Part shown: positions 1 to 64,000 of the stretch, in pieces | How positions within the stretch are numbered: the first letter of the stretch is position 1 | How the letters are laid out: every line of letters begins with the position of its first letter | DNA from: Nakamurella flavida | GTDB taxonomy: Bacteria > Actinomycetota > Actinomycetes > Mycobacteriales > Nakamurellaceae | DNA length: 64,000 bases | NCBI RefSeq assembly: GCF_030811475.1 | Contig: NZ_JAUSQV010000001.1 | Span: 310,001-374,000 of the forward strand | Direction of reading: 5' to 3' | Position numbers and translations under genes: made by a program | Notes under the pieces: generated by a model | The model's input: the letters and a program-made list of their open reading frames with translations, nothing else | Told to the model about the DNA's origin: nothing | Database searches by the model: none

Positions 1-173
1 CGGTGTCGTCGCGGACGGTCATCTCGCACCGAGGGACTGCGTTCGGTGCCCACCGTGCGCCGAACGAGTGAGGTGGTTGACCTCCGAGCCGGCCTCTTCC
101 ACACTTCGCCCAGGTCAGACGGGTGGCTGCACGACCGGGATCCACGCCGTCGGGGTCAGGCGCGGGGGCGGCC

Positions 174-680
174 ATGAACGAGAAGCACGAGGAGCTCGTC
201 GCCGTGGGTCGAGCAAAGCTGTCATCCGCCAGCGGGTACTTCGCGGTGCAGACGGCGATGTTGGGCTATCTGCTCGATGTCGGGGCCGGGAAGCTCGGCG
301 GCCGGGAGCGGAAGTTCGAGCCCTGGAAGTTCCTGAGCCATGGGACGAGTGTGGTCGGGTCCCTGCTCACCGCCGTCGCGGGCCTCGCCGTCCTGGCCAA
401 GTGGTTTCCCGAGTCGTCCGCGCTCTTCTGGGTTCCGGGTGCCGTCGCTCTGGGCGCGGCCTTCCTGACCGCGGTCACCACCACCGTGAACCCGGGCCGT
501 CGAGTGATCCGGGTCGGCGTCGAGCGGGCCCTGTGGCGCGAGTTCGTCCTCCGGGTCGTCAGCGTCATCGACCAGGGTGCTTCCGGAAGGCTGGATGCCC
601 CCGGGCTCGATCGGGAGATCGCCGCACTGCGGGGGCGCTGCCGGGAGCTCGAGCTCGCCGACGCCGAACAGCGGGCGTAG
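174..680 (+). CDS. Small two-TM membrane protein, SLATT-like architecture
   Basis: This 168-residue protein begins at an ATG preceded by a GGGGGCGG stretch; a GTG 51 bases upstream is possible but less convincing. A short amphipathic N-terminal part is followed by two hydrophobic segments at about residues 55-77 and 82-104, then a charged helical C-terminus (about 107-168). Two TM segments plus a cytoplasmic helix resemble the SLATT/DUF4231 class of two-TM effectors, but I see no diagnostic motif and the family assignment is weak. No nucleotide-cyclase or sensor gene sits beside it, which a SLATT immunity effector would usually have. The neighbour is a convergent phospholipase. Function is unknown. 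Confidence 0.6.
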   Translation: MNEKHEELVAVGRAKLSSASGYFAVQTAMLGYLLDVGAGKLGGRERKFEPWKFLSHGTSVVGSLLTAVAGLAVLAKWFPESSALFWVPGAVALGAAFLTAVTTTVNPGRRVIRVGVERALWREFVLRVVSVIDQGASGRLDAPGLDREIAALRGRCRELELADAEQRA

Positions 681-748
681 GACCCTCAGGCGACGGACTG
701 GACGCCCGGCCCACGTGACTCGGCCGAGGCGGTTCGCGGTCGCGTCGC

Positions 749-1708
749 TCAGCCCAGGACGCCGGCCACCTGGGCCACGGCCCGGGTGAGCGTGGCGTGG
801 CCGATGCGGGCGGCGTGTTCGACCCGGACGGGGTCGATGGTCAGGCCCTGCACACCCGCGTCCTCGCCGGGCGCCAGGGTGCGGAGGAACCGCCGGGCGC
901 GATCGGGGTGCCGCGCGTCGTCCAGGACGTCCAGGATCGGGCGCAGCCGGCGGCCCTCCTGGGCCATGGCCCCCAGGCCCGGCGCCATCCGGTCCAGCGC
1001 CTGCGCCCACAGCGGAGCGCGCCGGACGGCGGCGATGCGCCGCAGGTGCGCGGCGGGCCGGTTCACCAGGGCCAGCACGTGCGTGCTGCCGTCGCGCAGC
1101 GCCCGCAGCACCGGGAGCGGTTCGGCCACCGAGCCGTCGATCCAGCGGCGCCCGTGCAGCTCGACCGCCCGGCCGGCCAGGAAGGGGATCGAGGACGTCG
1201 CGCGGAACGCCAGCTTCCACTCCGCGGGGCTGCCCGGCCGCAGCACGTGTCCGGTCAGGTCCGCCGCATCCGTCGCCACCACGTGCAGCGGGGTGGGCGT
1301 GCTGCCCAGCCGGTCCCAGGCCATCGGCTTGGCGTGCGTCAGGATGCGGTCGATCAGGTGGTCCAGGGACACCACCGGCCGACGGTCGCGCAGGCGCCGG
1401 GCGTCGATGAAGTCGCGGTCGGCCATGTCCTCGAAGAAGACCCGAGCCGTCCCCTCGCCGCCGCCCAGCACGACGGCGGCACCGATGTACGCACCGGCGG
1501 AACTGCCGTAGACGACGTCGAAGGTGTCGCACAGGCCGGCGTCGGACAGCGCGTGCGCCATCCCGGCCGCGTAGGCCCCGCGCATCCCGCCGCCCGCCAC
1601 GACCAACGCGATCCGGTGGCCGTCGTCGCGACTGCCGGTGTCCCGACGGTGCAGCAGGGCACGCAGCACCTCGTCGTCCCCGGGGAGCTCGGGGGCGGGA
1701 GCGGTCAC
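749..1708 (-). CDS. Patatin-like phospholipase family protein
   Basis: A 319-residue serine acyl hydrolase. The glycine-rich oxyanion motif GGGMRGAY lies at residues 39-46, the nucleophile elbow GSSAG at 68-72 (Ser70) and the catalytic Asp of the DGS motif at 191, which together define the patatin Ser-Asp dyad. No signal peptide or membrane segment is visible, so it probably acts on lipid or acyl esters from the cytoplasmic side. The GTG start was chosen because a GAGGAG ribosome binding site sits just upstream; the reading frame continues much further upstream but has no coding character there. It stands alone, convergent with the gene before it and divergent from the small gene that follows. 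The substrate is unknown. Confidence 0.85.
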   Translation of the reverse strand: MTAPAPELPGDDEVLRALLHRRDTGSRDDGHRIALVVAGGGMRGAYAAGMAHALSDAGLCDTFDVVYGSSAGAYIGAAVVLGGGEGTARVFFEDMADRDFIDARRLRDRRPVVSLDHLIDRILTHAKPMAWDRLGSTPTPLHVVATDAADLTGHVLRPGSPAEWKLAFRATSSIPFLAGRAVELHGRRWIDGSVAEPLPVLRALRDGSTHVLALVNRPAAHLRRIAAVRRAPLWAQALDRMAPGLGAMAQEGRRLRPILDVLDDARHPDRARRFLRTLAPGEDAGVQGLTIDPVRVEHAARIGHATLTRAVAQVAGVLG

Positions 1709-1863
1709 GGGAATCTCCTCGGGGCGGACGGAACGGGCGCACCGAGCATCGTCCCGGACGAGCCAGGATCCCACACCGCGCGACGCTCCGGGCGGGGGAC
1801 GATCACGCCGGCGCGGGACCTCGACAGCCCGCGACGGGGGCGTGGCGGCCCGAGGATGGACCG

Positions 1864-2424
1864 ATGACCCAGGAAGATCCGGAGACGGAACGCCTCTTCG
1901 CCCTGCTGGCCGAACTGGAGGCATCCTCCGGGGCCTCGTTCGGTGGCCTCGCCATGTCGGACGGCCGGACGTGGCTGGAGATCCGGCAAGCGCCGCCGGA
2001 GGTCTGGGGCGCACTGCGCACCGCGTTCCCCGACCTGCCCCTCGTGCAGGCGCCCGCGGAGGTTCTGCGCCGGGAGGGGGAATTGCGGCTCGGGCTCTTG
2101 CGGGCGCAGGAATCCGCCCTGCGGCGATCCGCCGAGGTGCACGCCCATCGCGGCGCAGGTGGCCGCCCTGGACCCGGCACACGGGCCGGACGGCGCCTGA
2201 TTTCCGGGCCGGTCGGGAGCGGGAGCGGAGCACGATGGACGTGCGAGGGAGCTTGCTGTCACTCCGTGTGCCCGGACGGACCCGGACTCACCCGGTGGGG
2301 CGCTTCCCGAGCGGAGGATGTTCCCAGGGGTGATGAGTCGTGCGTTCGCAGAGTGACGAGCTCCGGAACGCGGGATGTCGTCCTTCCGGGGAGTGATGCC
2401 CTCCCTCGGAAGGGTTCGTTCTGA
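1864..2424 (+). CDS. Hypothetical protein, probably frameshifted near 2145
   Basis: The open frame gives 186 residues. The first ~95 look like a real small soluble alpha/beta protein (acidic N-terminus, then a helix rich in Leu, Arg and Glu). After about 2145 the frame becomes a run of Gly, Arg and Pro with little coding character. The +1 frame instead continues plausibly with a short helical stretch (AAQVAALDPAH) and stops at 2200. A terminator-like hairpin at 2382-2413 would lie inside the longer reading but downstream of the shorter one. I therefore suspect a one-base insertion, either real or a sequencing error, and an intact protein of about 112 residues. I recognise no family. Confidence 0.4.
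   Translation: MTQEDPETERLFALLAELEASSGASFGGLAMSDGRTWLEIRQAPPEVWGALRTAFPDLPLVQAPAEVLRREGELRLGLLRAQESALRRSAEVHAHRGAGGRPGPGTRAGRRLISGPVGSGSGARWTCEGACCHSVCPDGPGLTRWGASRAEDVPRGDESCVRRVTSSGTRDVVLPGSDALPRKGSF
2382..2413 (+). terminator. Hairpin terminator after the hypothetical gene
   Basis: CCTTCCGGGGAG pairs with CTCCCTCGGAAGG across a short loop, with one bulged base, and is followed by a T-containing tail (GTTCGTTCT). It would end transcripts of the small gene upstream. Confidence 0.45.
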
Positions 2425-2672
2425 CCGTGGGTGACGATTCGACACCACGGAACGGGTGCCCTGTCGTCGCACCACCTGTTTGCGTTAGCACCCTGTGCGA
2501 TAGGTAACAGAAACGGCAGATATGTCCAATTCGTCCGGATGAGCATTTAATCTTGGGATCGTTCACGTGGGGGTGACCATGATCCGTAGGGGCTGAATCG
2601 GTCGCCTTTGCCTCACGGGGAGTCAGAGGCGAGACCGATCCCGACGGAACACGACTCGGCGGAGTTCATGTC
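2425..2672 (+). promoter_or_regulatory. AT-richer promoter region of the GT2/GT4 operon
   Basis: Bases from about 2470 to 2570 are clearly less GC-rich than anything nearby and precede the glycosyltransferase pair, so this is the likely promoter and leader. I could not place a convincing -35/-10 pair. A GGCGGAG ribosome binding site lies just before the ATG at 2673. Confidence 0.4.
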
Positions 2673-3542
2673 ATGCACGTTGTCCACGCTCGACCAGTAC
2701 GCGACCCCAAGGTCACCATCATCGTCCCGGCCCGGAACGAGGCCCGGAACCTGGAGGTGATGCTTCCTCAGCTCCCCTCCAAGGCCGAGATCATCGTCGT
2801 CGACGGCCATTCCGTCGACGACACGCCCGCGGTCGTCGCCCGCGTCCGTCCCGACGCCCGCCTCGTGCAGCAGACCCGGCGCGGCAAGGGCAACGCCCTG
2901 GCCGTCGGGTTCGCCGAGGCCACCGGCGACATCATCGTCATGTTCGACGCGGACGGTTCGGCCGATCCGCTCGAGATCGACCGCTACGTCGCGGCTCTCC
3001 TCGCCGGCGCCGACTTCGCCAAGGGCAGCCGCGTGCTGACCGGTGGCGGCAGCGTCGACATCACTCCGATCCGCGACCTGGGGAACAAGGGCCTGACCCT
3101 GGCCACCAACATCAGCTTCGGCACGCGGTACACCGATCTCTGCTACGGCTACAACGCGTTCTGGCGCGACATCCTGCCGCACCTGGCACTGCCGTCCCCG
3201 CAGCCGGTCTCGAGCGACATGCAGTGGGGCGACGGGTTCGAGATCGAGACCCTCATCAACTGCCGGGTCGCCACCGCGAACCTGCTCGTCACCGAGGTGC
3301 CCAGTGTCGAGCTGGAGCGCATCCACGGCGAGAGCAACCTGCACGCGGTGAAGGACGGCCTGCGCGTCCTCAAGACCATCGGCACCGAGTGGGTCCGAGC
3401 CCGTCGCACCCCCACCCGCACCGCGTCCGGCGTCAAGCTCGGCCGCCGCTCCCGTCGGGCCGCCACGGCGACCGCGACCGTCAGCACCCCGGCCTTCCGC
3501 ACCGCCGCCGAGCGTCCCGTGATCGAAGAGGCCTCCGCGTGA
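2673..3542 (+). CDS. Glycosyltransferase family 2 protein
   Basis: A 289-residue GT-A fold enzyme that transfers an activated sugar, most like the dolichol/polyprenol-phosphate sugar synthase side of GT2. The N-terminal nucleotide-binding strand reads VTIIVPARNEARN, and the metal-binding Asp motif is DADGSAD near residue 92. The conserved RIHGESN segment is at about 215. The last ~50 residues are a basic, Ala/Thr-rich tail with no TM segment, so it probably works at the inner membrane face. It shares a GTGA overlap with the next gene, so the two are translationally coupled. The acceptor and sugar are not determinable; envelope glycan or glycolipid synthesis is likely. Confidence 0.88.
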   Translation: MHVVHARPVRDPKVTIIVPARNEARNLEVMLPQLPSKAEIIVVDGHSVDDTPAVVARVRPDARLVQQTRRGKGNALAVGFAEATGDIIVMFDADGSADPLEIDRYVAALLAGADFAKGSRVLTGGGSVDITPIRDLGNKGLTLATNISFGTRYTDLCYGYNAFWRDILPHLALPSPQPVSSDMQWGDGFEIETLINCRVATANLLVTEVPSVELERIHGESNLHAVKDGLRVLKTIGTEWVRARRTPTRTASGVKLGRRSRRAATATATVSTPAFRTAAERPVIEEASA

Positions 3543-4810
3543 CCGCCCCGGGGGGGACGGGCACCGCGCCCAGCGTGCTCGTGGTCGGATCCGGATGGCA
3601 CTTCACGTCCGGCATCAGCTACTACACCTGCCGGCTGACCAATGCGCTGGCAGAGATCGCGCCCACCCGCGCGATTCTCATGCGGCGGCTCATCCCCAAG
3701 GCGCTGTACCCGGGCAAGGACCGGGTCGGCACCGCGGTCAACGACCTGCAGTACGCCGACTCGGTGGAGGTCTTCGACGGGGTCGACTGGTACTGGGGCA
3801 AGAGCATGCGCCGGGCCCGGAAGTTCCTGCAGGACTCGCCGCCCGACGTTGTCGTCCTGCAGTGGTGGACCGGCGCCGTGCTGCACTCGTACCTGCGGCT
3901 GGCCAAACTGGCCCAGCAGGCGGGCAGCCAGGTCGTCATCGAGTGGCACGAGGTGCAGGACACCGGTGAGGCCCGCATCCCGGGTGTCGTCAAGTACGTG
4001 ACCAAGGCGATGAAGGCCCTGCTCAACAACGTCGACGGGCACGTGGTGCACTCCCGTTACGACCTCGACCTGCTCCGCCGGACCTACGAGCTGCCCGACG
4101 AGCGCGTCGTGCTGGCCGCCCACGGCCCGTACGACCACCACGGCACCCCGTTGGCCTCCGAGCTGCCGGCCGGCCCCAGCGCCCCCGCCGTACTCACTGT
4201 GCCGACGGTCATCGACGCCGAAGCCGCACTGGCCGCCGAGATCCCGTCGGACGAGTTCACATTCCTGTACTTCGGGATCATCCGGCCCTACAAGGGGGTG
4301 GAGGACCTCGTCGCCGCGTTCGACCTGCTGCCCGACGACGTGCGGAACAGCAGCCGGCTCGTGCTCGTCGGCGAGACCTGGGAGAACTGGACGGCCCCGC
4401 TCGACGCGGTCGTCATCAGCCCCAACCGGGATCGGATCACCGTGGTCAACCGGTACGTCACCGACTCCGAGGTCAGCCGGCACTTCGCCGATGCCGACGC
4501 CGTGGTCCTGCCGTACCGCCGGTCGTCCTCGTCCGGGCCGCTGCACATCGCGATGAGTGCCGGCCTGCCGGTGATCGTCAGCGAGGTCGGCGGACTGGTG
4601 GAGGCCGCGGGGGACTACGCCGGCACCACCTTCACCCCGGCGGCGGACCCGGCGGCACTGGCCGAGGCCATGCAGTGGATCGTCGAACGCAAGGGTGAGC
4701 GGTACACCGACCCCCACTCGTGGGACAACACGGTTGCGGCCTACCAGCGCCTGTTCCAGGCCATCGGGGCGGCACGCGTCCCGGCGGACGGCCTGCGCTC
4801 GGTCGCCTGA
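3539..4810 (+). CDS. Glycosyltransferase family 4 protein
   Basis: A 423-residue GT-B enzyme. The N-terminal Rossmann domain begins VLVVGSGWHF and carries an acceptor-side loop (SGISYYTCR). The C-terminal donor domain has YFGIIRPYKGVEDL and the late Glu-containing region around PYRRSSSSGPLHIAMSAGLP, as in GT4 retaining transferases. The GTG start overlaps the stop of the GT2 gene by four bases, and no better start exists inside. The pair probably adds successive sugars to one lipid-linked or cell-surface glycan. A hairpin follows the stop codon. Confidence 0.88.
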   Translation: MTAPGGTGTAPSVLVVGSGWHFTSGISYYTCRLTNALAEIAPTRAILMRRLIPKALYPGKDRVGTAVNDLQYADSVEVFDGVDWYWGKSMRRARKFLQDSPPDVVVLQWWTGAVLHSYLRLAKLAQQAGSQVVIEWHEVQDTGEARIPGVVKYVTKAMKALLNNVDGHVVHSRYDLDLLRRTYELPDERVVLAAHGPYDHHGTPLASELPAGPSAPAVLTVPTVIDAEAALAAEIPSDEFTFLYFGIIRPYKGVEDLVAAFDLLPDDVRNSSRLVLVGETWENWTAPLDAVVISPNRDRITVVNRYVTDSEVSRHFADADAVVLPYRRSSSSGPLHIAMSAGLPVIVSEVGGLVEAAGDYAGTTFTPAADPAALAEAMQWIVERKGERYTDPHSWDNTVAAYQRLFQAIGAARVPADGLRSVA

Positions 4811-4822
4811 CCCATCCCCATC

Positions 4823-4851
4823 CCGGGGTCCCGGATCCGTCCGGGCCCCGG
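4823..4851 (+). terminator. Hairpin after the GT4 gene
   Basis: CCGGGGTCCCGGA pairs with TCCGGGCCCCGG with one bulged T. It lies 12 bases after the glycosyltransferase stop codon, between convergent genes. Confidence 0.6.
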
Positions 4852-4950
4852 CCCCCATCCACCCCGCTCCGGCGTGTCCGACGCGCGCCGGGGCGGGGTT
4901 CTCGACGGCCGGCCGGAACTCCGCCTCCGGTCGGCTCCTCCGTGCGCGCA

Positions 4951-4984
4951 GGTGGGGTCACGCCGATGACGGCGTGACCCCACC
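4951..4984 (-). terminator. Perfect 14-bp hairpin overlapping the kinase stop codon
   Basis: GGTGGGGTCACGCC and GGCGTGACCCCACC form a perfect stem around a six-base loop. The stop codon of the minus-strand FGGY kinase (4958-4960) lies inside the stem, so termination would occur right at the end of the gene. Confidence 0.7.
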
Positions 4985-6445
4985 TGCCGCGCGTTCGAGT
5001 GCATTGGCGAAGTCGCGCTGCGCGGTGAACTCGGCCAGCCGTTCCCGGTAGGCCGCGGTGCGGATCGGGTCGGGCCGGTACTCCCGGGTCACCGGGTCGG
5101 CGAAGGCGCGGAGCTGGTCCCGCCCGGACACCTCCCCGACGGCGAGACCGGCCAGGAATGCCGCGCCGTGGGCGGCACCCGAGCCACTCACCGGTCGCTG
5201 CACCGGGACACCCAGTACATCGGCCTTGATCTGCAGCCAGGTGGCGTTGCGGGATCCACCCCCGGTGCTGAGCACCCGATCCACCGCGATGCCCCGGTTC
5301 ACCAGGGCCGCGATGTCGGCGCCCAGGGCCAGCGCCACGCCCTCCATCGCCGCCACCACCAGGTCCGCGCCGGTGCTCGACAGGTGCACCCCGGTCAACG
5401 AACCCCGGGCCTGGGTGGCCCAGGTCGGCGTGCGCTCCCCGGCGAGGCTCGGCACCATCCGGACCGGGTTGGGTCGCGCGCGGGCGGCCAGCAGATCCGG
5501 GTCCAGCAGGGACGTCCCGCCGGCGAGGGTGCCCACCAGCCAGTCGATCACCGCCCCCGAGGTGACCTGCGCGGTGAGCACCAGGTCGGTGTCGGGGAAG
5601 CAGTGGTGCAGGTTGAGGAACCCCGGCAGTCGGACACCCCGGGGGACGGCGACCATGCCGACCGTGGAGAACCCGGTCATCTCCGCGAACGGGTCGCCCG
5701 GGGCGAGCACGGCGGACTCCAGGGCGGTGCCGACCGCGTCGATGGCCCCGGCAGCCACGGGACACCCCCGGGGCAGCCCGGTCAGATCGGCTGTGGCCCG
5801 GCTGATCTCGCCGACGACCTCGGTGGCGCCGTGGACCGGCGGGAGCAGGTGCATCGGCACGCCGTGCTCGGCCAGCCGTCCGTTGAAGGCCCCGTCCTCG
5901 GGCACCCAGGCCTGCATCAGCGACGCGGTCGTCACGTCCAGCGTCGCTTGTCCGGTGAGCCTGGACACCACGAATCCGTTGCAGGACAGCACGTGCCGGG
6001 CTCCGGTCAGCTGGTCCGGGCGCTCCCGGGCCAGCCATCCGAGCTTGGCCGTACCGAAATAGGCATCGGGAACGACGATCTCGTCCTCGGTCCAGGCGCG
6101 GATCCGATCCGCATCGGTCTGCGCCCGGCGGTCGGCCCACAGCAGGGCCGGGCCGGTGGGGTCACCGTGCCCGTCCACCGGCACCAGGGTGGGGCCCTGA
6201 CTGGTCACCGCCACCGCCCGGACGTCACGACCGCTGACCAGCGCCGGGAGGATGCCGACCAGCGCGGCCCACCAGGCGTCGGCATCCTGTTCGACGCCGT
6301 GGCCGTCGGTGGCGAACGCGTAGCGACGGTGGTCCGCGGCGACCTCGCGACCGCCGGCATCGCTCAGCACCACCTTGACCCCGGTGGTGCCCAGATCGAT
6401 CCCCACCCAGACGGGCCCGTCCCCATCGGGCGAGCGGCGCGTCAT
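4958..6445 (-). CDS. FGGY-family carbohydrate kinase (xylulokinase-like)
   Basis: A 495-residue ATP-dependent sugar kinase of the usual length for the family. The N-terminal phosphate loop is GIDLGTTGVKVVLSD (about residues 15-29), followed by substrate-side residues around LLWADRRAQ. The catalytic Asp is in AAGAIDAVG, and the C-terminal nucleotide-binding block reads STGGGSRNATWLQIKADVLG. It most resembles xylulokinase or gluconokinase-type members, but family sequence alone does not fix the sugar. The ATG at 6445 was preferred over longer frames because upstream sequence is the divergent intergenic region. It faces a DeoR regulator, which probably controls it. It is the first of three FGGY kinases in the window. 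Confidence 0.85.
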   Translation of the reverse strand: MTRRSPDGDGPVWVGIDLGTTGVKVVLSDAGGREVAADHRRYAFATDGHGVEQDADAWWAALVGILPALVSGRDVRAVAVTSQGPTLVPVDGHGDPTGPALLWADRRAQTDADRIRAWTEDEIVVPDAYFGTAKLGWLARERPDQLTGARHVLSCNGFVVSRLTGQATLDVTTASLMQAWVPEDGAFNGRLAEHGVPMHLLPPVHGATEVVGEISRATADLTGLPRGCPVAAGAIDAVGTALESAVLAPGDPFAEMTGFSTVGMVAVPRGVRLPGFLNLHHCFPDTDLVLTAQVTSGAVIDWLVGTLAGGTSLLDPDLLAARARPNPVRMVPSLAGERTPTWATQARGSLTGVHLSSTGADLVVAAMEGVALALGADIAALVNRGIAVDRVLSTGGGSRNATWLQIKADVLGVPVQRPVSGSGAAHGAAFLAGLAVGEVSGRDQLRAFADPVTREYRPDPIRTAAYRERLAEFTAQRDFANALERAAGGVTPSSA

Positions 6446-6693
6446 CGGGGTCCTGCAGTGGCCGGTCGGGGGTCCATCGGCGCCGCTCCTGTCCTGACCC
6501 GCGGCGATCGCGCCGGCGCATCGGACCCCGCGATGACCACCGCGGTGTGATCGTGCCGTCGAAGTTAACAGGCGCCCCGGGGCGCCACAAGGCCGGCGGC
6601 GCGCCTCCGACGGTCGAATCCCCTCACACCACCCGCACCTCGGCCGTCCATCGGCGACAGGCACCGACCCCGTACGGCCGGTTCCGGGCGGTT

Positions 6694-6710
6694 ATCACAG
6701 CTCGTGTGAT
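6694..6710. promoter_or_regulatory. Perfect inverted repeat, candidate operator
   Basis: ATCACA and TGTGAT flank a five-base spacer (GCTCG), 49 bases before the DeoR-family gene and within the 313-base divergent region shared with the FGGY kinase. Position and symmetry suggest an operator for the DeoR-type regulator. A half-site-like TGTGATCGT occurs at about 6547, near the kinase side. Confidence 0.5.
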
Positions 6711-6758
6711 CTACTGCCCACGGCGGCGGGATGCCCGTCGCCGGACGGAGGGGCATCG

Positions 6759-7541
6759 ATGGGGACGACCGACGCACGGGGTCAGGCCGATCGGCGCGCC
6801 GCCATCCTGCGCACGGTCTTCCGGGACGGGTTCGCCCGGATCGACGATCTGGTGGGGGAGCTGGGCGTCAGCCTGATGACCGTGCACCGCGACCTGGACG
6901 CGCTGGCCACGCAGGGGTACCTGACCAAGGTCCGTGGCCGGGCCACCGCGAACCCCGCGGCCACCCTGCAGATCCGGGTCGCCGAGAGGATCCGGCAGGG
7001 TGTCCGGTTCAAGACGGCCATCGCGGCCCGGGCGGCGCAGCTGTTGGCTCCGGGGCAGACGATCCACCTCGACGACAGCACGACCGCGTTGGCCCTCGCG
7101 CCCCATCTCGCCCGGCTGTCCGGGATCACCGTGGCCACCAACTTCGCCCCGTTGGTCGCGCAGCTGGCCGATGCCCCGGGGATCGAGCTCATCGTGATCG
7201 GGGGCCGGTACAACCGTGTGCAGGAGGCGAGTTTCGGCGCCCGGGCGGTCGAGTCGATCGACCAGATCCATGCCGATCTGGCGTTCCTGTCGACCACCGG
7301 GGTGCGCCGGTTGTCGTGCTACCACCCCAGCGAGGAGACGGTGGAGACCCGGAAGGCGTTCATGCGCAATGCCCGGCGCAGCGTGCTGCTCGTGGACCAC
7401 GTGAAGTTCGGTCGACCCGCCCCCCACCTGCTGTGCCCGCTCACCGCGTTCGACCTGGTGATCTCCGACAGCGAGCTGGACCCGGAGGAGCGGGCCGAGC
7501 TGACGGCGGCCGGGGTGCACCTGGAGACGGCGCCGGTCTGA
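6759..7541 (+). CDS. DeoR/GlpR family transcriptional regulator
   Basis: A 260-residue sugar-responsive regulator. An N-terminal winged helix-turn-helix (about residues 12-60) contains RIDDLVGELGVSLMTVHRDL, the DeoR signature. It is followed by the DeoRC effector domain, which binds a phosphorylated sugar: LDDSTTALALAPHL, VATNFAPLVAQL and the late LLVDHVKFGRPAP segment. A GGAGGGG ribosome binding site supports the ATG. It is divergent from an FGGY kinase, the usual arrangement for local repression relieved by the kinase product. The gene ends 21 bases from a convergent glycoside hydrolase gene. Confidence 0.88.
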   Translation: MGTTDARGQADRRAAILRTVFRDGFARIDDLVGELGVSLMTVHRDLDALATQGYLTKVRGRATANPAATLQIRVAERIRQGVRFKTAIAARAAQLLAPGQTIHLDDSTTALALAPHLARLSGITVATNFAPLVAQLADAPGIELIVIGGRYNRVQEASFGARAVESIDQIHADLAFLSTTGVRRLSCYHPSEETVETRKAFMRNARRSVLLVDHVKFGRPAPHLLCPLTAFDLVISDSELDPEERAELTAAGVHLETAPV

Positions 7542-7562
7542 GCGGTCCGGAACGCCCGGGGA

Positions 7563-8780
7563 TCAGCGGGTCAGGGCGCCCATGTCGGTCAGCACCGGGT
7601 CCTGATCGGCGAGCAGGATGCCGTAGCCGTCGGTGTTCTCGGTGTTGACCTGCCACAGCAGATAGCCGCCGGCACCGGCACCGAACGCGGCCCGCATCTT
7701 CGCGGTGAGCTGGTCGGCCCGCCGCTCGCGGGCGTCGGCGTCGGTCGCCTGGATGCCGGCCTCGCCGACCAGCAGCGGCTTGCCCAGGGCCGGAGCCAGA
7801 GCGAAGGAACAGCCGATCGGTGCCGTGCGGGTCTGGCACTCCGCACTCTGCGGGTCCGGCGGGGTGGCGCCGTCGCCCCCGGGCATGGCCTGGTCGTCGG
7901 CACCCCAGTAGCCCCAGTCGTGCACCTCGGCGAAGTCGAGCTGGGGCAGCGAGTACACCGCGGTGAAGTCGGTCCCGCTGGCACCGGGCGCGCCGTTGCT
8001 CTGGGTCCCCAGGGTGAGCAGGTGGTTGGGGTCGGCCGCCTGCACCACGTCGGCCATGTCCTTCGAGAACGGCACCAGGACGCTCTCGCCGGTGGAGTCC
8101 CGCGCCGAGGTGTCGGCCTCGTTGATCAGGCTCCAGCCCAGGATGGTGGGCTCGTCCTTGTAGTGCTGGGTGATCATCCCGACGTAGTTGCGGTAGGCCA
8201 GGGTGGCGTTGCCGTAGGGCTCCTTGTAGCCCTGCGAGTACCAGGTGTCGCCGGCGTACTTGTCCTTGGACTCGCCGTCGCTGGAGGTCGTGCAGTCGCC
8301 GGGCCCGTCCTCCAGGACGGGCAGGACGCGCATGCCGACCTCCTTCGCCGCCGTGATCACGCGGTCCACGCCGCGGTAGTCGGTCCCGCCCTGCGTGTAG
8401 GTCTGGTAGGCCCAGAAGCGGAGCACGGTCGCGCCGTGATCGTCGTGCAACCGCCGCAGGGTCTCGGTGAGATCGGCGTCACTGAGCCGGGTCCCGGGGT
8501 TGCAGGAGTACCGGTCACTGGCCGCGGCGTCGTAGATGTTCACCCCGACGAACGGGAACGGTTGCCCGTCCACGGCGAAGGACATGCCGTCGGTGGTGAC
8601 GAAGGAGTCGGCATCCCCCGGGACGTCCGCGACGGCGACCGGCGGAGCCGTTGTGGCGGAGGAGGTGTCGTCGGTGGACAGCCCTCCCGTCGTGCATCCG
8701 GCGAGGACGGCCAGCAGGAGTCCTGCGGTGGCCAGGCGGGCGAGGGGGGAGGCGCGCGGGGTCCTGCGGTACGGCGTCAT
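7563..8780 (-). CDS. GH5-like cellulase/mannanase-type lipoprotein
   Basis: A 405-residue secreted glycoside hydrolase. A basic N-terminus and hydrophobic segment end in the lipobox LAGC (Cys29), so it should be a lipoprotein on the outer face of the membrane, followed by a Ser/Thr linker (about 30-55). The catalytic TIM barrel shows VGVNIYD near residue 80, the acid/base Glu in SLINEAD (Glu221) and the nucleophile Glu in LLVGEAG (Glu340), as in GH5/GH-A clan enzymes. Its ATG overlaps the stop of the preceding glycosyltransferase by four bases, so the two are coupled. It may trim or remodel a surface glycan made with that glycosyltransferase. The substrate is not defined; beta-mannan-type is most likely. 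Confidence 0.78.
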   Translation of the reverse strand: MTPYRRTPRASPLARLATAGLLLAVLAGCTTGGLSTDDTSSATTAPPVAVADVPGDADSFVTTDGMSFAVDGQPFPFVGVNIYDAAASDRYSCNPGTRLSDADLTETLRRLHDDHGATVLRFWAYQTYTQGGTDYRGVDRVITAAKEVGMRVLPVLEDGPGDCTTSSDGESKDKYAGDTWYSQGYKEPYGNATLAYRNYVGMITQHYKDEPTILGWSLINEADTSARDSTGESVLVPFSKDMADVVQAADPNHLLTLGTQSNGAPGASGTDFTAVYSLPQLDFAEVHDWGYWGADDQAMPGGDGATPPDPQSAECQTRTAPIGCSFALAPALGKPLLVGEAGIQATDADARERRADQLTAKMRAAFGAGAGGYLLWQVNTENTDGYGILLADQDPVLTDMGALTR

Positions 8781-9919
8781 GCCGTCCAGGATGCCTGCAG
8801 GGCGGGATCCATCCGCTGCACGACGGCGTCCCAGCTGAACCGCTCCTCGACGCGGGCGCGTCCGGCCAGCCCCATGGCCCGGGCCCGGGCGGGGTCGGCC
8901 AGGACCGCGACGAGCTCGCGGGCCAGGGCGTCGACGTCTCCCGCGTCGACCAGGGCGCCGGTCTCGCCGTCGACCACGATCTCCGGGATGCCACAGCTGC
9001 GGGAGGCCACGACGGGCACGCCGAAGCCCATCGCCTCCAGCAGGACGAGCGGGAACGGATCGAAGTACGAGGGCATCGCGAACACCGCTGCCCGCCCGTA
9101 CAGCCGGGCGATCGCCGCACGGTCGCGCACCCGACCCAGCACCTGCACGCCCGGCTGATCGATCGCGTCCGGGGGGTCGGTGCCGACCAGCACGAGCTGC
9201 GCGGCCGGGATCGCGGCCCGGACCTTCGCGAAGGCCTGGAGGAGCACCCGGCCGCCCTTGCGCACCCAGTCGTTGCCGATGAACAGGATGACCGGTTCCC
9301 GCGGGCCGGGGGCGATCTCGGGGAAGCGTTCGACATTGGCGCCGGCGCCGGTCACGGTGACCCGTTCGGCCGGAACGCCGTAGTGCTGGACCAGCGAGTC
9401 CCGAGTCTCCTCGCAGAACGCGAACAGGTGCGCGGCGCGGAGGTACCCGTCGCGTTCCCGGGCGTACCACTGCTCCAGCTGCGGGCCGGTCATCGGGTTC
9501 CAGTCCGGCCACTGCTCGGCCGACTGCCGGTGGGTGCAGTCCACGTAGAGCATCGAGCGGGTACCGGGCACGTCGAACAGGGCGTGCACCTGCACGACGG
9601 CGTCGTAGCCCTCGCGGACCGCGGCCAACTGGCGCACGGCGTTACGGCTGCGCATCCGGAAGGCCAGACCGCTCTTGAAGAACCGCTCCGCCCAGGCCGA
9701 GCGGTCGGGACGGAAGGTGGTGGCGGCCACCGAGTACCGCTGGGCCGGGGTGAGCTCGGGGTCGAGTCGACCGACCACCGGATAGCGGCGCTCCAGGGCG
9801 GCGAACAGATACGGGGTGAGGGCGTCCCCGCGTGACGCGAGCACCAGCCGTGGACCGGTGCGCGGAGACGGACGGGCCCCACCCGCCCGACCCGCAGGAA
9901 TCATCGTCATCTCACTCAT
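8777..9919 (-). CDS. Glycosyltransferase family 4 protein
   Basis: A 380-residue GT-B enzyme. The donor domain has ILFIGNDWVRKGGRVLL (about residue 205) and the diagnostic SYFDPFPLVLLEAMGFGVP segment with its conserved Glu, then CGIPEIVVDGETG. Residues 1-20 are a loose Gly/Pro/Arg leader. ATG codons at residues 1, 4 and 6 are all possible starts. It is transcribed first, with the lipoprotein glycosidase coupled behind it through an ATGA overlap. Its role is probably addition of a sugar to a cell-surface glycan. Confidence 0.87.
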   Translation of the reverse strand: MSEMTMIPAGRAGGARPSPRTGPRLVLASRGDALTPYLFAALERRYPVVGRLDPELTPAQRYSVAATTFRPDRSAWAERFFKSGLAFRMRSRNAVRQLAAVREGYDAVVQVHALFDVPGTRSMLYVDCTHRQSAEQWPDWNPMTGPQLEQWYARERDGYLRAAHLFAFCEETRDSLVQHYGVPAERVTVTGAGANVERFPEIAPGPREPVILFIGNDWVRKGGRVLLQAFAKVRAAIPAAQLVLVGTDPPDAIDQPGVQVLGRVRDRAAIARLYGRAAVFAMPSYFDPFPLVLLEAMGFGVPVVASRSCGIPEIVVDGETGALVDAGDVDALARELVAVLADPARARAMGLAGRARVEERFSWDAVVQRMDPALQASWTA

Positions 9920-10124
9920 CTGCTGCTGCCGCCCCCGAACACGTTGCCGGCCGGAGGCGATCCGGCTCCCGGCCCCGTCATTGGTCGGTCACCGGCGCAC
10001 TCGAAGCCCCCACACTTCGGACAACGCGGATGAACAGGGCAAGATTACCAAAACGACACGCCACGACGGTCCGATCGTCGGCTTCCGGGTCGGAGATCAC
10101 CCGTTCCGGGGACAAACCGATGAC

Positions 10125-10146
10125 CGGTGATGACCAGCGGTCACCG
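10125..10146 (-). terminator. Weak hairpin after the secreted GH5 gene
   Basis: CGGTGA and TCACCG flank a ten-base loop, 19 bases beyond the stop codon of the minus-strand GH5 gene. The stem is short and the call is tentative. The rest of 9920-10164 holds an AT-richer stretch (about 10030-10060) that probably carries the promoter of the glycosyltransferase operon. Confidence 0.35.
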
Positions 10147-10164
10147 CGACAGGTGGTCGGGAGG

Positions 10165-11673
10165 TCAGCGCGCGGTGATCGGGGCCGACCAGGGGCCGCC
10201 GATCCCGGTGAGTCCGTAGGCGCGGATCCGGTACTGGGTGCCGGACACGGCCCGGGCGTTCGGATCGAGCACGCTGCGGTGATAGGTGACCTTCTGGTCG
10301 CGCAGGTTGGTGTAGACCGTGGTCCACGTCCCCCCGGGCGGCATGCGCTGCAGGGTGTACACCGACGCACCACCGACCCCGCGGTAGGCCAGCTCCACCC
10401 CGGACGGGGTGGCCCACGCGGTGCTGAACACCGGCGTGCCCGGGGTCATCGCCGCGGTGGCGGCGGCGGCGGACGACGCCAGGGCCCCCGGGCGGGACAT
10501 CACCTCGGCGTGCCGGCGCAGCAGGGCCGAGCGGGCCCGCTCGTCGTCGTCCCGGCCCGGGAAGTAGAACTCGAAGCTGTCCTGGTGGTCGACGAAGCCC
10601 GCGCGGTCGGCGTGCGGGATGAGTCCCCAGAACAGGTCCCCGGCCGCGCCGGAGGTCTCCACAGCGGTGAGGAAGTCCGCGAGCCGGTCGCCGCCGGTGG
10701 CGTTGCGCCAGTCGTACTCGCCGACCAGGTAGGCCTTGCCGGCCGCACGGGTGCGGGTCACCGAGTCCCGCAGCCGTGCGATCGACGGCGGGTAGTGGTG
10801 GTCGTCGACAATGTCCACCGAGGCGATCTGCAGGGACGGGGCGTCCAGGCAGGCCGTGGTGCAGGCCGGATCGGTGCCGTGCCCGTCCACGACCAGCTGT
10901 CGGGGGGCGACGGACTTGATGTGGTCGGCGATCTGCCGGGTCCAGTCCGGGAACCAGGGATTGCCCGGGCAGGTCTGGCACCACAGCTCGTTGCCCGTCT
11001 GCCACGCCATGATCGTCGGGTCGTCGCGGTAGGCCAGCCCGGTGAGCGGGTTGCGGTGGGTGAGCACCGCGGTGATGAACGCCTGGTAGTCGGCGATCAG
11101 CTGGGGATCCGTCCAGAACCGGTCCTCGGTCGTCCCGCGCCACCGCGCGTAGGTCATCTTGCTGCCGTGGAACTGGTCCCAGTTGTCCAGCAGGCTGAGC
11201 ACGAGCCGGATGTCGGAGCGCTTGGCCTCCAGGACGGCCCGGTCCAGGCTCGCGAACGCGGCCTGGTTGATCTCGCCGAGACGTGGGGAGATGCACCGCT
11301 CACAGCCCACCGAGTTGGCCCAGGCCCGGACGACGGTGACACCGGACGCCCGGGCGCTGGCGAAGGCGTCGACGATCCGGAACTCCGTGGGGTAGGTGGC
11401 GGCGCCCTGCTCGTCCTTGACGTTGTCGTCCAGGGCCAGCCAGTACATGTTGGTGCCCGAGAATCGGAACGGCGCCCCGCCCAGCGTGAGCGCACTGCCC
11501 TCCCGCCGGACGAAGTCGGTGCCGGCCGCCTGTACCGCCTGTGCGCTCGCCGGGGCCACGGTCGCCGTTCCTGTCCGTTGTGCGGGAGCGGCCAAGGCCA
11601 CGCCCGTCGACCCCGCGGTCAGTAGGGCGAGGGTGCAGGTGGCGGCGGTCAGCAGGGCCAGGAATCGTCTCAC
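10165..11673 (-). CDS. Secreted GH5 mannanase-like glycoside hydrolase
   Basis: A 502-residue exported protein with a Sec signal (hydrophobic core about residues 4-27, cleavage near ALAAPA). The TIM barrel begins with FSGTNMYWLALDDN (about 71-84), as in mannan endo-1,4-beta-mannosidases. The acid/base Glu is in AWQTGNE (Glu229) and the nucleophile in AYLVGEYDW (Glu319). Cys pairs around 124/127 and 232/235 may form disulfides. Residues from about 415 to 502 look like a fibronectin type III-like beta domain. The GTG start sits three bases from a perfect inverted repeat. It neighbours other glycan genes but has its own upstream region. Confidence 0.82.
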   Translation of the reverse strand: MRRFLALLTAATCTLALLTAGSTGVALAAPAQRTGTATVAPASAQAVQAAGTDFVRREGSALTLGGAPFRFSGTNMYWLALDDNVKDEQGAATYPTEFRIVDAFASARASGVTVVRAWANSVGCERCISPRLGEINQAAFASLDRAVLEAKRSDIRLVLSLLDNWDQFHGSKMTYARWRGTTEDRFWTDPQLIADYQAFITAVLTHRNPLTGLAYRDDPTIMAWQTGNELWCQTCPGNPWFPDWTRQIADHIKSVAPRQLVVDGHGTDPACTTACLDAPSLQIASVDIVDDHHYPPSIARLRDSVTRTRAAGKAYLVGEYDWRNATGGDRLADFLTAVETSGAAGDLFWGLIPHADRAGFVDHQDSFEFYFPGRDDDERARSALLRRHAEVMSRPGALASSAAAATAAMTPGTPVFSTAWATPSGVELAYRGVGGASVYTLQRMPPGGTWTTVYTNLRDQKVTYHRSVLDPNARAVSGTQYRIRAYGLTGIGGPWSAPITAR

Positions 11674-11675
11674 AG

Positions 11676-11691
11676 GTCCGAGTATTCGGAC
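11676..11691. promoter_or_regulatory. Inverted repeat abutting the GH5 start codon
   Basis: GTCCGA and TCGGAC flank GTAT, ending three bases before the GTG start of the secreted GH5 gene. It could be an operator, or a hairpin that occludes the ribosome binding region. No normal ribosome binding site is visible in this spacing. Confidence 0.4.
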
Positions 11692-11873
11692 ATACCGGAC
11701 GGAGAGAAGGGGCTCGGCCGGAGTTGAGCCCTGGGGGCAGCAGGTTCACCGCCTGGCGCCGGTCCGTGGTCCTGGCATCACTCAGGGTAAGATACAGAGC
11801 CCGGGATCAACTGCGGGTGACCGGCTCGACAGCCGGCCGTCCCCGCCCCGTCGGACCACCCCGGTGCCGGTGA

Positions 11874-12734
11874 TCAGCCCGAGGCGGCCAGCAGCTCGTC
11901 GATGCGATCGAGCACCCAGGTGGGCCGGACCGACGAGGCGGCCAGCATGGGCAACGTGGTCTCCCCGGTGAGCACCAGCGCCGAGTCCATGCCCGCGGCG
12001 ATGCCCATCGCGATGTCGGTGCTGAGCCGGTCGCCCACCATGACGCACTGCTCGGGGGCCAGCCCGATGCGGTTCATCGCGGTCCGGACCATGAGGCTGT
12101 CCGGTTTCCCGGCGTTCACCGAGCACCGCACCCCGGTGCACGCCTCGATCGCGGCCACGATGGCCCCGGCGTCGGGCTCCCCCCGGCCTCCGGGGAACGG
12201 GCAGAACACGTCGGGATTGGTGGTCACCAGCACGGCCCGCTTGTGGAAGGCCAGAGCGTCGTAGGCGATCTGCAGCTTGCGGTAGTCGAAGCCCCGGTCG
12301 TAGCTCGCCACCACCACGTCGATCTCCGCCGGGTCCTCGCTGAGCTCCAGGCCGGCCGCGGCGATGGCCGACTTCAGGGGCTGCTCGCCGATGACGAACA
12401 CCTTCTTGCCGGCCGCGTGGTCGGTGAGCCAGGTGGTCATCGTGGACACGGTGTTGAGGATCTCCTCGAGGGAGACCTCGATGCCCAGACCGGTGAGCTT
12501 GTCCACGTACATCTGCGGGTCGCGGGTGGGGTTGTTGGACAGGAACACGATCCGCGACCCCTGCTCGCGCAACCCGGTCAGCAGCCGCTGTGCCCCGGGC
12601 AGCAGCTCCGAGCCCAGGTACACCGTGCCGTCGAGATCGAAGATGTACCCGTCGTAGGTCCGGGTGGGGGTCCTGAGCACGGCGTGGTCGCTTCCTGTGG
12701 TGGGTGTCCCGGTGCTGGTCCCGGTGGTGGTCAC
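11874..12734 (-). CDS. HAD-IIA family hydrolase (NagD/AraL-like sugar phosphatase)
   Basis: A 286-residue haloacid dehalogenase-type phosphatase. Motif I is DLDGTVYLG with nucleophile Asp33 and Asp35; motif II is FLSNNPTR, and the motif III/IV regions are GKPDSL and MVGDRLSTDI. These match the C2-cap NagD/AraL subfamily, which removes phosphate from small sugar phosphates. The GTG start overlaps the upstream kinase stop by four bases. It is the last gene of the long catabolic locus. In Bacillus subtilis an AraL-type HAD gene adjoins araM, and the same pairing occurs here, so it may clear toxic or excess phospho-intermediates. Confidence 0.85.
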   Translation of the reverse strand: MTTTGTSTGTPTTGSDHAVLRTPTRTYDGYIFDLDGTVYLGSELLPGAQRLLTGLREQGSRIVFLSNNPTRDPQMYVDKLTGLGIEVSLEEILNTVSTMTTWLTDHAAGKKVFVIGEQPLKSAIAAAGLELSEDPAEIDVVVASYDRGFDYRKLQIAYDALAFHKRAVLVTTNPDVFCPFPGGRGEPDAGAIVAAIEACTGVRCSVNAGKPDSLMVRTAMNRIGLAPEQCVMVGDRLSTDIAMGIAAGMDSALVLTGETTLPMLAASSVRPTWVLDRIDELLAASG

Positions 12735-14242
12735 TGGGCGGCCGCCAGCGCGCCGAACAGATCACGCAGGGCGGGGTACATCTGCCGGTAGACCTCGTAC
12801 AGCCGGTCGTAGGCCCCGACGTGGGTGTGGTCGGGGTCGAACGCCCGGCCGGTGCCCGTCATCTCGGCGGCCGCGGTCTCCACGGAGGGGTGGATGCCGA
12901 CGGCGGCCGCGGCCAGCACCCCGGCGCCCAGGCAGGTGCTCTCGTACTCGCTGACCACCTCGACCCGGCGCTGCATGACGTCGGCGAGGATCTGGCACCA
13001 GATGCGGCTCCGCGACCCGCCGCCCAGGGCGACGATGCGGGTGACCTGGTCGCCCAGGGCCTCCTCGGCCCCCGTGGTGAGGAACCGCTGCTCGAAGGCC
13101 AGGGACTCCAGGATCGCCCGGTACACGTGTCCCTTGCCGTGCACCCCGGTCAACCCGATGAGCGCGCCGCGGGCGTGGTGGTCCCAGTAGGGGGTGAGCG
13201 CGCCCGTCCAGTACGGCAGGGCGATCAGCCCGTCGCTGCCCGGCGGGAGCATGTCGGCCGCGGCCTCCAGGACCTGCTCGGGGGACAGGTCCAACCCGAG
13301 CATCTGGGTGTTCACTCCGGCGAACTTCTCCACGAACCAGCGGATGTTGTAGGTGCCGCCGCCGATGAACGTCTCCAGCGTGTAACCCCCGGCGATCCCG
13401 GCGGCCAGCGTCCGGAAGCGCACGTCGCTGGCATAGGTGCGGCTGAAGGTGCCGGAGACGATCCCGGTGCCCAGGTTGAGGTAGGCCGTCCCGGGGGCGG
13501 TGATGCCGCAGCCGAGCTGGGCCGCCTGGCCGTCTCCGAGGCCGGCGATGACGGGCAGTCCGGCCGGCAGGCCGGTCTGCCGCGCGGCGGCCTCGGTGAT
13601 GGTGCCCAGCTGCTCACCCGGTGCGTGCAGCGTCGGGAAGGCCTCGCGCCCCAGGCCCACGGTGGCCAGCAGCTCGTCGGAGTAGTCGAAGGTGCTCAGA
13701 TCGACCACGCCCAGCGGGTCGGCGCTGGCCCAGCTGGTGCGGAACTCGCCGGTGAGCCGGTGGATCAGGAAGCCGCCCACGTCGACGACCATCGCCGTGT
13801 GCTGCACCGTCTCCGGTTCGTGGGTGGCCAGCCACAGCAGCTTGTACCAGGCCGGGGTCGGGTTCGGCGGCTTGCCGGTGATCCGGTGGACCTCCGCGGT
13901 GCCGTACTTCTGCACCTCCTCGGTCGCCCGGGTGTCCGCCCAGACCATCGCCGGTCGGAGCGGCATGCCGGCGCGATCCAGGCAGGCGAAGGTCTCCCGC
14001 TGGTGGGTGATCGCGATGGCCGAGATGCGTTCCCGGTCGACGGTCTGCACGGCCCGGCGGATGGCCTGCTGGGTGGCCGTCCACCAGTCCTCCGGGTTCT
14101 GCTCGGCCCAGGTCGACCGGGGGTGGCTCAGGTCGAACTCGGCCCGCCCCTGGGACAGGGCGATCCCGGTCGGTCCCCAGACCACGGCCTTGGCCGCGGT
14201 GGTCGAGCAGTCCACCCCGATGACCAGGTCACCGCGCGGCAC
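12731..14242 (-). CDS. FGGY-family carbohydrate kinase
   Basis: A 503-residue sugar or polyol kinase. It has the N-terminal phosphate loop GVDCSTTAAKAVVW, the substrate-side blocks AITHQRETFACLD and MVWADTRAT, the catalytic Asp in VIAGLGDGQAAQ, and the C-terminal ALGGGSRSRIWCQILADVMQ. The GTG start is 14 bases inside the end of the AraM-like gene, so translation is coupled. It belongs to the same locus as a second, glycerol-kinase-like FGGY enzyme, so the two probably phosphorylate different intermediates or substrates. The sugar cannot be assigned from sequence. Confidence 0.85.
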   Translation of the reverse strand: MPRGDLVIGVDCSTTAAKAVVWGPTGIALSQGRAEFDLSHPRSTWAEQNPEDWWTATQQAIRRAVQTVDRERISAIAITHQRETFACLDRAGMPLRPAMVWADTRATEEVQKYGTAEVHRITGKPPNPTPAWYKLLWLATHEPETVQHTAMVVDVGGFLIHRLTGEFRTSWASADPLGVVDLSTFDYSDELLATVGLGREAFPTLHAPGEQLGTITEAAARQTGLPAGLPVIAGLGDGQAAQLGCGITAPGTAYLNLGTGIVSGTFSRTYASDVRFRTLAAGIAGGYTLETFIGGGTYNIRWFVEKFAGVNTQMLGLDLSPEQVLEAAADMLPPGSDGLIALPYWTGALTPYWDHHARGALIGLTGVHGKGHVYRAILESLAFEQRFLTTGAEEALGDQVTRIVALGGGSRSRIWCQILADVMQRRVEVVSEYESTCLGAGVLAAAAVGIHPSVETAAAEMTGTGRAFDPDHTHVGAYDRLYEVYRQMYPALRDLFGALAAAQ

Positions 14243-15794
14243 GGTCGGCCTCCGCTCCGGCCACGGCCCGCTCGGCGGCCTCGAGGACCGCGGCGATGTC
14301 GGAGTCCTCCCACCAGCCGAGGGCGATGAGCAGATCGATCGCGGTCAACCGGTTGCGCATGTAGGCGCAGTTGGTGACGGCCCACACGCCGTGGTCGGCG
14401 TCGCCCACCGAACCCAGCTCGGTCAACCGGGCCGGGGCGCCGGCGGCGACGAGGGCGGTGGCCAACCGGTCGGGGGTGCGGACCAGCGGACGCAGGCGCT
14501 CGGCGGCCGCCGGCCACCCGGTCAGCAGAGCGGCCAGCTGTTCCCGGAGGCCGTCGAGGGCGGCGGCCTTCTTCCCGTAGTCCGACCAGCACTCGCCGCC
14601 GATCGCGCCGCTGGGGTCGACCGCGGAGAACGCGTCCCGCACGGTGTTCTGCGACGCGGTGAGGGGGCCGGTGCGGACCCGCTCGGTCAGCGCGTCGAGG
14701 TCGGCGTCCGCGAGCCGGTCGAACAGCAGCTGCCAGGTGGCGGCCGCGACGACCCCGGCCGCGCCGACCTGGGCCCCGTGCAGGCCGATGGGCCGGTGAG
14801 CCGCCCCGTTGGACAGGTCCAGCATGTGGCTGATCAGGTGTTCGACCCCGGACAGGCAGGCGGTCCCGCCGGAGACGCCGGTGGCGATGCCCCGAACGGC
14901 CAGGGCGCGGGCCAGCCGACCGGTGGCCTGCGGGTCGGTGTCCAGGGCGACCGACCAGTCGTCGATGTCCCGGGCGGCCTCGTCGAGGATCAGCACCGGC
15001 GCGCGGTGGAACGAGGTGTCGGTCCCGACCAGGGCCGCCAGCAACCAGTCGGCGGGGGCGGTGAACATCGAGGTGAACTCGCCGAACCCGGCGATCTTCA
15101 TAGCCCGGGGGGCCTCGTGGACGGTGTCCACGTCGGCCAGCACGATGTCCGGCCACCGGGTGGGGGTGGTGCGCTTGACCCCGTTGCGCAGCAGCACGGA
15201 GACGTCGTCGGTGAAACCGTCCACCGACGCGGCCGTCTGCACCACCACCAGCGGGACCCCGGCGGAGGCGGAGGCGACCTTGCCGATGTCGGTGATGGTG
15301 CCGCCGCCGATGCTCACCACGGCGTCGGCCCCGGCGACCGCCGTCCGGGCGTCCTCGAGCACGGGCTCGGAGGCGTGCAGCTCGGAATGGCCGTCGTCCA
15401 GGACGACCTCGCGGACCGAGTACCGCTCGGCCAGCAGGCGGGAGATCTCCGGCTTGATCGCCTCGCCCCGGCGGCGGATGACCGTCCCGTCCATGAGCAG
15501 GGCGACGGTCCGGGGGTCCTGCCCGGCTGCGGAGTCGCCCAGCAGGCCCTGCACGGCGTCCGGGACGGTCGACCAGTCCAGGGAGCCGATGTGCACGGCC
15601 CGGATCCCGCAACGGGGCAGGGTGCCCTCCGGGTCCGCGTCGGCCACCACCCGGCGGGCCACGACCACCGGATCCTCCGTGGTCCCAGGGGTGGACGTCG
15701 TGGCCTTCGGCACCCCTGCGGCTGCGGCGGCGGCCCGACGGCGGGCGAGCGGGTTCTGGACCGACGGCTGGGTCGGCTGGTTCTGCACGGACAC
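14229..15794 (-). CDS. AraM-like sn-glycerol-1-phosphate dehydrogenase family protein
   Basis: A 521-residue member of the iron-containing alcohol dehydrogenase/dehydroquinate synthase fold. The NAD-binding motif is GGGTITDIGK (residues 163-172), followed by VQTAASVDGF, the substrate face SGVEHLISHM (about 315-324) and GLHGAQVGAA (His339), all characteristic of EgsA/AraM enzymes that interconvert DHAP and glycerol-1-phosphate. The usual metal-ligand Asp of the GFGD motif appears here as Glu239 (GFGEF). The first ~45 residues are a loose leader, and the C-terminus is longer than in typical AraM. The GTG start has a GAGGAG ribosome binding site six bases upstream. It could reduce or oxidise a different phospho-polyol in this locus. 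Confidence 0.8.
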   Translation of the reverse strand: MSVQNQPTQPSVQNPLARRRAAAAAAGVPKATTSTPGTTEDPVVVARRVVADADPEGTLPRCGIRAVHIGSLDWSTVPDAVQGLLGDSAAGQDPRTVALLMDGTVIRRRGEAIKPEISRLLAERYSVREVVLDDGHSELHASEPVLEDARTAVAGADAVVSIGGGTITDIGKVASASAGVPLVVVQTAASVDGFTDDVSVLLRNGVKRTTPTRWPDIVLADVDTVHEAPRAMKIAGFGEFTSMFTAPADWLLAALVGTDTSFHRAPVLILDEAARDIDDWSVALDTDPQATGRLARALAVRGIATGVSGGTACLSGVEHLISHMLDLSNGAAHRPIGLHGAQVGAAGVVAAATWQLLFDRLADADLDALTERVRTGPLTASQNTVRDAFSAVDPSGAIGGECWSDYGKKAAALDGLREQLAALLTGWPAAAERLRPLVRTPDRLATALVAAGAPARLTELGSVGDADHGVWAVTNCAYMRNRLTAIDLLIALGWWEDSDIAAVLEAAERAVAGAEADRAAR

Positions 15795-15820
15795 TGCGCA
15801 CTCCTCGTCGAGCGGATGGA

Positions 15821-16648
15821 TCAGGATCGGGGGCGGAACGGATCCGGGGGCCGGGTGCCGCCGCGGTCCGGCGGGGGATCGTCCGCCGGGGGCAACGCTG
15901 CGGGTCGCAGCCCGGTGGCGGTGCCGAGCGTGGCCAGCAGGGCGGCCTGCATGTCCTCGACCGACCCGACGAATCCGAGATCGGCTGCTGCACCCACGCT
16001 CTCGGGATCGCAGTGCAGGCCGAGAGCAGGATAGACCGCCCCGATGACGGCACGCAGCGGGGCGGCATCGGCGACGACGATGCTCCCGCCGAGCAGCAGG
16101 GCCCCCCGGACCCGCCGGCCCGCGGTGCCGATCAGCTTGACCCTGCCGCCGCCGTTCACGCTGTACCGCCCCGGGCAGTACTCGTCCGGCACGGGACCGA
16201 CGCGGGCGTCCACCCCCCGCCCGCGCAGCACCGCGGCCAGCACCTCGCCGAGGGCGGCCAACCGGGCGACCGCGTCCGCGCCCCGGTCCGGCACGACCAG
16301 GTCGAAGCACAGGGTGGAGCGGTGGTAGGCCGCGGCCCGACCACCGGGCGCGCGCATCGCGGACTGGAAACCCTGGTCGGCGGCGATCGCCACCGCGTCG
16401 GCGAAGCCCGGTTCCCGGGCGTCCCGCCGGCTGAAGCCGACGGTGGGGGCGGGGGAGTACAGCCGCAGCCAACCCGCCCCGTCGCCCGCGGCGACATGGG
16501 TGAGCAGGGTCGGGCCGACGGCGAGATCTGCTGCCGCGGAGGTCATCTCGGACCCGGCGGCGACCCGGAGTTCGGGGGCGCCACCGAGCAGGACGGCGAG
16601 CTGTTCGCGCAGCGCCGTCCCCGATCCGACCTCCGCGGTCACGGTCAC
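15821..16648 (-). CDS. Lipoate--protein ligase family protein (LplA/LipB/BPL fold)
   Basis: A 275-residue protein of the lipoyl/biotin ligase fold. Recognisable blocks are MRAPGGRAAAYH (substrate-binding RxxGG), PDEYCPGRYSVN and GGRVKLIGTAGRR, whose Lys is the conserved catalytic lysine. The C-terminal ~40 residues are Pro-rich. It overlaps the E2 gene by four bases (GTGA). Placed inside an operon that encodes a free lipoyl protein and E1/E2 subunits, it most likely attaches or transfers lipoate or octanoate to that lipoyl domain. Whether it uses free lipoate or acts as an amidotransferase is not decidable here. Confidence 0.82.
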   Translation of the reverse strand: MTVTAEVGSGTALREQLAVLLGGAPELRVAAGSEMTSAAADLAVGPTLLTHVAAGDGAGWLRLYSPAPTVGFSRRDAREPGFADAVAIAADQGFQSAMRAPGGRAAAYHRSTLCFDLVVPDRGADAVARLAALGEVLAAVLRGRGVDARVGPVPDEYCPGRYSVNGGGRVKLIGTAGRRVRGALLLGGSIVVADAAPLRAVIGAVYPALGLHCDPESVGAAADLGFVGSVEDMQAALLATLGTATGLRPAALPPADDPPPDRGGTRPPDPFRPRS

Positions 16649-17367
16649 GCCGGGGAATCCGCCGACGGGTCGCCGTCCTCCATGGCCCGACGGATCGCGC
16701 TGAGCAGGGCGGCGCCACTGGCACCGTCCACGGCCCGGTGGTCGCAGGTCAGGGTGAAGGCGGCCAGCGGCCGCACCGCGACCTCCCCGTCCCGGACCAC
16801 CGGCGTCGGCACGGTGCTGCCGACGGCCAGGATGGCGATCTGCGGGGGGTTGAGGATGGCGTCGAAGCGGTCGATGCCGAGCATGCCCAGGTTGGACACG
16901 GTGAAGGTGCCCCCGCTGACATCGGCCATGCCCAGCTTGCCGGCCCGGGCCCGGGTGACCACGTCCTTGCGCTTGCCGGCGATGGTGGCCAGATCCGCGC
17001 CCTGCAGATCGGTGAGCACCGGGACGGTGAGCCCCTTCTCGGTGGCCACGGCCAGCCCGATGTTGACCCGCTGGAACGTGGTGATCACGTTGTCGGCGAA
17101 GTGGGCGTTCAGCGCCGGGGTGGCCACCAGCGCGGTGGCGCAGGCCTGCAGGATCGCATCGGTGACCGTGCCGCCGAGGGACTTCAGGTCCGCGGACAGC
17201 ACCCGGGTCATGTCGACGTCGACCCCGAGGTGGAAGACCGGGGCGGCCCAGGCCTCGACCATGCGGCGGGCGGCGACCTTGCGCATGCCGGCCAGGGGCT
17301 TGGCCACCCCGTCCGGGGCGGCGTCGGCGGTGGTCGCGGTGTCGATGCCACCGGCGGCGGCGGTCAT
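16645..17367 (-). CDS. 2-oxoacid dehydrogenase E2 catalytic domain without lipoyl domain
   Basis: A 240-residue acyltransferase core. The start region has GMRKVAARRM and the catalytic block is TLTCDHRAVDGASGA, with the active-site His and Asp of the HxxxDG motif. SNLGMLGIDRFDAILNPPQ is the classic E2 core segment. There is no N-terminal lipoyl or subunit-binding domain, although E2 proteins are normally 400 residues or longer. The lipoyl function is supplied by the separate 81-residue protein in the same locus. Start and stop codons overlap those of both neighbours by four bases. It should form the oligomeric acyl-CoA-forming core of the complex. Confidence 0.88.
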   Translation of the reverse strand: MTAAAGGIDTATTADAAPDGVAKPLAGMRKVAARRMVEAWAAPVFHLGVDVDMTRVLSADLKSLGGTVTDAILQACATALVATPALNAHFADNVITTFQRVNIGLAVATEKGLTVPVLTDLQGADLATIAGKRKDVVTRARAGKLGMADVSGGTFTVSNLGMLGIDRFDAILNPPQIAILAVGSTVPTPVVRDGEVAVRPLAAFTLTCDHRAVDGASGAALLSAIRRAMEDGDPSADSPA

Positions 17368-18230
17368 CGGACGGCCGCCTTCAGGGCGGTCGCGGTGCCG
17401 GCGCTGCCCATGGCCTCGAACTTGGCCACGGTGGCGTCGATCATCCGCACGCGGCCCGCGTCCAGGACCTCCTCCAGCTGCAGGTCGCCCTGGGACCAGG
17501 CGTCCTCCAGTCCGGCGCGGAAGGCGTGCCGCAGATCGGTGTCGCCGTTCATCTTGTGCACGCCGTGGGCGACGGCCTCCTTGATCTCGGCGTCCGGGAC
17601 GCCCGAGATCCCGTGCAGCACCAGGGGGACCGGCACGACCGCGCGGATCCGGTCGATCAGGTCGACGGCCAGCGGTTCCTGCTCCAGGCCGGGGATGACG
17701 CCGTGGACGACACCGGCCGAGATGGCCAGCAGGTCGACACCGGTCTCGGCCACGAAGCGTTCGGCCTCGTGCACGTCGGTGTAGTAGGACGCCCACTCCA
17801 CCGGGGCGCCGACGTCCGGGATCTTGCCCAGTTCGGCCTCGACGGGGATGCCGTAGTCGTGGCACAGCTCGACCACGCGGCGGGTGAGGGCGATGTTCTC
17901 CTCGAACGGCAGGTGGGCGGCGTCGAACATGATGGAGTCGAAGCCGAGGCGGACCGCCTCCAGCACCTCGTCCCAGGTGCCGTGATCCAGGTGGATGGCG
18001 TAGAGCGCGTCGGTCTCCCGGGCGTTGCGCACGGTCAGCTCGAAAGCCTTCTTCACGCCCATGTGCGGGATGATCGCCCGCCCGACCTGCATGAAGATCG
18101 GCGCATCGGCCTTCTCGGCGGCCTGCAGCAGGGCCTGGGTGGTCTCGTCGTTGTGCATGTTGAACCCGCCGAGGGCGTAGCCGCCCGATCGGGCGGCTTC
18201 GACCCAGCGGAGCGGTTGGGGGTCGCGCAT
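17364..18230 (-). CDS. Class II fructose/tagatose-bisphosphate aldolase family protein
   Basis: A 288-residue zinc aldolase of the FbaA/GatY/KbaY family, which cleaves ketose phosphates to DHAP and an aldehyde. Zinc and substrate residues are visible in AIHLDHGTW, SIMFDAAHLPFEENI, AISAGVVHG and VLHGISGVP. The last differs from the usual LHGGSG phosphate-binding loop by Gly to Ile. A GAGGAAG ribosome binding site precedes the ATG. It lies between the glycerol-kinase-like gene and the E2 core. It probably cleaves the phosphorylated, oxidised substrate of this pathway rather than fructose-1,6-bisphosphate itself. Confidence 0.85.
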   Translation of the reverse strand: MRDPQPLRWVEAARSGGYALGGFNMHNDETTQALLQAAEKADAPIFMQVGRAIIPHMGVKKAFELTVRNARETDALYAIHLDHGTWDEVLEAVRLGFDSIMFDAAHLPFEENIALTRRVVELCHDYGIPVEAELGKIPDVGAPVEWASYYTDVHEAERFVAETGVDLLAISAGVVHGVIPGLEQEPLAVDLIDRIRAVVPVPLVLHGISGVPDAEIKEAVAHGVHKMNGDTDLRHAFRAGLEDAWSQGDLQLEEVLDAGRVRMIDATVAKFEAMGSAGTATALKAAVR

Positions 18231-18324
18231 GACGCACTTCCTCTTCTCGGCGGTGGTGCCGGAGATGTGGGGGATGGGGACGGCGGACGGCCGGGTGGGC
18301 CGGCATGTCGGGAGAGCCGGGAGG

Positions 18325-19824
18325 TCAGGTGGATCGGGATCGCAGGCTCGGCAGGGTGCACTCGAGTGCGTCCCGCCAGCCGGCGTGGAGCTCGCCGCGG
18401 GCGGCGTCGGAGATCTGCGGGGTGAATTCGCGGTCGAGCTGCCACATGGCCTCGAAGTCGGCGACGCCGTCCCAGAGGCCGGCGCCGATCCCGGCCACGA
18501 AGGCGGCGCCCAGGGCGGTGCGTTCCAGCGAGGTGGGCCGCTGGATGACCTTTCCGGACAGGTCGGCGGTGAGCTGGCAGAGTAGATCGCTGCGGGCGGA
18601 GCCGCCGTCGACCTTGAGGATGTCGACGGGTACCCCGCCGGCCTCCAGCGAGTCGATGATGTCCGCGGTCTGGAACGCCATGCTGTCCATGCCGGCGCGC
18701 ACCACGTGCGCCGATGTGGACTCCAGCGTCAGGCCCACGATCGCGGCCTTGGCCTCGCGGTCCCAGTGCGGTGCGCACATGCCACCGAACGCGGGGACGA
18801 CGTACACCCCGGCGGAGTCGGGCACCGACCGCGCCAGGTACTCGATGTCGTCGTTGGACTCGAACAGGCGCAGGTTGTCCTTCATCCAGGACAGCGTCTG
18901 GCCGGAGTGGAAGACCACCCCCTCGAGCTCGTAGTCCGTCACCCCGCCGACGGTCCACCCCACGCTGGTGGTGAGACCGTCCACGGCCAGCGGCTTGTCG
19001 CCGGCGTTGGCCACCAGCACCCCGGCGGTGCCGAAGGTGTTCTTGACCGATCCGGGCCGGAAGCAGGCCTGGCCGAACAGACCGGCCTGCTGGTCGGCGA
19101 GCACCGCCCGGACCGGGACTTCCGCCCCCAGCACGTCGACCGAACTGACACCGAAGTCGCCGTCCGAGGCGATCGCCTCCGGGAATATCTCCAGCGGGAT
19201 GCCGAGGGTGGCGCAGAGCTCGGCGTCCCAGGTCAACGACTCCAGGTTGAACAGGGCGGTGCGGGACGCGCACCCGTGGTCGGTCAGGTGCGACCGCCCC
19301 CCGGTGAGGTTCCAGAGCAGCCAGGTGTCCGGGGTGCCGAACGCGATCTCGCCGGCCTCGGCCCGCCGGCGCAGACCGGACACGTTCTCCAGCATCCAGG
19401 CGACCTTGGCCGCGGAGAAGAAGGAGTCGTTGAAGACGCCGGTCCGCTGCCGGAAGACGTCGTCCAGACCGTCCGCCGACCACCGGCGCACGATGTCGTC
19501 GGTCTGCTTGGAGATCCACACCAGCGCGTTGTGCACCGGCTCCCCGGTCGCCCGGTCCCACATCATCGCCGTCTCGCGGTGGGTGGTGATGGCCACCGCC
19601 GCGAGGTCGACGCCGTCGGCGCCGACGGTGCGCATGGCCCGCTCGATGGTGCCGAGCTGGTCCTGCCACAGCCGGACCGGGTCGAGTTCGACCCAGCTGT
19701 GCCGGGGGTGCACCCAGGCCACGTTCGCCCGGGACTCCCCGTGCATGGCGCCGGTGCTGTCGACGAGGATGGAGCGGCAGCTGCTGGACCCCTCGTCGAG
19801 GGCCAGCACCAGCGGCCCGGTCAC
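18325..19824 (-). CDS. FGGY kinase, glycerol kinase-like
   Basis: A 499-residue kinase with the length and order of blocks of glycerol kinase: LALDEGSSSCRSILVD, WVELDPVRLW, AITTHRETAMMWD, GTPDTWLLWNLTGG, LADQQAGLFG with the catalytic Asp, and VDGGSARSDLLCQ. The Arg-Glu pair of the glycerol-binding RET motif is kept. The preceding residues (TTH instead of TNQ) and the WISKQT block differ from true GlpK, hinting at another polyol such as a tetritol. The GTG start overlaps the GlpD-like gene stop by four bases. Kinase followed by flavin dehydrogenase mirrors glpK-glpD and eryA-eryB logic. Confidence 0.82.
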   Translation of the reverse strand: MTGPLVLALDEGSSSCRSILVDSTGAMHGESRANVAWVHPRHSWVELDPVRLWQDQLGTIERAMRTVGADGVDLAAVAITTHRETAMMWDRATGEPVHNALVWISKQTDDIVRRWSADGLDDVFRQRTGVFNDSFFSAAKVAWMLENVSGLRRRAEAGEIAFGTPDTWLLWNLTGGRSHLTDHGCASRTALFNLESLTWDAELCATLGIPLEIFPEAIASDGDFGVSSVDVLGAEVPVRAVLADQQAGLFGQACFRPGSVKNTFGTAGVLVANAGDKPLAVDGLTTSVGWTVGGVTDYELEGVVFHSGQTLSWMKDNLRLFESNDDIEYLARSVPDSAGVYVVPAFGGMCAPHWDREAKAAIVGLTLESTSAHVVRAGMDSMAFQTADIIDSLEAGGVPVDILKVDGGSARSDLLCQLTADLSGKVIQRPTSLERTALGAAFVAGIGAGLWDGVADFEAMWQLDREFTPQISDAARGELHAGWRDALECTLPSLRSRST

Positions 19825-21491
19825 GACGACGCGCCCACGACGACCCCGGCGCCGAAGCTCTCCGAACGGGGGCCGTCCGGATCCGGAACCTTGAGCTTGT
19901 CGAGCCACTCCCGGTACTCGGCGATCTGCGCCTGGGCCCAGGCGTCGTCCTGGTCGAGGTGGTCGGCGATGACCTTGGTGATGTCGTCGACCTCCTCGAG
20001 GGCGTGGCCCGGTTCGAACGCCAGCAGCACCCGGCGGGCGAGGACGTCGGTGAGCGAGCGGGCCAGGTCCTCGTCGAGGGCGAAGACCAGTTCGGCGGCC
20101 AGCACCCCGCTGGGGTGCACGGTCCGGTTGAGCTCCGGGTAGCGCTCGGCCAGCTGCCACACCGCGAAGGCGCGGCTGCCGTACAGGTCGACCAGCCGGG
20201 TGACCTGGTCGGCCGGCAGGCCGGTGCGGCCGGCGACGGACGCCTTCAGGGTGTCCAGGTCGACGAACTGCGCGCCGGGGTAGCGCCGGTTCTTGGTGGA
20301 CACCGGCGGGGCCTTGCGACCGAGCCGGCGGAAGGCGTCGTCGATGGTGTCCTGCGCGAGCTGACGGTAGGTGGTCAGCTTGCCGCCGACGATGGTGACG
20401 AGCCCGGGCAGGCCGGAATCGCCGTGGTCGTGCAGCACGTGGCTGCGCGGCACGGCCGACTCGGCCTTGTCCGGCACGTACGGCAGGGGACGCACGCCGC
20501 TGAACGTGTACAGCACGTCCTGCAGCGAGAGGTTCGCCTCCGGGATCAGGGTGTTGACCTCCCCGAGGAGGTAGTCGACCTCGCCGATGTCGCACCGGGC
20601 CTCGTCCGGGTCCTGGTCGAACCGGATGTCGGTGGTGCCGATCATGTAGCGGCCGCGCCACGGGATGATCAGGACCAGCCGGCCGTCCTGCCGCGACTCG
20701 TAGTAGACGACGTCGGTCGGCGCACCCGGGAACGGGTCGACGATGAGGTGGGATCCCTTGGTGCCACCGTTGAGTCGGGGCTGTGCGGGCAGGGACGGGT
20801 CGGCCAGCAGCCGGTCGATGGCCGCGCCGGCCACGTTGTAGACGACCGACCCGCGGATCTCGAAGGTCTCGCCGGTGATGGTGTCCTGGGCGCGGACGCC
20901 GACGACCCGGCCGTTCTCCAGGAGCGGTGCCTGCACGCGCGTCTTCAGGGCGATGACCGCCCCGGCCGCGGCGGCGTCGACCGCGAGCTCCACGCAGAGT
21001 CGCTCCGCGTTCTCCACCTGACCGTCGTAGAACACCACCGATCCGGACAGGCCGTCGGTGCCGACGCCGGTGAACCGCGCGGTGGTCTTCTTCTTGGACA
21101 GGGCCCGGTGGTAGGGCGGGGTCTTGCGCAGGGAGAGCGCGTCGTAGGCGATCATGCCCAGCTCGACCATCCAGCCCGGCCGCCGGTTGTGCTTGTAGAC
21201 CGGCACCATCAGGGGCTTGGGCTTGACCAGGTGCGGAGCGAGCTTGAACAACCGCTCCCGCTCGTTCAGCGACTCGTAGACCAGGCCGACGTCGTACTGC
21301 TCGAGATACCGCAGGCCGCCGTGCACCAGCCGCCCGGACCACGCCGAGACGCCGCTGCAGAGATCGTCCTGCTCGACGAGCACCACGCGCAGGCCGCGCA
21401 ACGCCGCGTCCTGGGCGATGCCGACCCCGTTGATCCCGGCGCCGACGACGATGACGTCGAACGGCTCCCCGGTGAGCTCGGGCCTGACCAT
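19821..21491 (-). CDS. GlpD-like FAD-dependent glycerol-3-phosphate dehydrogenase
   Basis: A 556-residue flavoprotein that oxidises a polyol phosphate and passes electrons to the quinone pool. The FAD-binding motif VVGAGINGVGIAQDAALRG lies at about residues 14-32, followed by WSGRLVHGGLRYLE. IGTTDIRFD and IVGGKLTTYRQLAQ are the GlpD signature regions, and the C-terminal ~130 residues form the helical cap. An AGGAGAGGAA site marks the ATG at 21491; a longer start 16 codons upstream lacks one. In context it may act on glycerol-3-phosphate or on a related erythritol/threitol phosphate, as EryB does. True GlpD function would yield DHAP. Confidence 0.88.
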   Translation of the reverse strand: MVRPELTGEPFDVIVVGAGINGVGIAQDAALRGLRVVLVEQDDLCSGVSAWSGRLVHGGLRYLEQYDVGLVYESLNERERLFKLAPHLVKPKPLMVPVYKHNRRPGWMVELGMIAYDALSLRKTPPYHRALSKKKTTARFTGVGTDGLSGSVVFYDGQVENAERLCVELAVDAAAAGAVIALKTRVQAPLLENGRVVGVRAQDTITGETFEIRGSVVYNVAGAAIDRLLADPSLPAQPRLNGGTKGSHLIVDPFPGAPTDVVYYESRQDGRLVLIIPWRGRYMIGTTDIRFDQDPDEARCDIGEVDYLLGEVNTLIPEANLSLQDVLYTFSGVRPLPYVPDKAESAVPRSHVLHDHGDSGLPGLVTIVGGKLTTYRQLAQDTIDDAFRRLGRKAPPVSTKNRRYPGAQFVDLDTLKASVAGRTGLPADQVTRLVDLYGSRAFAVWQLAERYPELNRTVHPSGVLAAELVFALDEDLARSLTDVLARRVLLAFEPGHALEEVDDITKVIADHLDQDDAWAQAQIAEYREWLDKLKVPDPDGPRSESFGAGVVVGASS

Positions 21492-21637
21492 GGGTGGTTC
21501 CTCTCCTGATGGGCTGGTGGTGGTGCGGCGGGCCGGCACGCCGTCGTGCCGGCCCGCGTGGCCCGGGCCCCGGTGTCCACCGCAGGGCCGGTCGGGGCTG
21601 CTGGGTGGAGTCCGGGGCGCGGGCCGGGGTGGACCGA

Positions 21638-21883
21638 TCAGTCGGTGGTCTCGATGACGGCCACCGGGGTGCGGACCTCGACGGTCTCGTCCTCGGCGAC
21701 CAGGATCTCCACCAGCGTTCCCGCGGCCGGCGACTCCAGGGTCTCCTCCACCTTCTCGGCCTCCACCTCGGCCAACGGCTCGTCCTCGGCGACGGTGTCA
21801 CCGACGGCCTTGAGCCAGCTGGTGATGGTGCCCTCGCTCATGCCCATGCCCCACTGCGGGAGCAGGACCTCCACTCGTGCCAT
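21638..21883 (-). CDS. Stand-alone lipoyl (biotinyl/lipoyl-attachment) domain protein
   Basis: Only 81 residues, consisting of a single lipoyl domain: LLPQWGMGMSEGTITSW at the start, and the modification loop VEAEKVEETL with the lipoylated Lys44. In most bacteria this domain is fused to the E2 core; here the core is encoded about 4 kb further along the locus. It lies 88 bases after E1 beta and is presumably the mobile acyl carrier between E1 and E2. The ATG has weak upstream purines (GAGGAGACACGAC). Confidence 0.88.
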   Translation of the reverse strand: MARVEVLLPQWGMGMSEGTITSWLKAVGDTVAEDEPLAEVEAEKVEETLESPAAGTLVEILVAEDETVEVRTPVAVIETTD

Positions 21884-21971
21884 GTCGTGTCTCCTCGTCA
21901 GGTGGATCGGTTGTGGATGCGGTCGTGGTGTCGGGTGCCGTCCCCGCTGGGGACGGCGGGATGGTGCGGGG

Positions 21972-23084
21972 TCAGCGCGCCGAGCCGGTGGCCAGCTCCT
22001 CGCGGTCGGCGCCCGGGGTGGCCACGCTGCCACCCCGACCGCCGTTCCCGGCGGCGCCGTTCGCGCCGGCGGCATCGGGGGCGATGACGCCCAGGGAGGC
22101 CCGGACCGCGTCCGCGATGGCGATGCGGTTCGGGTACAGCTGCTTCTCCAGCGCGGGGCTGAACGGGATCTGGATGTCCGGGGTGGTGATCCGACGGACC
22201 GGGGCCCGGAGCGAGTCGAAGACGTGCTCGGACACCAGGGCCGAGATCTCCGCGGCGGCACCACAGGTCCGGTGGGCCGGGTCGGCTACGACGACGCGGC
22301 CGGTCTTCGCCGCGGCGGTCAGGATGCCCTCGACGTCCAGCGGGACGAGCGTGCGCGGATCGAACACCTCGACCGAGATGCCCTCCTTCGCCAGGGTGTC
22401 GGCCGCGGCGACCGCCTCGGGAACGGCGCCGGACACGGCGATGACGGTGGCGTCGGTGCCGGTGCGCACGGAGCGACCGACCCCGAACGGGATCTTGTAC
22501 TCGTTCTCGTCGACCTCCTCCTTGCTGCCCCACAGCACGCAGGCCTCGAAGATCAACACCGGGTCGTCGCTGTCCACGGCGGTGCGGAGCAGGCCCTTGG
22601 CATCGCTCGGGTACGCGGGGGTGACGATCTTCAGGCCGGGCACGTTCATGAACATGGGGTACGGCCGGTCGGAGTGGTGCGCGCCGGTGCTCAGCCCGTA
22701 GAACATCGCCGAGCGGAACACCACGGGGACGCTGGCCTGGCCGCCGAACATGTAGCGGTTCTTGGCCGCCTGGTTCACGAACTGGTCCATCGCCATGTAC
22801 AGGAAGCTGGAATAGGACAGGTCGACGATCGGCCGCAGCCCGGTCATCGCGGCACCGACCGCGGCGCCCACGATCACCTCCTCGGAGATGGGGGTGTTGC
22901 GGATGCGGTTGCGGCCGAACTGCTGCAGGAAGTCACCCTCCGACGCCCGGGACTTCCCGGCCCCGCCGGTGGTGCCGTAGACGTTGGCCTCGACGTCCTC
23001 CCCGATGATGACGACCCGGTCGTCGGCCAGCATGGCCTCCTTCTGGGCGGCGCCGATCGCGCCGAGGTAGCTCATGACGGTCAT
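21972..23084 (-). CDS. 2-oxoacid/acetoin dehydrogenase E1 component, beta subunit
   Basis: A 370-residue transketolase-like subunit. Conserved blocks are VVIIGEDVEANVYG, RIRNTPISEEVIVGAAVGAAM with the TPP-activating Glu, VVFRSAMFYG, and the C-terminal FDPRTLVPLD segment. The last ~35 residues are a Gly/Ala-rich extension. Its ATG overlaps the alpha subunit stop by four bases, ensuring paired synthesis. The unusually long GAHHSDRPYPMF loop resembles acetoin dehydrogenase (AcoB) and branched-chain types as much as pyruvate dehydrogenase. The actual 2-oxo substrate is unknown. Confidence 0.9.
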   Translation of the reverse strand: MTVMSYLGAIGAAQKEAMLADDRVVIIGEDVEANVYGTTGGAGKSRASEGDFLQQFGRNRIRNTPISEEVIVGAAVGAAMTGLRPIVDLSYSSFLYMAMDQFVNQAAKNRYMFGGQASVPVVFRSAMFYGLSTGAHHSDRPYPMFMNVPGLKIVTPAYPSDAKGLLRTAVDSDDPVLIFEACVLWGSKEEVDENEYKIPFGVGRSVRTGTDATVIAVSGAVPEAVAAADTLAKEGISVEVFDPRTLVPLDVEGILTAAAKTGRVVVADPAHRTCGAAAEISALVSEHVFDSLRAPVRRITTPDIQIPFSPALEKQLYPNRIAIADAVRASLGVIAPDAAGANGAAGNGGRGGSVATPGADREELATGSAR

Positions 23085-24145
23085 CGCACGTTCTCCAGGG
23101 TGCCGAAGGTGGACTGGTCGTTCCAGGTGTGCACCGCGAACTTCGAGTCGGTGTACAGGTCGTCGAAGGCGACGGAGGGATCGGGGTAGGGGCTGTCGTT
23201 GGTGAAGGCGAAGGCCTCGTCGACCTCGCGCAGCACGTCGGCCTCCAGGGCGTCCATCTCCTCGGCGGTGGCCACACCGCGCTCGATGAGCACCGCGCGG
23301 AACAGCACGATGGGGTCCTTGGCCAGCCAGTCGGCCTTCTCGTCGGTGTCGCGGTAGTCCACGCCGAGCTTGAGACCCTCGGAGTGCTCGTTGAAGCGGT
23401 AGGTCACCACCTCGACGAGGGAGGGACCCTCACCGGCGCGGGCCCGCTGCACGGCGGTGGCGACCGCGTCGAAGACGGCGAGCACGTCCTGGCCGTTCTC
23501 CACCCGCACACCGGGCATGCCGAAACCGGCGGCCCGGTCGGCGATCACGCCGGAGGTGACGGTGTGGGCCGGGGTGGACAGCGCGTACTGGTTGTTCTCG
23601 CACAGGAAGATGACCGGCAGCTTCCAGACGCCGGAGATGTTCATGCCCTCGTAGAGGCAGCCCTGGTTGGCGGCGCCGTCACCGAAGAAGGCCAGCGACA
23701 CCCGGCCGTTGTCCAGGACCTTGGAGGACAGGCCGGCGCCGACGGCGATCGGGATGGAGCTGCCGACGATGCCGGACTCGCCGAGACTGCCGACAGCGAA
23801 GTCGGCCAGGTGCAGGGAGCCGCCCTTGCCGCCGCACACTCCGCCGGACTTGCCGACGAGCTCGGCCATCAGCGGGCCCAGCGGGGCGCCCTTGCCGATG
23901 GGGTGACCGTGGCTGCGGTGGTTCCCGCTCATGTAGTCGCTGTCGCCGAGGGCCATGCAGGCACCGACGACCTGGGCCTCCTGGCCGATGCTGGTGTGCA
24001 CGGTGCCGGGGATCTGGCCCCGCTTCACCATCTTGGAGGCGCGCTCGTCGAACCGCCGGATGCGCAGCATCCGCCGCTGCATCTCGACCAGCGTGTCGTT
24101 CGAGAGTGCATCCGTGAGTGCGGATGTCGTGACTTCTGTCGTCAC
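23081..24145 (-). CDS. 2-oxoacid/acetoin dehydrogenase E1 component, alpha subunit
   Basis: A 354-residue thiamine diphosphate-dependent subunit. The TPP motif runs from FFGDGAANQG to the CENNQYAL block. SGNHRSHGHPIGKG and GGKGGSLHLAD are typical of AcoA/PdhA proteins, and YRFNEHSEG is the late phosphorylation-loop region. The GTG start was chosen at the first Val before the conserved region; an AGAAGG stretch lies upstream. With E1 beta it forms the decarboxylating or diketone-cleaving enzyme that loads the separate lipoyl protein. No E3 dihydrolipoamide dehydrogenase gene is present in the locus, so a housekeeping E3 must be shared. Confidence 0.9.
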   Translation of the reverse strand: MTTEVTTSALTDALSNDTLVEMQRRMLRIRRFDERASKMVKRGQIPGTVHTSIGQEAQVVGACMALGDSDYMSGNHRSHGHPIGKGAPLGPLMAELVGKSGGVCGGKGGSLHLADFAVGSLGESGIVGSSIPIAVGAGLSSKVLDNGRVSLAFFGDGAANQGCLYEGMNISGVWKLPVIFLCENNQYALSTPAHTVTSGVIADRAAGFGMPGVRVENGQDVLAVFDAVATAVQRARAGEGPSLVEVVTYRFNEHSEGLKLGVDYRDTDEKADWLAKDPIVLFRAVLIERGVATAEEMDALEADVLREVDEAFAFTNDSPYPDPSVAFDDLYTDSKFAVHTWNDQSTFGTLENVR

Positions 24146-24222
24146 CTTCGTGACCCTTCTTGGTGGGGAGGTTCGGCCGGGTGGGGTGGACCGGGGACGG
24201 CCCGGGCCGGCGGGTGGGGATT

Positions 24223-25239
24223 TCAGGCCGCGCGCAGGCGGTTCCCGGCCCGGTCGGTCAGCACGGCGGCCAGGATGACCGCACCGATGACCACCTGCTG
24301 CAGGTTCGGGTTGACGTGCAGCAGGGACAGACCGTTGTTGAGCACGCCGATGATGAGCAGACCGATGAACGTGCCGCCCATCGAGCCCACGCCGCCGGAC
24401 AGGCTGGCACCGCCGATGACGACGACGGCGATGACGTTGAGCAGGTAGCCCGCGCCGGCCGTCGGCTGTGCCGAGTCCAGCAGGGAGATGTTGACCCAGC
24501 CGGCGACCGCGGCCAGCCCGCCGGCGATGATGTAGACGCGGGTCTTGGCCCAGCGGACGGGGAGCCCGGAGAGGCGCGCGGCCTGCTCGTTGCCGCCGAT
24601 GGCGTAGAGCGCCCGGCCACCGGGACGGTAGCGCAGCCACATGCCGATGAGCAGGTAGATCACCACGAGCAGGATCCCCTGCACGGGAACCGATCCGAGC
24701 ACGTTGGACGTGAGGTTGCTGAACCAGGACGGGAACCCGTTGATCGTGTTGCCCTTGGTGATGAACAGCGCCATGCCCGCGCACGCCGACATGGTGGCCA
24801 GGGTGGCGGCGAACGCCTGGACCTTGCCGTAGGAGGTGAGCGCCCCGTTGAGCAGCCCGACGGCCATCCCGAGCAGCAACCCCAGGATCATCGCCACCGG
24901 CCACGGCACCTCGATGACCTGGAACAGCCAGGCGCTGAACATCATGGTCAGGGCCAGGTTCGCGGCCACCGACAGATCGATGCCGCCGATGAGGATGACC
25001 AGGGTGGCCCCGGCGGCCATGATCCCGATGTCGGAGACCTGCGCGATGATGTTGCTCAGGTTGCGCGAGGTGAGGAAGAACGGCGACAGGAACGACATCG
25101 CCACGACCATCACGACGAGGCCGACCACGGGGCCGCCGAGGTTGCGGAGCCGGGTGAGCAGTTTGCTGCCCACGCCGACGGACGGCAGCGGGTCCGTCAC
25201 CGGTGAATCGGGCGACTTCTGAGGCTGGGTGGTGGTCAC
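24223..25239 (-). CDS. Ribose-type ABC transporter permease (RbsC-like)
   Basis: A 338-residue inner-membrane permease with 8-10 hydrophobic segments. Signature regions are GATLVILIGGIDLSVAA (about residue 79), YAIGGNEQAARLSG in the cytoplasmic coupling loop, and VIAVVVIGGASLSGGVGSMGGT. These are hallmarks of the branched sugar permease family. The GTG has an AAAGGAG site upstream. It belongs with the ATPase and binding protein genes before it and forms the entry point of the catabolic locus. Confidence 0.92.
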   Translation of the reverse strand: MTTTQPQKSPDSPVTDPLPSVGVGSKLLTRLRNLGGPVVGLVVMVVAMSFLSPFFLTSRNLSNIIAQVSDIGIMAAGATLVILIGGIDLSVAANLALTMMFSAWLFQVIEVPWPVAMILGLLLGMAVGLLNGALTSYGKVQAFAATLATMSACAGMALFITKGNTINGFPSWFSNLTSNVLGSVPVQGILLVVIYLLIGMWLRYRPGGRALYAIGGNEQAARLSGLPVRWAKTRVYIIAGGLAAVAGWVNISLLDSAQPTAGAGYLLNVIAVVVIGGASLSGGVGSMGGTFIGLLIIGVLNNGLSLLHVNPNLQQVVIGAVILAAVLTDRAGNRLRAA

Positions 25240-25342
25240 GGCCGGTCGAGCTCCTTTGCTCCGTGCGTCCAGGTTGGGGCGGTCTGCGGGATGGGCGGGG
25301 TGGTGGTGGTCCGCCTGCGGGCGGGCGGGGTGATCGGACGGG

Positions 25343-26860
25343 TCACTGCTGGCCGGTGGGAACGGCGAGCTGCATGACCGTCTCGGCGTCGGCATCCGCG
25401 CGGGGCAGGATGCCCCGTTGCCGCCCGCCGGACATCACCATGACGCGGTGCGAGAGGCCCAGCACCTCCTCGAGTTCCGAGGAGACGACGACCACGGCGA
25501 CCCCACGGGCGGCACAGTCGCGGATGATCTCGTAGATCGCCATCTTCGCGCCCACGTCCACCCCGCGGGTGGGCTCGTCCAGGATGAGCACGGTGGGCTC
25601 GTGGACCAGCCATTTGGCCAGCAGGACCTTCTGCTGGTTGCCGCCGGACAGCCGGACCACGGGCAGGTCCATCGACCCGCGGATGTCGAAGTCGGCGCGG
25701 CTCTTGGCCGCGGCCCTGTTCAGCAGACGATTGGTGATGAACCGGCCGCGGCCCATCTCCCGCTCCCAGGGCTGCAGGATGTTCACCGCGCTGGACAGCC
25801 CCAGGTTCAATCCCTGGCCCTTGCGGTCCTCCGGGACCATGACCACGCCGGCGGCGATGGCCGCGGCCGGGGAGTCCAGGCGGACGGGTCGGCCCTCGAG
25901 GAGCACCTCGCCCTCGTCGTAGCGGTCCGCTCCGGCGATGGTGCGCACCATCTCGGTGCGGCCGGCGCCGACGAGGCCGGCCACACCGAGGATCTCGCCA
26001 CGCGAGACGGTGAAGTCGACACCGGAGAAGACGCCCTTGCGGCCCAGGCCGCGGACCTCCAGGACGACGTCCTCGCGGTGCGGCTCGGGAGCCTGGTGTT
26101 CGAAGGTGAACTCCCGGCCGACCATCGCCGACACCATCTCCGGGGCCGGGACGTTCCCGCGGTCCCAGTTCTTCACCAGGGCGCCGTCGCGCAGGCAGAT
26201 GATCTGCGAGCTGACGTCACGGACCTCCTCCAGGCGGTGGGAGATGTAGACGACGCCCACCCCGTGCTCGGCCATGCGGCGGATCTGGTCGAGGACCCGG
26301 TCGGTCTCGTGCCCGGTCAGCGAGGCGGACGGCTCGTCGAAGATGACGTACTTCGGCCCGCGGGAGATCGCCTTGGCGATCTCGATGCTCTGCTGCACGG
26401 CCATGGACAGGCCGACGACCGACCGGCGCGGGTCGAGGTCGATCCCGAGCAGGTCCAACACCTCGCGGGACTGGCGGACCATCGATCCGGTGTCCACCTT
26501 GCCGCCGCGGACGGGGAGGCGCCCCAGGAAGATGTTCTCCGCCACCGAGAGCGACGGCACCATCCGGATCTCCTGGTGGATCAGGGCCACGCCCCGATCC
26601 AGCGCGTCCGACGGCGATGTCGGCGCGTAGCTCTCCCCGTCCAGCGTCATCTCACCCGACGTCGGCAGGACGACGCCGGCGATCATCGAGCTGAGGGTGG
26701 ACTTGCCGGCTCCGTTCTCCCCGATCAGGCCGACGACGGCGCCGGCCGGGATGGCGAAGTCGACACCCTTGACGACCTCGATGCCCGCGTAGGACTTCCG
26801 GAGCGCGGAGCCGGTGAGTGCCCGCCCTCCGGGGCCGGGTGCAGGTACGTCGTCGGACAT
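25343..26860 (-). CDS. Sugar ABC transporter ATP-binding protein (RbsA/MglA-like)
   Basis: A 505-residue duplicated ATPase. The first nucleotide-binding domain has Walker A GENGAGKST (about residue 48) and Walker B VIFDEPSASLTG. The second has the family's degenerate Walker A-like GLVGAGRTE, the signature RLSGGNQQKV, and Walker B LILDEPTRGVDVGAK with its catalytic Glu intact. It energises uptake by the adjacent permease. The ATG begins 63 bases after the binding-protein stop codon. Confidence 0.93.
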   Translation of the reverse strand: MSDDVPAPGPGGRALTGSALRKSYAGIEVVKGVDFAIPAGAVVGLIGENGAGKSTLSSMIAGVVLPTSGEMTLDGESYAPTSPSDALDRGVALIHQEIRMVPSLSVAENIFLGRLPVRGGKVDTGSMVRQSREVLDLLGIDLDPRRSVVGLSMAVQQSIEIAKAISRGPKYVIFDEPSASLTGHETDRVLDQIRRMAEHGVGVVYISHRLEEVRDVSSQIICLRDGALVKNWDRGNVPAPEMVSAMVGREFTFEHQAPEPHREDVVLEVRGLGRKGVFSGVDFTVSRGEILGVAGLVGAGRTEMVRTIAGADRYDEGEVLLEGRPVRLDSPAAAIAAGVVMVPEDRKGQGLNLGLSSAVNILQPWEREMGRGRFITNRLLNRAAAKSRADFDIRGSMDLPVVRLSGGNQQKVLLAKWLVHEPTVLILDEPTRGVDVGAKMAIYEIIRDCAARGVAVVVVSSELEEVLGLSHRVMVMSGGRQRGILPRADADAETVMQLAVPTGQQ

Positions 26861-26923
26861 GCGGGTCTCCGTTCTGGCTGGCAGGTGAGGGGCGGTGGCG
26901 GGCTGGACGGGAGAACGCCGGTG

Positions 26924-27943
26924 CTACTTGACGTTCGGGCCGTAGAACTGCACCGGGTCGATGGTCGCCGCGTTGTCCTGGGTGACCAGCACGGTGTCCT
27001 GGTACTGCTCGGCCGGGACGGTGCCGCCGCCGAGGATGGTCAGTGCGTCCTTGATCGACTGCTGGCCCATGACGTAGGGCACCTGCGCCTGGGTGGCGTT
27101 GGTCAACTTGTCCTCGATCGCGGTGATCATGGTCGGGAAGCCGTCGATGCCCACGGTGTAGATCGTCCGGCCGGCGTCCTTGGCGGCCTTGGCCGCACCC
27201 ATGGCCATGGCGTCGCTCTCGCCGAAGATGGCCTTGATGTCCGGGTTGGCCTGCAGCATGTTCTGCGCGGCCTTGTAGCCCTCGGTCTCGTCCCAGTTGG
27301 CGGACTGCTTGGCGACCACGGAGATTCCGGGGTTCTTGTCGAGCGCCTGCTGGCAGCCCTGGCTGCGCTGCAGCTCGGCGGTGGCACCGAGAACGCCCTG
27401 CAGGATGCCGATCTCGCCGGAGCCGCCCATCTGCTCGAACATCCAGGTGCAGAGCGCGTCGGCGGCCTTCACGCTGTCCGTGGCGATGTAGGTGGCGAGC
27501 TTGCCGTCGCCACTCTCCGGCTTCTGGTCGACGGCGATGACGGGGATGTCGGCCTTGTTGGCGGCCCGCACGCCGGCAGCGGCGGAGGTGGCGTCCTGCG
27601 CGATGAAGACGATGGCGTTGACCTGCTGGGTGATCAGGTCGTTGACCTGGTTGACCTGCTGGGTGGAGTTGTTGTCCGCCGAGAGCACGACGGTCTTCAC
27701 GCCCGCCTCCTCCGCGGCCTTCTTCATGCCGTCGACCGCGGCGATGTAGAAGAGCGACTTCTGGTCGGCGACCGAGATGCCGATCGTGTAGTCCGAACTC
27801 GCGCCGCCGGCACTGGCGGCGCTGCTCGCACCGCCCGAGGTCCCGGCGGATCCCGCACTGTCCGACCCGCCGCAGGCGGTCAGGGTCAGTACTCCCGCCA
27901 TGCCCAACGCCGCGACGATGCGGGTGCGCTTCCAGGCTGCCAT
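26924..27943 (-). CDS. Ribose-type ABC transporter substrate-binding lipoprotein
   Basis: A 339-residue periplasmic-binding-protein-fold lipoprotein. The signal ends in the lipobox LTAC (Cys24), followed by a Gly/Ser-rich linker. The mature part follows the RbsB/sugar-binding pattern: IGISVADQKSLFYIAAVDGM, NDLITQQVNAIVFIAQDA, GESDAMAMGAAKAAKDAG. It is the first gene of the long operon, directly downstream of the double operator, and should define substrate specificity. Ligand residues cannot be assigned by eye. Confidence 0.92.
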   Translation of the reverse strand: MAAWKRTRIVAALGMAGVLTLTACGGSDSAGSAGTSGGASSAASAGGASSDYTIGISVADQKSLFYIAAVDGMKKAAEEAGVKTVVLSADNNSTQQVNQVNDLITQQVNAIVFIAQDATSAAAGVRAANKADIPVIAVDQKPESGDGKLATYIATDSVKAADALCTWMFEQMGGSGEIGILQGVLGATAELQRSQGCQQALDKNPGISVVAKQSANWDETEGYKAAQNMLQANPDIKAIFGESDAMAMGAAKAAKDAGRTIYTVGIDGFPTMITAIEDKLTNATQAQVPYVMGQQSIKDALTILGGGTVPAEQYQDTVLVTQDNAATIDPVQFYGPNVK

Positions 27944-27991
27944 TGCCTTCTCCTCGGGTCGTGCCGACGTCGACGTCGGCCCTTGTTCGAA

Positions 27992-28066
27992 TAAATATTG
28001 ACTAGTAGCATCAATACCCCCGGAGCCTAAGGCTGCGTCATTATGCTGTCAACGAGTGAATATTTA
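27992..28066. promoter_or_regulatory. Paired inverted operator sites in the divergent SorC/ABC promoter
   Basis: TAAATATTGACTAGT at 27992-28006 and, on the other strand, TAAATATTCACTCGT at 28066-28052 match at 13 of 15 bases and face each other across 45 bases. A second symmetric element, TATTGA and TCAATA with nine bases between (27996-28016), overlaps the first site. This AT-rich block lies between the SorC-type regulator and the binding-protein gene, and is the probable autoregulatory and operon control site. Confidence 0.6.
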
Positions 28067-28210
28067 CCCCGCAGAGCCGCTGGCCGGGAGGGAAAGATCC
28101 CACCGGAGACACCCGTGGTGCGGGAAACTCACCGGGACGGCACGCCGGGGGAGCACCGTCACGACGGGGAAGGGGAGGGTCAGCATGACGCGCACAGGAG
28201 AACGATCGCC

Positions 28211-29191
28211 GTGGTGAAGGCGCCGCCCGCACCCAGTGCCCGACGACTGATCGCCACGGTCGCCTGGCTGTACCACACCCGGGGCCTGCGGCAGAACGCC
28301 ATCGCCGAACGGCTGAACATCTCGCAGTCCCGGGTGTCCCGCCTCCTGGAGCAGGCGGTCGGCCTGGACATCGTCCGCACCACGGTCGTGCTGCCGGCGG
28401 ACGAGCAGTCGGTGCTGGAACGGGAACTCGAGACCGCGTACGACCTGCGCAGCGCGCACGTGTACGACATCGGCGAGGTGCTCGACGAGACCCAGCTCGT
28501 CCGCGAACTCGGCCAGTTGCTGGCCCTGCAGCTGCAGACCACCCCGCTGGACGCCGAGGTCATCGGGTTCACCCCCTGGAGCCGGACGCTGCAGGAGGCG
28601 GTGCGCAATCTGCAGCCGCTGCGCAACTCCGGGACCCGGTACGTCGTGGAGATGCTGGGGGATCTCGGTCCGCCGGCCCAGCAGCATCTCGCCGCGCAGA
28701 ACACCCAGCAGCTGGCCACCCTCACCGGCGGCGAGCCGCTGTACCTGCGGCTGCCCGGGGTGCTGCCGAACCGGGAGGTCAAGGAGACGCTGCTGGCCCA
28801 CGACAGCCACGCCCGGGAGACCCTGGCCAAGCTGGACTCCATCGATCTGGCGCTCACCGGGTTCGGATCCGGCGACATCGTGCCGCCGCTGCGGGCCGGC
28901 GACAACTTCTTCACCGCCGACCAGGTCGCCCGGGTCAAGAAGCTCGGCGCCGTCGGCGAGGTCAACCTGCGGTACATCTGCGAGGACGGCACCCCCGTGG
29001 CCAACGAACTCGACGAACTGGTGGTCGGGGCCACCCTGGCCCAGCTGCGCCGGGCCGAGCGGCGGCTCGGGGTCGGCGGGGGTCCCTCGAAGTACGCCGC
29101 CGTGCGGGCCGCCCTCCTCGGGGGCTGGATCAACGTCCTGGTCACCGATTCGACCACCGCGCAGTGGCTGCTGGACAACCGCACGCGCTGA
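28211..29191 (+). CDS. SorC/DeoR-type sugar-binding transcriptional regulator
   Basis: A 326-residue regulator. The N-terminal helix-turn-helix contains LRQNAIAERLNISQSRVSRLLEQA (positions about 26-49). It is followed by the SorC-type sugar-binding domain with its extended IGFTPWSRTLQEAVRNL block and the C-terminal GGPSKYAAVRAALLGGWINV segment. The GTG at 28211 was chosen because AGGAG precedes it by ten bases; the frame is open further upstream but lacks coding character there. It is divergent from the long catabolic operon and presumably responds to a phosphorylated intermediate made by one of its kinases. EryD, which controls erythritol operons, belongs to the same family. Confidence 0.88.
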   Translation: MVKAPPAPSARRLIATVAWLYHTRGLRQNAIAERLNISQSRVSRLLEQAVGLDIVRTTVVLPADEQSVLERELETAYDLRSAHVYDIGEVLDETQLVRELGQLLALQLQTTPLDAEVIGFTPWSRTLQEAVRNLQPLRNSGTRYVVEMLGDLGPPAQQHLAAQNTQQLATLTGGEPLYLRLPGVLPNREVKETLLAHDSHARETLAKLDSIDLALTGFGSGDIVPPLRAGDNFFTADQVARVKKLGAVGEVNLRYICEDGTPVANELDELVVGATLAQLRRAERRLGVGGGPSKYAAVRAALLGGWINVLVTDSTTAQWLLDNRTR

Positions 29192-29199
29192 CTCCTGGA

Positions 29200-29245
29200 A
29201 CGACGAAGCCCCCGCGGCCCGGAAGGGCGGCGGGGGCTTCGTCGT
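29200..29245. terminator. Strong bidirectional hairpin terminator
   Basis: A perfect 16-bp stem (ACGACGAAGCCCCCGC with its complement) and a 14-base loop lie between the convergent SorC-type and dipeptidase genes, serving both. Confidence 0.8.
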
Positions 29246-29297
29246 GCGTCGTCGGAGGTGTCCCCGGGCGGGCGGCGGTGACCGCCCGGGGTCGGGG

Positions 29298-30761
29298 TCA
29301 GCTCAGTCGGCTGACCACCTCGCGCACCAGCGGCCACACCTTGGCGACCGAGGTGTGGTTCACCGACTCCAGCGGCGAGTGCAGGGCGTGCAGCTCGGTG
29401 CCGATGGAGATGATCTCCAGGCCGGGGATCTTCCGGCTGAACATGCCCAGCTCCAGGCTGCACTGCGACACGTGGATGTCGGGCTCGGCGCCGATCACGT
29501 CCCGGTAGGCCTCCGCGGCCGTCTTCAGCAGGATCGAGTTCTCCTGGTACGGGAACTCGGGCGCGTCCAGGCCGAACTGCTCCACGCTCACCCCGCCCCC
29601 GGCCAGGGCGGCGAGAACCCGCACCCGGTCGAAGATCTCGTCCTTGCGCGAGGTCACCTGGGCGGTGATGGTGGAGGCCAGCCGCACGCCGCCGTCGATC
29701 GGGCGCAGGGTGCCCACGTTGTTGGAGGTCTCGACGACCCCGGGGGTGAGCAGGCTCCAGCTGAGCACCCCGTTCGGGATCAGCGCGGTGAGCCGGGCGA
29801 AACGGGCGGTGGCCTCGGCGGAGAACGCCCGCTCCGGCGCTGCGGTCTCTTCGAGCTCCAGGCGGATGTCGTCGCCGGCCCGCTCGTACTCGGCGTGCAG
29901 GGTGTCGGCGAGTTCGGCGATCAGCTTCGTCACCGCCGGGACGTCGTCGGGTCGCAGGGACAGCACGGCCTCGGCGTCGGCGGGGATGGCACTGTTCTGG
30001 GTGCCGCCGGTCAGACCGCTGACCCGGAAGTCGTACCGGGCCAGCACCGTGTTCAGCACCCGGGCCAGGACGAGGATGGCGTTGGCCCGCTCCAGGTGGA
30101 TGTCGAACTCGCAGTGCCCGCCGAGCAGACCGCGGACCTGCAGCGAGCGCGTCGCCGAGAGCTCCGACGGGACGGCCTCGAACTCACCGGGGACGTCCAC
30201 CAGGAAGGTGACGTCACCGCTGCAGCCGGCCAGGATCTCGTGGTCGGTGATCCAGTTGAAGTCGATCATCCGGGTGCCGGTGAGCACCGAGGTGTCGAAC
30301 TGGCCCGCGCCGACCTTGCCCTTCTCCTCCATGGCCGTCATCACGGCCTCCAGCGGCGGGTGGGGCAGATCGGTGGAGTCCAGCAACGCCAGGATGTAGG
30401 AGCAGCCGATGCCGTTGTCCGCGCCGAGGGAAGTGCCGTCCGCGCGGATGAAGTCGCCGTCGACGACGAGCGTGATCGGCTCGGTGAGGAAGTCGATCTC
30501 CACCCCCTCCTTCTTCGCGCACACCATGTCCAGGTGGCCGTGCAGGATCAACGTCGGTGCGTTCTCCAACCCGCCCTGGCCGGGCTTGCGCACGACGACG
30601 CAGTGCTTCTCGTCCTGGAAAGCCTCCAGACCACGCTCCCGCGCGAAGTTCACCACCCAGTCGGCGGCCTGCTTCTCGTTCTCCGAGCCGCGGGGGATGT
30701 CGGACAGGATCTCGAAGAACCGCAGCACTTCCTGCGGCTGCAGGGACTCCAGGACGGGCAT
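29298..30761 (-). CDS. pepD: Aminoacyl-histidine dipeptidase (PepD-like, M20C)
   Basis: A 487-residue zinc metallopeptidase, matching E. coli PepD in length. Zinc-site regions are LILHGHLDMVC (His and Asp), GADNGIG (bridging Asp), MEEKGKVGAGQFD (catalytic Glu pair) and the late LHALHSPLESVN. It would cleave Xaa-His and related dipeptides in the cytoplasm. A GAGGAGAG ribosome binding site supports the ATG. It lies 113 bases after the second permease gene, on the same strand, and may be the last gene of that transporter operon. That would suggest the imported compound contains a peptide or amide bond, though simple adjacency is also possible. Confidence 0.88.
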   Translation of the reverse strand: MPVLESLQPQEVLRFFEILSDIPRGSENEKQAADWVVNFARERGLEAFQDEKHCVVVRKPGQGGLENAPTLILHGHLDMVCAKKEGVEIDFLTEPITLVVDGDFIRADGTSLGADNGIGCSYILALLDSTDLPHPPLEAVMTAMEEKGKVGAGQFDTSVLTGTRMIDFNWITDHEILAGCSGDVTFLVDVPGEFEAVPSELSATRSLQVRGLLGGHCEFDIHLERANAILVLARVLNTVLARYDFRVSGLTGGTQNSAIPADAEAVLSLRPDDVPAVTKLIAELADTLHAEYERAGDDIRLELEETAAPERAFSAEATARFARLTALIPNGVLSWSLLTPGVVETSNNVGTLRPIDGGVRLASTITAQVTSRKDEIFDRVRVLAALAGGGVSVEQFGLDAPEFPYQENSILLKTAAEAYRDVIGAEPDIHVSQCSLELGMFSRKIPGLEIISIGTELHALHSPLESVNHTSVAKVWPLVREVVSRLS

Positions 30762-30874
30762 GGAACTCTCCTCGGTGGGTTCGGGACGGGAAACGGGCGG
30801 AACGGGTCGGCCCGGACAGGCCGGCGGCGGCGGACGCCCGGACCGGAACGGCTCGGGCGCCCACCGCCGGTGGA

Positions 30875-31936
30875 CTACTTGACGATGCCGACGCGCTTGC
30901 GGCTGATGGTCAGAGCGACGGCGACGATGATGACCAGGCCGTAGACCAGGCTCTGCGCCTCGGACGGCATGCCCAGTGCGGCGGCGCCGATCGGGATGAG
31001 CGTCACGGTCAGCGCGCCGAAGACGATGTTCACCGGGTTGGTGATGCCGCCGGTGATGGCGGTGCCGCCCACGATGGCCGCGGTGATGCCGGGCAGCAGC
31101 AGATCGCTGCCCAGGCCCGTGCTGGACGCCGAACCCGCCTGCGCGATGATCATGATGCCGGCCACCGAGGCGAGCAGCCCGGACAACGCGAACGCACTGA
31201 CCTTGGCCGCACGCGTCCGCACCCCGGAGAACAGGGCGCCGGTCTCGTTCAGCCCCACCGCGGTCAGGCTCTGGCCGGGCACGGTGAAGCGGAGCAGGGC
31301 CCACAGCACGATCGCCAGGACGACCCCGACCCAGAACGCCGAGGCCAGGCCGCCGATCGCGGTGCCGAACATCGGTGTGAGCAGGCTCGTGTCGGAGGCG
31401 TAGACCGTCGTCTTGTCGCTGACGACCAGGGTGACGGCCTGGAGGATGCCCAGGGTGCCCAGGGTCAGCGCGAAGCTCGGCACCTGGAACGTGGCGACCA
31501 GCAGGCCGTTCACCGCGCCGATGGCCGTGCCCAGGATCAGTACCAGCACGATGCTGCCGGCGCCCATCGGGCCCAGGGTCTTGGCCAGGAGGACCGCCGA
31601 CAGCAGGGCGGTCGCCGCGTTCGACAGGTCGATGGAGCCGACGTGCAGCACCATGCCCTGCCCGAGGGCGACCAGCAGAATGGCGATGGCCTGGGTGGCC
31701 ACGATGGCCAGGCCGCCGCCGCCCAGGAAGGCCGGCCGCAGCGAGACGACCAGGACGAACAGCACGATGAAGACGGCCAGCGGGCCGACGGAGGCCCACA
31801 CGTCCAGGGCCGACCAGCGTCGGCGCGGACCGGGCTGCGGCGCTTTCGCCGGGGCCGCGCCGGTGGTGTGCCCGTCGTCGGTCGGGGCGTCGGCCTGGGT
31901 GGTGGAGGGGGTGGTGCCGGGTCGGGCCATGGTCAC
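30875..31936 (-). CDS. Ribose-type ABC transporter permease (second importer)
   Basis: A 353-residue permease with a ~45-residue hydrophilic N-terminus and 8-10 TM segments. Family marks are GQGMVLHVGSIDLSNAATAL, AVGLNETGALFSGVRT in the coupling loop, and PGITAAIVGGTAITGGITNP. The GTG start overlaps the ATPase stop by four bases; an in-frame ATG two codons later is equally possible. It pairs with a second, different permease in the same operon, so the pore is probably a heterodimer. Confidence 0.9.
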   Translation of the reverse strand: MTMARPGTTPSTTQADAPTDDGHTTGAAPAKAPQPGPRRRWSALDVWASVGPLAVFIVLFVLVVSLRPAFLGGGGLAIVATQAIAILLVALGQGMVLHVGSIDLSNAATALLSAVLLAKTLGPMGAGSIVLVLILGTAIGAVNGLLVATFQVPSFALTLGTLGILQAVTLVVSDKTTVYASDTSLLTPMFGTAIGGLASAFWVGVVLAIVLWALLRFTVPGQSLTAVGLNETGALFSGVRTRAAKVSAFALSGLLASVAGIMIIAQAGSASSTGLGSDLLLPGITAAIVGGTAITGGITNPVNIVFGALTVTLIPIGAAALGMPSEAQSLVYGLVIIVAVALTISRKRVGIVK

Positions 31937-33507
31937 ACCATCTTTTCGAGCAGGTCGAGGGTCGTCGGGGTGTCCACGGTCAGGTCGAAGCGGGCGGTGA
32001 CCTCACCGTCGCGCAGGACGAGGATGTCGTCCCCCATGTCCAGGGCCTCCTCGAGCGTGTCGGCGAGCAGGATGATCGCGGCGCCGGCATCCCGGGCCGC
32101 TTTGATCTGCTCGTTGACCGTCTCGGCGGCCCCCGGATCCAGGCCGCGCAGCGGGTGGTCCAGGATCAACAGCTGCAGCCCCTCGGACTGCAGCCACTTG
32201 GCCATGACGACCTTCTGCTGGTTGCCGCCGGAGAAGCGCTGCAGGTTGAGCTTGATGTCGTTCGGACGCACGTCCAGCCGCTGGAACCACTCGCGCGCCA
32301 AGGTGTTCTGGCCCTTGCGGTTGAGCAGGAACTTCGACCCCTCGCCGGTGCGGGCCAGGGTGATGTTCTCGGCGGAGGAGAACCCGCCGACCATGCCCTC
32401 GGACTTCCGCTCGGCCGGCACGTAGGCCATGTGGCTGCGGGTGGCCTTCGTCGTCGACCAGGACTGCAGGGTCCGGCCCTGGTAGACGATCTCGCCGGAG
32501 TCGAACGGTTCCGCCCCGAACAGGGCCCGCACGAGGGACTCCCGGCCCGAGCCGAGGGTGCCGACCATGGCGACGCAGTGGCCGGGCCGCACCGAGAAGC
32601 TGACGTCCTTGTACTCGCCCTTGCGGGTCAGCCCGGTGACCGTGAGTAGATCGGGACCGGTGCCGGTGCGGTCGGCGTCGGTCCGCTTCCTGGCCTTGGA
32701 CGCGTGTCCGATCATCAGCTTGAACAGTTCGTCCTCGGTGACGTCGTCGGTCGGCCGGTCGGCCACGATCTCACCGTGCCGCATGACGATGATGCGGTCG
32801 CAGATGCGGCGGACCTCGTCGAGTCGGTGGGAGACGAAGATGACCGACCCGACGGACTTCAGGGCGGCGATCTCCCGCTCCAGGATGGCGGTCTCGTTGC
32901 GCTCCAGCACCGCGGTGGGCTCGTCGAGGATGACCAGTGGGCTGGCCTGCAGCTGCTCGTCCACCCGCAGCGCCCGGGCGATCTCGACCATCTGCCGGTC
33001 CACGAAGGACAGGTCGCCGACGATGGCCCTGGGGTCGATGTCGGCGCCGACCCGGGCCAGCACCGCGGTGGCCTCCCGGTTGAGCTGACCCCAGCGGTAC
33101 CAGCCGAACTTGGTGGCGTGACCGGCCGAGGACACCGCGCTCATCGCGATGTTCTCCGCGACGGAGAGGTTCGTCAGCAGCGACTGTTCCTGGTGCACCA
33201 CCCCGAATCCCGCGGCGGCGGCGTCCTGGGGGCGGCGGAAGCGCACCGGCCGTCCGGCCACCTCCATCGTCCCGGAGGTCGGTTCGTGCAGGCCGGAGAG
33301 GATCTTGAGCAGGGTCGACTTGCCGGCCCCGTTCTCGCCGATCAGGCCGATGACCTGGTTGCGGGCGATCTCCAGCGAGATGTTCTTCACCGCGACGACC
33401 GGACCGAACGACTTGGAGATGCCGGTCAGCCTGAGCGCGGGGGCGTCGGAACGGCGGCTGTCGTCCTGCGGAGCGCCGGCGGCGGGACCGCCCGTGGCCC
33501 GGGTCAT
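31933..33507 (-). CDS. Sugar ABC transporter ATP-binding protein with altered second NBD
   Basis: A 524-residue duplicated ATPase of the RbsA type. The first domain has Walker A GENGAGKST and Walker B VILDEPTAVLER. The second has the usual weak Walker A-like GTLGSGRES and the signature RFSGGNQQKV, but its Walker B region reads LLILDHPLRGLDPG, with His in place of the catalytic Glu. The ATPase of the other importer in this window keeps that Glu. This suggests an asymmetric transporter with one active and one degenerate site. It overlaps both permease genes by four bases. Confidence 0.92.
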   Translation of the reverse strand: MTRATGGPAAGAPQDDSRRSDAPALRLTGISKSFGPVVAVKNISLEIARNQVIGLIGENGAGKSTLLKILSGLHEPTSGTMEVAGRPVRFRRPQDAAAAGFGVVHQEQSLLTNLSVAENIAMSAVSSAGHATKFGWYRWGQLNREATAVLARVGADIDPRAIVGDLSFVDRQMVEIARALRVDEQLQASPLVILDEPTAVLERNETAILEREIAALKSVGSVIFVSHRLDEVRRICDRIIVMRHGEIVADRPTDDVTEDELFKLMIGHASKARKRTDADRTGTGPDLLTVTGLTRKGEYKDVSFSVRPGHCVAMVGTLGSGRESLVRALFGAEPFDSGEIVYQGRTLQSWSTTKATRSHMAYVPAERKSEGMVGGFSSAENITLARTGEGSKFLLNRKGQNTLAREWFQRLDVRPNDIKLNLQRFSGGNQQKVVMAKWLQSEGLQLLILDHPLRGLDPGAAETVNEQIKAARDAGAAIILLADTLEEALDMGDDILVLRDGEVTARFDLTVDTPTTLDLLEKMV

Positions 33508-34529
33508 TTCATGATCCGGAGGCGGCTGCGCTGCGGCCAGGCCGCGACGACGATGGCGAGGATGAGGACGGCACCGGAGACACCGGACTGCACGCTGGAG
33601 TCGACGCCGGACAGGATCAGCCCGTTGGTCAGCACGGTGAGCAGCAGGACGCCGAGCAGCGTGCGCAGCACGCCGCCGCGCCCGCCCCCCAGCGACGTGC
33701 CGCCGATGACGACCGCGGCCACGGTGACGAACAGGACACCGCCGCCGACCGAGGGGGAGCCGGCGCCCAGCCGCAGCGTGGCCAGCACACCGGCCAGGCC
33801 CGTGCACGCACCGGCCAGGGCGAAGATGGCGATCTTGGTCCGGCCGACCGCGATGCCGTTGCTGCGGGCGATCTCCTCGTTGTCACCGATCGCGTAGGCG
33901 GACCGGCCGAGCCGGGTGAACCGGGTGATCACCCAGCCGATCGCGACGACGAGGACGGCCAGCCAGAACGAGTGGGGCAGGCCGAGCAGGGTGCTGTTCG
34001 GCCAGGCCTTGACGCCACCGTCCGGCAGCAGCGGGATCGTCTCGGTGCCGAAGAGCACGGTGGCGATACCCAGCCCCACGAACCAGAAGCCCAGGGTGAC
34101 GATGAACGAGGGGACCTTCAGCCGGGTGTGGATCGCGCCGGCGATCATGCCCAGCACGGCGCCCATCGCGATGCCGATGACGAACGAGAGCGGGCCGAGA
34201 TCGGCCGAGCCGCGGCTGTTCTCGGTGGTGAGGATGAAGGCCATGCCGCCGGCGCCCATCAGGCCCTCGACGGACAGGTCGATGGAGCCCATGAGCACGA
34301 TCAGGGTGGCGCCGACGCCGACGATGAGCGGCGTGGCCGCCTGGTCGAGGATGGTCCGGATGTTGCCGATGGACAGGAACGTGCTGGGGTTGATGACCGC
34401 GAAGACGACGATGAGGACGACGAGAGCGCCCACCTCACCCAGGCTCCGGAGCTCGAAACGGCGGTGGTGGGCCGGGGGCGCGAGGGCCGCGCTCCTCCCG
34501 GGAGGGTCTTGGGTGACCTGGTGCGTCAC
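33504..34529 (-). CDS. Ribose-type ABC transporter permease (second importer)
   Basis: A 341-residue permease with 8-10 TM segments. Signature regions are VGVGATLIVLMGSIDLSVEG, YAIGDNEEIARSNGIAV and VTVAAVVIGGTSLGGGRGG. The GTG was chosen because GGAG precedes it and the upstream frame is low-complexity. The 38-codon longer reading has no better start. Together with the other permease and the split-function ATPase it forms an RbsABC-like importer. Confidence 0.92.
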   Translation of the reverse strand: MTHQVTQDPPGRSAALAPPAHHRRFELRSLGEVGALVVLIVVFAVINPSTFLSIGNIRTILDQAATPLIVGVGATLIVLMGSIDLSVEGLMGAGGMAFILTTENSRGSADLGPLSFVIGIAMGAVLGMIAGAIHTRLKVPSFIVTLGFWFVGLGIATVLFGTETIPLLPDGGVKAWPNSTLLGLPHSFWLAVLVVAIGWVITRFTRLGRSAYAIGDNEEIARSNGIAVGRTKIAIFALAGACTGLAGVLATLRLGAGSPSVGGGVLFVTVAAVVIGGTSLGGGRGGVLRTLLGVLLLTVLTNGLILSGVDSSVQSGVSGAVLILAIVVAAWPQRSRLRIMK

Positions 34530-34705
34530 GGCGTTCTCCGGATCTTCGTCGACATCAGAGGGGTCGTGCGGGCTGGTGCTGGCGTGCCGGACCCGGTGGG
34601 CCCGCAGGCGGCGGGGCGACCTCGCGGGTCGGTGCGCCGGCACCGACCCGCGAGGGCCTCAGGACTGCACGAGCGGACCGTGACACGGCCCGCGGCGGGG
34701 CTGGA

Positions 34706-35851
34706 TCAGCCGGCCGGGATCTTCTCCGGGCCCTGCCCGACGAGCGGGGTCGGCTCGACGTTCCACGGGTCTTCCTTGGCCGTCAGCGTGTCGATCCACC
34801 CGGCGATGTCGTCGTCGTACTTCGTGAAGTCCTGGAAGTTCGACGGCGTGACGCAGGCGAGCTTGAACAGGCTGTCCCGCTTCTCCTGCGGCAGCGTGGA
34901 CGGGTCGATCTTGCCGGTGGCGGCCAGGTAGGCGGTGTAGAGACCGATGGAAGCGGCCATGTACCCGCGGTGGAAGGTCTCGCCGACGATGGGGGAGTTC
35001 GGCTCCTTCATCATGTCGACGACCGGCGGGTAGAGACCGTCGGAGACGAACTTGATCTTGTTGTACAGCCCGGCGTTCTTGGCCGCGTTGGTGGCGCCGA
35101 TGATCATCGCGTCGTCGGCGGCCCAGATGCCGTCGACCTGGTCCGGGTACTTGGTGAGCAGGCTCTGCGTCACCGAGAGGCCCTGCTGCGGGTCCCAGTT
35201 CGCGGACTGGACGTCGAGCAGCTTGATGTTCGGGTAGGCCTTGAGGGCCTCCTTGAAGCCGGCGACCCGGGTCTGGCTGGTGGTGCTGTCCTCCACGCCG
35301 GCCAGCCCGACGACATTGCCTTTGCCGCCGAGGCTCTCGGCCAGGGCCTTGCCCGTGCACTCGCCGCTCTCCACGCCGGAGTACTTCTGGAAGGCGACGA
35401 AGTTGTTGCCGACGTCCCACGGCTCGAGGCTGTCCGGCTTGTTCCACCAGACCACGACGTAGCCGCCGGCGGCCTTGACCGCGTTGACGATGGTGGGGGC
35501 GTCCGAGCTGGCCACGGTGTTGACCATCAGGGCGACCTTCTTGCCCTGGGCCAGGATGGCCTGGATCTTGGAGATCTCGGTCTGGCTGCTGCCGGCGGAG
35601 TCGACGATCTGCACCTCGACGCCGAGCTTCTTGCCCAGCGCCTGGGCGCCCTCGATCATCGAGGCCATGTAGGGGTTGGTCGTGTTGATGACCGAGGCGA
35701 CGAGGACGAGGTCGTCGTTGGCGATGGGGGCCTGGCTCGAACCGCCCCCGCCGGCCGCCGTGGTGGTGGAGCAGGCGGCGCTGGTGGTCAGCACGGCGGC
35801 CGCCAGGGCGACGGCGGTGACTCGCCGGCGGAAATGCCTGATGCGGAACAT
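34706..35851 (-). CDS. Ribose-type ABC transporter substrate-binding lipoprotein
   Basis: A 381-residue sugar-type binding protein. A basic start (MFRIRHFRRRV) and hydrophobic segment end in the lipobox SAAC (about Cys27), followed by a Gly/Ser linker. The mature region follows the periplasmic-binding-protein type I fold: VLVASVINTTNPYMASMIEG, KVALMVNTVASSDAP, WAADDAMIIGATNAAKNAG. An AAAGGAG site lies just before the ATG at 35851. The open frame extends 38 codons further but would cross the operator region. Its ligand is unknown. Confidence 0.9.
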   Translation of the reverse strand: MFRIRHFRRRVTAVALAAAVLTTSAACSTTTAAGGGGSSQAPIANDDLVLVASVINTTNPYMASMIEGAQALGKKLGVEVQIVDSAGSSQTEISKIQAILAQGKKVALMVNTVASSDAPTIVNAVKAAGGYVVVWWNKPDSLEPWDVGNNFVAFQKYSGVESGECTGKALAESLGGKGNVVGLAGVEDSTTSQTRVAGFKEALKAYPNIKLLDVQSANWDPQQGLSVTQSLLTKYPDQVDGIWAADDAMIIGATNAAKNAGLYNKIKFVSDGLYPPVVDMMKEPNSPIVGETFHRGYMAASIGLYTAYLAATGKIDPSTLPQEKRDSLFKLACVTPSNFQDFTKYDDDIAGWIDTLTAKEDPWNVEPTPLVGQGPEKIPAG

Positions 35852-35917
35852 CGAGACTCCTTTGTCCAATGTCGGGGAGGAGGGACCGTTCCCCAGGGTG
35901 GCAGGCCGCGAATGATT

Positions 35918-35932
35918 ATGCAGACGCTGCAT
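35918..35932. promoter_or_regulatory. 15-bp palindrome upstream of the second importer
   Basis: ATGCAG and CTGCAT flank ACG, giving a perfect palindrome 67 bases before the binding-protein gene, in an AT-richer stretch. Size and symmetry fit a GntR- or LacI-type operator. No regulator gene lies beside it, so the regulator must be encoded elsewhere. Confidence 0.5.
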
Positions 35933-36049
35933 CTTGATGTGTGGAGTTTGGAGCAGAATGCTCATCTCGTCAAGGGTGGGTGTCCACCGGTCCCCGGTGG
36001 CGTAAGAGCCGGCCCCGGGCGCCGGGTCCAGGCGCCGGCGTGCAGCCGA

Positions 36050-36081
36050 ACGCGGGGGCGCCGTGATCGGCGCCCCCGCGT
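36050..36081 (-). terminator. Hairpin after the epoxide hydrolase gene
   Basis: ACGCGGGGGCGCC and GGCGCCCCCGCGT form a perfect 13-bp stem around a six-base loop, 19 bases after the epoxide hydrolase stop codon. It separates that gene from the importer operon, which therefore needs its own promoter. Confidence 0.75.
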
Positions 36082-36100
36082 GGTGGGTCGGTGCCCGCGA

Positions 36101-37348
36101 CTAGCCGCGTAAGGTCCGGAAGAACGTCCGCACGTCGTCGACGTAGATGTCGGGAACCTCGAGCGGGGCGAAGTGCCCGCCCTCGGTGTGCACCCGGTAC
36201 TGCTGGAGGTTGAAGTAGCGCTCGGTCCACTTGCGCGGCGGCTTGTAGATCTCCCCCGGGTAGATGGCCACCGCCGTCGGCGCGCCCACGACCGGGAAAC
36301 GGTCGTGGGAGGGCGACCAGGGGTTGTTGCGGCATTCCCAGTAGTAGCGCGAGGACGTCCCCCCGGTGTTGGTCAGGAAGTACACGGCCGCGGTGGTGAC
36401 CAGATCCTCCTTGGGCCAGACCTTCTCGAACGCCTCGGTGCCGACGCCGCGTTCGGCCAGACCCCAGAAGTAGCGCTTCTCGGTGATCCACGCGAGCTGG
36501 CCGGCCGGGGAGTCGGCGAACAGCGACGCCAGGGTCTGCGGCTTGGTCAGCTGCATCTCTCCGTAGCCGCTCTCGTTCTCCACGAACAGCTTGCCGCGCT
36601 CGAACCACCCCTCCTCGCCCTCGCCGTACTCGCCGGCGGCGGGCAGGCCGAGGGCCGGGTCGAACTCGACGTCGGCGGGCTTGTCCGGGTGCTCGAACAG
36701 GTAGTGGCTCATCTGCGCGGCGAAGTGGGTGTAGATGCCGTACACGTCGGCCTCGTACTTGTGCCCGTGCTGCTGGGTGACCAGGGCGCCCCAGTCCCCG
36801 CCGGCCACGGCGTACTTCTCGTACCCGAGAACCTCCTTCATCAGGGTGTTCTCGAGATCCGCCGTCTTCCACCAGTTCCAGCCGGTCTCGGTGAGCGGGG
36901 AGGAGAAACCGTAGCCGGGCAGGGAGATGAGCACGACGTCGAACGCGTCGGCGGCATCGCCGCCGTGCGCCGCCGGGTCGGTGAGCGGTCCGATCACCTT
37001 GCGCAGGTCCCAGAACGTCCACGGCCAGCCGTGGTGGATGAGCAACGGCATCGGGGCCGGCGCGCCCTCGGCACGCTTGCCCTTCACATGGATGAAGTGC
37101 AGCGGGACGCCCATCAGTTCGACCCGGAAGTGCGGCAGCTCGTTCATCCGCCGCTCGACGTCACGCCAGTCGTAGGAGTTGATCCAGTAGTCGACCAGCT
37201 GCTTGTGGTAGCCGGTGTTGTACCCGTAGCGCCAGTCGTCGTTCGCGAAGTCCTGCGGGAAGCGGGTGCGTCGCAGGCGCTCGTTCATGTCGGCGAGATC
37301 GGCCTCGGAGATGGCGATCTCGAAGGGTTGGACGTCGTACTCGGTCAT
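36101..37348 (-). CDS. Epoxide hydrolase (alpha/beta-hydrolase, EHN family)
   Basis: A 415-residue alpha/beta hydrolase with the N-terminal epoxide-hydrolase lid domain (about residues 1-110). The oxyanion motif is HHGWP, the nucleophile is the Asp of AGGDWGALV, and the catalytic His is in EGGHFAPLE near the C-terminus. Lid tyrosines are plentiful in the YNTGYHKQLVDYW and ERYFNLQQYRVH areas. It should open an epoxide to a diol in the cytoplasm. The ATG is preceded by GAGAGG. It lies 40 bases downstream of the BKACE gene and is probably cotranscribed with it. Microsomal-type EHN proteins often accept bulky substrates. Confidence 0.88.
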   Translation of the reverse strand: MTEYDVQPFEIAISEADLADMNERLRRTRFPQDFANDDWRYGYNTGYHKQLVDYWINSYDWRDVERRMNELPHFRVELMGVPLHFIHVKGKRAEGAPAPMPLLIHHGWPWTFWDLRKVIGPLTDPAAHGGDAADAFDVVLISLPGYGFSSPLTETGWNWWKTADLENTLMKEVLGYEKYAVAGGDWGALVTQQHGHKYEADVYGIYTHFAAQMSHYLFEHPDKPADVEFDPALGLPAAGEYGEGEEGWFERGKLFVENESGYGEMQLTKPQTLASLFADSPAGQLAWITEKRYFWGLAERGVGTEAFEKVWPKEDLVTTAAVYFLTNTGGTSSRYYWECRNNPWSPSHDRFPVVGAPTAVAIYPGEIYKPPRKWTERYFNLQQYRVHTEGGHFAPLEVPDIYVDDVRTFFRTLRG

Positions 37349-37388
37349 CGTCGACCTCTCGTTCTCGGGGGGGAGTGGGCGGAACGGG

Positions 37389-38336
37389 TCAGCGGAGCTG
37401 GTAGAGGGCGCGGGCCTCGTCGTGGGTCGCGATGGGTCGACCCACCTCGCGGGCGATCTCCTGGGCCTGCTGCAGCAGCTCGAGATTGGTGGGGTTGCGG
37501 GCCGGGTCGTAGAAGAGCTCGAGACCGGTCTTGATGTGGCCGCCGAGCTCGATGGCGCGGCGCAGGATGGAGGTGTCGTCCAGCGCGCCCTGTCCCCAGA
37601 TCGAGATGTACCAGGGGTGGGTGACCGTGGCCTCCTCGATCATGTGCAGGTAGTAGTACAGGCTCTCCAGGCTGGGCTTCATGCCGTTGGTGCCGATCGG
37701 CTCGGTGGCGGTCAGGCCGTAGTCGCCGATCAGGTAGAAGTCCCACATCGACCCCGGCGTGGACAGCCCCCGGTTGACGTAGTGCATCGCGTGCCGCAGG
37801 TGACCGGGCTCGTAGACCCCGTAGACCATCGGGATGTTCCGTTCGCGCAGCATCTTCCACTGGCTGGCCACGCGCTGGTAGTTGAAGCCGAACTCCGGCC
37901 CCGACAGGTAGCCCTCGGCGTCGACGTCGGTGGCGAACAGGGTGAGACCGGTGTCCACGCACGCGATCCGGGCGTTCGCGTGCTCGTTCAGGAACATCAC
38001 GTGCTCCAGGCCGTTCTCGTCCGGGAGCAGCCGCAGGTTGTTGCAGGTCGTCGGGTACCAGGTGATGTCCGGGTGCTTGGCCAGGACTCGGTCCCAGGTC
38101 CGCATGTAGTCCTTGTAGGCGTTCTCGCCGAGCAGGTCGAAGCTGGTGTTGTGGGCGTGGATCGCGCCCGCGCCGGCTTCCCAGCAGCGGATCGCGTCCT
38201 CGGCGATCTCCTCGTAGCCGACCGGGGTGTTCGGGTTCATCTCCTTGGTCCGGATGCCGTTGATGTGCGACTCGATGATCACCGGCGAGGTCCAGGTGGG
38301 CTTCATGTCGGCGTACTTGTCCAGGGCGGTGACCAC
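37389..38336 (-). CDS. BKACE family beta-keto acid cleavage enzyme (DUF849)
   Basis: A 315-residue TIM-barrel protein of the BKACE family, which condenses a beta-keto acid with acetyl-CoA and cleaves it to acetoacetate plus a new acyl-CoA (Kce acts on 3-keto-5-aminohexanoate). Visible marks are VIIESHINGI at the start, the metal-binding IHAHNTSFD, the FATDVDAEG segment, and the late IWGQGALDDTSILRRAIELGG. The GTG start has GGAGA upstream; the open frame continues 37 codons further without one. It heads the group with epoxide hydrolase. The substrate in this context is not known. Confidence 0.85.
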   Translation of the reverse strand: MVTALDKYADMKPTWTSPVIIESHINGIRTKEMNPNTPVGYEEIAEDAIRCWEAGAGAIHAHNTSFDLLGENAYKDYMRTWDRVLAKHPDITWYPTTCNNLRLLPDENGLEHVMFLNEHANARIACVDTGLTLFATDVDAEGYLSGPEFGFNYQRVASQWKMLRERNIPMVYGVYEPGHLRHAMHYVNRGLSTPGSMWDFYLIGDYGLTATEPIGTNGMKPSLESLYYYLHMIEEATVTHPWYISIWGQGALDDTSILRRAIELGGHIKTGLELFYDPARNPTNLELLQQAQEIAREVGRPIATHDEARALYQLR

Positions 38337-38478
38337 GATGTCTCCAGGCTGTCGAAGGTCCGGCGGACCACGCCGGGGGCGGGCCTCGGGGCTGTCCGGA
38401 GTCGATGCTAGGGAGAACCGGCGCTTTTGCCTAGATTGGCACGCCATGAATATTCAGTCAGACACCCGCTCGGACAGC

Positions 38479-38515
38479 GGAACACCCCCGCCCGGGAGAC
38501 GGGCGGGGGTGTTCC
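38479..38515. terminator. Strong hairpin downstream of the GT4 gene
   Basis: GGAACACCCCCGCCCG pairs perfectly with its complement around a five-base loop. It lies 46 bases after the stop codon of the minus-strand glycosyltransferase and before the BKACE promoter, so it ends the exopolysaccharide operon. Confidence 0.8.
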
Positions 38516-38560
38516 GGGGGCACTGTCGGGGCGTGCACCGTCGCGCGGGAGAGAGGAAAC

Positions 38561-39775
38561 TCAGCGCCGGGCCAACCGGACGGCCAGATCGTCCAACCGC
38601 CGGGCCGTGGCCTCGATGCCGTAGCGCGCGACCACGTCCGCGTCCGGCCGGGTCCGGTCGGCCGGGACGCGGGAGAACAGCTCCTCGACGGCGGCGACCA
38701 GGGCGACCCGCTCGGCGTCGGCGGAGGCATCCGACGGTGCCAGCGGCAGGGCGGAGGCGGGCTGCTCGGACAGCTCGTCCAGCGCCGGGCACTGGGCGTA
38801 GGCGACGGGCAACCCGGCGCCCATGCCCTCGATGACGGCCATGCCGAAGGTTTCGTCCCGGGACGGGCTGACCAGCACGTCCATCGCGGCCAGCACGGCG
38901 GGGACGTCCCCGCGAGGGCCGAGCACGTGCACGGCGTCGGCCACCCCCAGCGCCTGGGCGCGGGCGACGAGCTCGGCGCGCAGCGGGCCGTCGCCGGCCA
39001 GCACCAGTTCCCGTCGTCCCCGGCCGAGCGTCGGGGCCAGGGCCTCGAGGAGCTGGGGGAAGCGCTTGACCGGCTCCAGCCGGCCGACCCCGCCGACCAC
39101 CTGCACGTCCGGACCGATGCCGAGCTCGGACCGCACCCGGTCGCGGGCCGCCGGATCGAACCGCAGGGCGGCGAAGTCGATCCCGTTGTCCACCACGGTG
39201 ATGCGCCGGTCGGCCACACCCCAGGCCAGCAACCGGGTGCGGGTCATCCGGGACACCGCGACGGTGTGCGTGCTCAACGCCTCCAGCCCGCGGTAGAGCC
39301 ACTTGAGCTGCGGGGTCAGCGGGCGGTTCTCGATGGTGGTGTCCATGAGCGAGTGCTCGGTGGAGATGACGGTGCGGATGCGGGCCAGGCGCGCGGCCGG
39401 GATGGCCCAGAGCTGGGCGGAGAGCAGATGCACCTGGACGACGTCCGGTCGCAGCCGCCGCAACGAGCGGGCGAGCCGGGGAACGGCGGTCAGCTTGGCC
39501 CAGCCGTCCATGCCCCCGAGGATCTGCACGTCCTGGCCGGCGGCGGCCATCGCGTCGGCCACCACCCCGCCGTGGTACAGCGCGATGACCGTGGTGGGGT
39601 GGCGGCTGTGGGCGGTGATCGCCTGCACCTGGCGCTCGGCCCCACCGGTGGTCAGGGTGGTGATGACGTGCACCACCCTCCCCAGGATCGGAGCATGCGC
39701 GTGGTCCGCAGGCTCGGTCCGGCGGTTCGCGTCCGCCGGGGCGGCGGGCGGGCCGGGGGCGGTGCCGTCGGTCAT
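38561..39775 (-). CDS. Glycosyltransferase family 4 protein
   Basis: A 404-residue GT-B enzyme. The N-terminal acceptor domain has VVHVITTLTTGGAERQV (about residues 34-50), typical of WaaG/capsule GT4 enzymes. The donor domain has GGVGRLEPVKRFPQLLEAL and SPSRDETFGMAVIEGMGAGLP with the conserved Glu pair. It is the last gene of the exopolysaccharide operon and overlaps the previous glycosyltransferase gene by four bases (ATGA). Donor and acceptor are not identifiable. Confidence 0.9.
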   Translation of the reverse strand: MTDGTAPGPPAAPADANRRTEPADHAHAPILGRVVHVITTLTTGGAERQVQAITAHSRHPTTVIALYHGGVVADAMAAAGQDVQILGGMDGWAKLTAVPRLARSLRRLRPDVVQVHLLSAQLWAIPAARLARIRTVISTEHSLMDTTIENRPLTPQLKWLYRGLEALSTHTVAVSRMTRTRLLAWGVADRRITVVDNGIDFAALRFDPAARDRVRSELGIGPDVQVVGGVGRLEPVKRFPQLLEALAPTLGRGRRELVLAGDGPLRAELVARAQALGVADAVHVLGPRGDVPAVLAAMDVLVSPSRDETFGMAVIEGMGAGLPVAYAQCPALDELSEQPASALPLAPSDASADAERVALVAAVEELFSRVPADRTRPDADVVARYGIEATARRLDDLAVRLARR

Positions 39776-40998
39776 CCGCCGGCCACCCGGTCCGCCGGCG
39801 CCACCGCGCGGCCGACGACCTCCTGGTAGACCCCGGCAACCCCGTCGGCGCAGCGCTCCCAGGTGGGCAGGTCCACCTCGGGGCGGGTGCGCGGGGCCGT
39901 CGGGTCCTGCGCGCGCAGGAGCTGCAGCGCGGCGGCTGCGATCTCCTCGTTGCTCGACTCGGCGGAGATCCCGGTGACCAGGCCGTCCTCGACGAGGTCA
40001 CCGGTGCCGGCGATGTCGAAGCCGAGCACGGGCAACCCGGAGGCGACCGCCTCCATGACGCCCACCGGGTGCGCCTCGTAGCTGGAGAGCGCCATCATCA
40101 GGCTCGACTGCGCCAGCTCCCGGGCCATGGCCGAGCGGTCCGCGGGCGGCAGATGACGGATGGCCACGCTGTCCTGCACGCCGAGCTCGACGGCGAGATC
40201 GCGCAGCGCCTGCTCGTAGGGGCCGGCGCCCAGGACGACGAGATCGGCGTCCGGCATCTCCGCCAGGATCAGCGGCATCGCCTCGATGGCCCGGTGGTGG
40301 CCTTTGTACTTCTCCAGTCGTCCGCTGGAGACCATCCGCCCCTGACGCGCCGTCACGTCGGCGGCGACGGCGGGCAGGGCGCCCCCGTTGCCGATGACCA
40401 CGAAGTGGTCGGGGTCGATACCGGTGGCCGCGCTGAACCGCTTCTTCTCGAACCGGCTCACTGCGATGAGCTTGGCCGACCGCCGCAGCAGCGGGGCCAG
40501 CACGGAGAACTGCGCCCCGCGGGCCGCCGTGCGCCCGGCCGAGGAGTGACCGCCGCTGTGGAAGGTCAGCACGAACCGCTTGCCGGCCCGGATCGCGGCC
40601 AGCATGCCGACCAGCGGCACCAGGGTGTTGATGCCCTGGAAGTGGATGACGTCCCACTGGGGCTGGGCGATGACCTTGCCGATGCCGGGGGAGAAGTAGA
40701 AGTCCTGTTCCTTCGGCCAGCTGCGCCGGCGGATCACCGGGACGCCGCCGACCTCGTCGCGCTCGGGCAGGGCGCCGCTGCGGTCGGTGGTCAGGATGGT
40801 GACCTCGACGTCGGAGCGCAGCGCCAGCCGCTTGGTGACCTCGGCGACGTGCGTTTCCAGGCCGCCGAGTTCGGGGAAGTAGCGCTGCACCACGTGCAGC
40901 ACCCGGATGGGTCGGTCGGCCGGGACGGGCAGCGGTGTCCGGCCGTGACCGGTGACCGCCGCGCGCAGCCGCGCCAGCGGGGAGGGGCGGGCGGTCAT
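39772..40998 (-). CDS. Glycosyltransferase family 4 protein
   Basis: A 408-residue GT-B enzyme. The acceptor domain starts with RVLHVVQRYFPELGGLETHV, and the donor domain has MVSSGRLEKYKGHHRAIEAM and LSSYEAHPVGVMEAVASGLP. The C-terminus (WERCADGVAGVYQEVV) matches the family's closing helix. The ATG overlaps the preceding membrane protein gene by four bases. It acts with the next GT4 and the flippase/GT-C protein in one operon. Confidence 0.9.
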   Translation of the reverse strand: MTARPSPLARLRAAVTGHGRTPLPVPADRPIRVLHVVQRYFPELGGLETHVAEVTKRLALRSDVEVTILTTDRSGALPERDEVGGVPVIRRRSWPKEQDFYFSPGIGKVIAQPQWDVIHFQGINTLVPLVGMLAAIRAGKRFVLTFHSGGHSSAGRTAARGAQFSVLAPLLRRSAKLIAVSRFEKKRFSAATGIDPDHFVVIGNGGALPAVAADVTARQGRMVSSGRLEKYKGHHRAIEAMPLILAEMPDADLVVLGAGPYEQALRDLAVELGVQDSVAIRHLPPADRSAMARELAQSSLMMALSSYEAHPVGVMEAVASGLPVLGFDIAGTGDLVEDGLVTGISAESSNEEIAAAALQLLRAQDPTAPRTRPEVDLPTWERCADGVAGVYQEVVGRAVAPADRVAGG

Positions 40999-41753
40999 CG
41001 GGGGGTCCCGTCCAGGATGAGTTCGCGGACCGGGGTGCTCTGGCCCGGGTTGATCAGCTGCACGGTGACCGTCTCGCCGGCGGTCAGCGTCAACGGCACC
41101 TGCACCGGGACGTCGGGGTCGAGCACGATGCCGGTGGCCAGTACGGATCGCCCGGTGGAGGTCTCCACCACGATGTCGAGCGGGCCGGCCGCGCGGCCGG
41201 AGGTGATGGTGACCGTGGTGGCACCGTCGACCGCGGGGGGCGCGGCCATCTGCACGCCGGGCACCGTGACCTGATCGGTCGACACCACGGACATCACGAT
41301 CGCCTCGGTGACGATGCCGCCGGCAATGAGCGTGCAGACCAGGGTCAGCACGGACACCTGCCCGCGCAGGCCGGCGGCCAGTGATGGTGCCGCCGGTCGG
41401 CCCTCGGCCAGGGCCAGGGCGAGCAGGGCGAGCAGGCTGAGCGCGATCGACCAGGTCAACCGGGTCAGGCCCCAGGGCAGCACGGTGAGCAGCAGCCCGG
41501 TGAGCGCGACGACGACCACGGCGCCGCCCAACCCGACGAGGACGGCATCGAGCCGGCCGCGGCGGCGCAGCCGGGCCACCCGCTCCAGCACGACCAGGGC
41601 GGCGACGACGACCACCGGGGTGGTCAACCAGGTGGGCGCACCGATGACGACCAGCAGCTCGGCGAGCAGCACCAGGCCGGCGCGCCACACCAGGTCGCGG
41701 CTGACCGCACGACCGGTGTCCCGGTCCTGGGTGGTGAGGGTGTCACTGGGCAT
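40995..41753 (-). CDS. Membrane protein of the exopolysaccharide operon
   Basis: A 252-residue protein with about five hydrophobic segments between residues 20 and 165, then an ~85-residue extracytoplasmic beta-rich domain ending in LINPGQSTPVRELIL. I recognise no family. Its ATG overlaps the large flippase/GT-C gene by 11 bases and its stop overlaps the GT4 start by four. The context implies a role in assembling or exporting the same polysaccharide, perhaps as an accessory or chain-length factor. The fold of the C-terminal domain suggests substrate or protein binding rather than catalysis. Confidence 0.75.
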   Translation of the reverse strand: MPSDTLTTQDRDTGRAVSRDLVWRAGLVLLAELLVVIGAPTWLTTPVVVVAALVVLERVARLRRRGRLDAVLVGLGGAVVVVALTGLLLTVLPWGLTRLTWSIALSLLALLALALAEGRPAAPSLAAGLRGQVSVLTLVCTLIAGGIVTEAIVMSVVSTDQVTVPGVQMAAPPAVDGATTVTITSGRAAGPLDIVVETSTGRSVLATGIVLDPDVPVQVPLTLTAGETVTVQLINPGQSTPVRELILDGTPR

Positions 41754-44700
41754 CGCGGAGCTCCCGGAGGTCGTAGATCACGATGGATCCGTTGTCGTAG
41801 ATGCGCTGGACACCGGCGACGCCGGTGAACTTGTCCAGGGCCTCCGGGGACACCGGGGTGGTGCGTCCCTGGCCCTCGAACTCGCCGTTCTCGATGTAGA
41901 CCTGCTGGTTGGGCAGGCCGTTGGCCAGCCGCCGGTCGACGATGAGGTACTCGAGCTGGGCCCGCTTGATCAGGTCGAAGTCGGCGTCGGTGAGCTGCGG
42001 GTCGAGCAGCAGCCGGGAGGCGTCGATCAGGGTGGAGACGTGCCGGACGGTGAACTGGCCGCCGTAGGCCGCGGCCAGCAGGCCGCCCACCCGGTCGCCG
42101 TAGACCCGGCTCTCCACCGGCAGGTTCGCCGCCATCCACTCCGCCGCGGCGAGGTTGTCGGCGTCCACGCTGCGTGCGTCCGCCGAGATGAGGTACGGCC
42201 CCGGCAGCTGCTGGGCGGTGGGGCCCGAGCCCAGCACGATGTTGCCCAGGAAGGTGATCGTCGCGGCCACGGTCAGCACCGCGGTGCCGATCACGCTGCG
42301 CCGGCCGGTCCACCGACGGTGGATCAACCACCAGCCGACCACGGCGGCGATACCCAGGAAGACGAACCCGGCCGCCCGGTCGCCGACCTCGGCTGTGGCC
42401 CGGGTCAGGTGCCCACCGGGAACCACCGGGTACAGCAGGGCCAGCAGGGTGATCAGCACGCCGAACGCGTCACGGCGGCGCAACCGGGACCGACCGAACA
42501 GCAGGGCGGCGAGCAGCGCCACCGCGCTGATCAGCACCGCGGCGATGATCAGCACCTGCTCCCACGGCGCGGGTCCGGCGCCGGCGGTGTTGGCGAACAG
42601 GGCCTTGGTCTGCTCGCCCTCGGCCAGGCTCGCCACGTCGGTGGACGAGCTGGTCACGATGGCCAGCAGGTACGACCCGATGGGGCTGCCCGGGTTGACC
42701 GCGGTCAACAGCCAGGTGACGACGCTGGCGCCGAGCATGACGAGCAGGCCGCCGATGTCCCGGCGGTCGTCCGCCCGCCGCCCGTCGTCGACGGCGGTGC
42801 CGGTGGCCTTCCGGCTGCGCAGGATCGCGGCCAGGGCGACCCACACCGCGAAGGTGCCGACCAGCAGGATTGCGGTGACGTGGTGGGTCAGCGCGACCGC
42901 CGCCACCCCGGCCAGCGGCAGCACGAGCGCGGTGCGCGCCCCCCGCCGACGGGTGAGGAACAGGTAGATGGTCAGGACCGCCAGCGGCAGGGCCAGAGTC
43001 TGGTACGAGTACTGCGAGTTGAAGAACAGGAACTGCGAGTTCAGCACGTAGACGACGCTGGCGATGGCGCCGGCCCGACGGGACCCGGTCAGCAGGGTGA
43101 CCAGTCCGATGAGGGCCAGCACCAGGATGACCCGCGCGGCCACCAGCACCACGGTGCCGGCGACGAACGAGCTCAGCCCGGTGGTCTGGTGCAGGGCGTC
43201 GGTGACGACCTCCAGGCCCGGGTAGTAGCCCGATACGGGCAGCAGCGGGTTCTCGCTGAACAGCCGGTGCGTCTCGTCGATCTGGCGCAGGGTGTTCGCG
43301 TGGATCAGCTCGTCGTGGAAGACGAACCGGTCCGGGGAGATGACCAGGCGGCTCAGCTGCAGCAGCACCGGCAGGGCGATGGCCAGGACCAGCCATTCGG
43401 CGTGCGGCGTGCGCGGCCACAGCACCCGCACGCAGGCCGGGACGAAGATGATCGCGAGACCGGCGACCCACAGCGTCTGCTGCAGACCGGTGGCCGTCGC
43501 CGTCCGGGAGGACGCGGCGGCGACGGCCATGAGCAGCAGGCCCAGGGCCATGACGACGAGCACCGGCCCGGTGAACGGCCGCCCGGGGACGACCACCAGC
43601 GGGGCCTGCGGGTCGGGGCCGGTCAGCAACCGCCGGAGACGGCCGGGTCGCGGTGACCCATTGCTCGGCCCGGGATCTCCGGTTGCGGCGTGCTGCTCGA
43701 CCGGTCGTTCGGCGGTGGCGGTCCGGGCGCCGGCCACCGGGGTGGCGGCAGCCTCGGCACCGGCAGGGAGCTGCGGTGCGGGCACGTCCGGGATCCCCCC
43801 GGCACCGGCCGATGTCACTCCCGTGTCCGGGGTGGCGCGGTCCATGCGACTCTCCTCGTCCGGCCCGCGGCGCAGCGCCGACCGCTCGTCATCGTGCCCC
43901 CCGAGGCGTTCTTCTCCCGGTGAAGTCGACACCGCGACGGCGTTCTGCCCCTCGTTCGGGGTGGTTCGGGTCATCTGGCGGTACCCGCGGTACAGCGGGA
44001 CGGCTAGGATCAACGCCTCGACGACCAGCACACCGACGAAGCCGAGACACAGGCCGACCGTGCCCCCCAGTTCGGCACCGATGGCCGCCGCGACCAGTTC
44101 CAGCACGGTGAAGACCACCAGCAGCAGGGTCGCCTCGGTGGTGCGCCCCTGGACCCGTCGCAGGGCCACGAAGTGGTCCTTGATCACGAACGGCAGGCCG
44201 GCCAGCACCAGTGCCCGCAGGATGTTCGCGCCCTCGTCGGAGTAGGCGGACCCGAAGAGGTTCAGCACCAGCGGGGCCAGCGGGAAGATGACGATGATGG
44301 CGGACAGGCTCACCGCGAGGCCGACCGGGATGGTCAGCCGCATGCGGCTGAGCACCTCCCGCTCGTCGCCGCGGGCCGCGGCGAACAGGCCCACGCTGAT
44401 GGCGAACGGCAGGGCGAAGACGAACCCGGAGACCAGGACGGCCGAGTTGAAGTAGGCGTTCTCCTGGGCGGAGAGCAGCACCGTGACCATGATCGGCAGG
44501 ATCTGCAGGGTCGCCTGGATGGTGATGTTCAGAGCGTGGTGACTGGCCGCGTCCCGGCCCATCCCACGGAGCAGGCGCAGGTCGATGAGCCGTCCCGAAC
44601 CCGCGCGTCCGCCCCGGGTCCGGAAGGAGACCAGCGGCAGCGACACCAGCGAGCCGATGGTCCAGGCCAGGAAGATGGCCATGCCGCCGCCCGCCCCGAG

Positions 44701-45285
44701 GGCGTTCAGCCCCAGCAGGGCGCCGATCTTGACCACGCTGGCCACGATGTTGCGTTCCAGCTGCAGGTTGCCGACGCCGATGGTCAGCACCGCCTGGTCG
44801 AGCACCAGGATGACCGACATCAGGCCGGTGCCCAGGGCCAGACCGGCCAGCGCCAGCGGCGTGCCGACCAGGGGCCGCAGGTTGTCCGCACCGAACGCGT
44901 GCACGGCGACCAGCGGGACGACCACGGCCAACAGCCCGCCGGTGACCCCGGCCGCGAACAGGCTGGTACGGACCAGGACCCGGCGCGAGGACTCGTGGGT
45001 GTGCGGGAGCTTGGCGATCAGCAGGGTGCCCAGGCCCAGCGAACCGAGCGACCCCAGCAGCATCATCATGGCGACGGCGGCGCCGGCCACCCCGACGTCG
45101 GACTCGGCGAAGGTGCGGGCGGCGAGGGTCCAGAAGGCCAGGCCCAGGATGCTGGTGAAGGCCTGCGTGCCCACCAGGGACGCGGTGATGCCGGCCACCC
45201 GCTTCAGGCCGGAGGGGCCCGGTGCGGTGGTCGGCGGGGTGGCGCTGGCCTCCGTGATGGCTGGCTCCTCGACTGGTGAGCGCAT
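41743..45285 (-). CDS. Fused polysaccharide flippase / GT-C-like membrane glycosyltransferase
   Basis: One uninterrupted frame of about 1180 residues. Residues ~20-440 form a Wzx-type flippase with 12 or so TM helices (start VAGITASLVGTQAFTSILGL; DQAVLTIGVGNLQLERN). After a ~130-residue Pro/Ala/Thr-rich linker, a second polytopic half has the GT-C-like acidic loop RFVFHDELIHANTLRQ, several TM helices, and a ~150-residue soluble C-terminus (AAEWMAANLPVESRVYGD). Inside the linker, an ATG at 43843-43845 follows a strong GAGGAGAG site, so a separate ~700-residue product may also be made. The start at 45285 is uncertain; 45432 is the longest reading. It probably exports and polymerises or ligates a glycan. 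Confidence 0.8.
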   Translation of the reverse strand: MRSPVEEPAITEASATPPTTAPGPSGLKRVAGITASLVGTQAFTSILGLAFWTLAARTFAESDVGVAGAAVAMMMLLGSLGSLGLGTLLIAKLPHTHESSRRVLVRTSLFAAGVTGGLLAVVVPLVAVHAFGADNLRPLVGTPLALAGLALGTGLMSVILVLDQAVLTIGVGNLQLERNIVASVVKIGALLGLNALGAGGGMAIFLAWTIGSLVSLPLVSFRTRGGRAGSGRLIDLRLLRGMGRDAASHHALNITIQATLQILPIMVTVLLSAQENAYFNSAVLVSGFVFALPFAISVGLFAAARGDEREVLSRMRLTIPVGLAVSLSAIIVIFPLAPLVLNLFGSAYSDEGANILRALVLAGLPFVIKDHFVALRRVQGRTTEATLLLVVFTVLELVAAAIGAELGGTVGLCLGFVGVLVVEALILAVPLYRGYRQMTRTTPNEGQNAVAVSTSPGEERLGGHDDERSALRRGPDEESRMDRATPDTGVTSAGAGGIPDVPAPQLPAGAEAAATPVAGARTATAERPVEQHAATGDPGPSNGSPRPGRLRRLLTGPDPQAPLVVVPGRPFTGPVLVVMALGLLLMAVAAASSRTATATGLQQTLWVAGLAIIFVPACVRVLWPRTPHAEWLVLAIALPVLLQLSRLVISPDRFVFHDELIHANTLRQIDETHRLFSENPLLPVSGYYPGLEVVTDALHQTTGLSSFVAGTVVLVAARVILVLALIGLVTLLTGSRRAGAIASVVYVLNSQFLFFNSQYSYQTLALPLAVLTIYLFLTRRRGARTALVLPLAGVAAVALTHHVTAILLVGTFAVWVALAAILRSRKATGTAVDDGRRADDRRDIGGLLVMLGASVVTWLLTAVNPGSPIGSYLLAIVTSSSTDVASLAEGEQTKALFANTAGAGPAPWEQVLIIAAVLISAVALLAALLFGRSRLRRRDAFGVLITLLALLYPVVPGGHLTRATAEVGDRAAGFVFLGIAAVVGWWLIHRRWTGRRSVIGTAVLTVAATITFLGNIVLGSGPTAQQLPGPYLISADARSVDADNLAAAEWMAANLPVESRVYGDRVGGLLAAAYGGQFTVRHVSTLIDASRLLLDPQLTDADFDLIKRAQLEYLIVDRRLANGLPNQQVYIENGEFEGQGRTTPVSPEALDKFTGVAGVQRIYDNGSIVIYDLRELRDAQ
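43843..43857 (-). promoter_or_regulatory. Internal ribosome binding site and start codon in the flippase/GT-C gene
   Basis: CTCTCCTC (GAGGAGAG on the minus strand) at 43850-43857 stands four bases before an in-frame ATG at 43845-43843. This lies in the low-complexity linker between the two membrane halves. The site is stronger than the one at the presumed main start, so independent translation of the GT-C half is likely. Confidence 0.55.
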
Positions 45286-45619
45286 GCGTGGGTACCGTCC
45301 GTCCGCTTCGATGATGTCCGTTCGTCGCCCTCCGCGCAGGAGAGCAGGACGAACCGTCGGAAACGGCTGTGTTCCCGGTGTCGAACCGGAACCCCCCGGA
45401 CGACACGGCGGCAGAGAGCCACCCGAGCGCATCCCCGAATGCGCAGGACCGAGATTACGTCATGAGGTGGTCATTGTGGTGACCCAGAGCTGTGACAAAG
45501 GCCAACAACCGCCCGAATGAGGGACGGTTGTCCGTTTGCCCGGCACCCTGCGTAGTCGGTGCGTCGTTGTGGCCCCCGGTGGAACCCGGCGGCGGAGGGC
45601 GGCGCAGGGCCCCGGAAAG
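45286..45619 (-). promoter_or_regulatory. Leader and promoter region of the exopolysaccharide operon
   Basis: The region from about 45445 to 45520 is less GC-rich and contains two direct copies of GTGAC (45479-45483 and 45492-45496) with 13-base periodicity, on the side upstream of the flippase gene. These could be regulator sites. I cannot place a confident -10/-35. The remainder (45520-45619) shows no further feature. Confidence 0.35.
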
Positions 45620-45658
45620 CCGAACGACCCGGCGCCGGAAGGGCGTCGGGTCGTTCGG
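45620..45658 (-). terminator. Hairpin after malate dehydrogenase
   Basis: CCGAACGACCCGGCGCC pairs with GGCGTCGGGTCGTTCGG with one G-T pair around a short loop, 61 bases beyond the mdh stop codon. Confidence 0.75.
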
Positions 45659-45719
45659 GCGGTGCTGCTGTGGGTCGCTCTGCGGCCCACGTCCGTCACT
45701 GGTCGGGCGCCGGTCAGGC

Positions 45720-47606
<1,887 letters not shown>

Positions 47607-47610
<4 letters not shown>

Positions 47611-49067
47611 CGGGCGGTCCTGCGCGCGCGCCGGGCCGGCGTGGGGGTGGCGTCGGGTGCGGGGGCGGACTCAGTGGCGGCATCCTTGCGTCCGGCCGAC
47701 TGCCGGGTCGCCGGCTTCGTCGACGCCGTCTTCGCCGGTGCCGCCCTGCGGGAGGCGGCCTTCCTGGGGGCCGCCGTGGTGGGTGCGTCCGCGGTGGCCG
47801 CGACCGCCGCGCGGGGGGTCCGGGTCCTCGGGGCCGTCCCGGCGCCGCGCCGGGCGGTGGTGCGCGACCGGGTGGAGCCCGACTCGGCCACGGAGTCACC
47901 GGCCTCGGCCGCCCGGCGGGCGGAGCCCGCGAGGTCGTCCGCGGTGTGCGTGTCGCCGTCGGTGGCCAGCGTCGGACCGTTGCCGGGCGCCCCGTCCGGA
48001 ACGGTGGTCAGACCGGCGTCGGTCTTCCGGCGGCGGCCCCCCCGGGCCTTCGGGGTCGCGGGGTCGGCGGCGGCCTCGACCGGGGCGGTGGCCGGCGTCG
48101 CCGACTTCGTCCCGGCCCGGGTGGATGCCTTCGCGGCGGCCTCGGCGTGCTTGGCCACCATGGGCAGGCCCTTGGCGAGCACCTCGGCGAAGACGTCGTC
48201 CGGGTCGAGGCGGCGCAGTTCCTCGGCGATGCAGTCGCGCAGACCGCGGCGGCGCAGGGCCACCTCACGGCGCGGCTGGTCCGGGACGGACAGCGTGGCG
48301 GTGAGCTGGTCGGGCCGGATCAGGCTGGTGTCCCCGGACTTGCGGGTCAGCACGACCGAGCCCAGACCGCTGCCGGAACGGCCGCTGCGCACCCGGCGCA
48401 CGGGGCAGCGCAGGCGGACGGCCAGCCAGGCCGCCATCAGATCGGTGGAGACCGAGTCGGGCGAACCCGCCACCACGGCGGAGATGACCTTCTCGTGCGG
48501 CGGCTGGTCCAGGGCGGCGGCCAGCAGGCCCCGCCAGGAGGTGAGCCGGGTCCAGGTCAGGTCGGTGTCACCGGGGCGGTAGCTGTCCTGCAGCGCGGCC
48601 AGGGTGGCGAGCGGCCGCTTGGTGCGGGCGCCGTCGGTGATCCGGCGCTGGGCCAGCGAACCGATCGGGTCCTCGGCGGGGACGGCGGGGCTCTCGCCGG
48701 GCCACCAGACCACGACGGGCGCGTCGGCCAGCAGCAGGGGGACCACCACGGTGGCGCCGTGGTCGGCGAGCTGCCCGTACAGGCGCACCACGACGACCTC
48801 GCTGGCACCGGCGTCACCGCCCACCCGGATCTGGGCATCCATCCGGGCGGCTCCGCGCCGCGATCCACGGCCGACCACGATGACCCGGCAGGGATGTTCG
48901 AAGGACGCGGCGTTGGCGGCCTCGATGGGCTCCTCGGACTCGCCCTCGTCGGTGACGATGACCAGGGTGAGCACGCGACCCAGGGCGACGGTGCCGCCCT
49001 TCTCGCGCAGGTCGACCATCGCCTTGTTGATCTTGGACGAAGTGGTGGAGGGCAGGTCGATGATCAA
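47607..49067 (-). CDS. opcA: Glucose-6-phosphate dehydrogenase assembly protein OpcA, long tail
   Basis: OpcA activates and helps assemble glucose-6-phosphate dehydrogenase. The first ~309 residues are the normal protein: start LIIDLPSTTSSKINKAMVDL, then GGTVALGRVLTLVIVTDEG and APVVVWWPGESP. The remaining ~177 residues are an Ala/Thr/Arg/Lys/Pro-rich, basic tail with no predicted fold, which usual OpcA proteins lack. The TTG start was chosen because the family begins MIIDLP and GGGAG lies seven bases upstream. It lies between zwf and pgl. Confidence 0.92.
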
Positions 49068-49149
49068 CGCCGGACTCCCGTTCTCGGGGTGGTGAGGGAG
49101 GGGCCGTGGCCCGGTTCGGACAGGGCGGGCCGGCCCGCGCGGGGCGGCG

Positions 49150-50682
49150 TCACGGCCGGCGCCAGACACGGCCGTCGCGGGCCATCATGGCGTCGGCGGA
49201 CGCCGGGCCCCAGGTGCCGGAGCTGTACGGCTCGGGCTGGGCGCCGTTGCGGGCCCAGGCCTTCTCGATCGGGTCGAGGATCTTCCAGGACAGCTCGACC
49301 TCCTCGTCCTGCGGGAACAGGGAGGGCTCGCCGAGCAGCACGTCCAGGATCAGCCGCTCGTAGGCCTCCGGGGAGGCCTCGGTGAAGGACTGGCCGTAGG
49401 AGAAGTCCATCGACACGTCGCGGACCTCCATCGCCGGCCCGGGCACCTTCGAGCCGAATCGCAGGGTGATGCCCTCGTCGGGCTGCACCCGGATGACCAG
49501 CGCGTTGGACCCCAGTTCCTCGGTGTCGGTCTGCGAGAACGGCAGGTGCGGCGCGCGCTTGAAGACCACGGCGATCTCCGACACCCGCTTGCCCAGCCGC
49601 TTGCCGGTGCGCAGGTAGAACGGCACGCCGGCCCAGCGACGGGTGTCCACCAGCAGCTTGACCGCGGCGTAGGTCTCGGTGGTGGAGGCCGGGTCGATGC
49701 CCTCCTCCTCGAGGTACCCGAGCACCTTGGCGCCGCCCTGCCAGCCGGCGGCGTACTGGCCACGAGCCGTGCCGGCGTCCAGGTCCTTGGGCAGGACGAC
49801 CGCGGACAGCGCCTTGACCTTCTCCCGGCGCAGGTTCGTCGGGTCGAAGGAGACGGGCTCCTCCATGGCTGTGAGGGCCAGGAGCTGCAGCAGGTGGTTC
49901 TGGATGACGTCGCGGGCCGCGCCGATGCCGTCGTAGTAGCCGGCGCGTCCGCCGACCCCGATGTCCTCGGCCTGGGTGATCTGCACGTGGTCGACGTAGT
50001 GCGAGTTCCAGATGGGCTCGTACAGCTGGTTCGCGAAGCGCAGCGCCAGCAGGTTCTGGACCGTCTCCTTGCCCAGGTAGTGGTCGATGCGGAAGACGCT
50101 CTCGGCCGGGAAGACCTCGCCGACCAGGGCGTTCAGCTGCTGGGCGGACTGCAGGTCGTGACCGAACGGCTTCTCGATGACGACCCGGCGCCACTCGTTG
50201 TCCCGTTGCTCGCACAGCCCCGCGCGCTTGAGCTGCTTGAGCACCGTCGGGAACGCGCCCGGCGGGATCGACAGGTAGAAGGCATGGTTCCCGCCGGTGC
50301 CACGGACCTGGTCGAGATCGGACAGGGTGTGGGCGAGCTGGTCGAACGCCAGATCGTCGTCGAAGGTGCCCTGCACGAAGCGGAAGCCCTCGGCCAGATG
50401 CCGCCAGACCTCCTCGGAGAACGGCGTGCGGGCGTACTGCTTCACGGCGTCGTGGACGACCTGACCGAAGTCCTCGTGGCCCCAGTCCCGCCGGGCGAAA
50501 CCGACCAGCGAGAAGCCCGGCGGCAGCAGTCCGCGGTTGGCCAGGTCGTAGATGGCCGGCATGAGCTTCTTGCGCGACAGGTCGCCGGTGACACCGAAGA
50601 TCACGATGCCCGAGGGGCCGGCGATGCGCGGCAGCCGCTTGTCCCGGGGATCGCGCAGCGGGTTGCTGAAGGGGGTCGTCAT
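49150..50682 (-). CDS. zwf: Glucose-6-phosphate 1-dehydrogenase
   Basis: A 510-residue NADP-dependent enzyme and the entry step of the pentose phosphate pathway. The coenzyme motif is IFGVTGDLSRKKLMPAI (about residues 27-43), and the substrate and catalytic site is FRIDHYLGKETVQN with its conserved Lys and His. Other family blocks are VVIEKPFGHDL and LILDVLLGEPSLFP. The ATG at 50682 (MTTPFSNPL) was preferred over a frame that extends 23 codons upstream. It is followed at 82 bases by opcA. Confidence 0.96.
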   Translation of the reverse strand: MTTPFSNPLRDPRDKRLPRIAGPSGIVIFGVTGDLSRKKLMPAIYDLANRGLLPPGFSLVGFARRDWGHEDFGQVVHDAVKQYARTPFSEEVWRHLAEGFRFVQGTFDDDLAFDQLAHTLSDLDQVRGTGGNHAFYLSIPPGAFPTVLKQLKRAGLCEQRDNEWRRVVIEKPFGHDLQSAQQLNALVGEVFPAESVFRIDHYLGKETVQNLLALRFANQLYEPIWNSHYVDHVQITQAEDIGVGGRAGYYDGIGAARDVIQNHLLQLLALTAMEEPVSFDPTNLRREKVKALSAVVLPKDLDAGTARGQYAAGWQGGAKVLGYLEEEGIDPASTTETYAAVKLLVDTRRWAGVPFYLRTGKRLGKRVSEIAVVFKRAPHLPFSQTDTEELGSNALVIRVQPDEGITLRFGSKVPGPAMEVRDVSMDFSYGQSFTEASPEAYERLILDVLLGEPSLFPQDEEVELSWKILDPIEKAWARNGAQPEPYSSGTWGPASADAMMARDGRVWRRP

Positions 50683-50800
50683 GGCCTGGTCAGGTCCTTC
50701 CGTCGGCGTACGGCCGGCAGGGCGGCCGATGGGTTCGTCAGGGGACGACACACCCGCCGCGGGGGGAGGGGCCGAGCGGCGACGGTCGGCGGAAAGCGAC

Positions 50801-50838
50801 GGGGCGGGTGGTCGGCCGGTCGGCCGACCACCCGCCCC
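50801..50838 (-). terminator. Perfect 17-bp hairpin after transaldolase
   Basis: GGGGCGGGTGGTCGGCC and its exact complement enclose a four-base loop, six bases past the tal stop codon. Strong stem; little T tail. It separates tal from zwf transcription. Confidence 0.75.
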
Positions 50839-50844
50839 GGTGGA

Positions 50845-51978
50845 CTACTGGTTCTCGGTGCCGGGCTCGGCGAGGGACTGCTGGACGGTCTCCAGCAGCT
50901 CGGCCCAGGACTGCTCGAACTTCTCCACACCCTCGGTCTCGAGCACGGCGAACACGTCGTCGATGTCGACACCGACGGCCTCGAGGCTGCTGAACACCGC
51001 GGAGGACGCACCGTAGGTGCCCGCGATGGTGTCGCCGCGGATGACGCCGTGGTCGGCGACCGCATCGATGGTCTTCTCCGGCGCGGTGTTCACCGTGTGC
51101 GGCGCGACCAGTTCGACCACGTACTGGGTGTCGTCGTACGCCGGGTCCTTGACGCCGGTCGACGCCCACAACGGGCGCTGCGCGTTGGCGCCGTCGGCCG
51201 CGAGGGCTTCCCAGCGCTCACCGCTGAACTTCTGCTCGTACAGCTGGTAGGCCAGCCGGGCGTTGGCGATGGCCGCCTTGCCGAGCAGCGATGAGGCCTC
51301 CGGGGACCCGATGGCCTTGAGGCGCTTGTCGATCTCGGAGTCCACCCGGGAGACGAAGAACGAGGCCACGGAGTGGATCTCAGCGACGGCGTGACCGTTG
51401 GCCTTGGCCTGCTCGATGCCGTCGAGGTAGGCGTCGATGACCGCGGTGTAGCGCTCGAGGGAGAAGATCAGCGTGACGTTGACGCTGATGCCCTCGGCGA
51501 GCACGGCGGTGATGGCCGGCAGCCCCTCGACGGTGGCCGGGATCTTGATCAGCACGTTGGGCCGGTCGACGATCTTCGCCAGTTCCTTGGCCTGGGCGAT
51601 GGTGTTCTCGGTGTCGTGCGCGAGGCGCGGGTCGACCTCGATGGACACCCGGCCGTCCACGTGGCCGCTGGATGCGAACACGTCCGCGAACAGGTCGCAG
51701 GCGTCGCGCACGTCGTCGGTGGTGATGGCGCGGACCGCGTCGTCGACGGAGGCCTTCTGGGCGGCCAGCTGGCCGGCCTGCTCCTGGTAGGACTCACCGT
51801 CCTTGAGGGCGGCGGCGAAGATCGACGGGTTCGTGGTGACCCCGACGATGTGCTTGTCCTTGATCAGGTCGGCCAGGTTGCCCGAGTGCAGGCGCTGGCG
51901 GGAGAGGTCGTCGAGCCAGAGGGAGACTCCGGCGGCGGACAGGTCGGCGAGCGGGCCGCCGGACTGGGGAGTGGTCAT
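50845..51978 (-). CDS. tal: Transaldolase
   Basis: A 377-residue enzyme of the non-oxidative pentose phosphate branch. It has the family blocks [17 protein letters not shown] and [17 protein letters not shown], with the Schiff-base lysine in [28 protein letters not shown] is the usual late segment. The length fits the actinobacterial TalB-like class. The ATG at 51978 was chosen over an in-frame one 11 codons earlier because a purine-rich AAGAAGC precedes it. Hairpins lie on both sides. Confidence 0.95.
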
Positions 51979-52055
51979 GGGTGAGCTTCTTCCAGATGGT
52001 CTGGGGGCCACCGTTTCTCGATGACCGGCAGGACGGGACTGCGGGATGACGCGGA

Positions 52056-52084
52056 CCGGGCCCGGCCGTGACGGCCGGGCCCGG
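52056..52084 (-). terminator. Hairpin between tkt and tal
   Basis: CCGGGCCCGGCCGT and ACGGCCGGGCCCGG are perfectly complementary around a single G, giving a stem with a small effective loop, immediately after the tkt stop codon. It may reduce or end read-through from tkt into tal. Confidence 0.65.
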
Positions 52085-52089
52085 GGGCG

Positions 52090-54264
52090 TCAGTTGTGCG
52101 GGAAGGTGTCGAACACCGCGGGGGCGAGCTTGTCCTTGCTGCTCTCCGTGGAGACCCCGCCGCCGATCGCGGCCAGGGACTCCTTGGCCGCGCGGACGGC
52201 GGCCTCGGTGGTGATGTCGAACTTCTCGTACAGGGTGGCCGCGTCGGCCGAGGCACCGAAGTGCTCCAGCGAGACGGGGCGCCCGGCCGAGCCGATCCAA
52301 CGCCACCACGGCTGCGAGATGCCGGCCTCGATGGAGACGCGGGCCTGCACGGCCTGCGGGAGGACGGATTCGATGTAGGACTGCTCCTGCACCTCGAACC
52401 AGTCCAGGCACGGGACGGACACGACGCGGGCGCTGATGCCCTCACCCGCCAGCACGGACTTGGCTTCGACGGCGATCTGCACCTCGCTGCCGGTGGCCAG
52501 CAGGATGACCTTCTTCTCGGCCGCGTCGTCCCAGTCCGCAAGGATGTAGGCGCCCTTGTCGACGCCCTCGGCGCTGGTGCCCTCGAGGGTGGGCACGTTC
52601 TGCCGGGTCAGCGCGAGGCCGACCGGACCGGACTTCCACTCGCCCTGCCGCTCCAGGAGCGCCTGCCAGGCGTAGGCGGTCTCGTTGGCGTCCGCCGGCC
52701 GCAGCAGGGACAGACCCGGGATCGCGCGCAGCGCGGCCAGGTGCTCCACCGGCTGGTGGGTGGGGCCGTCCTCGCCGAGACCGATGGAGTCGTGCGTCCA
52801 GACGTAGGTGACTGGCGCGCCCATGACGGCGGCCAGGCGTACGGCACCACGCATGTAGTCCGAGAACGTCATGAAGGTGCCGCCGTACGGCCGGGTCGGG
52901 CCGTGCATGGCGATGCCGGTCAGGATCGCGCCCATGGCGTGCTCGCGGATGCCGAAGTGCAGGGTGCGGCCGTAGAGGCTGGTCGTCCAGGCGTCGGTGG
53001 TCGCCGCGGGCGGGCCGAAGGACTCGGCGCCCTTGATGGTGGTGTTGTTGGACTCCGCGAGGTCGGCGGAGCCGCCCCACAGCTCGGGCAGGACCGGCCC
53101 GATGGCCGACAGGACCTCGCCGGAGGCCTTGCGGGTGGCGACACCCTTGGCGTCCACCGGGTAGGTGGGCAGGGAGTCTGCCCAGCCCTCGGGCAGCTCG
53201 CGAGCGGTGAGCCTGTCGAAGAGGGCCTTGTTCTCCGGGTTGGCCGCGGCCCACTCGTCGAAGCTCTTCTGCCAGGCCGCCTTGGCGTCCCGGCCCCGGT
53301 CCAGCAGCTGCCGGGTGTGCTTGATGACGGTGTCGTCGACCTCGAAGGAGGCCTCGGGGTCGAAGCCCAGGATCTTCTTGACCGCCTTGACCTCGTCGAC
53401 GCCCAGCGCGGCGCCGTGCACCTTGCCGGTGTTCTGCAGGTTCGGCGCGGGGAAGCCGATGATGGTGCGCAGCTGGATGAAGGTCGGGCGGTCGGTGACG
53501 GCCTTGGCCTGCTCGACGGCGTCCAGGATGCCGACGACGTTCTCGCCGCCCTCGACCTTGAGCACGTGCCAGCCGTACGCCTCGTAGCGGGCGGCGACGT
53601 CCTCGGACAGGGCGATCGCGGTGTCGTCCTCGATGGAGATCTCGTTGTGGTCGTAGAACACGATGAGGTTGCCGAGCTGCTGCCGGCCGGCGATGGACGA
53701 CGCCTCGGAGGTGACGCCCTCCTCGATGTCACCGTCGGAGGCCACCACGTAGATGAAGTGGTCGAACGGGCTGCTGCCGGGGGCGGCGTCCGGGTCGAAC
53801 AGGCCGCGCTCGCGGCGGGCGGCCATGGCCATGCCCACGGCGGAGGAGAGACCCTGGCCCAGCGGGCCGGTGGTGATCTCCACACCCTTGGTGTGGTGGT
53901 ACTCCGGGTGCGCCGGGGTCAACGAGCCCCAGGTGCGCAGGGCCTCGATGTCCTCGAGCTCGAGGCCGAAGCCGCCCAGGTAGAGCTGGATGTACAGGGT
54001 CAGGCTGGAGTGGCCGCAGGAGAGCACGAAGCGGTCCCGACCCACCCAGTCCGGGTCGGCCGGGTCGGAGCGCATGACCCGCTGGAACAGCGAGTACGCC
54101 AGCGGGGCCAGGCTCATCGCGGTGCCGGGGTGGCCGCTGCCGACCTTCTGCACGGCGTCGGCGGACAGCACGCGCACGGTGTCGACCGCGCGGGTGTCCA
54201 GCTCGGTCCAGTCGCTGGGGACGTGGGGGGTGGTCAGGGACTCGATCTCAGCAGTGCTCGTCAC
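52090..54264 (-). CDS. tkt: Transketolase
   Basis: A 724-residue thiamine diphosphate enzyme of the pentose phosphate and related pathways. Motifs in order are GSGHPGTAMSLAPLAYSLF, HSSLTLYIQLYLGG, the TPP/metal block ASDGDIEEGVTSEA, FYDHNEISIEDDT, YVWTHDSIGLGEDGPTHQP, and LATGSEVQIAVEA. The GTG has GGGAGGG nine bases upstream. The longer open frame before it is the divergent intergenic region with ctaB. It is the first gene of the tkt-tal-zwf-opcA-pgl run. Confidence 0.96.
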   Translation of the reverse strand: MTSTAEIESLTTPHVPSDWTELDTRAVDTVRVLSADAVQKVGSGHPGTAMSLAPLAYSLFQRVMRSDPADPDWVGRDRFVLSCGHSSLTLYIQLYLGGFGLELEDIEALRTWGSLTPAHPEYHHTKGVEITTGPLGQGLSSAVGMAMAARRERGLFDPDAAPGSSPFDHFIYVVASDGDIEEGVTSEASSIAGRQQLGNLIVFYDHNEISIEDDTAIALSEDVAARYEAYGWHVLKVEGGENVVGILDAVEQAKAVTDRPTFIQLRTIIGFPAPNLQNTGKVHGAALGVDEVKAVKKILGFDPEASFEVDDTVIKHTRQLLDRGRDAKAAWQKSFDEWAAANPENKALFDRLTARELPEGWADSLPTYPVDAKGVATRKASGEVLSAIGPVLPELWGGSADLAESNNTTIKGAESFGPPAATTDAWTTSLYGRTLHFGIREHAMGAILTGIAMHGPTRPYGGTFMTFSDYMRGAVRLAAVMGAPVTYVWTHDSIGLGEDGPTHQPVEHLAALRAIPGLSLLRPADANETAYAWQALLERQGEWKSGPVGLALTRQNVPTLEGTSAEGVDKGAYILADWDDAAEKKVILLATGSEVQIAVEAKSVLAGEGISARVVSVPCLDWFEVQEQSYIESVLPQAVQARVSIEAGISQPWWRWIGSAGRPVSLEHFGASADAATLYEKFDITTEAAVRAAKESLAAIGGGVSTESSKDKLAPAVFDTFPHN

Positions 54265-54685
54265 GGATGGCGGCCCTCCCTCGGGCAGGGCGATCGGCGC
54301 AGCACGAAGCGTGGCCGTCGCGAACGTCTGTGGTTCGTCGGATCGGACTGTCTTAGTCGCACGACGAGCGTAGTCCCCGGCTCCGACGGTCCGGACGGCG
54401 CCCGGTCGCCGACGGACGTCCGACCTCCCGTCACCCCTCGCCGCACACGGGGTGACGAGCGTGACGACCGGCCCGGCCCCCGGGAACCGACCCCGGCGGA
54501 CGGTGAACACCTACGATGACGGGAGGAACGGACCCGCCACGGGTCCGGTCCGACGGGCCCGCCGTTCCCGTCGGCCGCCGCGCACCCCCGTCCGACTCCG
54601 TCGGACCGGTCGCGCGGCTCCCCGTACGTACGGCTCCGCATGATCGGCGTCCGCGCCGGCACCAGGTGAATGGAGTACCGGATCC
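54265..54685. promoter_or_regulatory. Divergent tkt/ctaB intergenic region
   Basis: 421 bases between two divergent genes, so it should hold at least two promoters. A stretch of lower GC content lies at about 54320-54365 (GTCTTAGTCGCACG) on the tkt side. I saw no clear palindrome, riboswitch or small gene. The reading frames across it look like noise. Confidence 0.4.
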
Positions 54686-55741
54686 GTGGGCGTCGCATCC
54701 CGGCCCGAGTCGAGCGTGCAGTCCGACGGCGAACGCGCCGTGGGTGAGCAGCCCGTCGCGGGCACCCCCGGCGCCGCCGTGGGGGCCGACCCGATCGGCG
54801 GACCCGCGGACGTGACCTCCCGGGCACTGCTGCGCGGCAAGGTCGGCGCCTACGTCGCGCTGACCAAGCCCCGCATCATCGAACTGCTGCTCATCACCAC
54901 CATCCCGGCCATGTTCGCCGCCCAGCGCGGGGTTCCCCCGCTCGGTCTCGTCCTGGTCACCCTGCTCGGCGGGGCACTCGCCGCGGGCAGCGCCAACGCG
55001 CTGAACTGCGTCGTCGACGCCGACATCGACGCGATCATGCGGCGGACCCGGACCCGCCCGTTGGCCCGCCACACGGTGACCCCGCGGGCCGCGCTGGTGT
55101 TCGGCGTCGTGCTCGGCATCGCCGCCACCGTCGTGCTGGCCGCGTTCACCACCTGGCAGGCGGCCGTGCTGGCCGACGTGGCGATCCTGTTCTACGTCTT
55201 CGTCTACTCGATGTGGCTCAAGCGCCGGACCTCGCAGAACATCGTCTGGGGCGGGCTGGCCGGATGCATGCCGGTGATCATCGGCTGGTCCGCCGTCACC
55301 GGCGGGATCGGCTGGCCGGCCTGGGTCTTCTTCGGCGTCATCTTCTTCTGGACCCCGCCGCACACCTGGGCGCTGGCCATGCGCTACCGCGAGGACTACG
55401 CCGCCGCCGGCGTGCCCATGCTCCCGGTGGTGGCCACCGAGCGGGTGGTCATCCGCCAGATGGTGCTCTACAGCTGGGCGATGGTGGTCTGCTCGCTGCT
55501 GCTGGTGCCCGCCTCGTCGTGGATCTACGCCGCCGTGGCCGCCCCCGTCGGGCTGGCCTTCCTCGGCGCCGTGCACCGGCTGCACGTCCGGGTGCTCCGC
55601 GCCCCGGTCCGCCAGGACCGCACGCCCCCCGGTGAGTTCATGACCGTGTTCCACCTGTCGAACCTCTACCTCACGGCCGTCTCGGTGGCCTGGGCCGTGG
55701 ATGCCGCCTTCGGCCTCGGTGTCGTCGGTTGGCCCTGGTGA
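54686..55741 (+). CDS. ctaB: Protoheme IX farnesyltransferase (heme O synthase)
   Basis: A 351-residue UbiA-family membrane prenyltransferase that farnesylates heme B to heme O for the aa3-type cytochrome oxidase. The first Asp-rich motif is NCVVDADIDAIMRRT, and the second conserved region is the loop DYAAAGVPMLPVV. VALTKPRIIELLL opens the family domain at about residue 57, after a ~50-residue disordered leader. Some nine TM segments are visible. The GTG start has a GGAG site ten bases upstream. The stop overlaps the next small gene. Confidence 0.95.
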   Translation: MGVASRPESSVQSDGERAVGEQPVAGTPGAAVGADPIGGPADVTSRALLRGKVGAYVALTKPRIIELLLITTIPAMFAAQRGVPPLGLVLVTLLGGALAAGSANALNCVVDADIDAIMRRTRTRPLARHTVTPRAALVFGVVLGIAATVVLAAFTTWQAAVLADVAILFYVFVYSMWLKRRTSQNIVWGGLAGCMPVIIGWSAVTGGIGWPAWVFFGVIFFWTPPHTWALAMRYREDYAAAGVPMLPVVATERVVIRQMVLYSWAMVVCSLLLVPASSWIYAAVAAPVGLAFLGAVHRLHVRVLRAPVRQDRTPPGEFMTVFHLSNLYLTAVSVAWAVDAAFGLGVVGWPW

Positions 55742-56058
55742 CCGCCCCGGTCGATCCCGCAGAGGGTGCGGTGGTGGTCCCGCCGAACGACGAGGCCGCG
55801 GTCGGCATCCTGACCCGGTTCGTCGACGAGCACGGACCCAGCACGGCGACCGTGGACCACCTGGGACGGAGCGGGGCACGCATCGTCGTCATGGCGGCCG
55901 ATGGCCGCTACGGCGACGCGGTGGTCAGCTCGCTGCCCGTGGCCCAGGAGATCTGCCGCCGGGCCGCGGTGCCTCTCGGGGACTGGGACCGTGCCCGCAC
56001 GTCCCGGATCACCCCGACGCCCGCCGACTGGAAGCGGATGGCCGGCAGCGGTCGCTGA
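55738..56058 (+). CDS. Small hypothetical protein coupled to ctaB
   Basis: A 106-residue soluble protein whose GTG start overlaps the ctaB stop by four bases. It has a beta-alpha-beta feel, with ARIVVMAADGRYGDAVV and LPVAQEICRRAAVPLGDWD, and no TM segment or known motif. Coupling to ctaB suggests a role linked to heme or oxidase supply, but this is only positional. It converges with ctaA. Confidence 0.6.
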   Translation: MTAPVDPAEGAVVVPPNDEAAVGILTRFVDEHGPSTATVDHLGRSGARIVVMAADGRYGDAVVSSLPVAQEICRRAAVPLGDWDRARTSRITPTPADWKRMAGSGR

Positions 56059-56115
56059 CCGCCACTGGCGATCACGGCAGATCCGGCGAGTCGGTCCGAC
56101 GATCCGGACGGACGA

Positions 56116-57099
56116 TCAGCTGCGGGGGATGGACCGGGCGAGCTCGGCGTCCCGGGTGGTGGTTCCCACGGCCAGGAACGCCGCCGCGGCCACCAGCAGG
56201 ACGGCGCCCAGCACGTGCGCGACGACCAGGGCCTCGGGGACGCCGATGGCGAACTGCACGAGACCGATCAGCCCCTGCGCCAGGGTGACCCCGATGAGGA
56301 CGACCGCGCGCTTGATCAACCGGCGCGGTGCGTGCACGGCGAGCAGGCCGACGGTCAACGCGACCACCAGACCCAGGTAGGTGAACATCAGGTCCGCGTG
56401 GATCTGGGCCAGGGTGCGGACGGGCAGCTCGAGGCGCGGGGTTTCCGCGTCACCGGCGTGCGGACCGGCCGCGGTGACCAGCGTGCCGGCCACGCAGAGC
56501 GCGCCCAGCACGCCCAGGGTCGACCAGGTGAGCACGCGGAGCGGGCGCGGGATGAGCTGCAGCTTCTCCCCGTCGGGCTCCTGCAGCCGGTGCAGCACGG
56601 CCACCGCGACCACCAGCAGCACCAACGAGACGATCATGTGCGGTGCGACGGTCCACCAGGTCAGGCCGGTGAGCACGGTGATGCCGCCGAGGACGGCCTG
56701 GAACAGCACGCCCAGTGGCAGCACCGCGGCCAGCAGGGGCAGGCCCCGACGCGCCGGCCGGGCCCGCCAGATCAGCAGGAACGTGCCCAGCGAGGCGACG
56801 AGGACCACGCCGGTGAGCGTGCGGTTGCCGAACTCGATGGCCTGGTGGAAGGCCGACAGATCCTCCCGGGAGACCGGGGTCAGCGATCCCGGCTGGCACT
56901 CCGGCCAGGTCTCGCAACCCAGGCCGGAACCGGTGACCCGGACGGTGGCCCCGGTGACGGCGATGCCGCCGTGGGTGATCACCGCGGCCCAGGCGAACAG
57001 CTTCTGCAGGCCGAGCGACGGGGTCCGCGAATACCAGGGGGTACGGGACGCCGGGGCGGGGTCGGGTGCAGCCGGGGGGACGGTCGAGGACGGGATCAC
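56116..57099 (-). CDS. ctaA: Heme A synthase
   Basis: A 327-residue membrane enzyme that converts heme O to heme A. It has eight TM segments, the extracytoplasmic Cys pair in GSGLGCETWPECQPG, and heme-ligand His residues in FHQAIEFGNR, VAPHMIVSL, LAQIHADLMF and VAHVLGAVL. The GTG was chosen because it overlaps the preceding ABC permease stop by four bases; no ribosome binding site is obvious. Convergent with the ctaB transcript. Confidence 0.93.
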   Translation of the reverse strand: MIPSSTVPPAAPDPAPASRTPWYSRTPSLGLQKLFAWAAVITHGGIAVTGATVRVTGSGLGCETWPECQPGSLTPVSREDLSAFHQAIEFGNRTLTGVVLVASLGTFLLIWRARPARRGLPLLAAVLPLGVLFQAVLGGITVLTGLTWWTVAPHMIVSLVLLVVAVAVLHRLQEPDGEKLQLIPRPLRVLTWSTLGVLGALCVAGTLVTAAGPHAGDAETPRLELPVRTLAQIHADLMFTYLGLVVALTVGLLAVHAPRRLIKRAVVLIGVTLAQGLIGLVQFAIGVPEALVVAHVLGAVLLVAAAAFLAVGTTTRDAELARSIPRS

Positions 57100-57911
57100 T
57101 GCCACTTGAACCACGTTACGGTGCCGGCCCACCCGAGGGCGGTCCAGCCGAGCAGGACGAGGATCACCCCGGCCGACGGCGCATGACCGTCCTGGAGCAC
57201 GGCCCGCAGGCCCTGGCTGAGCGCACCGGACGGGGTGAGTGCACCGACCGTGGCCAGCCAGCCGGGAGCCGAGGTCAGCGGCACGATGACCCCGCCGAGA
57301 CCGACGAGCAGCAACCAGGCCAGGTTGGCCAGGCCCAGGACGGCCTCGGCGCGCAGGGTGCCGCCGAGCAGCAGGGCCAGGCCGAGGAAGGCCGCGGCCG
57401 CCAGGACGGTGAGCAGCACGGTCCAGGCCACGGCGGGGACGACGGCGCCGGCCGGACGCCAGCCGAGGAGGGCGGCCACGGCGAGCAGGACGACGTACTG
57501 GCCGAGGATGACCACGAGCGCGGCCAGCACCTTGCTCAGTACCAGCTGCAGTCGCCCCATCCCGGCCGCGGCCAGCCGGCGGAGCACCCCGTAACGCCGG
57601 TCGAACCCGGTGGTGATGGCCTGGGCGGTGAACGCGGTGGACAGCACGGCCAGGGCGAGCACGCCGGGGGTCACCGCGGCGATCCGGGGTTCGGGCAGAT
57701 CGATGACGGTGATGTACGTGCCGCCGATCAGCGCGGCGAGCGGGATGACCAGGGCCAGCAGCAGTTGCTCCCCGTTGCGGACGAGCAGGCGCAGGTCGAG
57801 CACCGCGGTGGACACCGCCCGGCGGGCCGCCGAGGACGGCCGGGGGTCGGGGGTGAAGGTGCCGGCGGGGAAGCGCGGCGAGCCGCCTGTGGTGTTCCAC
57901 GACGTGCTCAT
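57096..57911 (-). CDS. ABC-2 type transporter permease
   Basis: A 271-residue membrane subunit with six TM segments, the typical half of an ABC-2 exporter or drug-resistance-type transporter (DrrB-like). Segments such as LSTAFTAQAITTGFDRRYGV and LGGVIVPLTSAPGWLATVG are family-like. It overlaps both its ATPase and ctaA by four bases. Actinobacteria often carry this pair beside ctaA. The cargo is unknown; a link to heme or cytochrome oxidase assembly is only positional. Confidence 0.87.
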   Translation of the reverse strand: MSTSWNTTGGSPRFPAGTFTPDPRPSSAARRAVSTAVLDLRLLVRNGEQLLLALVIPLAALIGGTYITVIDLPEPRIAAVTPGVLALAVLSTAFTAQAITTGFDRRYGVLRRLAAAGMGRLQLVLSKVLAALVVILGQYVVLLAVAALLGWRPAGAVVPAVAWTVLLTVLAAAAFLGLALLLGGTLRAEAVLGLANLAWLLLVGLGGVIVPLTSAPGWLATVGALTPSGALSQGLRAVLQDGHAPSAGVILVLLGWTALGWAGTVTWFKWQ

Positions 57912-58852
57912 CGACGCACCTCCCGTCCGGTCAGTTCGAGGTAGACCTCGTCCAGGGTGCGCCGGCCGACCTCGAGATCCGACGGCATCACGCCCAGGCG
58001 GGCGCAGAACGAGGTGACCGTGGCCACGGTGGCCGGGTCGACGTCGCCCTGCACCAGGTAGCGGCCCCGCGAGGTCTCCCGGACGGCGAACCCGTCGGGC
58101 AGGGCGCCGATCAACGGCGCGACGTCCATCCCGGCGGCGGCGGTGAAGCGGAGGTCGGTGCTGGAGGACCGGGTCAGCTCGGCCGGCGAGCCGGCGGCGA
58201 CCACCCGGCCGTGGTCGACGATGACGACCCGGTCGGCCAACTGCTCGACCTCGTCCAGGAGATGGGTGGTGAGCAGGATGGCCACCCCGTCGGCGCGGGC
58301 CGCGGAGAGCAGATCCCAGACCAGGTGGCGGGCCTGCGGATCCATCCCGGCGGTGGGCTCGTCGAGGAACAGCACCGCGGGTCGGCCGACCAGGGCCATG
58401 GCCAGGCCGAGGCGCTGGGCCTGCCCACCGGACAGCCGGCGGATAGGCGTACCGGTCACCTCGCGCAGCCCGAGCACGTCGAGCAGCCAGGCGGGATGCA
58501 GCGGGTGGGCCGAGCAGCGGGCCAGCAGGTCGAGCATCTCGCCCACCCGGGCGGCGGCCTGAGCCCCACCCGCCTGCAGCATCACGCCGATCTGCGGCCG
58601 GACCGCGGCACTCTGCGCCCAGGGGTCCAGTCCGAGCACGCGGACGGTGCCGCCGTCGGGGCGGGCGAAACCGATCAGGCAGTCCAGGGTGCTGGTCTTG
58701 CCGGCGCCGTTGGGGCCGATCAGGGCGACGAGGCTGCCGTGATCCAGCTGCAGGGACAGTCCGTCGACGGCGGTGGTCGACCCGTACCGCCGGGTGAGTC
58801 CGTCCACCGCCACCGCCGGTCCGTCGGCACGGGGGCGCGAGGGGGTGGTCAC
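57908..58852 (-). CDS. ABC transporter ATP-binding protein
   Basis: A 314-residue ATPase of the ABC-2 exporter class. Walker A is GPNGAGKTST (about residue 47), the signature is RRLSGGQAQRL, Walker B is VLFLDEPTAGMDP, and the switch His is in LLTTHLLDEVE. The C-terminal ~90 residues are the usual regulatory extension (DLEVGRRTLDEVYLELTG). It pairs with the next gene's permease through an ATGA overlap. GTG start. Confidence 0.92.
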   Translation of the reverse strand: MTTPSRPRADGPAVAVDGLTRRYGSTTAVDGLSLQLDHGSLVALIGPNGAGKTSTLDCLIGFARPDGGTVRVLGLDPWAQSAAVRPQIGVMLQAGGAQAAARVGEMLDLLARCSAHPLHPAWLLDVLGLREVTGTPIRRLSGGQAQRLGLAMALVGRPAVLFLDEPTAGMDPQARHLVWDLLSAARADGVAILLTTHLLDEVEQLADRVVIVDHGRVVAAGSPAELTRSSSTDLRFTAAAGMDVAPLIGALPDGFAVRETSRGRYLVQGDVDPATVATVTSFCARLGVMPSDLEVGRRTLDEVYLELTGREVRR

Positions 58853-58942
58853 GAGGATCCAGGATAGGGGGGCCGCGCCGGGGACCGGCCGCAGCGTCGG
58901 CAGCCGACCGCCCGGGGGACCGGAAGGCCCGGTGGGAACGGG

Positions 58943-59305
58943 CTACCGGCCGGTGCCGGCCGCGCGCAGGCGGGACGGGGCGGCGACCCACCACGCGCCC
59001 TCGACCAGCTCGGCCAGGCGGTCCGGCGGCAGCTGCTCCAGCCGCACGAGCACCGAGTCGTGCCCGTCGTAGTGCGCGGTGGTGAAGAAGGGCTCTCCCT
59101 CGGCCAGGAAGGCGGCCTTCTCCTCCGCCGCGCAGCGGAACATGACCGCGCCGTCGTCGTCGTTCCGCAGCCGGGCCATCAGCGAGCCGGCCACCTTGAG
59201 CGCGGGCGTGCGGTACGACGTCGACTCCTGCACCTCGGGCAGTGCGACACCGGCCGTCACCACCTCGTCCCAGGACGTCGCGCCCCGGTTCTGCTCACTG
59301 GTCAT
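58943..59305 (-). CDS. MmcQ/YjbR family DNA-binding protein
   Basis: A 120-residue protein of the CyaY-like MmcQ/YjbR family (DUF419). It has the N-terminal TSWDEVVTAGVALPEVQEST segment and the LVRLEQLPPDRLAELVEGAWW block that closes the fold. Family members bind DNA or nucleotides, but the physiological role is not established. Its ATG overlaps the mptB stop by four bases, so it is cotranscribed with mptB. Confidence 0.85.
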   Translation of the reverse strand: MTSEQNRGATSWDEVVTAGVALPEVQESTSYRTPALKVAGSLMARLRNDDDGAVMFRCAAEEKAAFLAEGEPFFTTAHYDGHDSVLVRLEQLPPDRLAELVEGAWWVAAPSRLRAAGTGR

Positions 59306-61026
59306 GCCTGCACCCCCGTTCCGGTCGATCGTGCGGACCGTGTCTCGGCTCCGTCACCATCCGCAGTCTCCCCGCTCCGGAGGGTCGACCGTGGCATGCC
59401 CCTTCGGGCGAGCAGGAACAGGACGACCGCGACCACGACGGCGGCCACCGCGACGGCCCGCACGATGGTGAAGACCGGGATGGTCGCTCCGTTGGGCATG
59501 ATGATGACCGAGAAGACCGCGGTCAGCCAGATCGTCGTCCGGCGCACCCGGGGGTCGGCGGTCGACGCGGCGAGCGGCAGAGCCGCCCACAGCAGGTACC
59601 AGGGTTGGATGACCGGGCTGAGCAGGACCACCGCGCCCATCCCGATGCCCAGGCCGAGCAGGGGTCCCAGGTCGTGGCGCCAGCAGCGCCACAGCACGAC
59701 GGTGGCCAGCAGCAGACCGATCCCGGTGCCCACCGGTTGCAGGACGTCGATGGCCGCCTGGGTGTGGTCGCCCAGACCGAGCAGGAGCCCCAGTTGCCCG
59801 GCGCCGACCCCGAGGCTGGTGGATACGGACAGGAACGAGCGGACCGACCCGGGTGCGCCGAGCGCGCCGATCCAGCCGAAACCCGCCCCCGCGGCCAGGG
59901 TGAGCAGCCCGAACGTGCCGACGGCGACCGCACCGACCAGGCCGGCCCACCGGAACAGATCCGGCCACCGGCCACCCGACCGTCGGGCCAGTGCGACCAC
60001 CAGGAAGGCCAGCGCCAGCGCCGCGGTGATCTTGATGCCCACCGCGACGGTGATCAGGGCCGTCCCGGTGATCACCCCGGGCAGACCCGCCCGCCACCGG
60101 GTGGCGGCCTGCGGGCCGGGCAGGGCCAGCACCAGGCCGGCCAGCATGCCGCCGATCATCAGGGCTTCGTTGTGAGCGCCGGCCACCAGGTGGAACAGCA
60201 CCAGCGGGTTGAGGGCGCCGAGCCAGAGCGCCGCCACCGGGTCCAGTCCGAAGCGACGGGCCAGCCGGGGGAGGGCCCAGACGATCATCGCGACGCCGGT
60301 CACCTCGACCAGGCGCTGCAGCAGGACCCCGAGCACGACGTGGTCACCGACGACGGTGACGACCCCGCGGGCGATGAGCAGGAACGCCGGGCCGTAGGGG
60401 CTGGCGGTGTGCTGCCAGCGGGCGTCCACCTGGTGGGCGAACGGATCGGCGTCGCCGAGCGTGTCGTACGGGCCCGAGGAGTAGGGGTTGTCGCCCTGCG
60501 CCATCATCTGACCGACGGCCAGGTAGGAGTAGACGTCCCGGCTGAAGATGGGCGGGGTGACCATGAGCGGCACCGCCCACATGGCCAGCGTTGTGCTCAG
60601 CTGTCGGCGGGACAGCCGTCGGGGCCGGCCCGGGGCGGCGAGTCGCCCGATGAGGAACCAGCAGACGACGAGCAGGCCGATCCCGGTGGCCGAGCAGGCC
60701 AGGGCGGCAGGCCCGACGCGGGACAGCAGGCCCAGGACGCGGAGGCCGTCGACCGGGTTCGGGATGGGGCTGGCGGCGCCGTAGGACGAGGTGGATCCGA
60801 CCATGAGGAGAAGGGCCCCGACCGTGCCCCATCGGCGCAGCCGGCCCAGTTGACCGTTCTCGACGTCGTCCAGGGGTTCGGCGGTCGGGAGTGCGGCCGG
60901 GAGTGTGCGGACCGGGACGACGGTGGCCTGTCGTCCGGGGACCGGGGCCGCCGCGGCCGGTCCCGACGCAGCGGTCGCGACGGGCTCGGACGCCGACGTG
61001 GCGGCGTCGGGGCGCGGCGCGGTCAT
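59302..61026 (-). CDS. mptB: Polyprenol-phosphate-mannose-dependent alpha-(1-6)-mannosyltransferase MptB
   Basis: A 574-residue polytopic GT-C enzyme that starts the mannan backbone of lipomannan in Corynebacteriales and their relatives. About 12 TM segments follow a ~60-residue leader. The acidic first-loop motif is PIFSRDVYSYLAVG with its conserved Asp, and DNPYSSGPYDTLGDADPFA and SPYGPAFLLIARG follow. SPVIQPWYLLWAALPLA is also a family block. It is divergent from sufR, the conserved actinobacterial arrangement. Confidence 0.9.
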   Translation of the reverse strand: MTAPRPDAATSASEPVATAASGPAAAAPVPGRQATVVPVRTLPAALPTAEPLDDVENGQLGRLRRWGTVGALLLMVGSTSSYGAASPIPNPVDGLRVLGLLSRVGPAALACSATGIGLLVVCWFLIGRLAAPGRPRRLSRRQLSTTLAMWAVPLMVTPPIFSRDVYSYLAVGQMMAQGDNPYSSGPYDTLGDADPFAHQVDARWQHTASPYGPAFLLIARGVVTVVGDHVVLGVLLQRLVEVTGVAMIVWALPRLARRFGLDPVAALWLGALNPLVLFHLVAGAHNEALMIGGMLAGLVLALPGPQAATRWRAGLPGVITGTALITVAVGIKITAALALAFLVVALARRSGGRWPDLFRWAGLVGAVAVGTFGLLTLAAGAGFGWIGALGAPGSVRSFLSVSTSLGVGAGQLGLLLGLGDHTQAAIDVLQPVGTGIGLLLATVVLWRCWRHDLGPLLGLGIGMGAVVLLSPVIQPWYLLWAALPLAASTADPRVRRTTIWLTAVFSVIIMPNGATIPVFTIVRAVAVAAVVVAVVLFLLARRGMPRSTLRSGETADGDGAETRSARSTGTGVQA

Positions 61027-61268
61027 CGCCGCAGTCTAGGAGTCGGCAAGGGAAGCCTTCCCCGGGTCCGCGGCCCCGGCCGGCGGTCCGCTGTCGCGGG
61101 CATGCAGGATGACCTGCGAAAACCCGGTCGCGTCCGGGATCGCGATGATCCACCCGGCTGTCCTCGCACCCACAGGCGCCCAGGCAAGGCTGCCCTGTGT
61201 GTCGGGATGCACAGCCAGGGCGGGCCGGCCACTTTGAAAGCCCTCCGGATAAAGCACACACTTGTGTT
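61027..61268. promoter_or_regulatory. Divergent mptB/sufR promoter region
   Basis: This holds the promoters of mptB and the suf operon. The sufR side is AT-richer (GGATAAAGC at 61247-61255) and runs directly into the SufR-type operator. Nothing else recognisable. Confidence 0.45.
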
Positions 61269-61272
61269 GTGA
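61258..61272 (+). promoter_or_regulatory. SufR-type operator at the start of sufR
   Basis: ACACT-TGTGT-TGTGA fits exactly the ACACT-N5-TGTGA pattern reported for mycobacterial SufR sites. It overlaps the presumed GTG start codon at 61269, so binding would block initiation of the sufR-sufB-sufD transcript and give autorepression by the Fe-S form. Confidence 0.7.
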
Positions 61273-62222
61273 AAACCGCTGACCTCCCTGCGCCCTTGCG
61301 GGCCGGGGCGACGGTGGAGATCGTCCCGGACCCCGCCGCGCTGTCCGGCGTCGTGACGTCGGGTCTGCCGGAGGCCGAGGGGGGGACCCGGCAGGCCGTC
61401 GTCCACCTGCTCATGTCCGCCGGTCCGCTGACCGCTGCCGCTCTGGCCGACCGGCTGGGCCTGTCCACCGCCGGCGTCCGTCGTCATCTGGACCAGCTCG
61501 TCGAGGACGGCGAGGTCACCTCCCGGCCGGCCAGCTCGCCCCGGGGTCGCGGCCGGGGCCGACCCGCCCGCGCCTATCTGCTGACCGATGCCGGTCGCGC
61601 CCGCTTCCCGCACGCCTACGACCAGGTCGCCATCCAGGCCCTGCGCTTCCTGCGGGCCACGGCCGGCCCGGCCGCGGTCACCGCCTTCGCGCGGGACTGG
61701 GCCCAGGCGGCGCTCGCCCCGGCCCGGCCCGCGCTGGCCGCGGCCGCCGATGTCGCCGCCCGTTCCGAGGTGGTCACCGAGGCGCTCACCGACGCGGGCT
61801 TCGCCGCGTCGCTGCACCAGGTGGGCATCGGCCGGCAGTTGTGCCAGCACCACTGCCCGGTGGCCCACGTCGCGGCGGAGTTCCCCCAGTTCTGCGAGGA
61901 GGAAATGCATGTCCTCACCGCGGCGTTGGGCACCTATGCACAGCGGATCGCCACCATCGCCCGGGGCGACTCGTTCTGCACGACCTTCATCCCCCGGGCG
62001 GTGAACACGGCCGGACCGGAGCTCGTCGGCACGTCACCTTCTGATGAAGGCCCGCCGGCCGGAACGGAACCGCCCGAAACCGCCCCGCCCGAACCCCCAG
62101 CCCGTCGGACAGAACAGAAACAGATGACCGCCGCATTCCCCGTACCACCGCTCGCCACAGCACCGACCACTTCTGCACTCCCCACCACCGAGTCCGCACC
62201 ACTGGGAAGGACATCGTCATGA
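61269..62222 (+). CDS. sufR: Iron-sulfur cluster regulator SufR
   Basis: A 317-residue winged-helix repressor of the suf operon. The HTH is [20 protein letters not shown] (about residues 40-59), followed by an Arg/Gly-rich hinge. The Fe-S-binding Cys cluster is [20 protein letters not shown] plus FCEEE and the late SFCTTF. The last ~60 residues are a Pro/Thr-rich tail absent from shorter SufR proteins. The GTG start has no ribosome binding site, so the message may be leaderless; a later GTG at 61314 is an alternative. The stop overlaps sufB by four bases. Confidence 0.9.
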
Positions 62223-63694
62223 CGACTGCTCCCGAGAAGCCCCTCGACCTGCTCGACGAGACCGGAGCCGCGGCTCCGGGTGCTCCGTTGACCCAGGCCG
62301 AGACCATCGACACGCTGGGCCGCTACGCGTTCGGCTGGTCGGATTCCGACGCCGCCGGCGCGTCCGCCCGCCGTGGCCTGAACGAGGACGTCGTCCGCGA
62401 CATCTCGGCCAAGAAGAGCGAGCCGGAGTGGATGCTGGCGCGTCGGCTCAAGGCCCTGCAGCTCTTCGACCGCCAGCCGATGCCGACCTGGGGCGCCGAC
62501 CTGTCGGGCATCCACTTCGACACGATCAAGTACTTCGTGCGCTCGGGTGAGAAGCAGGCCGCCAGCTGGGAGGACCTGCCCGAGGACATCAAGAACACCT
62601 ACGACAAGCTGGGCATCCCGGAGGCGGAGAAGCAGCGTCTGGTCTCCGGTGTCGCGGCCCAGTACGAGTCCGAGGTCGTCTACCACTCCATCCAGAAGGA
62701 GCTCGAGGACCAGGGCGTCATCTTCCTGGACACCGACACGGCCCTGAAGGAGCACCCGGAGATCTTCCAGGAGTACTTCGGTTCGGTCATCCCGTCCGGG
62801 GACAACAAGTTCTCCGCGCTGAACTCGGCCGTGTGGTCCGGCGGATCGTTCGTCTACGTCCCCAAGGGCGTGCACGTGGAGATCCCGCTGCAGGCCTACT
62901 TCCGCATCAACACCGAGAACATGGGCCAGTTCGAGCGGACGTTGATCATCGTCGACGAGGACGCCTACGTGCACTACGTCGAGGGCTGCACCGCGCCGAT
63001 CTACAAGTCGGACTCGCTGCACTCCGCCGTCGTGGAGATCATCGTCAAGAAGGGTGGCCGCTGCCGGTACACCACCATCCAGAACTGGTCGAACAACGTC
63101 TACAACCTGGTCACCAAGCGGGCCAAGGCCGAGGCCGGCGCGACCATGGAGTGGGTCGACGGCAACATCGGCTCCAAGGTGACGATGAAGTACCCGGCCG
63201 TCTGGATGATGGGCGAGCACGCCAAGGGCGAGGTCATGTCGATCGCGTTCGCCGGCGAGGGCCAGCACCAGGACACCGGCGCCAAGATGCTCCACCTCGC
63301 GCCGCACACCAGCTCCACCATCATCTCCAAGTCGGTGTCGCGCGGTGGCGGGCGCACGTCCTACCGCGGGCTGGTCCAGGTCAACCCGGGCAACCACCAC
63401 AGCAAGTCCACGGTGAAGTGCGACGCGCTGCTGGTCGACACCATCTCCCGCTCGGACACCTACCCCTACGTCGACGTCCGCGAGGACGACGTGTCGATGG
63501 GTCACGAGGCGACGGTGTCCCGGGTCAGCGAGGAGCAGCTCTTCTACCTGATGAGCCGCGGCCTGACCGAGGACGAGGCGATGGCGATGATCGTCCGCGG
63601 CTTCGTCGAGCCGATCGCCCGCGAGCTCCCCATGGAGTATGCGCTGGAACTGAACCGCCTGATCGAACTGCAGATGGAAGGGGCGGTGGGCTGA
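62219..63694 (+). CDS. sufB: Fe-S cluster assembly protein SufB
   Basis: A 491-residue scaffold subunit of the SufBCD complex that builds Fe-S clusters. Conserved blocks are [59 protein letters not shown] with its conserved Cys, and [20 protein letters not shown] near the C-terminus. [20 protein letters not shown] is also invariant-like. It follows sufR with an ATGA overlap and sufD starts two bases after its stop codon. Confidence 0.96.
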
Positions 63695-63696
63695 GC

Positions 63697-64000
63697 ATGA
63701 CCACGAGCACCGATGACACGAACACGCTCGCCGTCCCGGCCCACGTGACCACCCCCCACACGGAGGCCACGGACGTCGTCGACCCGATCGACGAGGGTGA
63801 CGCGTTCCCGGTCGACGGGCCGGCCCCGGACGGCCTGACCACGCCGGAGGGGTTGACCACGGTCGCCTCCGTCGGTCCGAGCGCCGACCCGGCGCCGGAC
63901 GCCGGTGCGCACACGCACGTCGGCGGGGTCACCGTGCCCGTCACCGGCGGCGCGCCGTTCCTGCACCCGGTGGGCTCGGCCGATCTGGCCGACCACCCGG
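63697..64000 (+). CDS. sufD: Fe-S cluster assembly protein SufD (5' part, cut by window end)
   Basis: Only the first ~101 codons are present. The N-terminus is a Thr/Asp/Pro-rich leader, and a GAHTHVGGVTVPVTGGAPFL segment resembles the beginning of actinobacterial SufD before its beta-helical domain. The call rests mainly on position directly after sufB. The unusually long leader (~70 residues before that segment) is a feature to note. Confidence 0.7.
   Translation, partial: MTTSTDDTNTLAVPAHVTTPHTEATDVVDPIDEGDAFPVDGPAPDGLTTPEGLTTVASVGPSADPAPDAGAHTHVGGVTVPVTGGAPFLHPVGSADLADHP

What the first reader, a model, noticed from the sequence alone, without database searches (positions are those of the whole stretch)
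11874..29191. A large, apparently single-purpose catabolic locus with its own importer, lipoate-dependent complex and three phosphate-handling enzymes
Eleven enzyme genes and three importer genes run on one strand with mostly coupled starts, facing a SorC-type regulator. The set (two FGGY kinases, GlpD-like and AraM-like dehydrogenases, class II aldolase, HAD phosphatase, E1/E2 dehydrogenase parts and a lipoate ligase) does not match any complete named pathway I know. EryA/EryB/EryD-type logic (kinase, GlpD-like enzyme, SorC regulator) covers only part of it. Inference: a polyol or branched sugar is phosphorylated and oxidised, then cleaved to DHAP and a fragment that the TPP/lipoate complex turns into an acyl-CoA.
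Basis: partly seen in the sequence, partly recalled or inferred. Interest (0 to 1): 0.82.

Follow-up and report, generated by a model that had tools for sequence, protein, structure and literature searches.

The report
Large polyol-type catabolic regulon, substrate unknown
An actinobacterium carries a block of about 22 genes, with close relatives in distant bacteria and apparently under one switch, that looks built to import an unusual sugar alcohol or ketose and break it down with a complex resembling the one that cleaves acetoin.

Summary
Window 11874-29191 holds 14 minus-strand genes plus a divergent SorC-type regulator. The unit runs on to 38336, adding a second sugar importer, an M20 dipeptidase, an epoxide hydrolase and a DUF849/BKACE-like enzyme. 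In 22 loci (window included; Actinomycetota and three Alphaproteobacteria) order and strand are shuffled but most of the genes stay together. A palindrome, TGAAT-N4-ATTCA, recurs before the shuffled operons in 14 of 22 loci (32 sites; permuted half-sites 2 or fewer); it was not found in the other 8. In the window's genome its core TGAATATTYA occurs at two places only, the two operon promoters. The TPP/lipoate complex is acetoin-dehydrogenase-like by E1-beta tree (moderate support), with a detached lipoyl carrier and an E2 lacking lipoyl and E3-binding domains. The best reading: kinase, GlpD-type oxidation and aldolase give DHAP, and an acetoin-type cleavage gives an acyl-CoA, probably acetyl-CoA. 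The substrate is not identified. Related operons join an E1/E2 complex of unresolved placement to a DXR-like reductoisomerase, so methyl-branched or 1-deoxy sugars are the best guess. Nothing biochemical was shown.

The parts
11874..12734 (-). HAD-IIA phosphatase (phosphoglycolate phosphatase-like); catalytic-type Asp33/Asp35/Lys210/Asp235 in 16 of 16 orthologues
12731..14242 (-). FGGY kinase, XylB-like (289.7 bits, cut-off 380)
14229..15794 (-). AraM-like dehydrogenase (521 aa); AlphaFold model closest to B. subtilis AraM, a Ni-dependent glycerol-1-phosphate dehydrogenase (9h4x)
15821..16648 (-). LplA/LipM-like lipoyl or octanoyl transferase; Cys158 and Lys171 in 13 of 13 orthologues
16645..17367 (-). 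E2 acyltransferase catalytic domain alone (no lipoyl, no E3-binding domain found)
17364..18230 (-). class II FBA/KbaY-type zinc aldolase
18325..19824 (-). FGGY kinase, GlpK-like; Phe136 (17 of 17 orthologues) where glycerol kinase 2dpn has Tyr
19821..21491 (-). GlpD-like FAD dehydrogenase of a polyol phosphate
21638..21883 (-). stand-alone lipoyl carrier protein, 81 aa, Lys44 in 22 of 22 loci
21972..23075 (-). E1-beta (TPP), acetoin-dehydrogenase-like
23081..24145 (-). E1-alpha (TPP)
24223..25239 (-). importer 1 permease (RbsC-like)
25343..26860 (-). importer 1 ATPase (RbsA/AraG-like)
26924..27943 (-). importer 1 binding protein (RbsB-like, pocket arginines lost)
27988..28066 (.). divergent promoter region: TGAATATTTA at 28057-28066 (operator-like); weaker sites ATTGA-N9-TCAAT at 27997-28015 and TGAAT-N4-ATTCA with 2 mismatches at 27988 (a match of that quality is at chance level in the window)
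28184..29191 (+). SorC/DeoR-type regulator (start re-called)
29298..30761 (-). M20 peptidase, beta-Ala-His dipeptidase subfamily (415 bits, cut-off 344)
30875..31936 (-). importer 2 permease
31933..33507 (-). importer 2 ATPase
33504..34643 (-). importer 2 permease
34706..35965 (-). importer 2 binding protein
36101..37348 (-). epoxide hydrolase (EHN family); orthologues 79-93% identical, next homologues 44% or less
37389..38336 (-). DUF849/BKACE-like enzyme, catalytic Arg changed to Lys and catalytic Asp missing (start re-called)
38447..38456 (.). operator core TGAATATTCA upstream of the BKACE-EH-importer 2-M20 operon

Best explanation
One regulon of two operons around a SorC-type regulator gene takes up two related polyols or ketoses and degrades them. 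Step 1: two CUT2 importers bring the substrates in. Step 2: the GlpK-like kinase phosphorylates a terminal hydroxyl. Step 3: the GlpD-like flavoenzyme oxidises the neighbouring carbon to a ketone. Step 4: the FBA-type zinc aldolase releases DHAP. Step 5: an acetoin-dehydrogenase-type complex (E1-alpha-beta, free lipoyl carrier, E2 core, E3 from elsewhere) cleaves an alpha-hydroxyketone intermediate to an acyl-CoA, most likely acetyl-CoA, and an aldehyde. AraM, XylB and HAD form an entry branch that kinases, reduces or oxidises, and dephosphorylates a stereo- or redox-variant into the main line. EH, M20 and the BKACE-like enzyme prepare or finish the part of the molecule that is not polyol. Shown here: gene content, conservation, co-travel, a shared palindrome, family placement, kept or altered active-site residues. 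Inferred: every reaction, their order, the end products, and that the SorC-type protein binds the palindrome.
For: Gene content. Co-travel in 22 loci (window included) across shuffled orders and two phyla. Whole genomes, BKACE-like at E 1e-60 or better: 12 of 34 genomes (74% identity or more), all 12 with the core E1-beta, 0 of 13 without it; in the genus exactly the 5 of 17 with the core (Fisher p 1.6e-4). Epoxide hydrolase 79-93% in 16 of 34, own included, 15 of them with the core; the other homologues at E 1e-60 are 44% or less. Palindrome: 32 sites in 14 of 22 loci against 2 or fewer for the 29 other orderings of the half-site, 34 outside genes against 2 in 431,883 gene bases; its core at only two places in the own genome. 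E1-beta groups with acetoin E1-beta (support 91/83), apart from PDH and BCKDH-like rows. Lipoate supply genes recur: LplA in 13 of 22 loci; lpd in G413, G415, G417; lipA beside the Shinella locus. Paralogous loci repeat SorC + FGGY + GlpD + E1/lipoyl (L044, L112).
Against: No substrate, expression or enzyme data. The E1-alpha tree does not resolve acetoin, DRL and core groups, and the E1-beta sister grouping is not starred. The palindrome was found in the same gaps in which it was then counted, so that count is not independent; it was not found in 8 of 22 loci (G421, G422, G423, G005, G008, G069, L046, L045), which include all three alphaproteobacteria and both Rubrobacter loci. In the window alone the 14-base pattern at up to 2 mismatches has 3 hits against 2.2 in shuffles. 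Exact TGAATATTYA is absent from G005, G008 and G009, which have the core, and present in G003, G007 and G014, which lack it. GlpK is missing beside the core in the three alphaproteobacterial loci, where another FGGY (28-29% to XylB) sits next to SorC. BKACE-like is absent from 9 of 21 core genomes and EH from 6 of 21, so neither is indispensable. M20, EH and BKACE have no clear place in a polyol route.
Confidence: 0.5

Rival explanations
1. The substrate is a methyl-branched or 1-deoxy C5 compound (methyltetritol, deoxypentitol, deoxyxylulose), and the complex splits a 1-deoxyketose phosphate into acetyl-CoA and an aldose phosphate, so that DHAP (C3) plus acetyl-CoA (C2) account for all five carbons.
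For: E1-beta is acetoin-like. Related operons put an E1/E2 complex with SorC and a DXR-like reductoisomerase (DRL): PTS glucitol-type EII + EI + DRL + E1/E2 in L042; DRL + fused E1 + E2 + GlpD-like + FGGY next to the core in L112, a Rubrobacter by genus code; DRL + E1 + E2 + lpd, with a divergent GlpD-like gene, about 20 kb from the core on the Shinella plasmid. A mutant PDH E1 raises DXP in E. coli (PMC3424233, section 13), so this chemistry is open to such enzymes. Binding protein 1 has lost both ribose-contacting arginines, one to Leu/Ile/Val in 10 of 13 (contact residues recalled).
Against: The core has no DRL. The DRL-linked E1 forms its own branch, unresolved against acetoin and PDH, so it is not shown to be acetoin-like. 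The role of the aldolase is awkward: retro-aldol of a 3-keto methyltetritol phosphate would release formaldehyde. The DRL relatives here may be DLO-type enzymes; the four DLO proteins tested did not replace DXR (PMC3847144, passages).
Confidence: 0.2
2. Two or three pathways that merely share a regulator: importer 1/AraM/XylB/HAD for one sugar, core for another, importer 2/EH/M20/BKACE for a third.
For: Modules are separable: G008 has core plus importer 2 without AraM/XylB/HAD; G419, G423, G005 and L034 lack importer 2, EH and M20 near the core (L034 is cut by the fetched stretch, and G005 has its EH on another contig). Two SorC genes occur in some loci (L021, G425, G009).
Against: Modules re-associate in new orders in several orders and two phyla instead of drifting apart; where the palindrome occurs it precedes genes of all modules; BKACE-like and EH are nearly confined to core genomes.
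Confidence: 0.25
3. The TPP/lipoate complex is an ordinary 2-oxoacid dehydrogenase that handles a 2-oxo acid made late in the pathway.
For: Best named families are PDH E1 models (TIGR03182, PRK09212), both below their cut-offs.
Against: E1-beta does not group with lipoyl-type PDH E1-beta or BCKDH-like rows; no enzyme in the locus obviously makes a 2-oxo acid.
Confidence: 0.15
4. An oxidative transketolase: the complex takes the two upper carbons of an ordinary ketose phosphate and delivers glycolyl-CoA.
For: Kinases, GlpD and AraM fit ordinary ketoses; E1-beta also matches transketolase models.
Against: Nearest labelled kin cleave a methyl ketone (acetoin); I know of no enzyme that does this (recalled).
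Confidence: 0.08

Closest known systems
Erythritol catabolism (EryA/EryB/EryD of Brucella; recalled)
   Same: FGGY kinase, GlpD-like dehydrogenase, SorC-type regulator, CUT2 importer
   Different: no racemase or isomerases (EryC, EryH, EryI) among the genes scanned; aldolase and TPP/lipoate complex instead
Acetoin dehydrogenase complex (references L060 and L061 beside acetoin reductase)
   Same: E1-beta clade (moderate support), E1-alpha/E1-beta split, need for lipoate
   Different: lipoyl domain on its own 81-aa protein, E2 without E3-binding domain, no acetoin reductase found; kinases, aldolase and importers instead
AI-2 (Lsr) degradation (recalled)
   Same: SorC-type regulator, two-permease importer, FGGY kinase, proposed DHAP + acetyl-CoA ends
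   Different: XylB-like kinase far below the LsrK cut-off (191.7 of 528 bits); no LsrF or LsrG hit; TPP/lipoate complex and zinc aldolase instead
DRL-linked complexes (L042, L049, L112)
   Same: SorC + E1 + E2, with a polyol kinase (L112) or PTS (L042)
   Different: they have DRL and a normal three-domain E2; the core has aldolase, GlpK-like kinase and split E2; their E1 forms a separate branch
Deoxyribonate oxidation with BKACE (PMC6365646, passages)
   Same: a BKACE used in sugar catabolism
   Different: the protein here lacks the catalytic Arg and Asp of Kce

Membership tests
Acetoin dehydrogenase complex | E1-beta in the acetoin clade | tested here: met
   sister to L060/L061, 91/83, not starred; PDH and BCKDH-like rows outside; 95/89 in the tree without PDH rows. 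E1-alpha unresolved
Acetoin dehydrogenase complex | E2 with lipoyl, E3-binding and catalytic domains | tested here: not met
   E2 matches only PF00198; lipoyl domain on a separate gene
Acetoin dehydrogenase complex | activity with acetoin | not testable with these tools
   needs purified complex
Erythritol (Ery) pathway | kinase + GlpD-like + SorC-type regulator | tested here: met
Erythritol (Ery) pathway | EryC/EryH/EryI racemase and isomerases | tested here: not met
   no such Pfam domain among the genes scanned
Glycerol kinase GlpK | family score and glycerol-contacting residues (recalled: R, E, Y, D, Q) | tested here: inconclusive
   535 bits over the 498 subfamily cut-off but 518 under the 590 equivalog cut-off; R, E, D, Q kept, Phe at the Tyr position in 17 of 17
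Glycerol-1-phosphate dehydrogenase (AraM) | fold | tested here: met
   best match 9h4x, B. subtilis AraM: TM 0.82 by target length, 0.63 by query length
Glycerol-1-phosphate dehydrogenase (AraM) | equivalog score | tested here: not met
   97 of 413 bits for PRK00843
BKACE (beta-keto acid cleavage) | zinc ligands His, His, Glu (recalled) | tested here: met
   kept in 6 of 6 orthologues with letters there, one gapped row set aside
BKACE (beta-keto acid cleavage) | catalytic Arg and Asp of Kce (recalled) | tested here: not met
   against 2y7d the Arg of HIRCGFED is Lys, and the Asp after the Glu falls in a gap; Lys, and Leu after the Glu, in 6 of 6; 74.7 of 382 bits
Lsr/AI-2 degradation | LsrK, LsrF, LsrG | tested here: not met
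   kinases below the LsrK cut-off, no LsrF/LsrG-type hit

The most novel reading that the evidence does not exclude
A new sugar pathway in which a TPP/lipoate complex, rather than an aldolase or thiolase, cuts the carbon chain of a 1-deoxyketose or methyl-branched sugar phosphate oxidatively to acetyl-CoA. The DRL-linked operons would be its simplest form: polyol imported as phosphate, reductoisomerase to DXP, complex to acetyl-CoA and glyceraldehyde 3-phosphate, that is, catabolism of the isoprenoid precursor methylerythritol.
Probability: 0.22. Interest if true: 0.85.

Novelty: new variant of a known kind. Interest (0 to 1): 0.62.

Why it matters
If right, it adds a catabolic route for a polyol or ketose that is rare but widely scattered (several actinobacterial families, plasmids of Rubrobacter and Shinella), and it would give a first function to an acetoin-type complex acting on sugar phosphates. 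The conserved palindrome gives a handle for finding the inducer, which is the missing fact. The DRL-linked operons offer a role for DXR-like oxidoreductases (DLO families) that were uncharacterised in the 2013 family paper (PMC3847144).

Tried and rejected
Ordinary erythritol pathway: rejected, no racemase/isomerase genes found. AI-2 degradation: rejected, kinase scores and missing LsrF/LsrG. Classical BKACE function for 37389-38336: rejected on residues and score. Acesulfame link of the Shinella plasmid: the strain is known from acesulfame work (PMC11500405, PMC10413263, search listing only), but the locus occurs in many unrelated bacteria. Isoprene-derived epoxydiols/methyltetrols as substrate: the epoxide hydrolase makes it tempting; the paper search listed nothing on their bacterial catabolism and M20 and BKACE do not fit; kept only as a guess within the branched-C5 idea. 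Literature: the listings showed no paper that appears to describe this gene set or pathway (open-licence library only; narrow term sets); two searches listed papers on the MEP pathway and the DXR-II family. Operator search with ATTGA-N-TCAAT met a weaker form of the motif found. DRL loci L063-L065 showed no E1/E2 match and were not followed; L062 has an E1-alpha near its DRL. An order-level survey around the alphaproteobacterial loci was asked for and not accepted; it was not done.

Rows dropped: the 22-locus table (window included) leaves out L021/G412 (no core E1-beta match in that draft genome), L024 and L053/G199 (contigs of 8.4 and 4.6 kb). L023 is taken as the same contig as G005, and L051/G092 as the same record as L045 (equal contig lengths), each counted once. 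Several loci are cut by contig ends. The trees leave out duplicates and, also the long rows L008 and L009. Identity cut-offs for 'orthologue' were set by me per gene.


Full report
What is there. The window lies at 310001-374000 of a 4.32 Mb single-contig genome. A same-genus genome, G005, has a contig of 710,306 bases, the length of the Nakamurella endophytica contig behind L023, so the organism is taken to be a Nakamurella or very near it. ORF, codon-bias and profile calls confirm 14 genes on the minus strand from 27943 down to 11874, and a SorC-type regulator on the plus strand. The complex is split in an unusual way: the lipoyl domain is its own 81-aa protein and the E2 is a bare catalytic domain. 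No E3 was found in the locus; E3-type matches lie elsewhere in the genome.

The unit is larger. Beyond the regulator lies a second minus-strand operon: BKACE-like, epoxide hydrolase, binding protein, permease, ATPase, permease, M20 dipeptidase. One scan of named genomes with the GlpD-like protein gave 17 loci; genus, phylum and plasmid searches added more. In 22 loci, window included and several cut by contig ends, the counts are: E1-alpha, E1-beta, lipoyl carrier and aldolase 22; E2, GlpD and XylB 20; AraM 19; GlpK 17; HAD and M20 16; importer 2 genes 14-15; regulator 15; epoxide hydrolase 14; LplA 13; importer 1 genes 12-13; BKACE-like 7 within the stretch. E1-beta and GlpD were the search queries, so their counts are partly by construction. 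Order and strand differ between genera, which makes the persistence informative.

Specificity. In a spread sample of 396 genomes of the phylum, own included, the core E1-beta (E 1e-100 or better; 63% identity or more) occurs in 4, the BKACE-like protein (E 1e-80) in 3, all among those 4, and the epoxide hydrolase (E 1e-110) in the own genome only. Over 34 chosen genomes (E 1e-60), BKACE-like is in 12 of 21 with the core and 0 of 13 without; the epoxide hydrolase (79% or more) in 15 of 21 and 1 of 13, the exception being a draft that carries GlpD, GlpK and regulator genes of the set. Epoxide hydrolase homologues at that limit fall into two groups, 79% or more and 44% or less.

Regulation. Of the seven most enriched 8-mers in the gaps between the genes, six are versions of one word, TGAAT(A/G)A (the seventh looks like a ribosome-binding site). 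The palindrome is TGAAT-N4-ATTCA: with at most one mismatch, 32 sites in 62.5 kb of short gaps, 14 of 22 loci, while the 29 other orderings of the half-site give at most 2; gene bodies hold 2 in 431,883 bases. The motif was found in the same gaps in which it was counted. Sites precede AraM, E1-alpha, EH, both binding proteins, GlpD and BKACE-like in one locus or another. In the window the core TGAATATTCA (one mismatch allowed) is found twice against 0.02 expected, at 28057 and 38447, and the exact TGAATATTYA has no other place in the whole genome. Against this: 8 of 22 loci have no site (G421, G422, G423, G005, G008, G069, L046, L045), in the window the full 14-base pattern at two mismatches is no commoner than in shuffles (3 against 2.2), G005, G008 and G009 have the core but no exact TGAATATTYA, and G003, G007 and G014 have one to three places without the core. 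That the SorC-type protein binds the site is inferred.

Enzymes. The E1-beta tree puts the family beside acetoin E1-beta (support 91/83), away from PDH E1-beta with fused lipoyl domain and from BCKDH-like rows; the E1-alpha tree keeps the core together but leaves the order open. 'BCKDH-like' and 'PDH' are labels from architecture and kinship, not tested functions. The GlpK-like protein keeps four of five glycerol-contacting residues (recalled) and has Phe for Tyr in 17 of 17. The aldolase keeps its zinc and catalytic residues (recalled) in 22 of 22. The AraM-like model (mean pLDDT 87) fits Bacillus AraM best. Binding protein 1 has Gln/Glu and a mostly non-polar residue where ribose-binding protein has two arginines (the contact list is recalled; the row labelled N13 is really N12, with N13 replaced by Ser63 by the alignment). 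The BKACE-like protein keeps zinc ligands but has Lys for the catalytic Arg and lacks the catalytic Asp, with Leu after the zinc-binding Glu.

Related systems. In G012 and G014 an E1/E2 follows a DXR-like reductoisomerase (DRL); in G012 a glucitol-type PTS with its own enzyme I and a SorC-type gene stand beside it. These DRL-linked E1 proteins form their own branch, unresolved against acetoin and PDH. In L112, a Rubrobacter by its genus code, an operon of SorC, DRL, fused E1, E2, GlpD-like and FGGY kinase is the next one to the core. On the Shinella plasmid a DRL-E1-E2-lpd operon, with a GlpD-like gene divergent from it, lies about 20 kb from the core. L044 repeats regulator, aldolase, E1, lipoyl, GlpK and GlpD at 28-44% identity with a 72% BKACE-like. 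DRL (DXR-II) makes methylerythritol phosphate from DXP; the related DLO1 and DLO2 families were uncharacterised in 2013 and four members tested did not replace DXR (PMC3847144, passages). A mutant PDH E1 raises DXP in vivo (PMC3424233, section 13). Together these make 1-deoxyketose phosphates an attractive substrate class for such complexes, but they are circumstantial for the window itself.

Mechanism and verdict. The ordered proposal is in Best explanation. Its one-unit part is well supported by gene content and, in 14 of 22 loci, by the palindrome; its chemistry is inference. Novelty is rated as a new variant of a known kind: every part belongs to a known family, but the listings showed no described pathway with this set.

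Noticed in passing
L042, L066, L049, L112: Operons of SorC + DXR-like reductoisomerase (DRL) + E1/E2, with a glucitol-type PTS (L042) or a GlpD-like gene (L049, L112; also FGGY in L112): candidate methylerythritol/deoxyxylulose catabolism. L066 looks like L042 by gene sizes; its PTS was not scanned.
   Followed up: partly
L044 (G008), 4756-13905: Paralogous cluster with regulator, aldolase, E1, lipoyl, GlpK and GlpD at 28-44% and a BKACE-like protein at 72% identity: same logic, probably another substrate.
   Followed up: partly
L047 (Croceicoccus) and L048 (Mesorhizobium) plasmids: Nearest E1-alpha/E1-beta relatives outside the core (about 49-56%) sit among unrelated genes: oxygenase and acyl-CoA genes in L047 (which also has a lipoyl gene), mobile elements in L048.
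   Followed up: no
window 40995-45432, minus strand: Two adjacent ORFs (252 and 1229 aa) with strong codon bias and no Pfam match at E 0.001, beside a lactate/malate dehydrogenase and a 6-phosphogluconolactonase-type gene.
   Followed up: no
window 10165-11673, minus strand: ORF of 502 aa just downstream of the HAD gene with a weak GH5 cellulase match below the curated cut-off; not looked for in relatives.
   Followed up: no
L062 (G006) 5467-8822: A DRL gene beside an iron-containing redox enzyme (Haem_oxygenas_2 family) and a methyltransferase-like gene, 4 kb from an E1-alpha that groups with the DRL-linked ones; possibly a biosynthetic setting.
   Followed up: no
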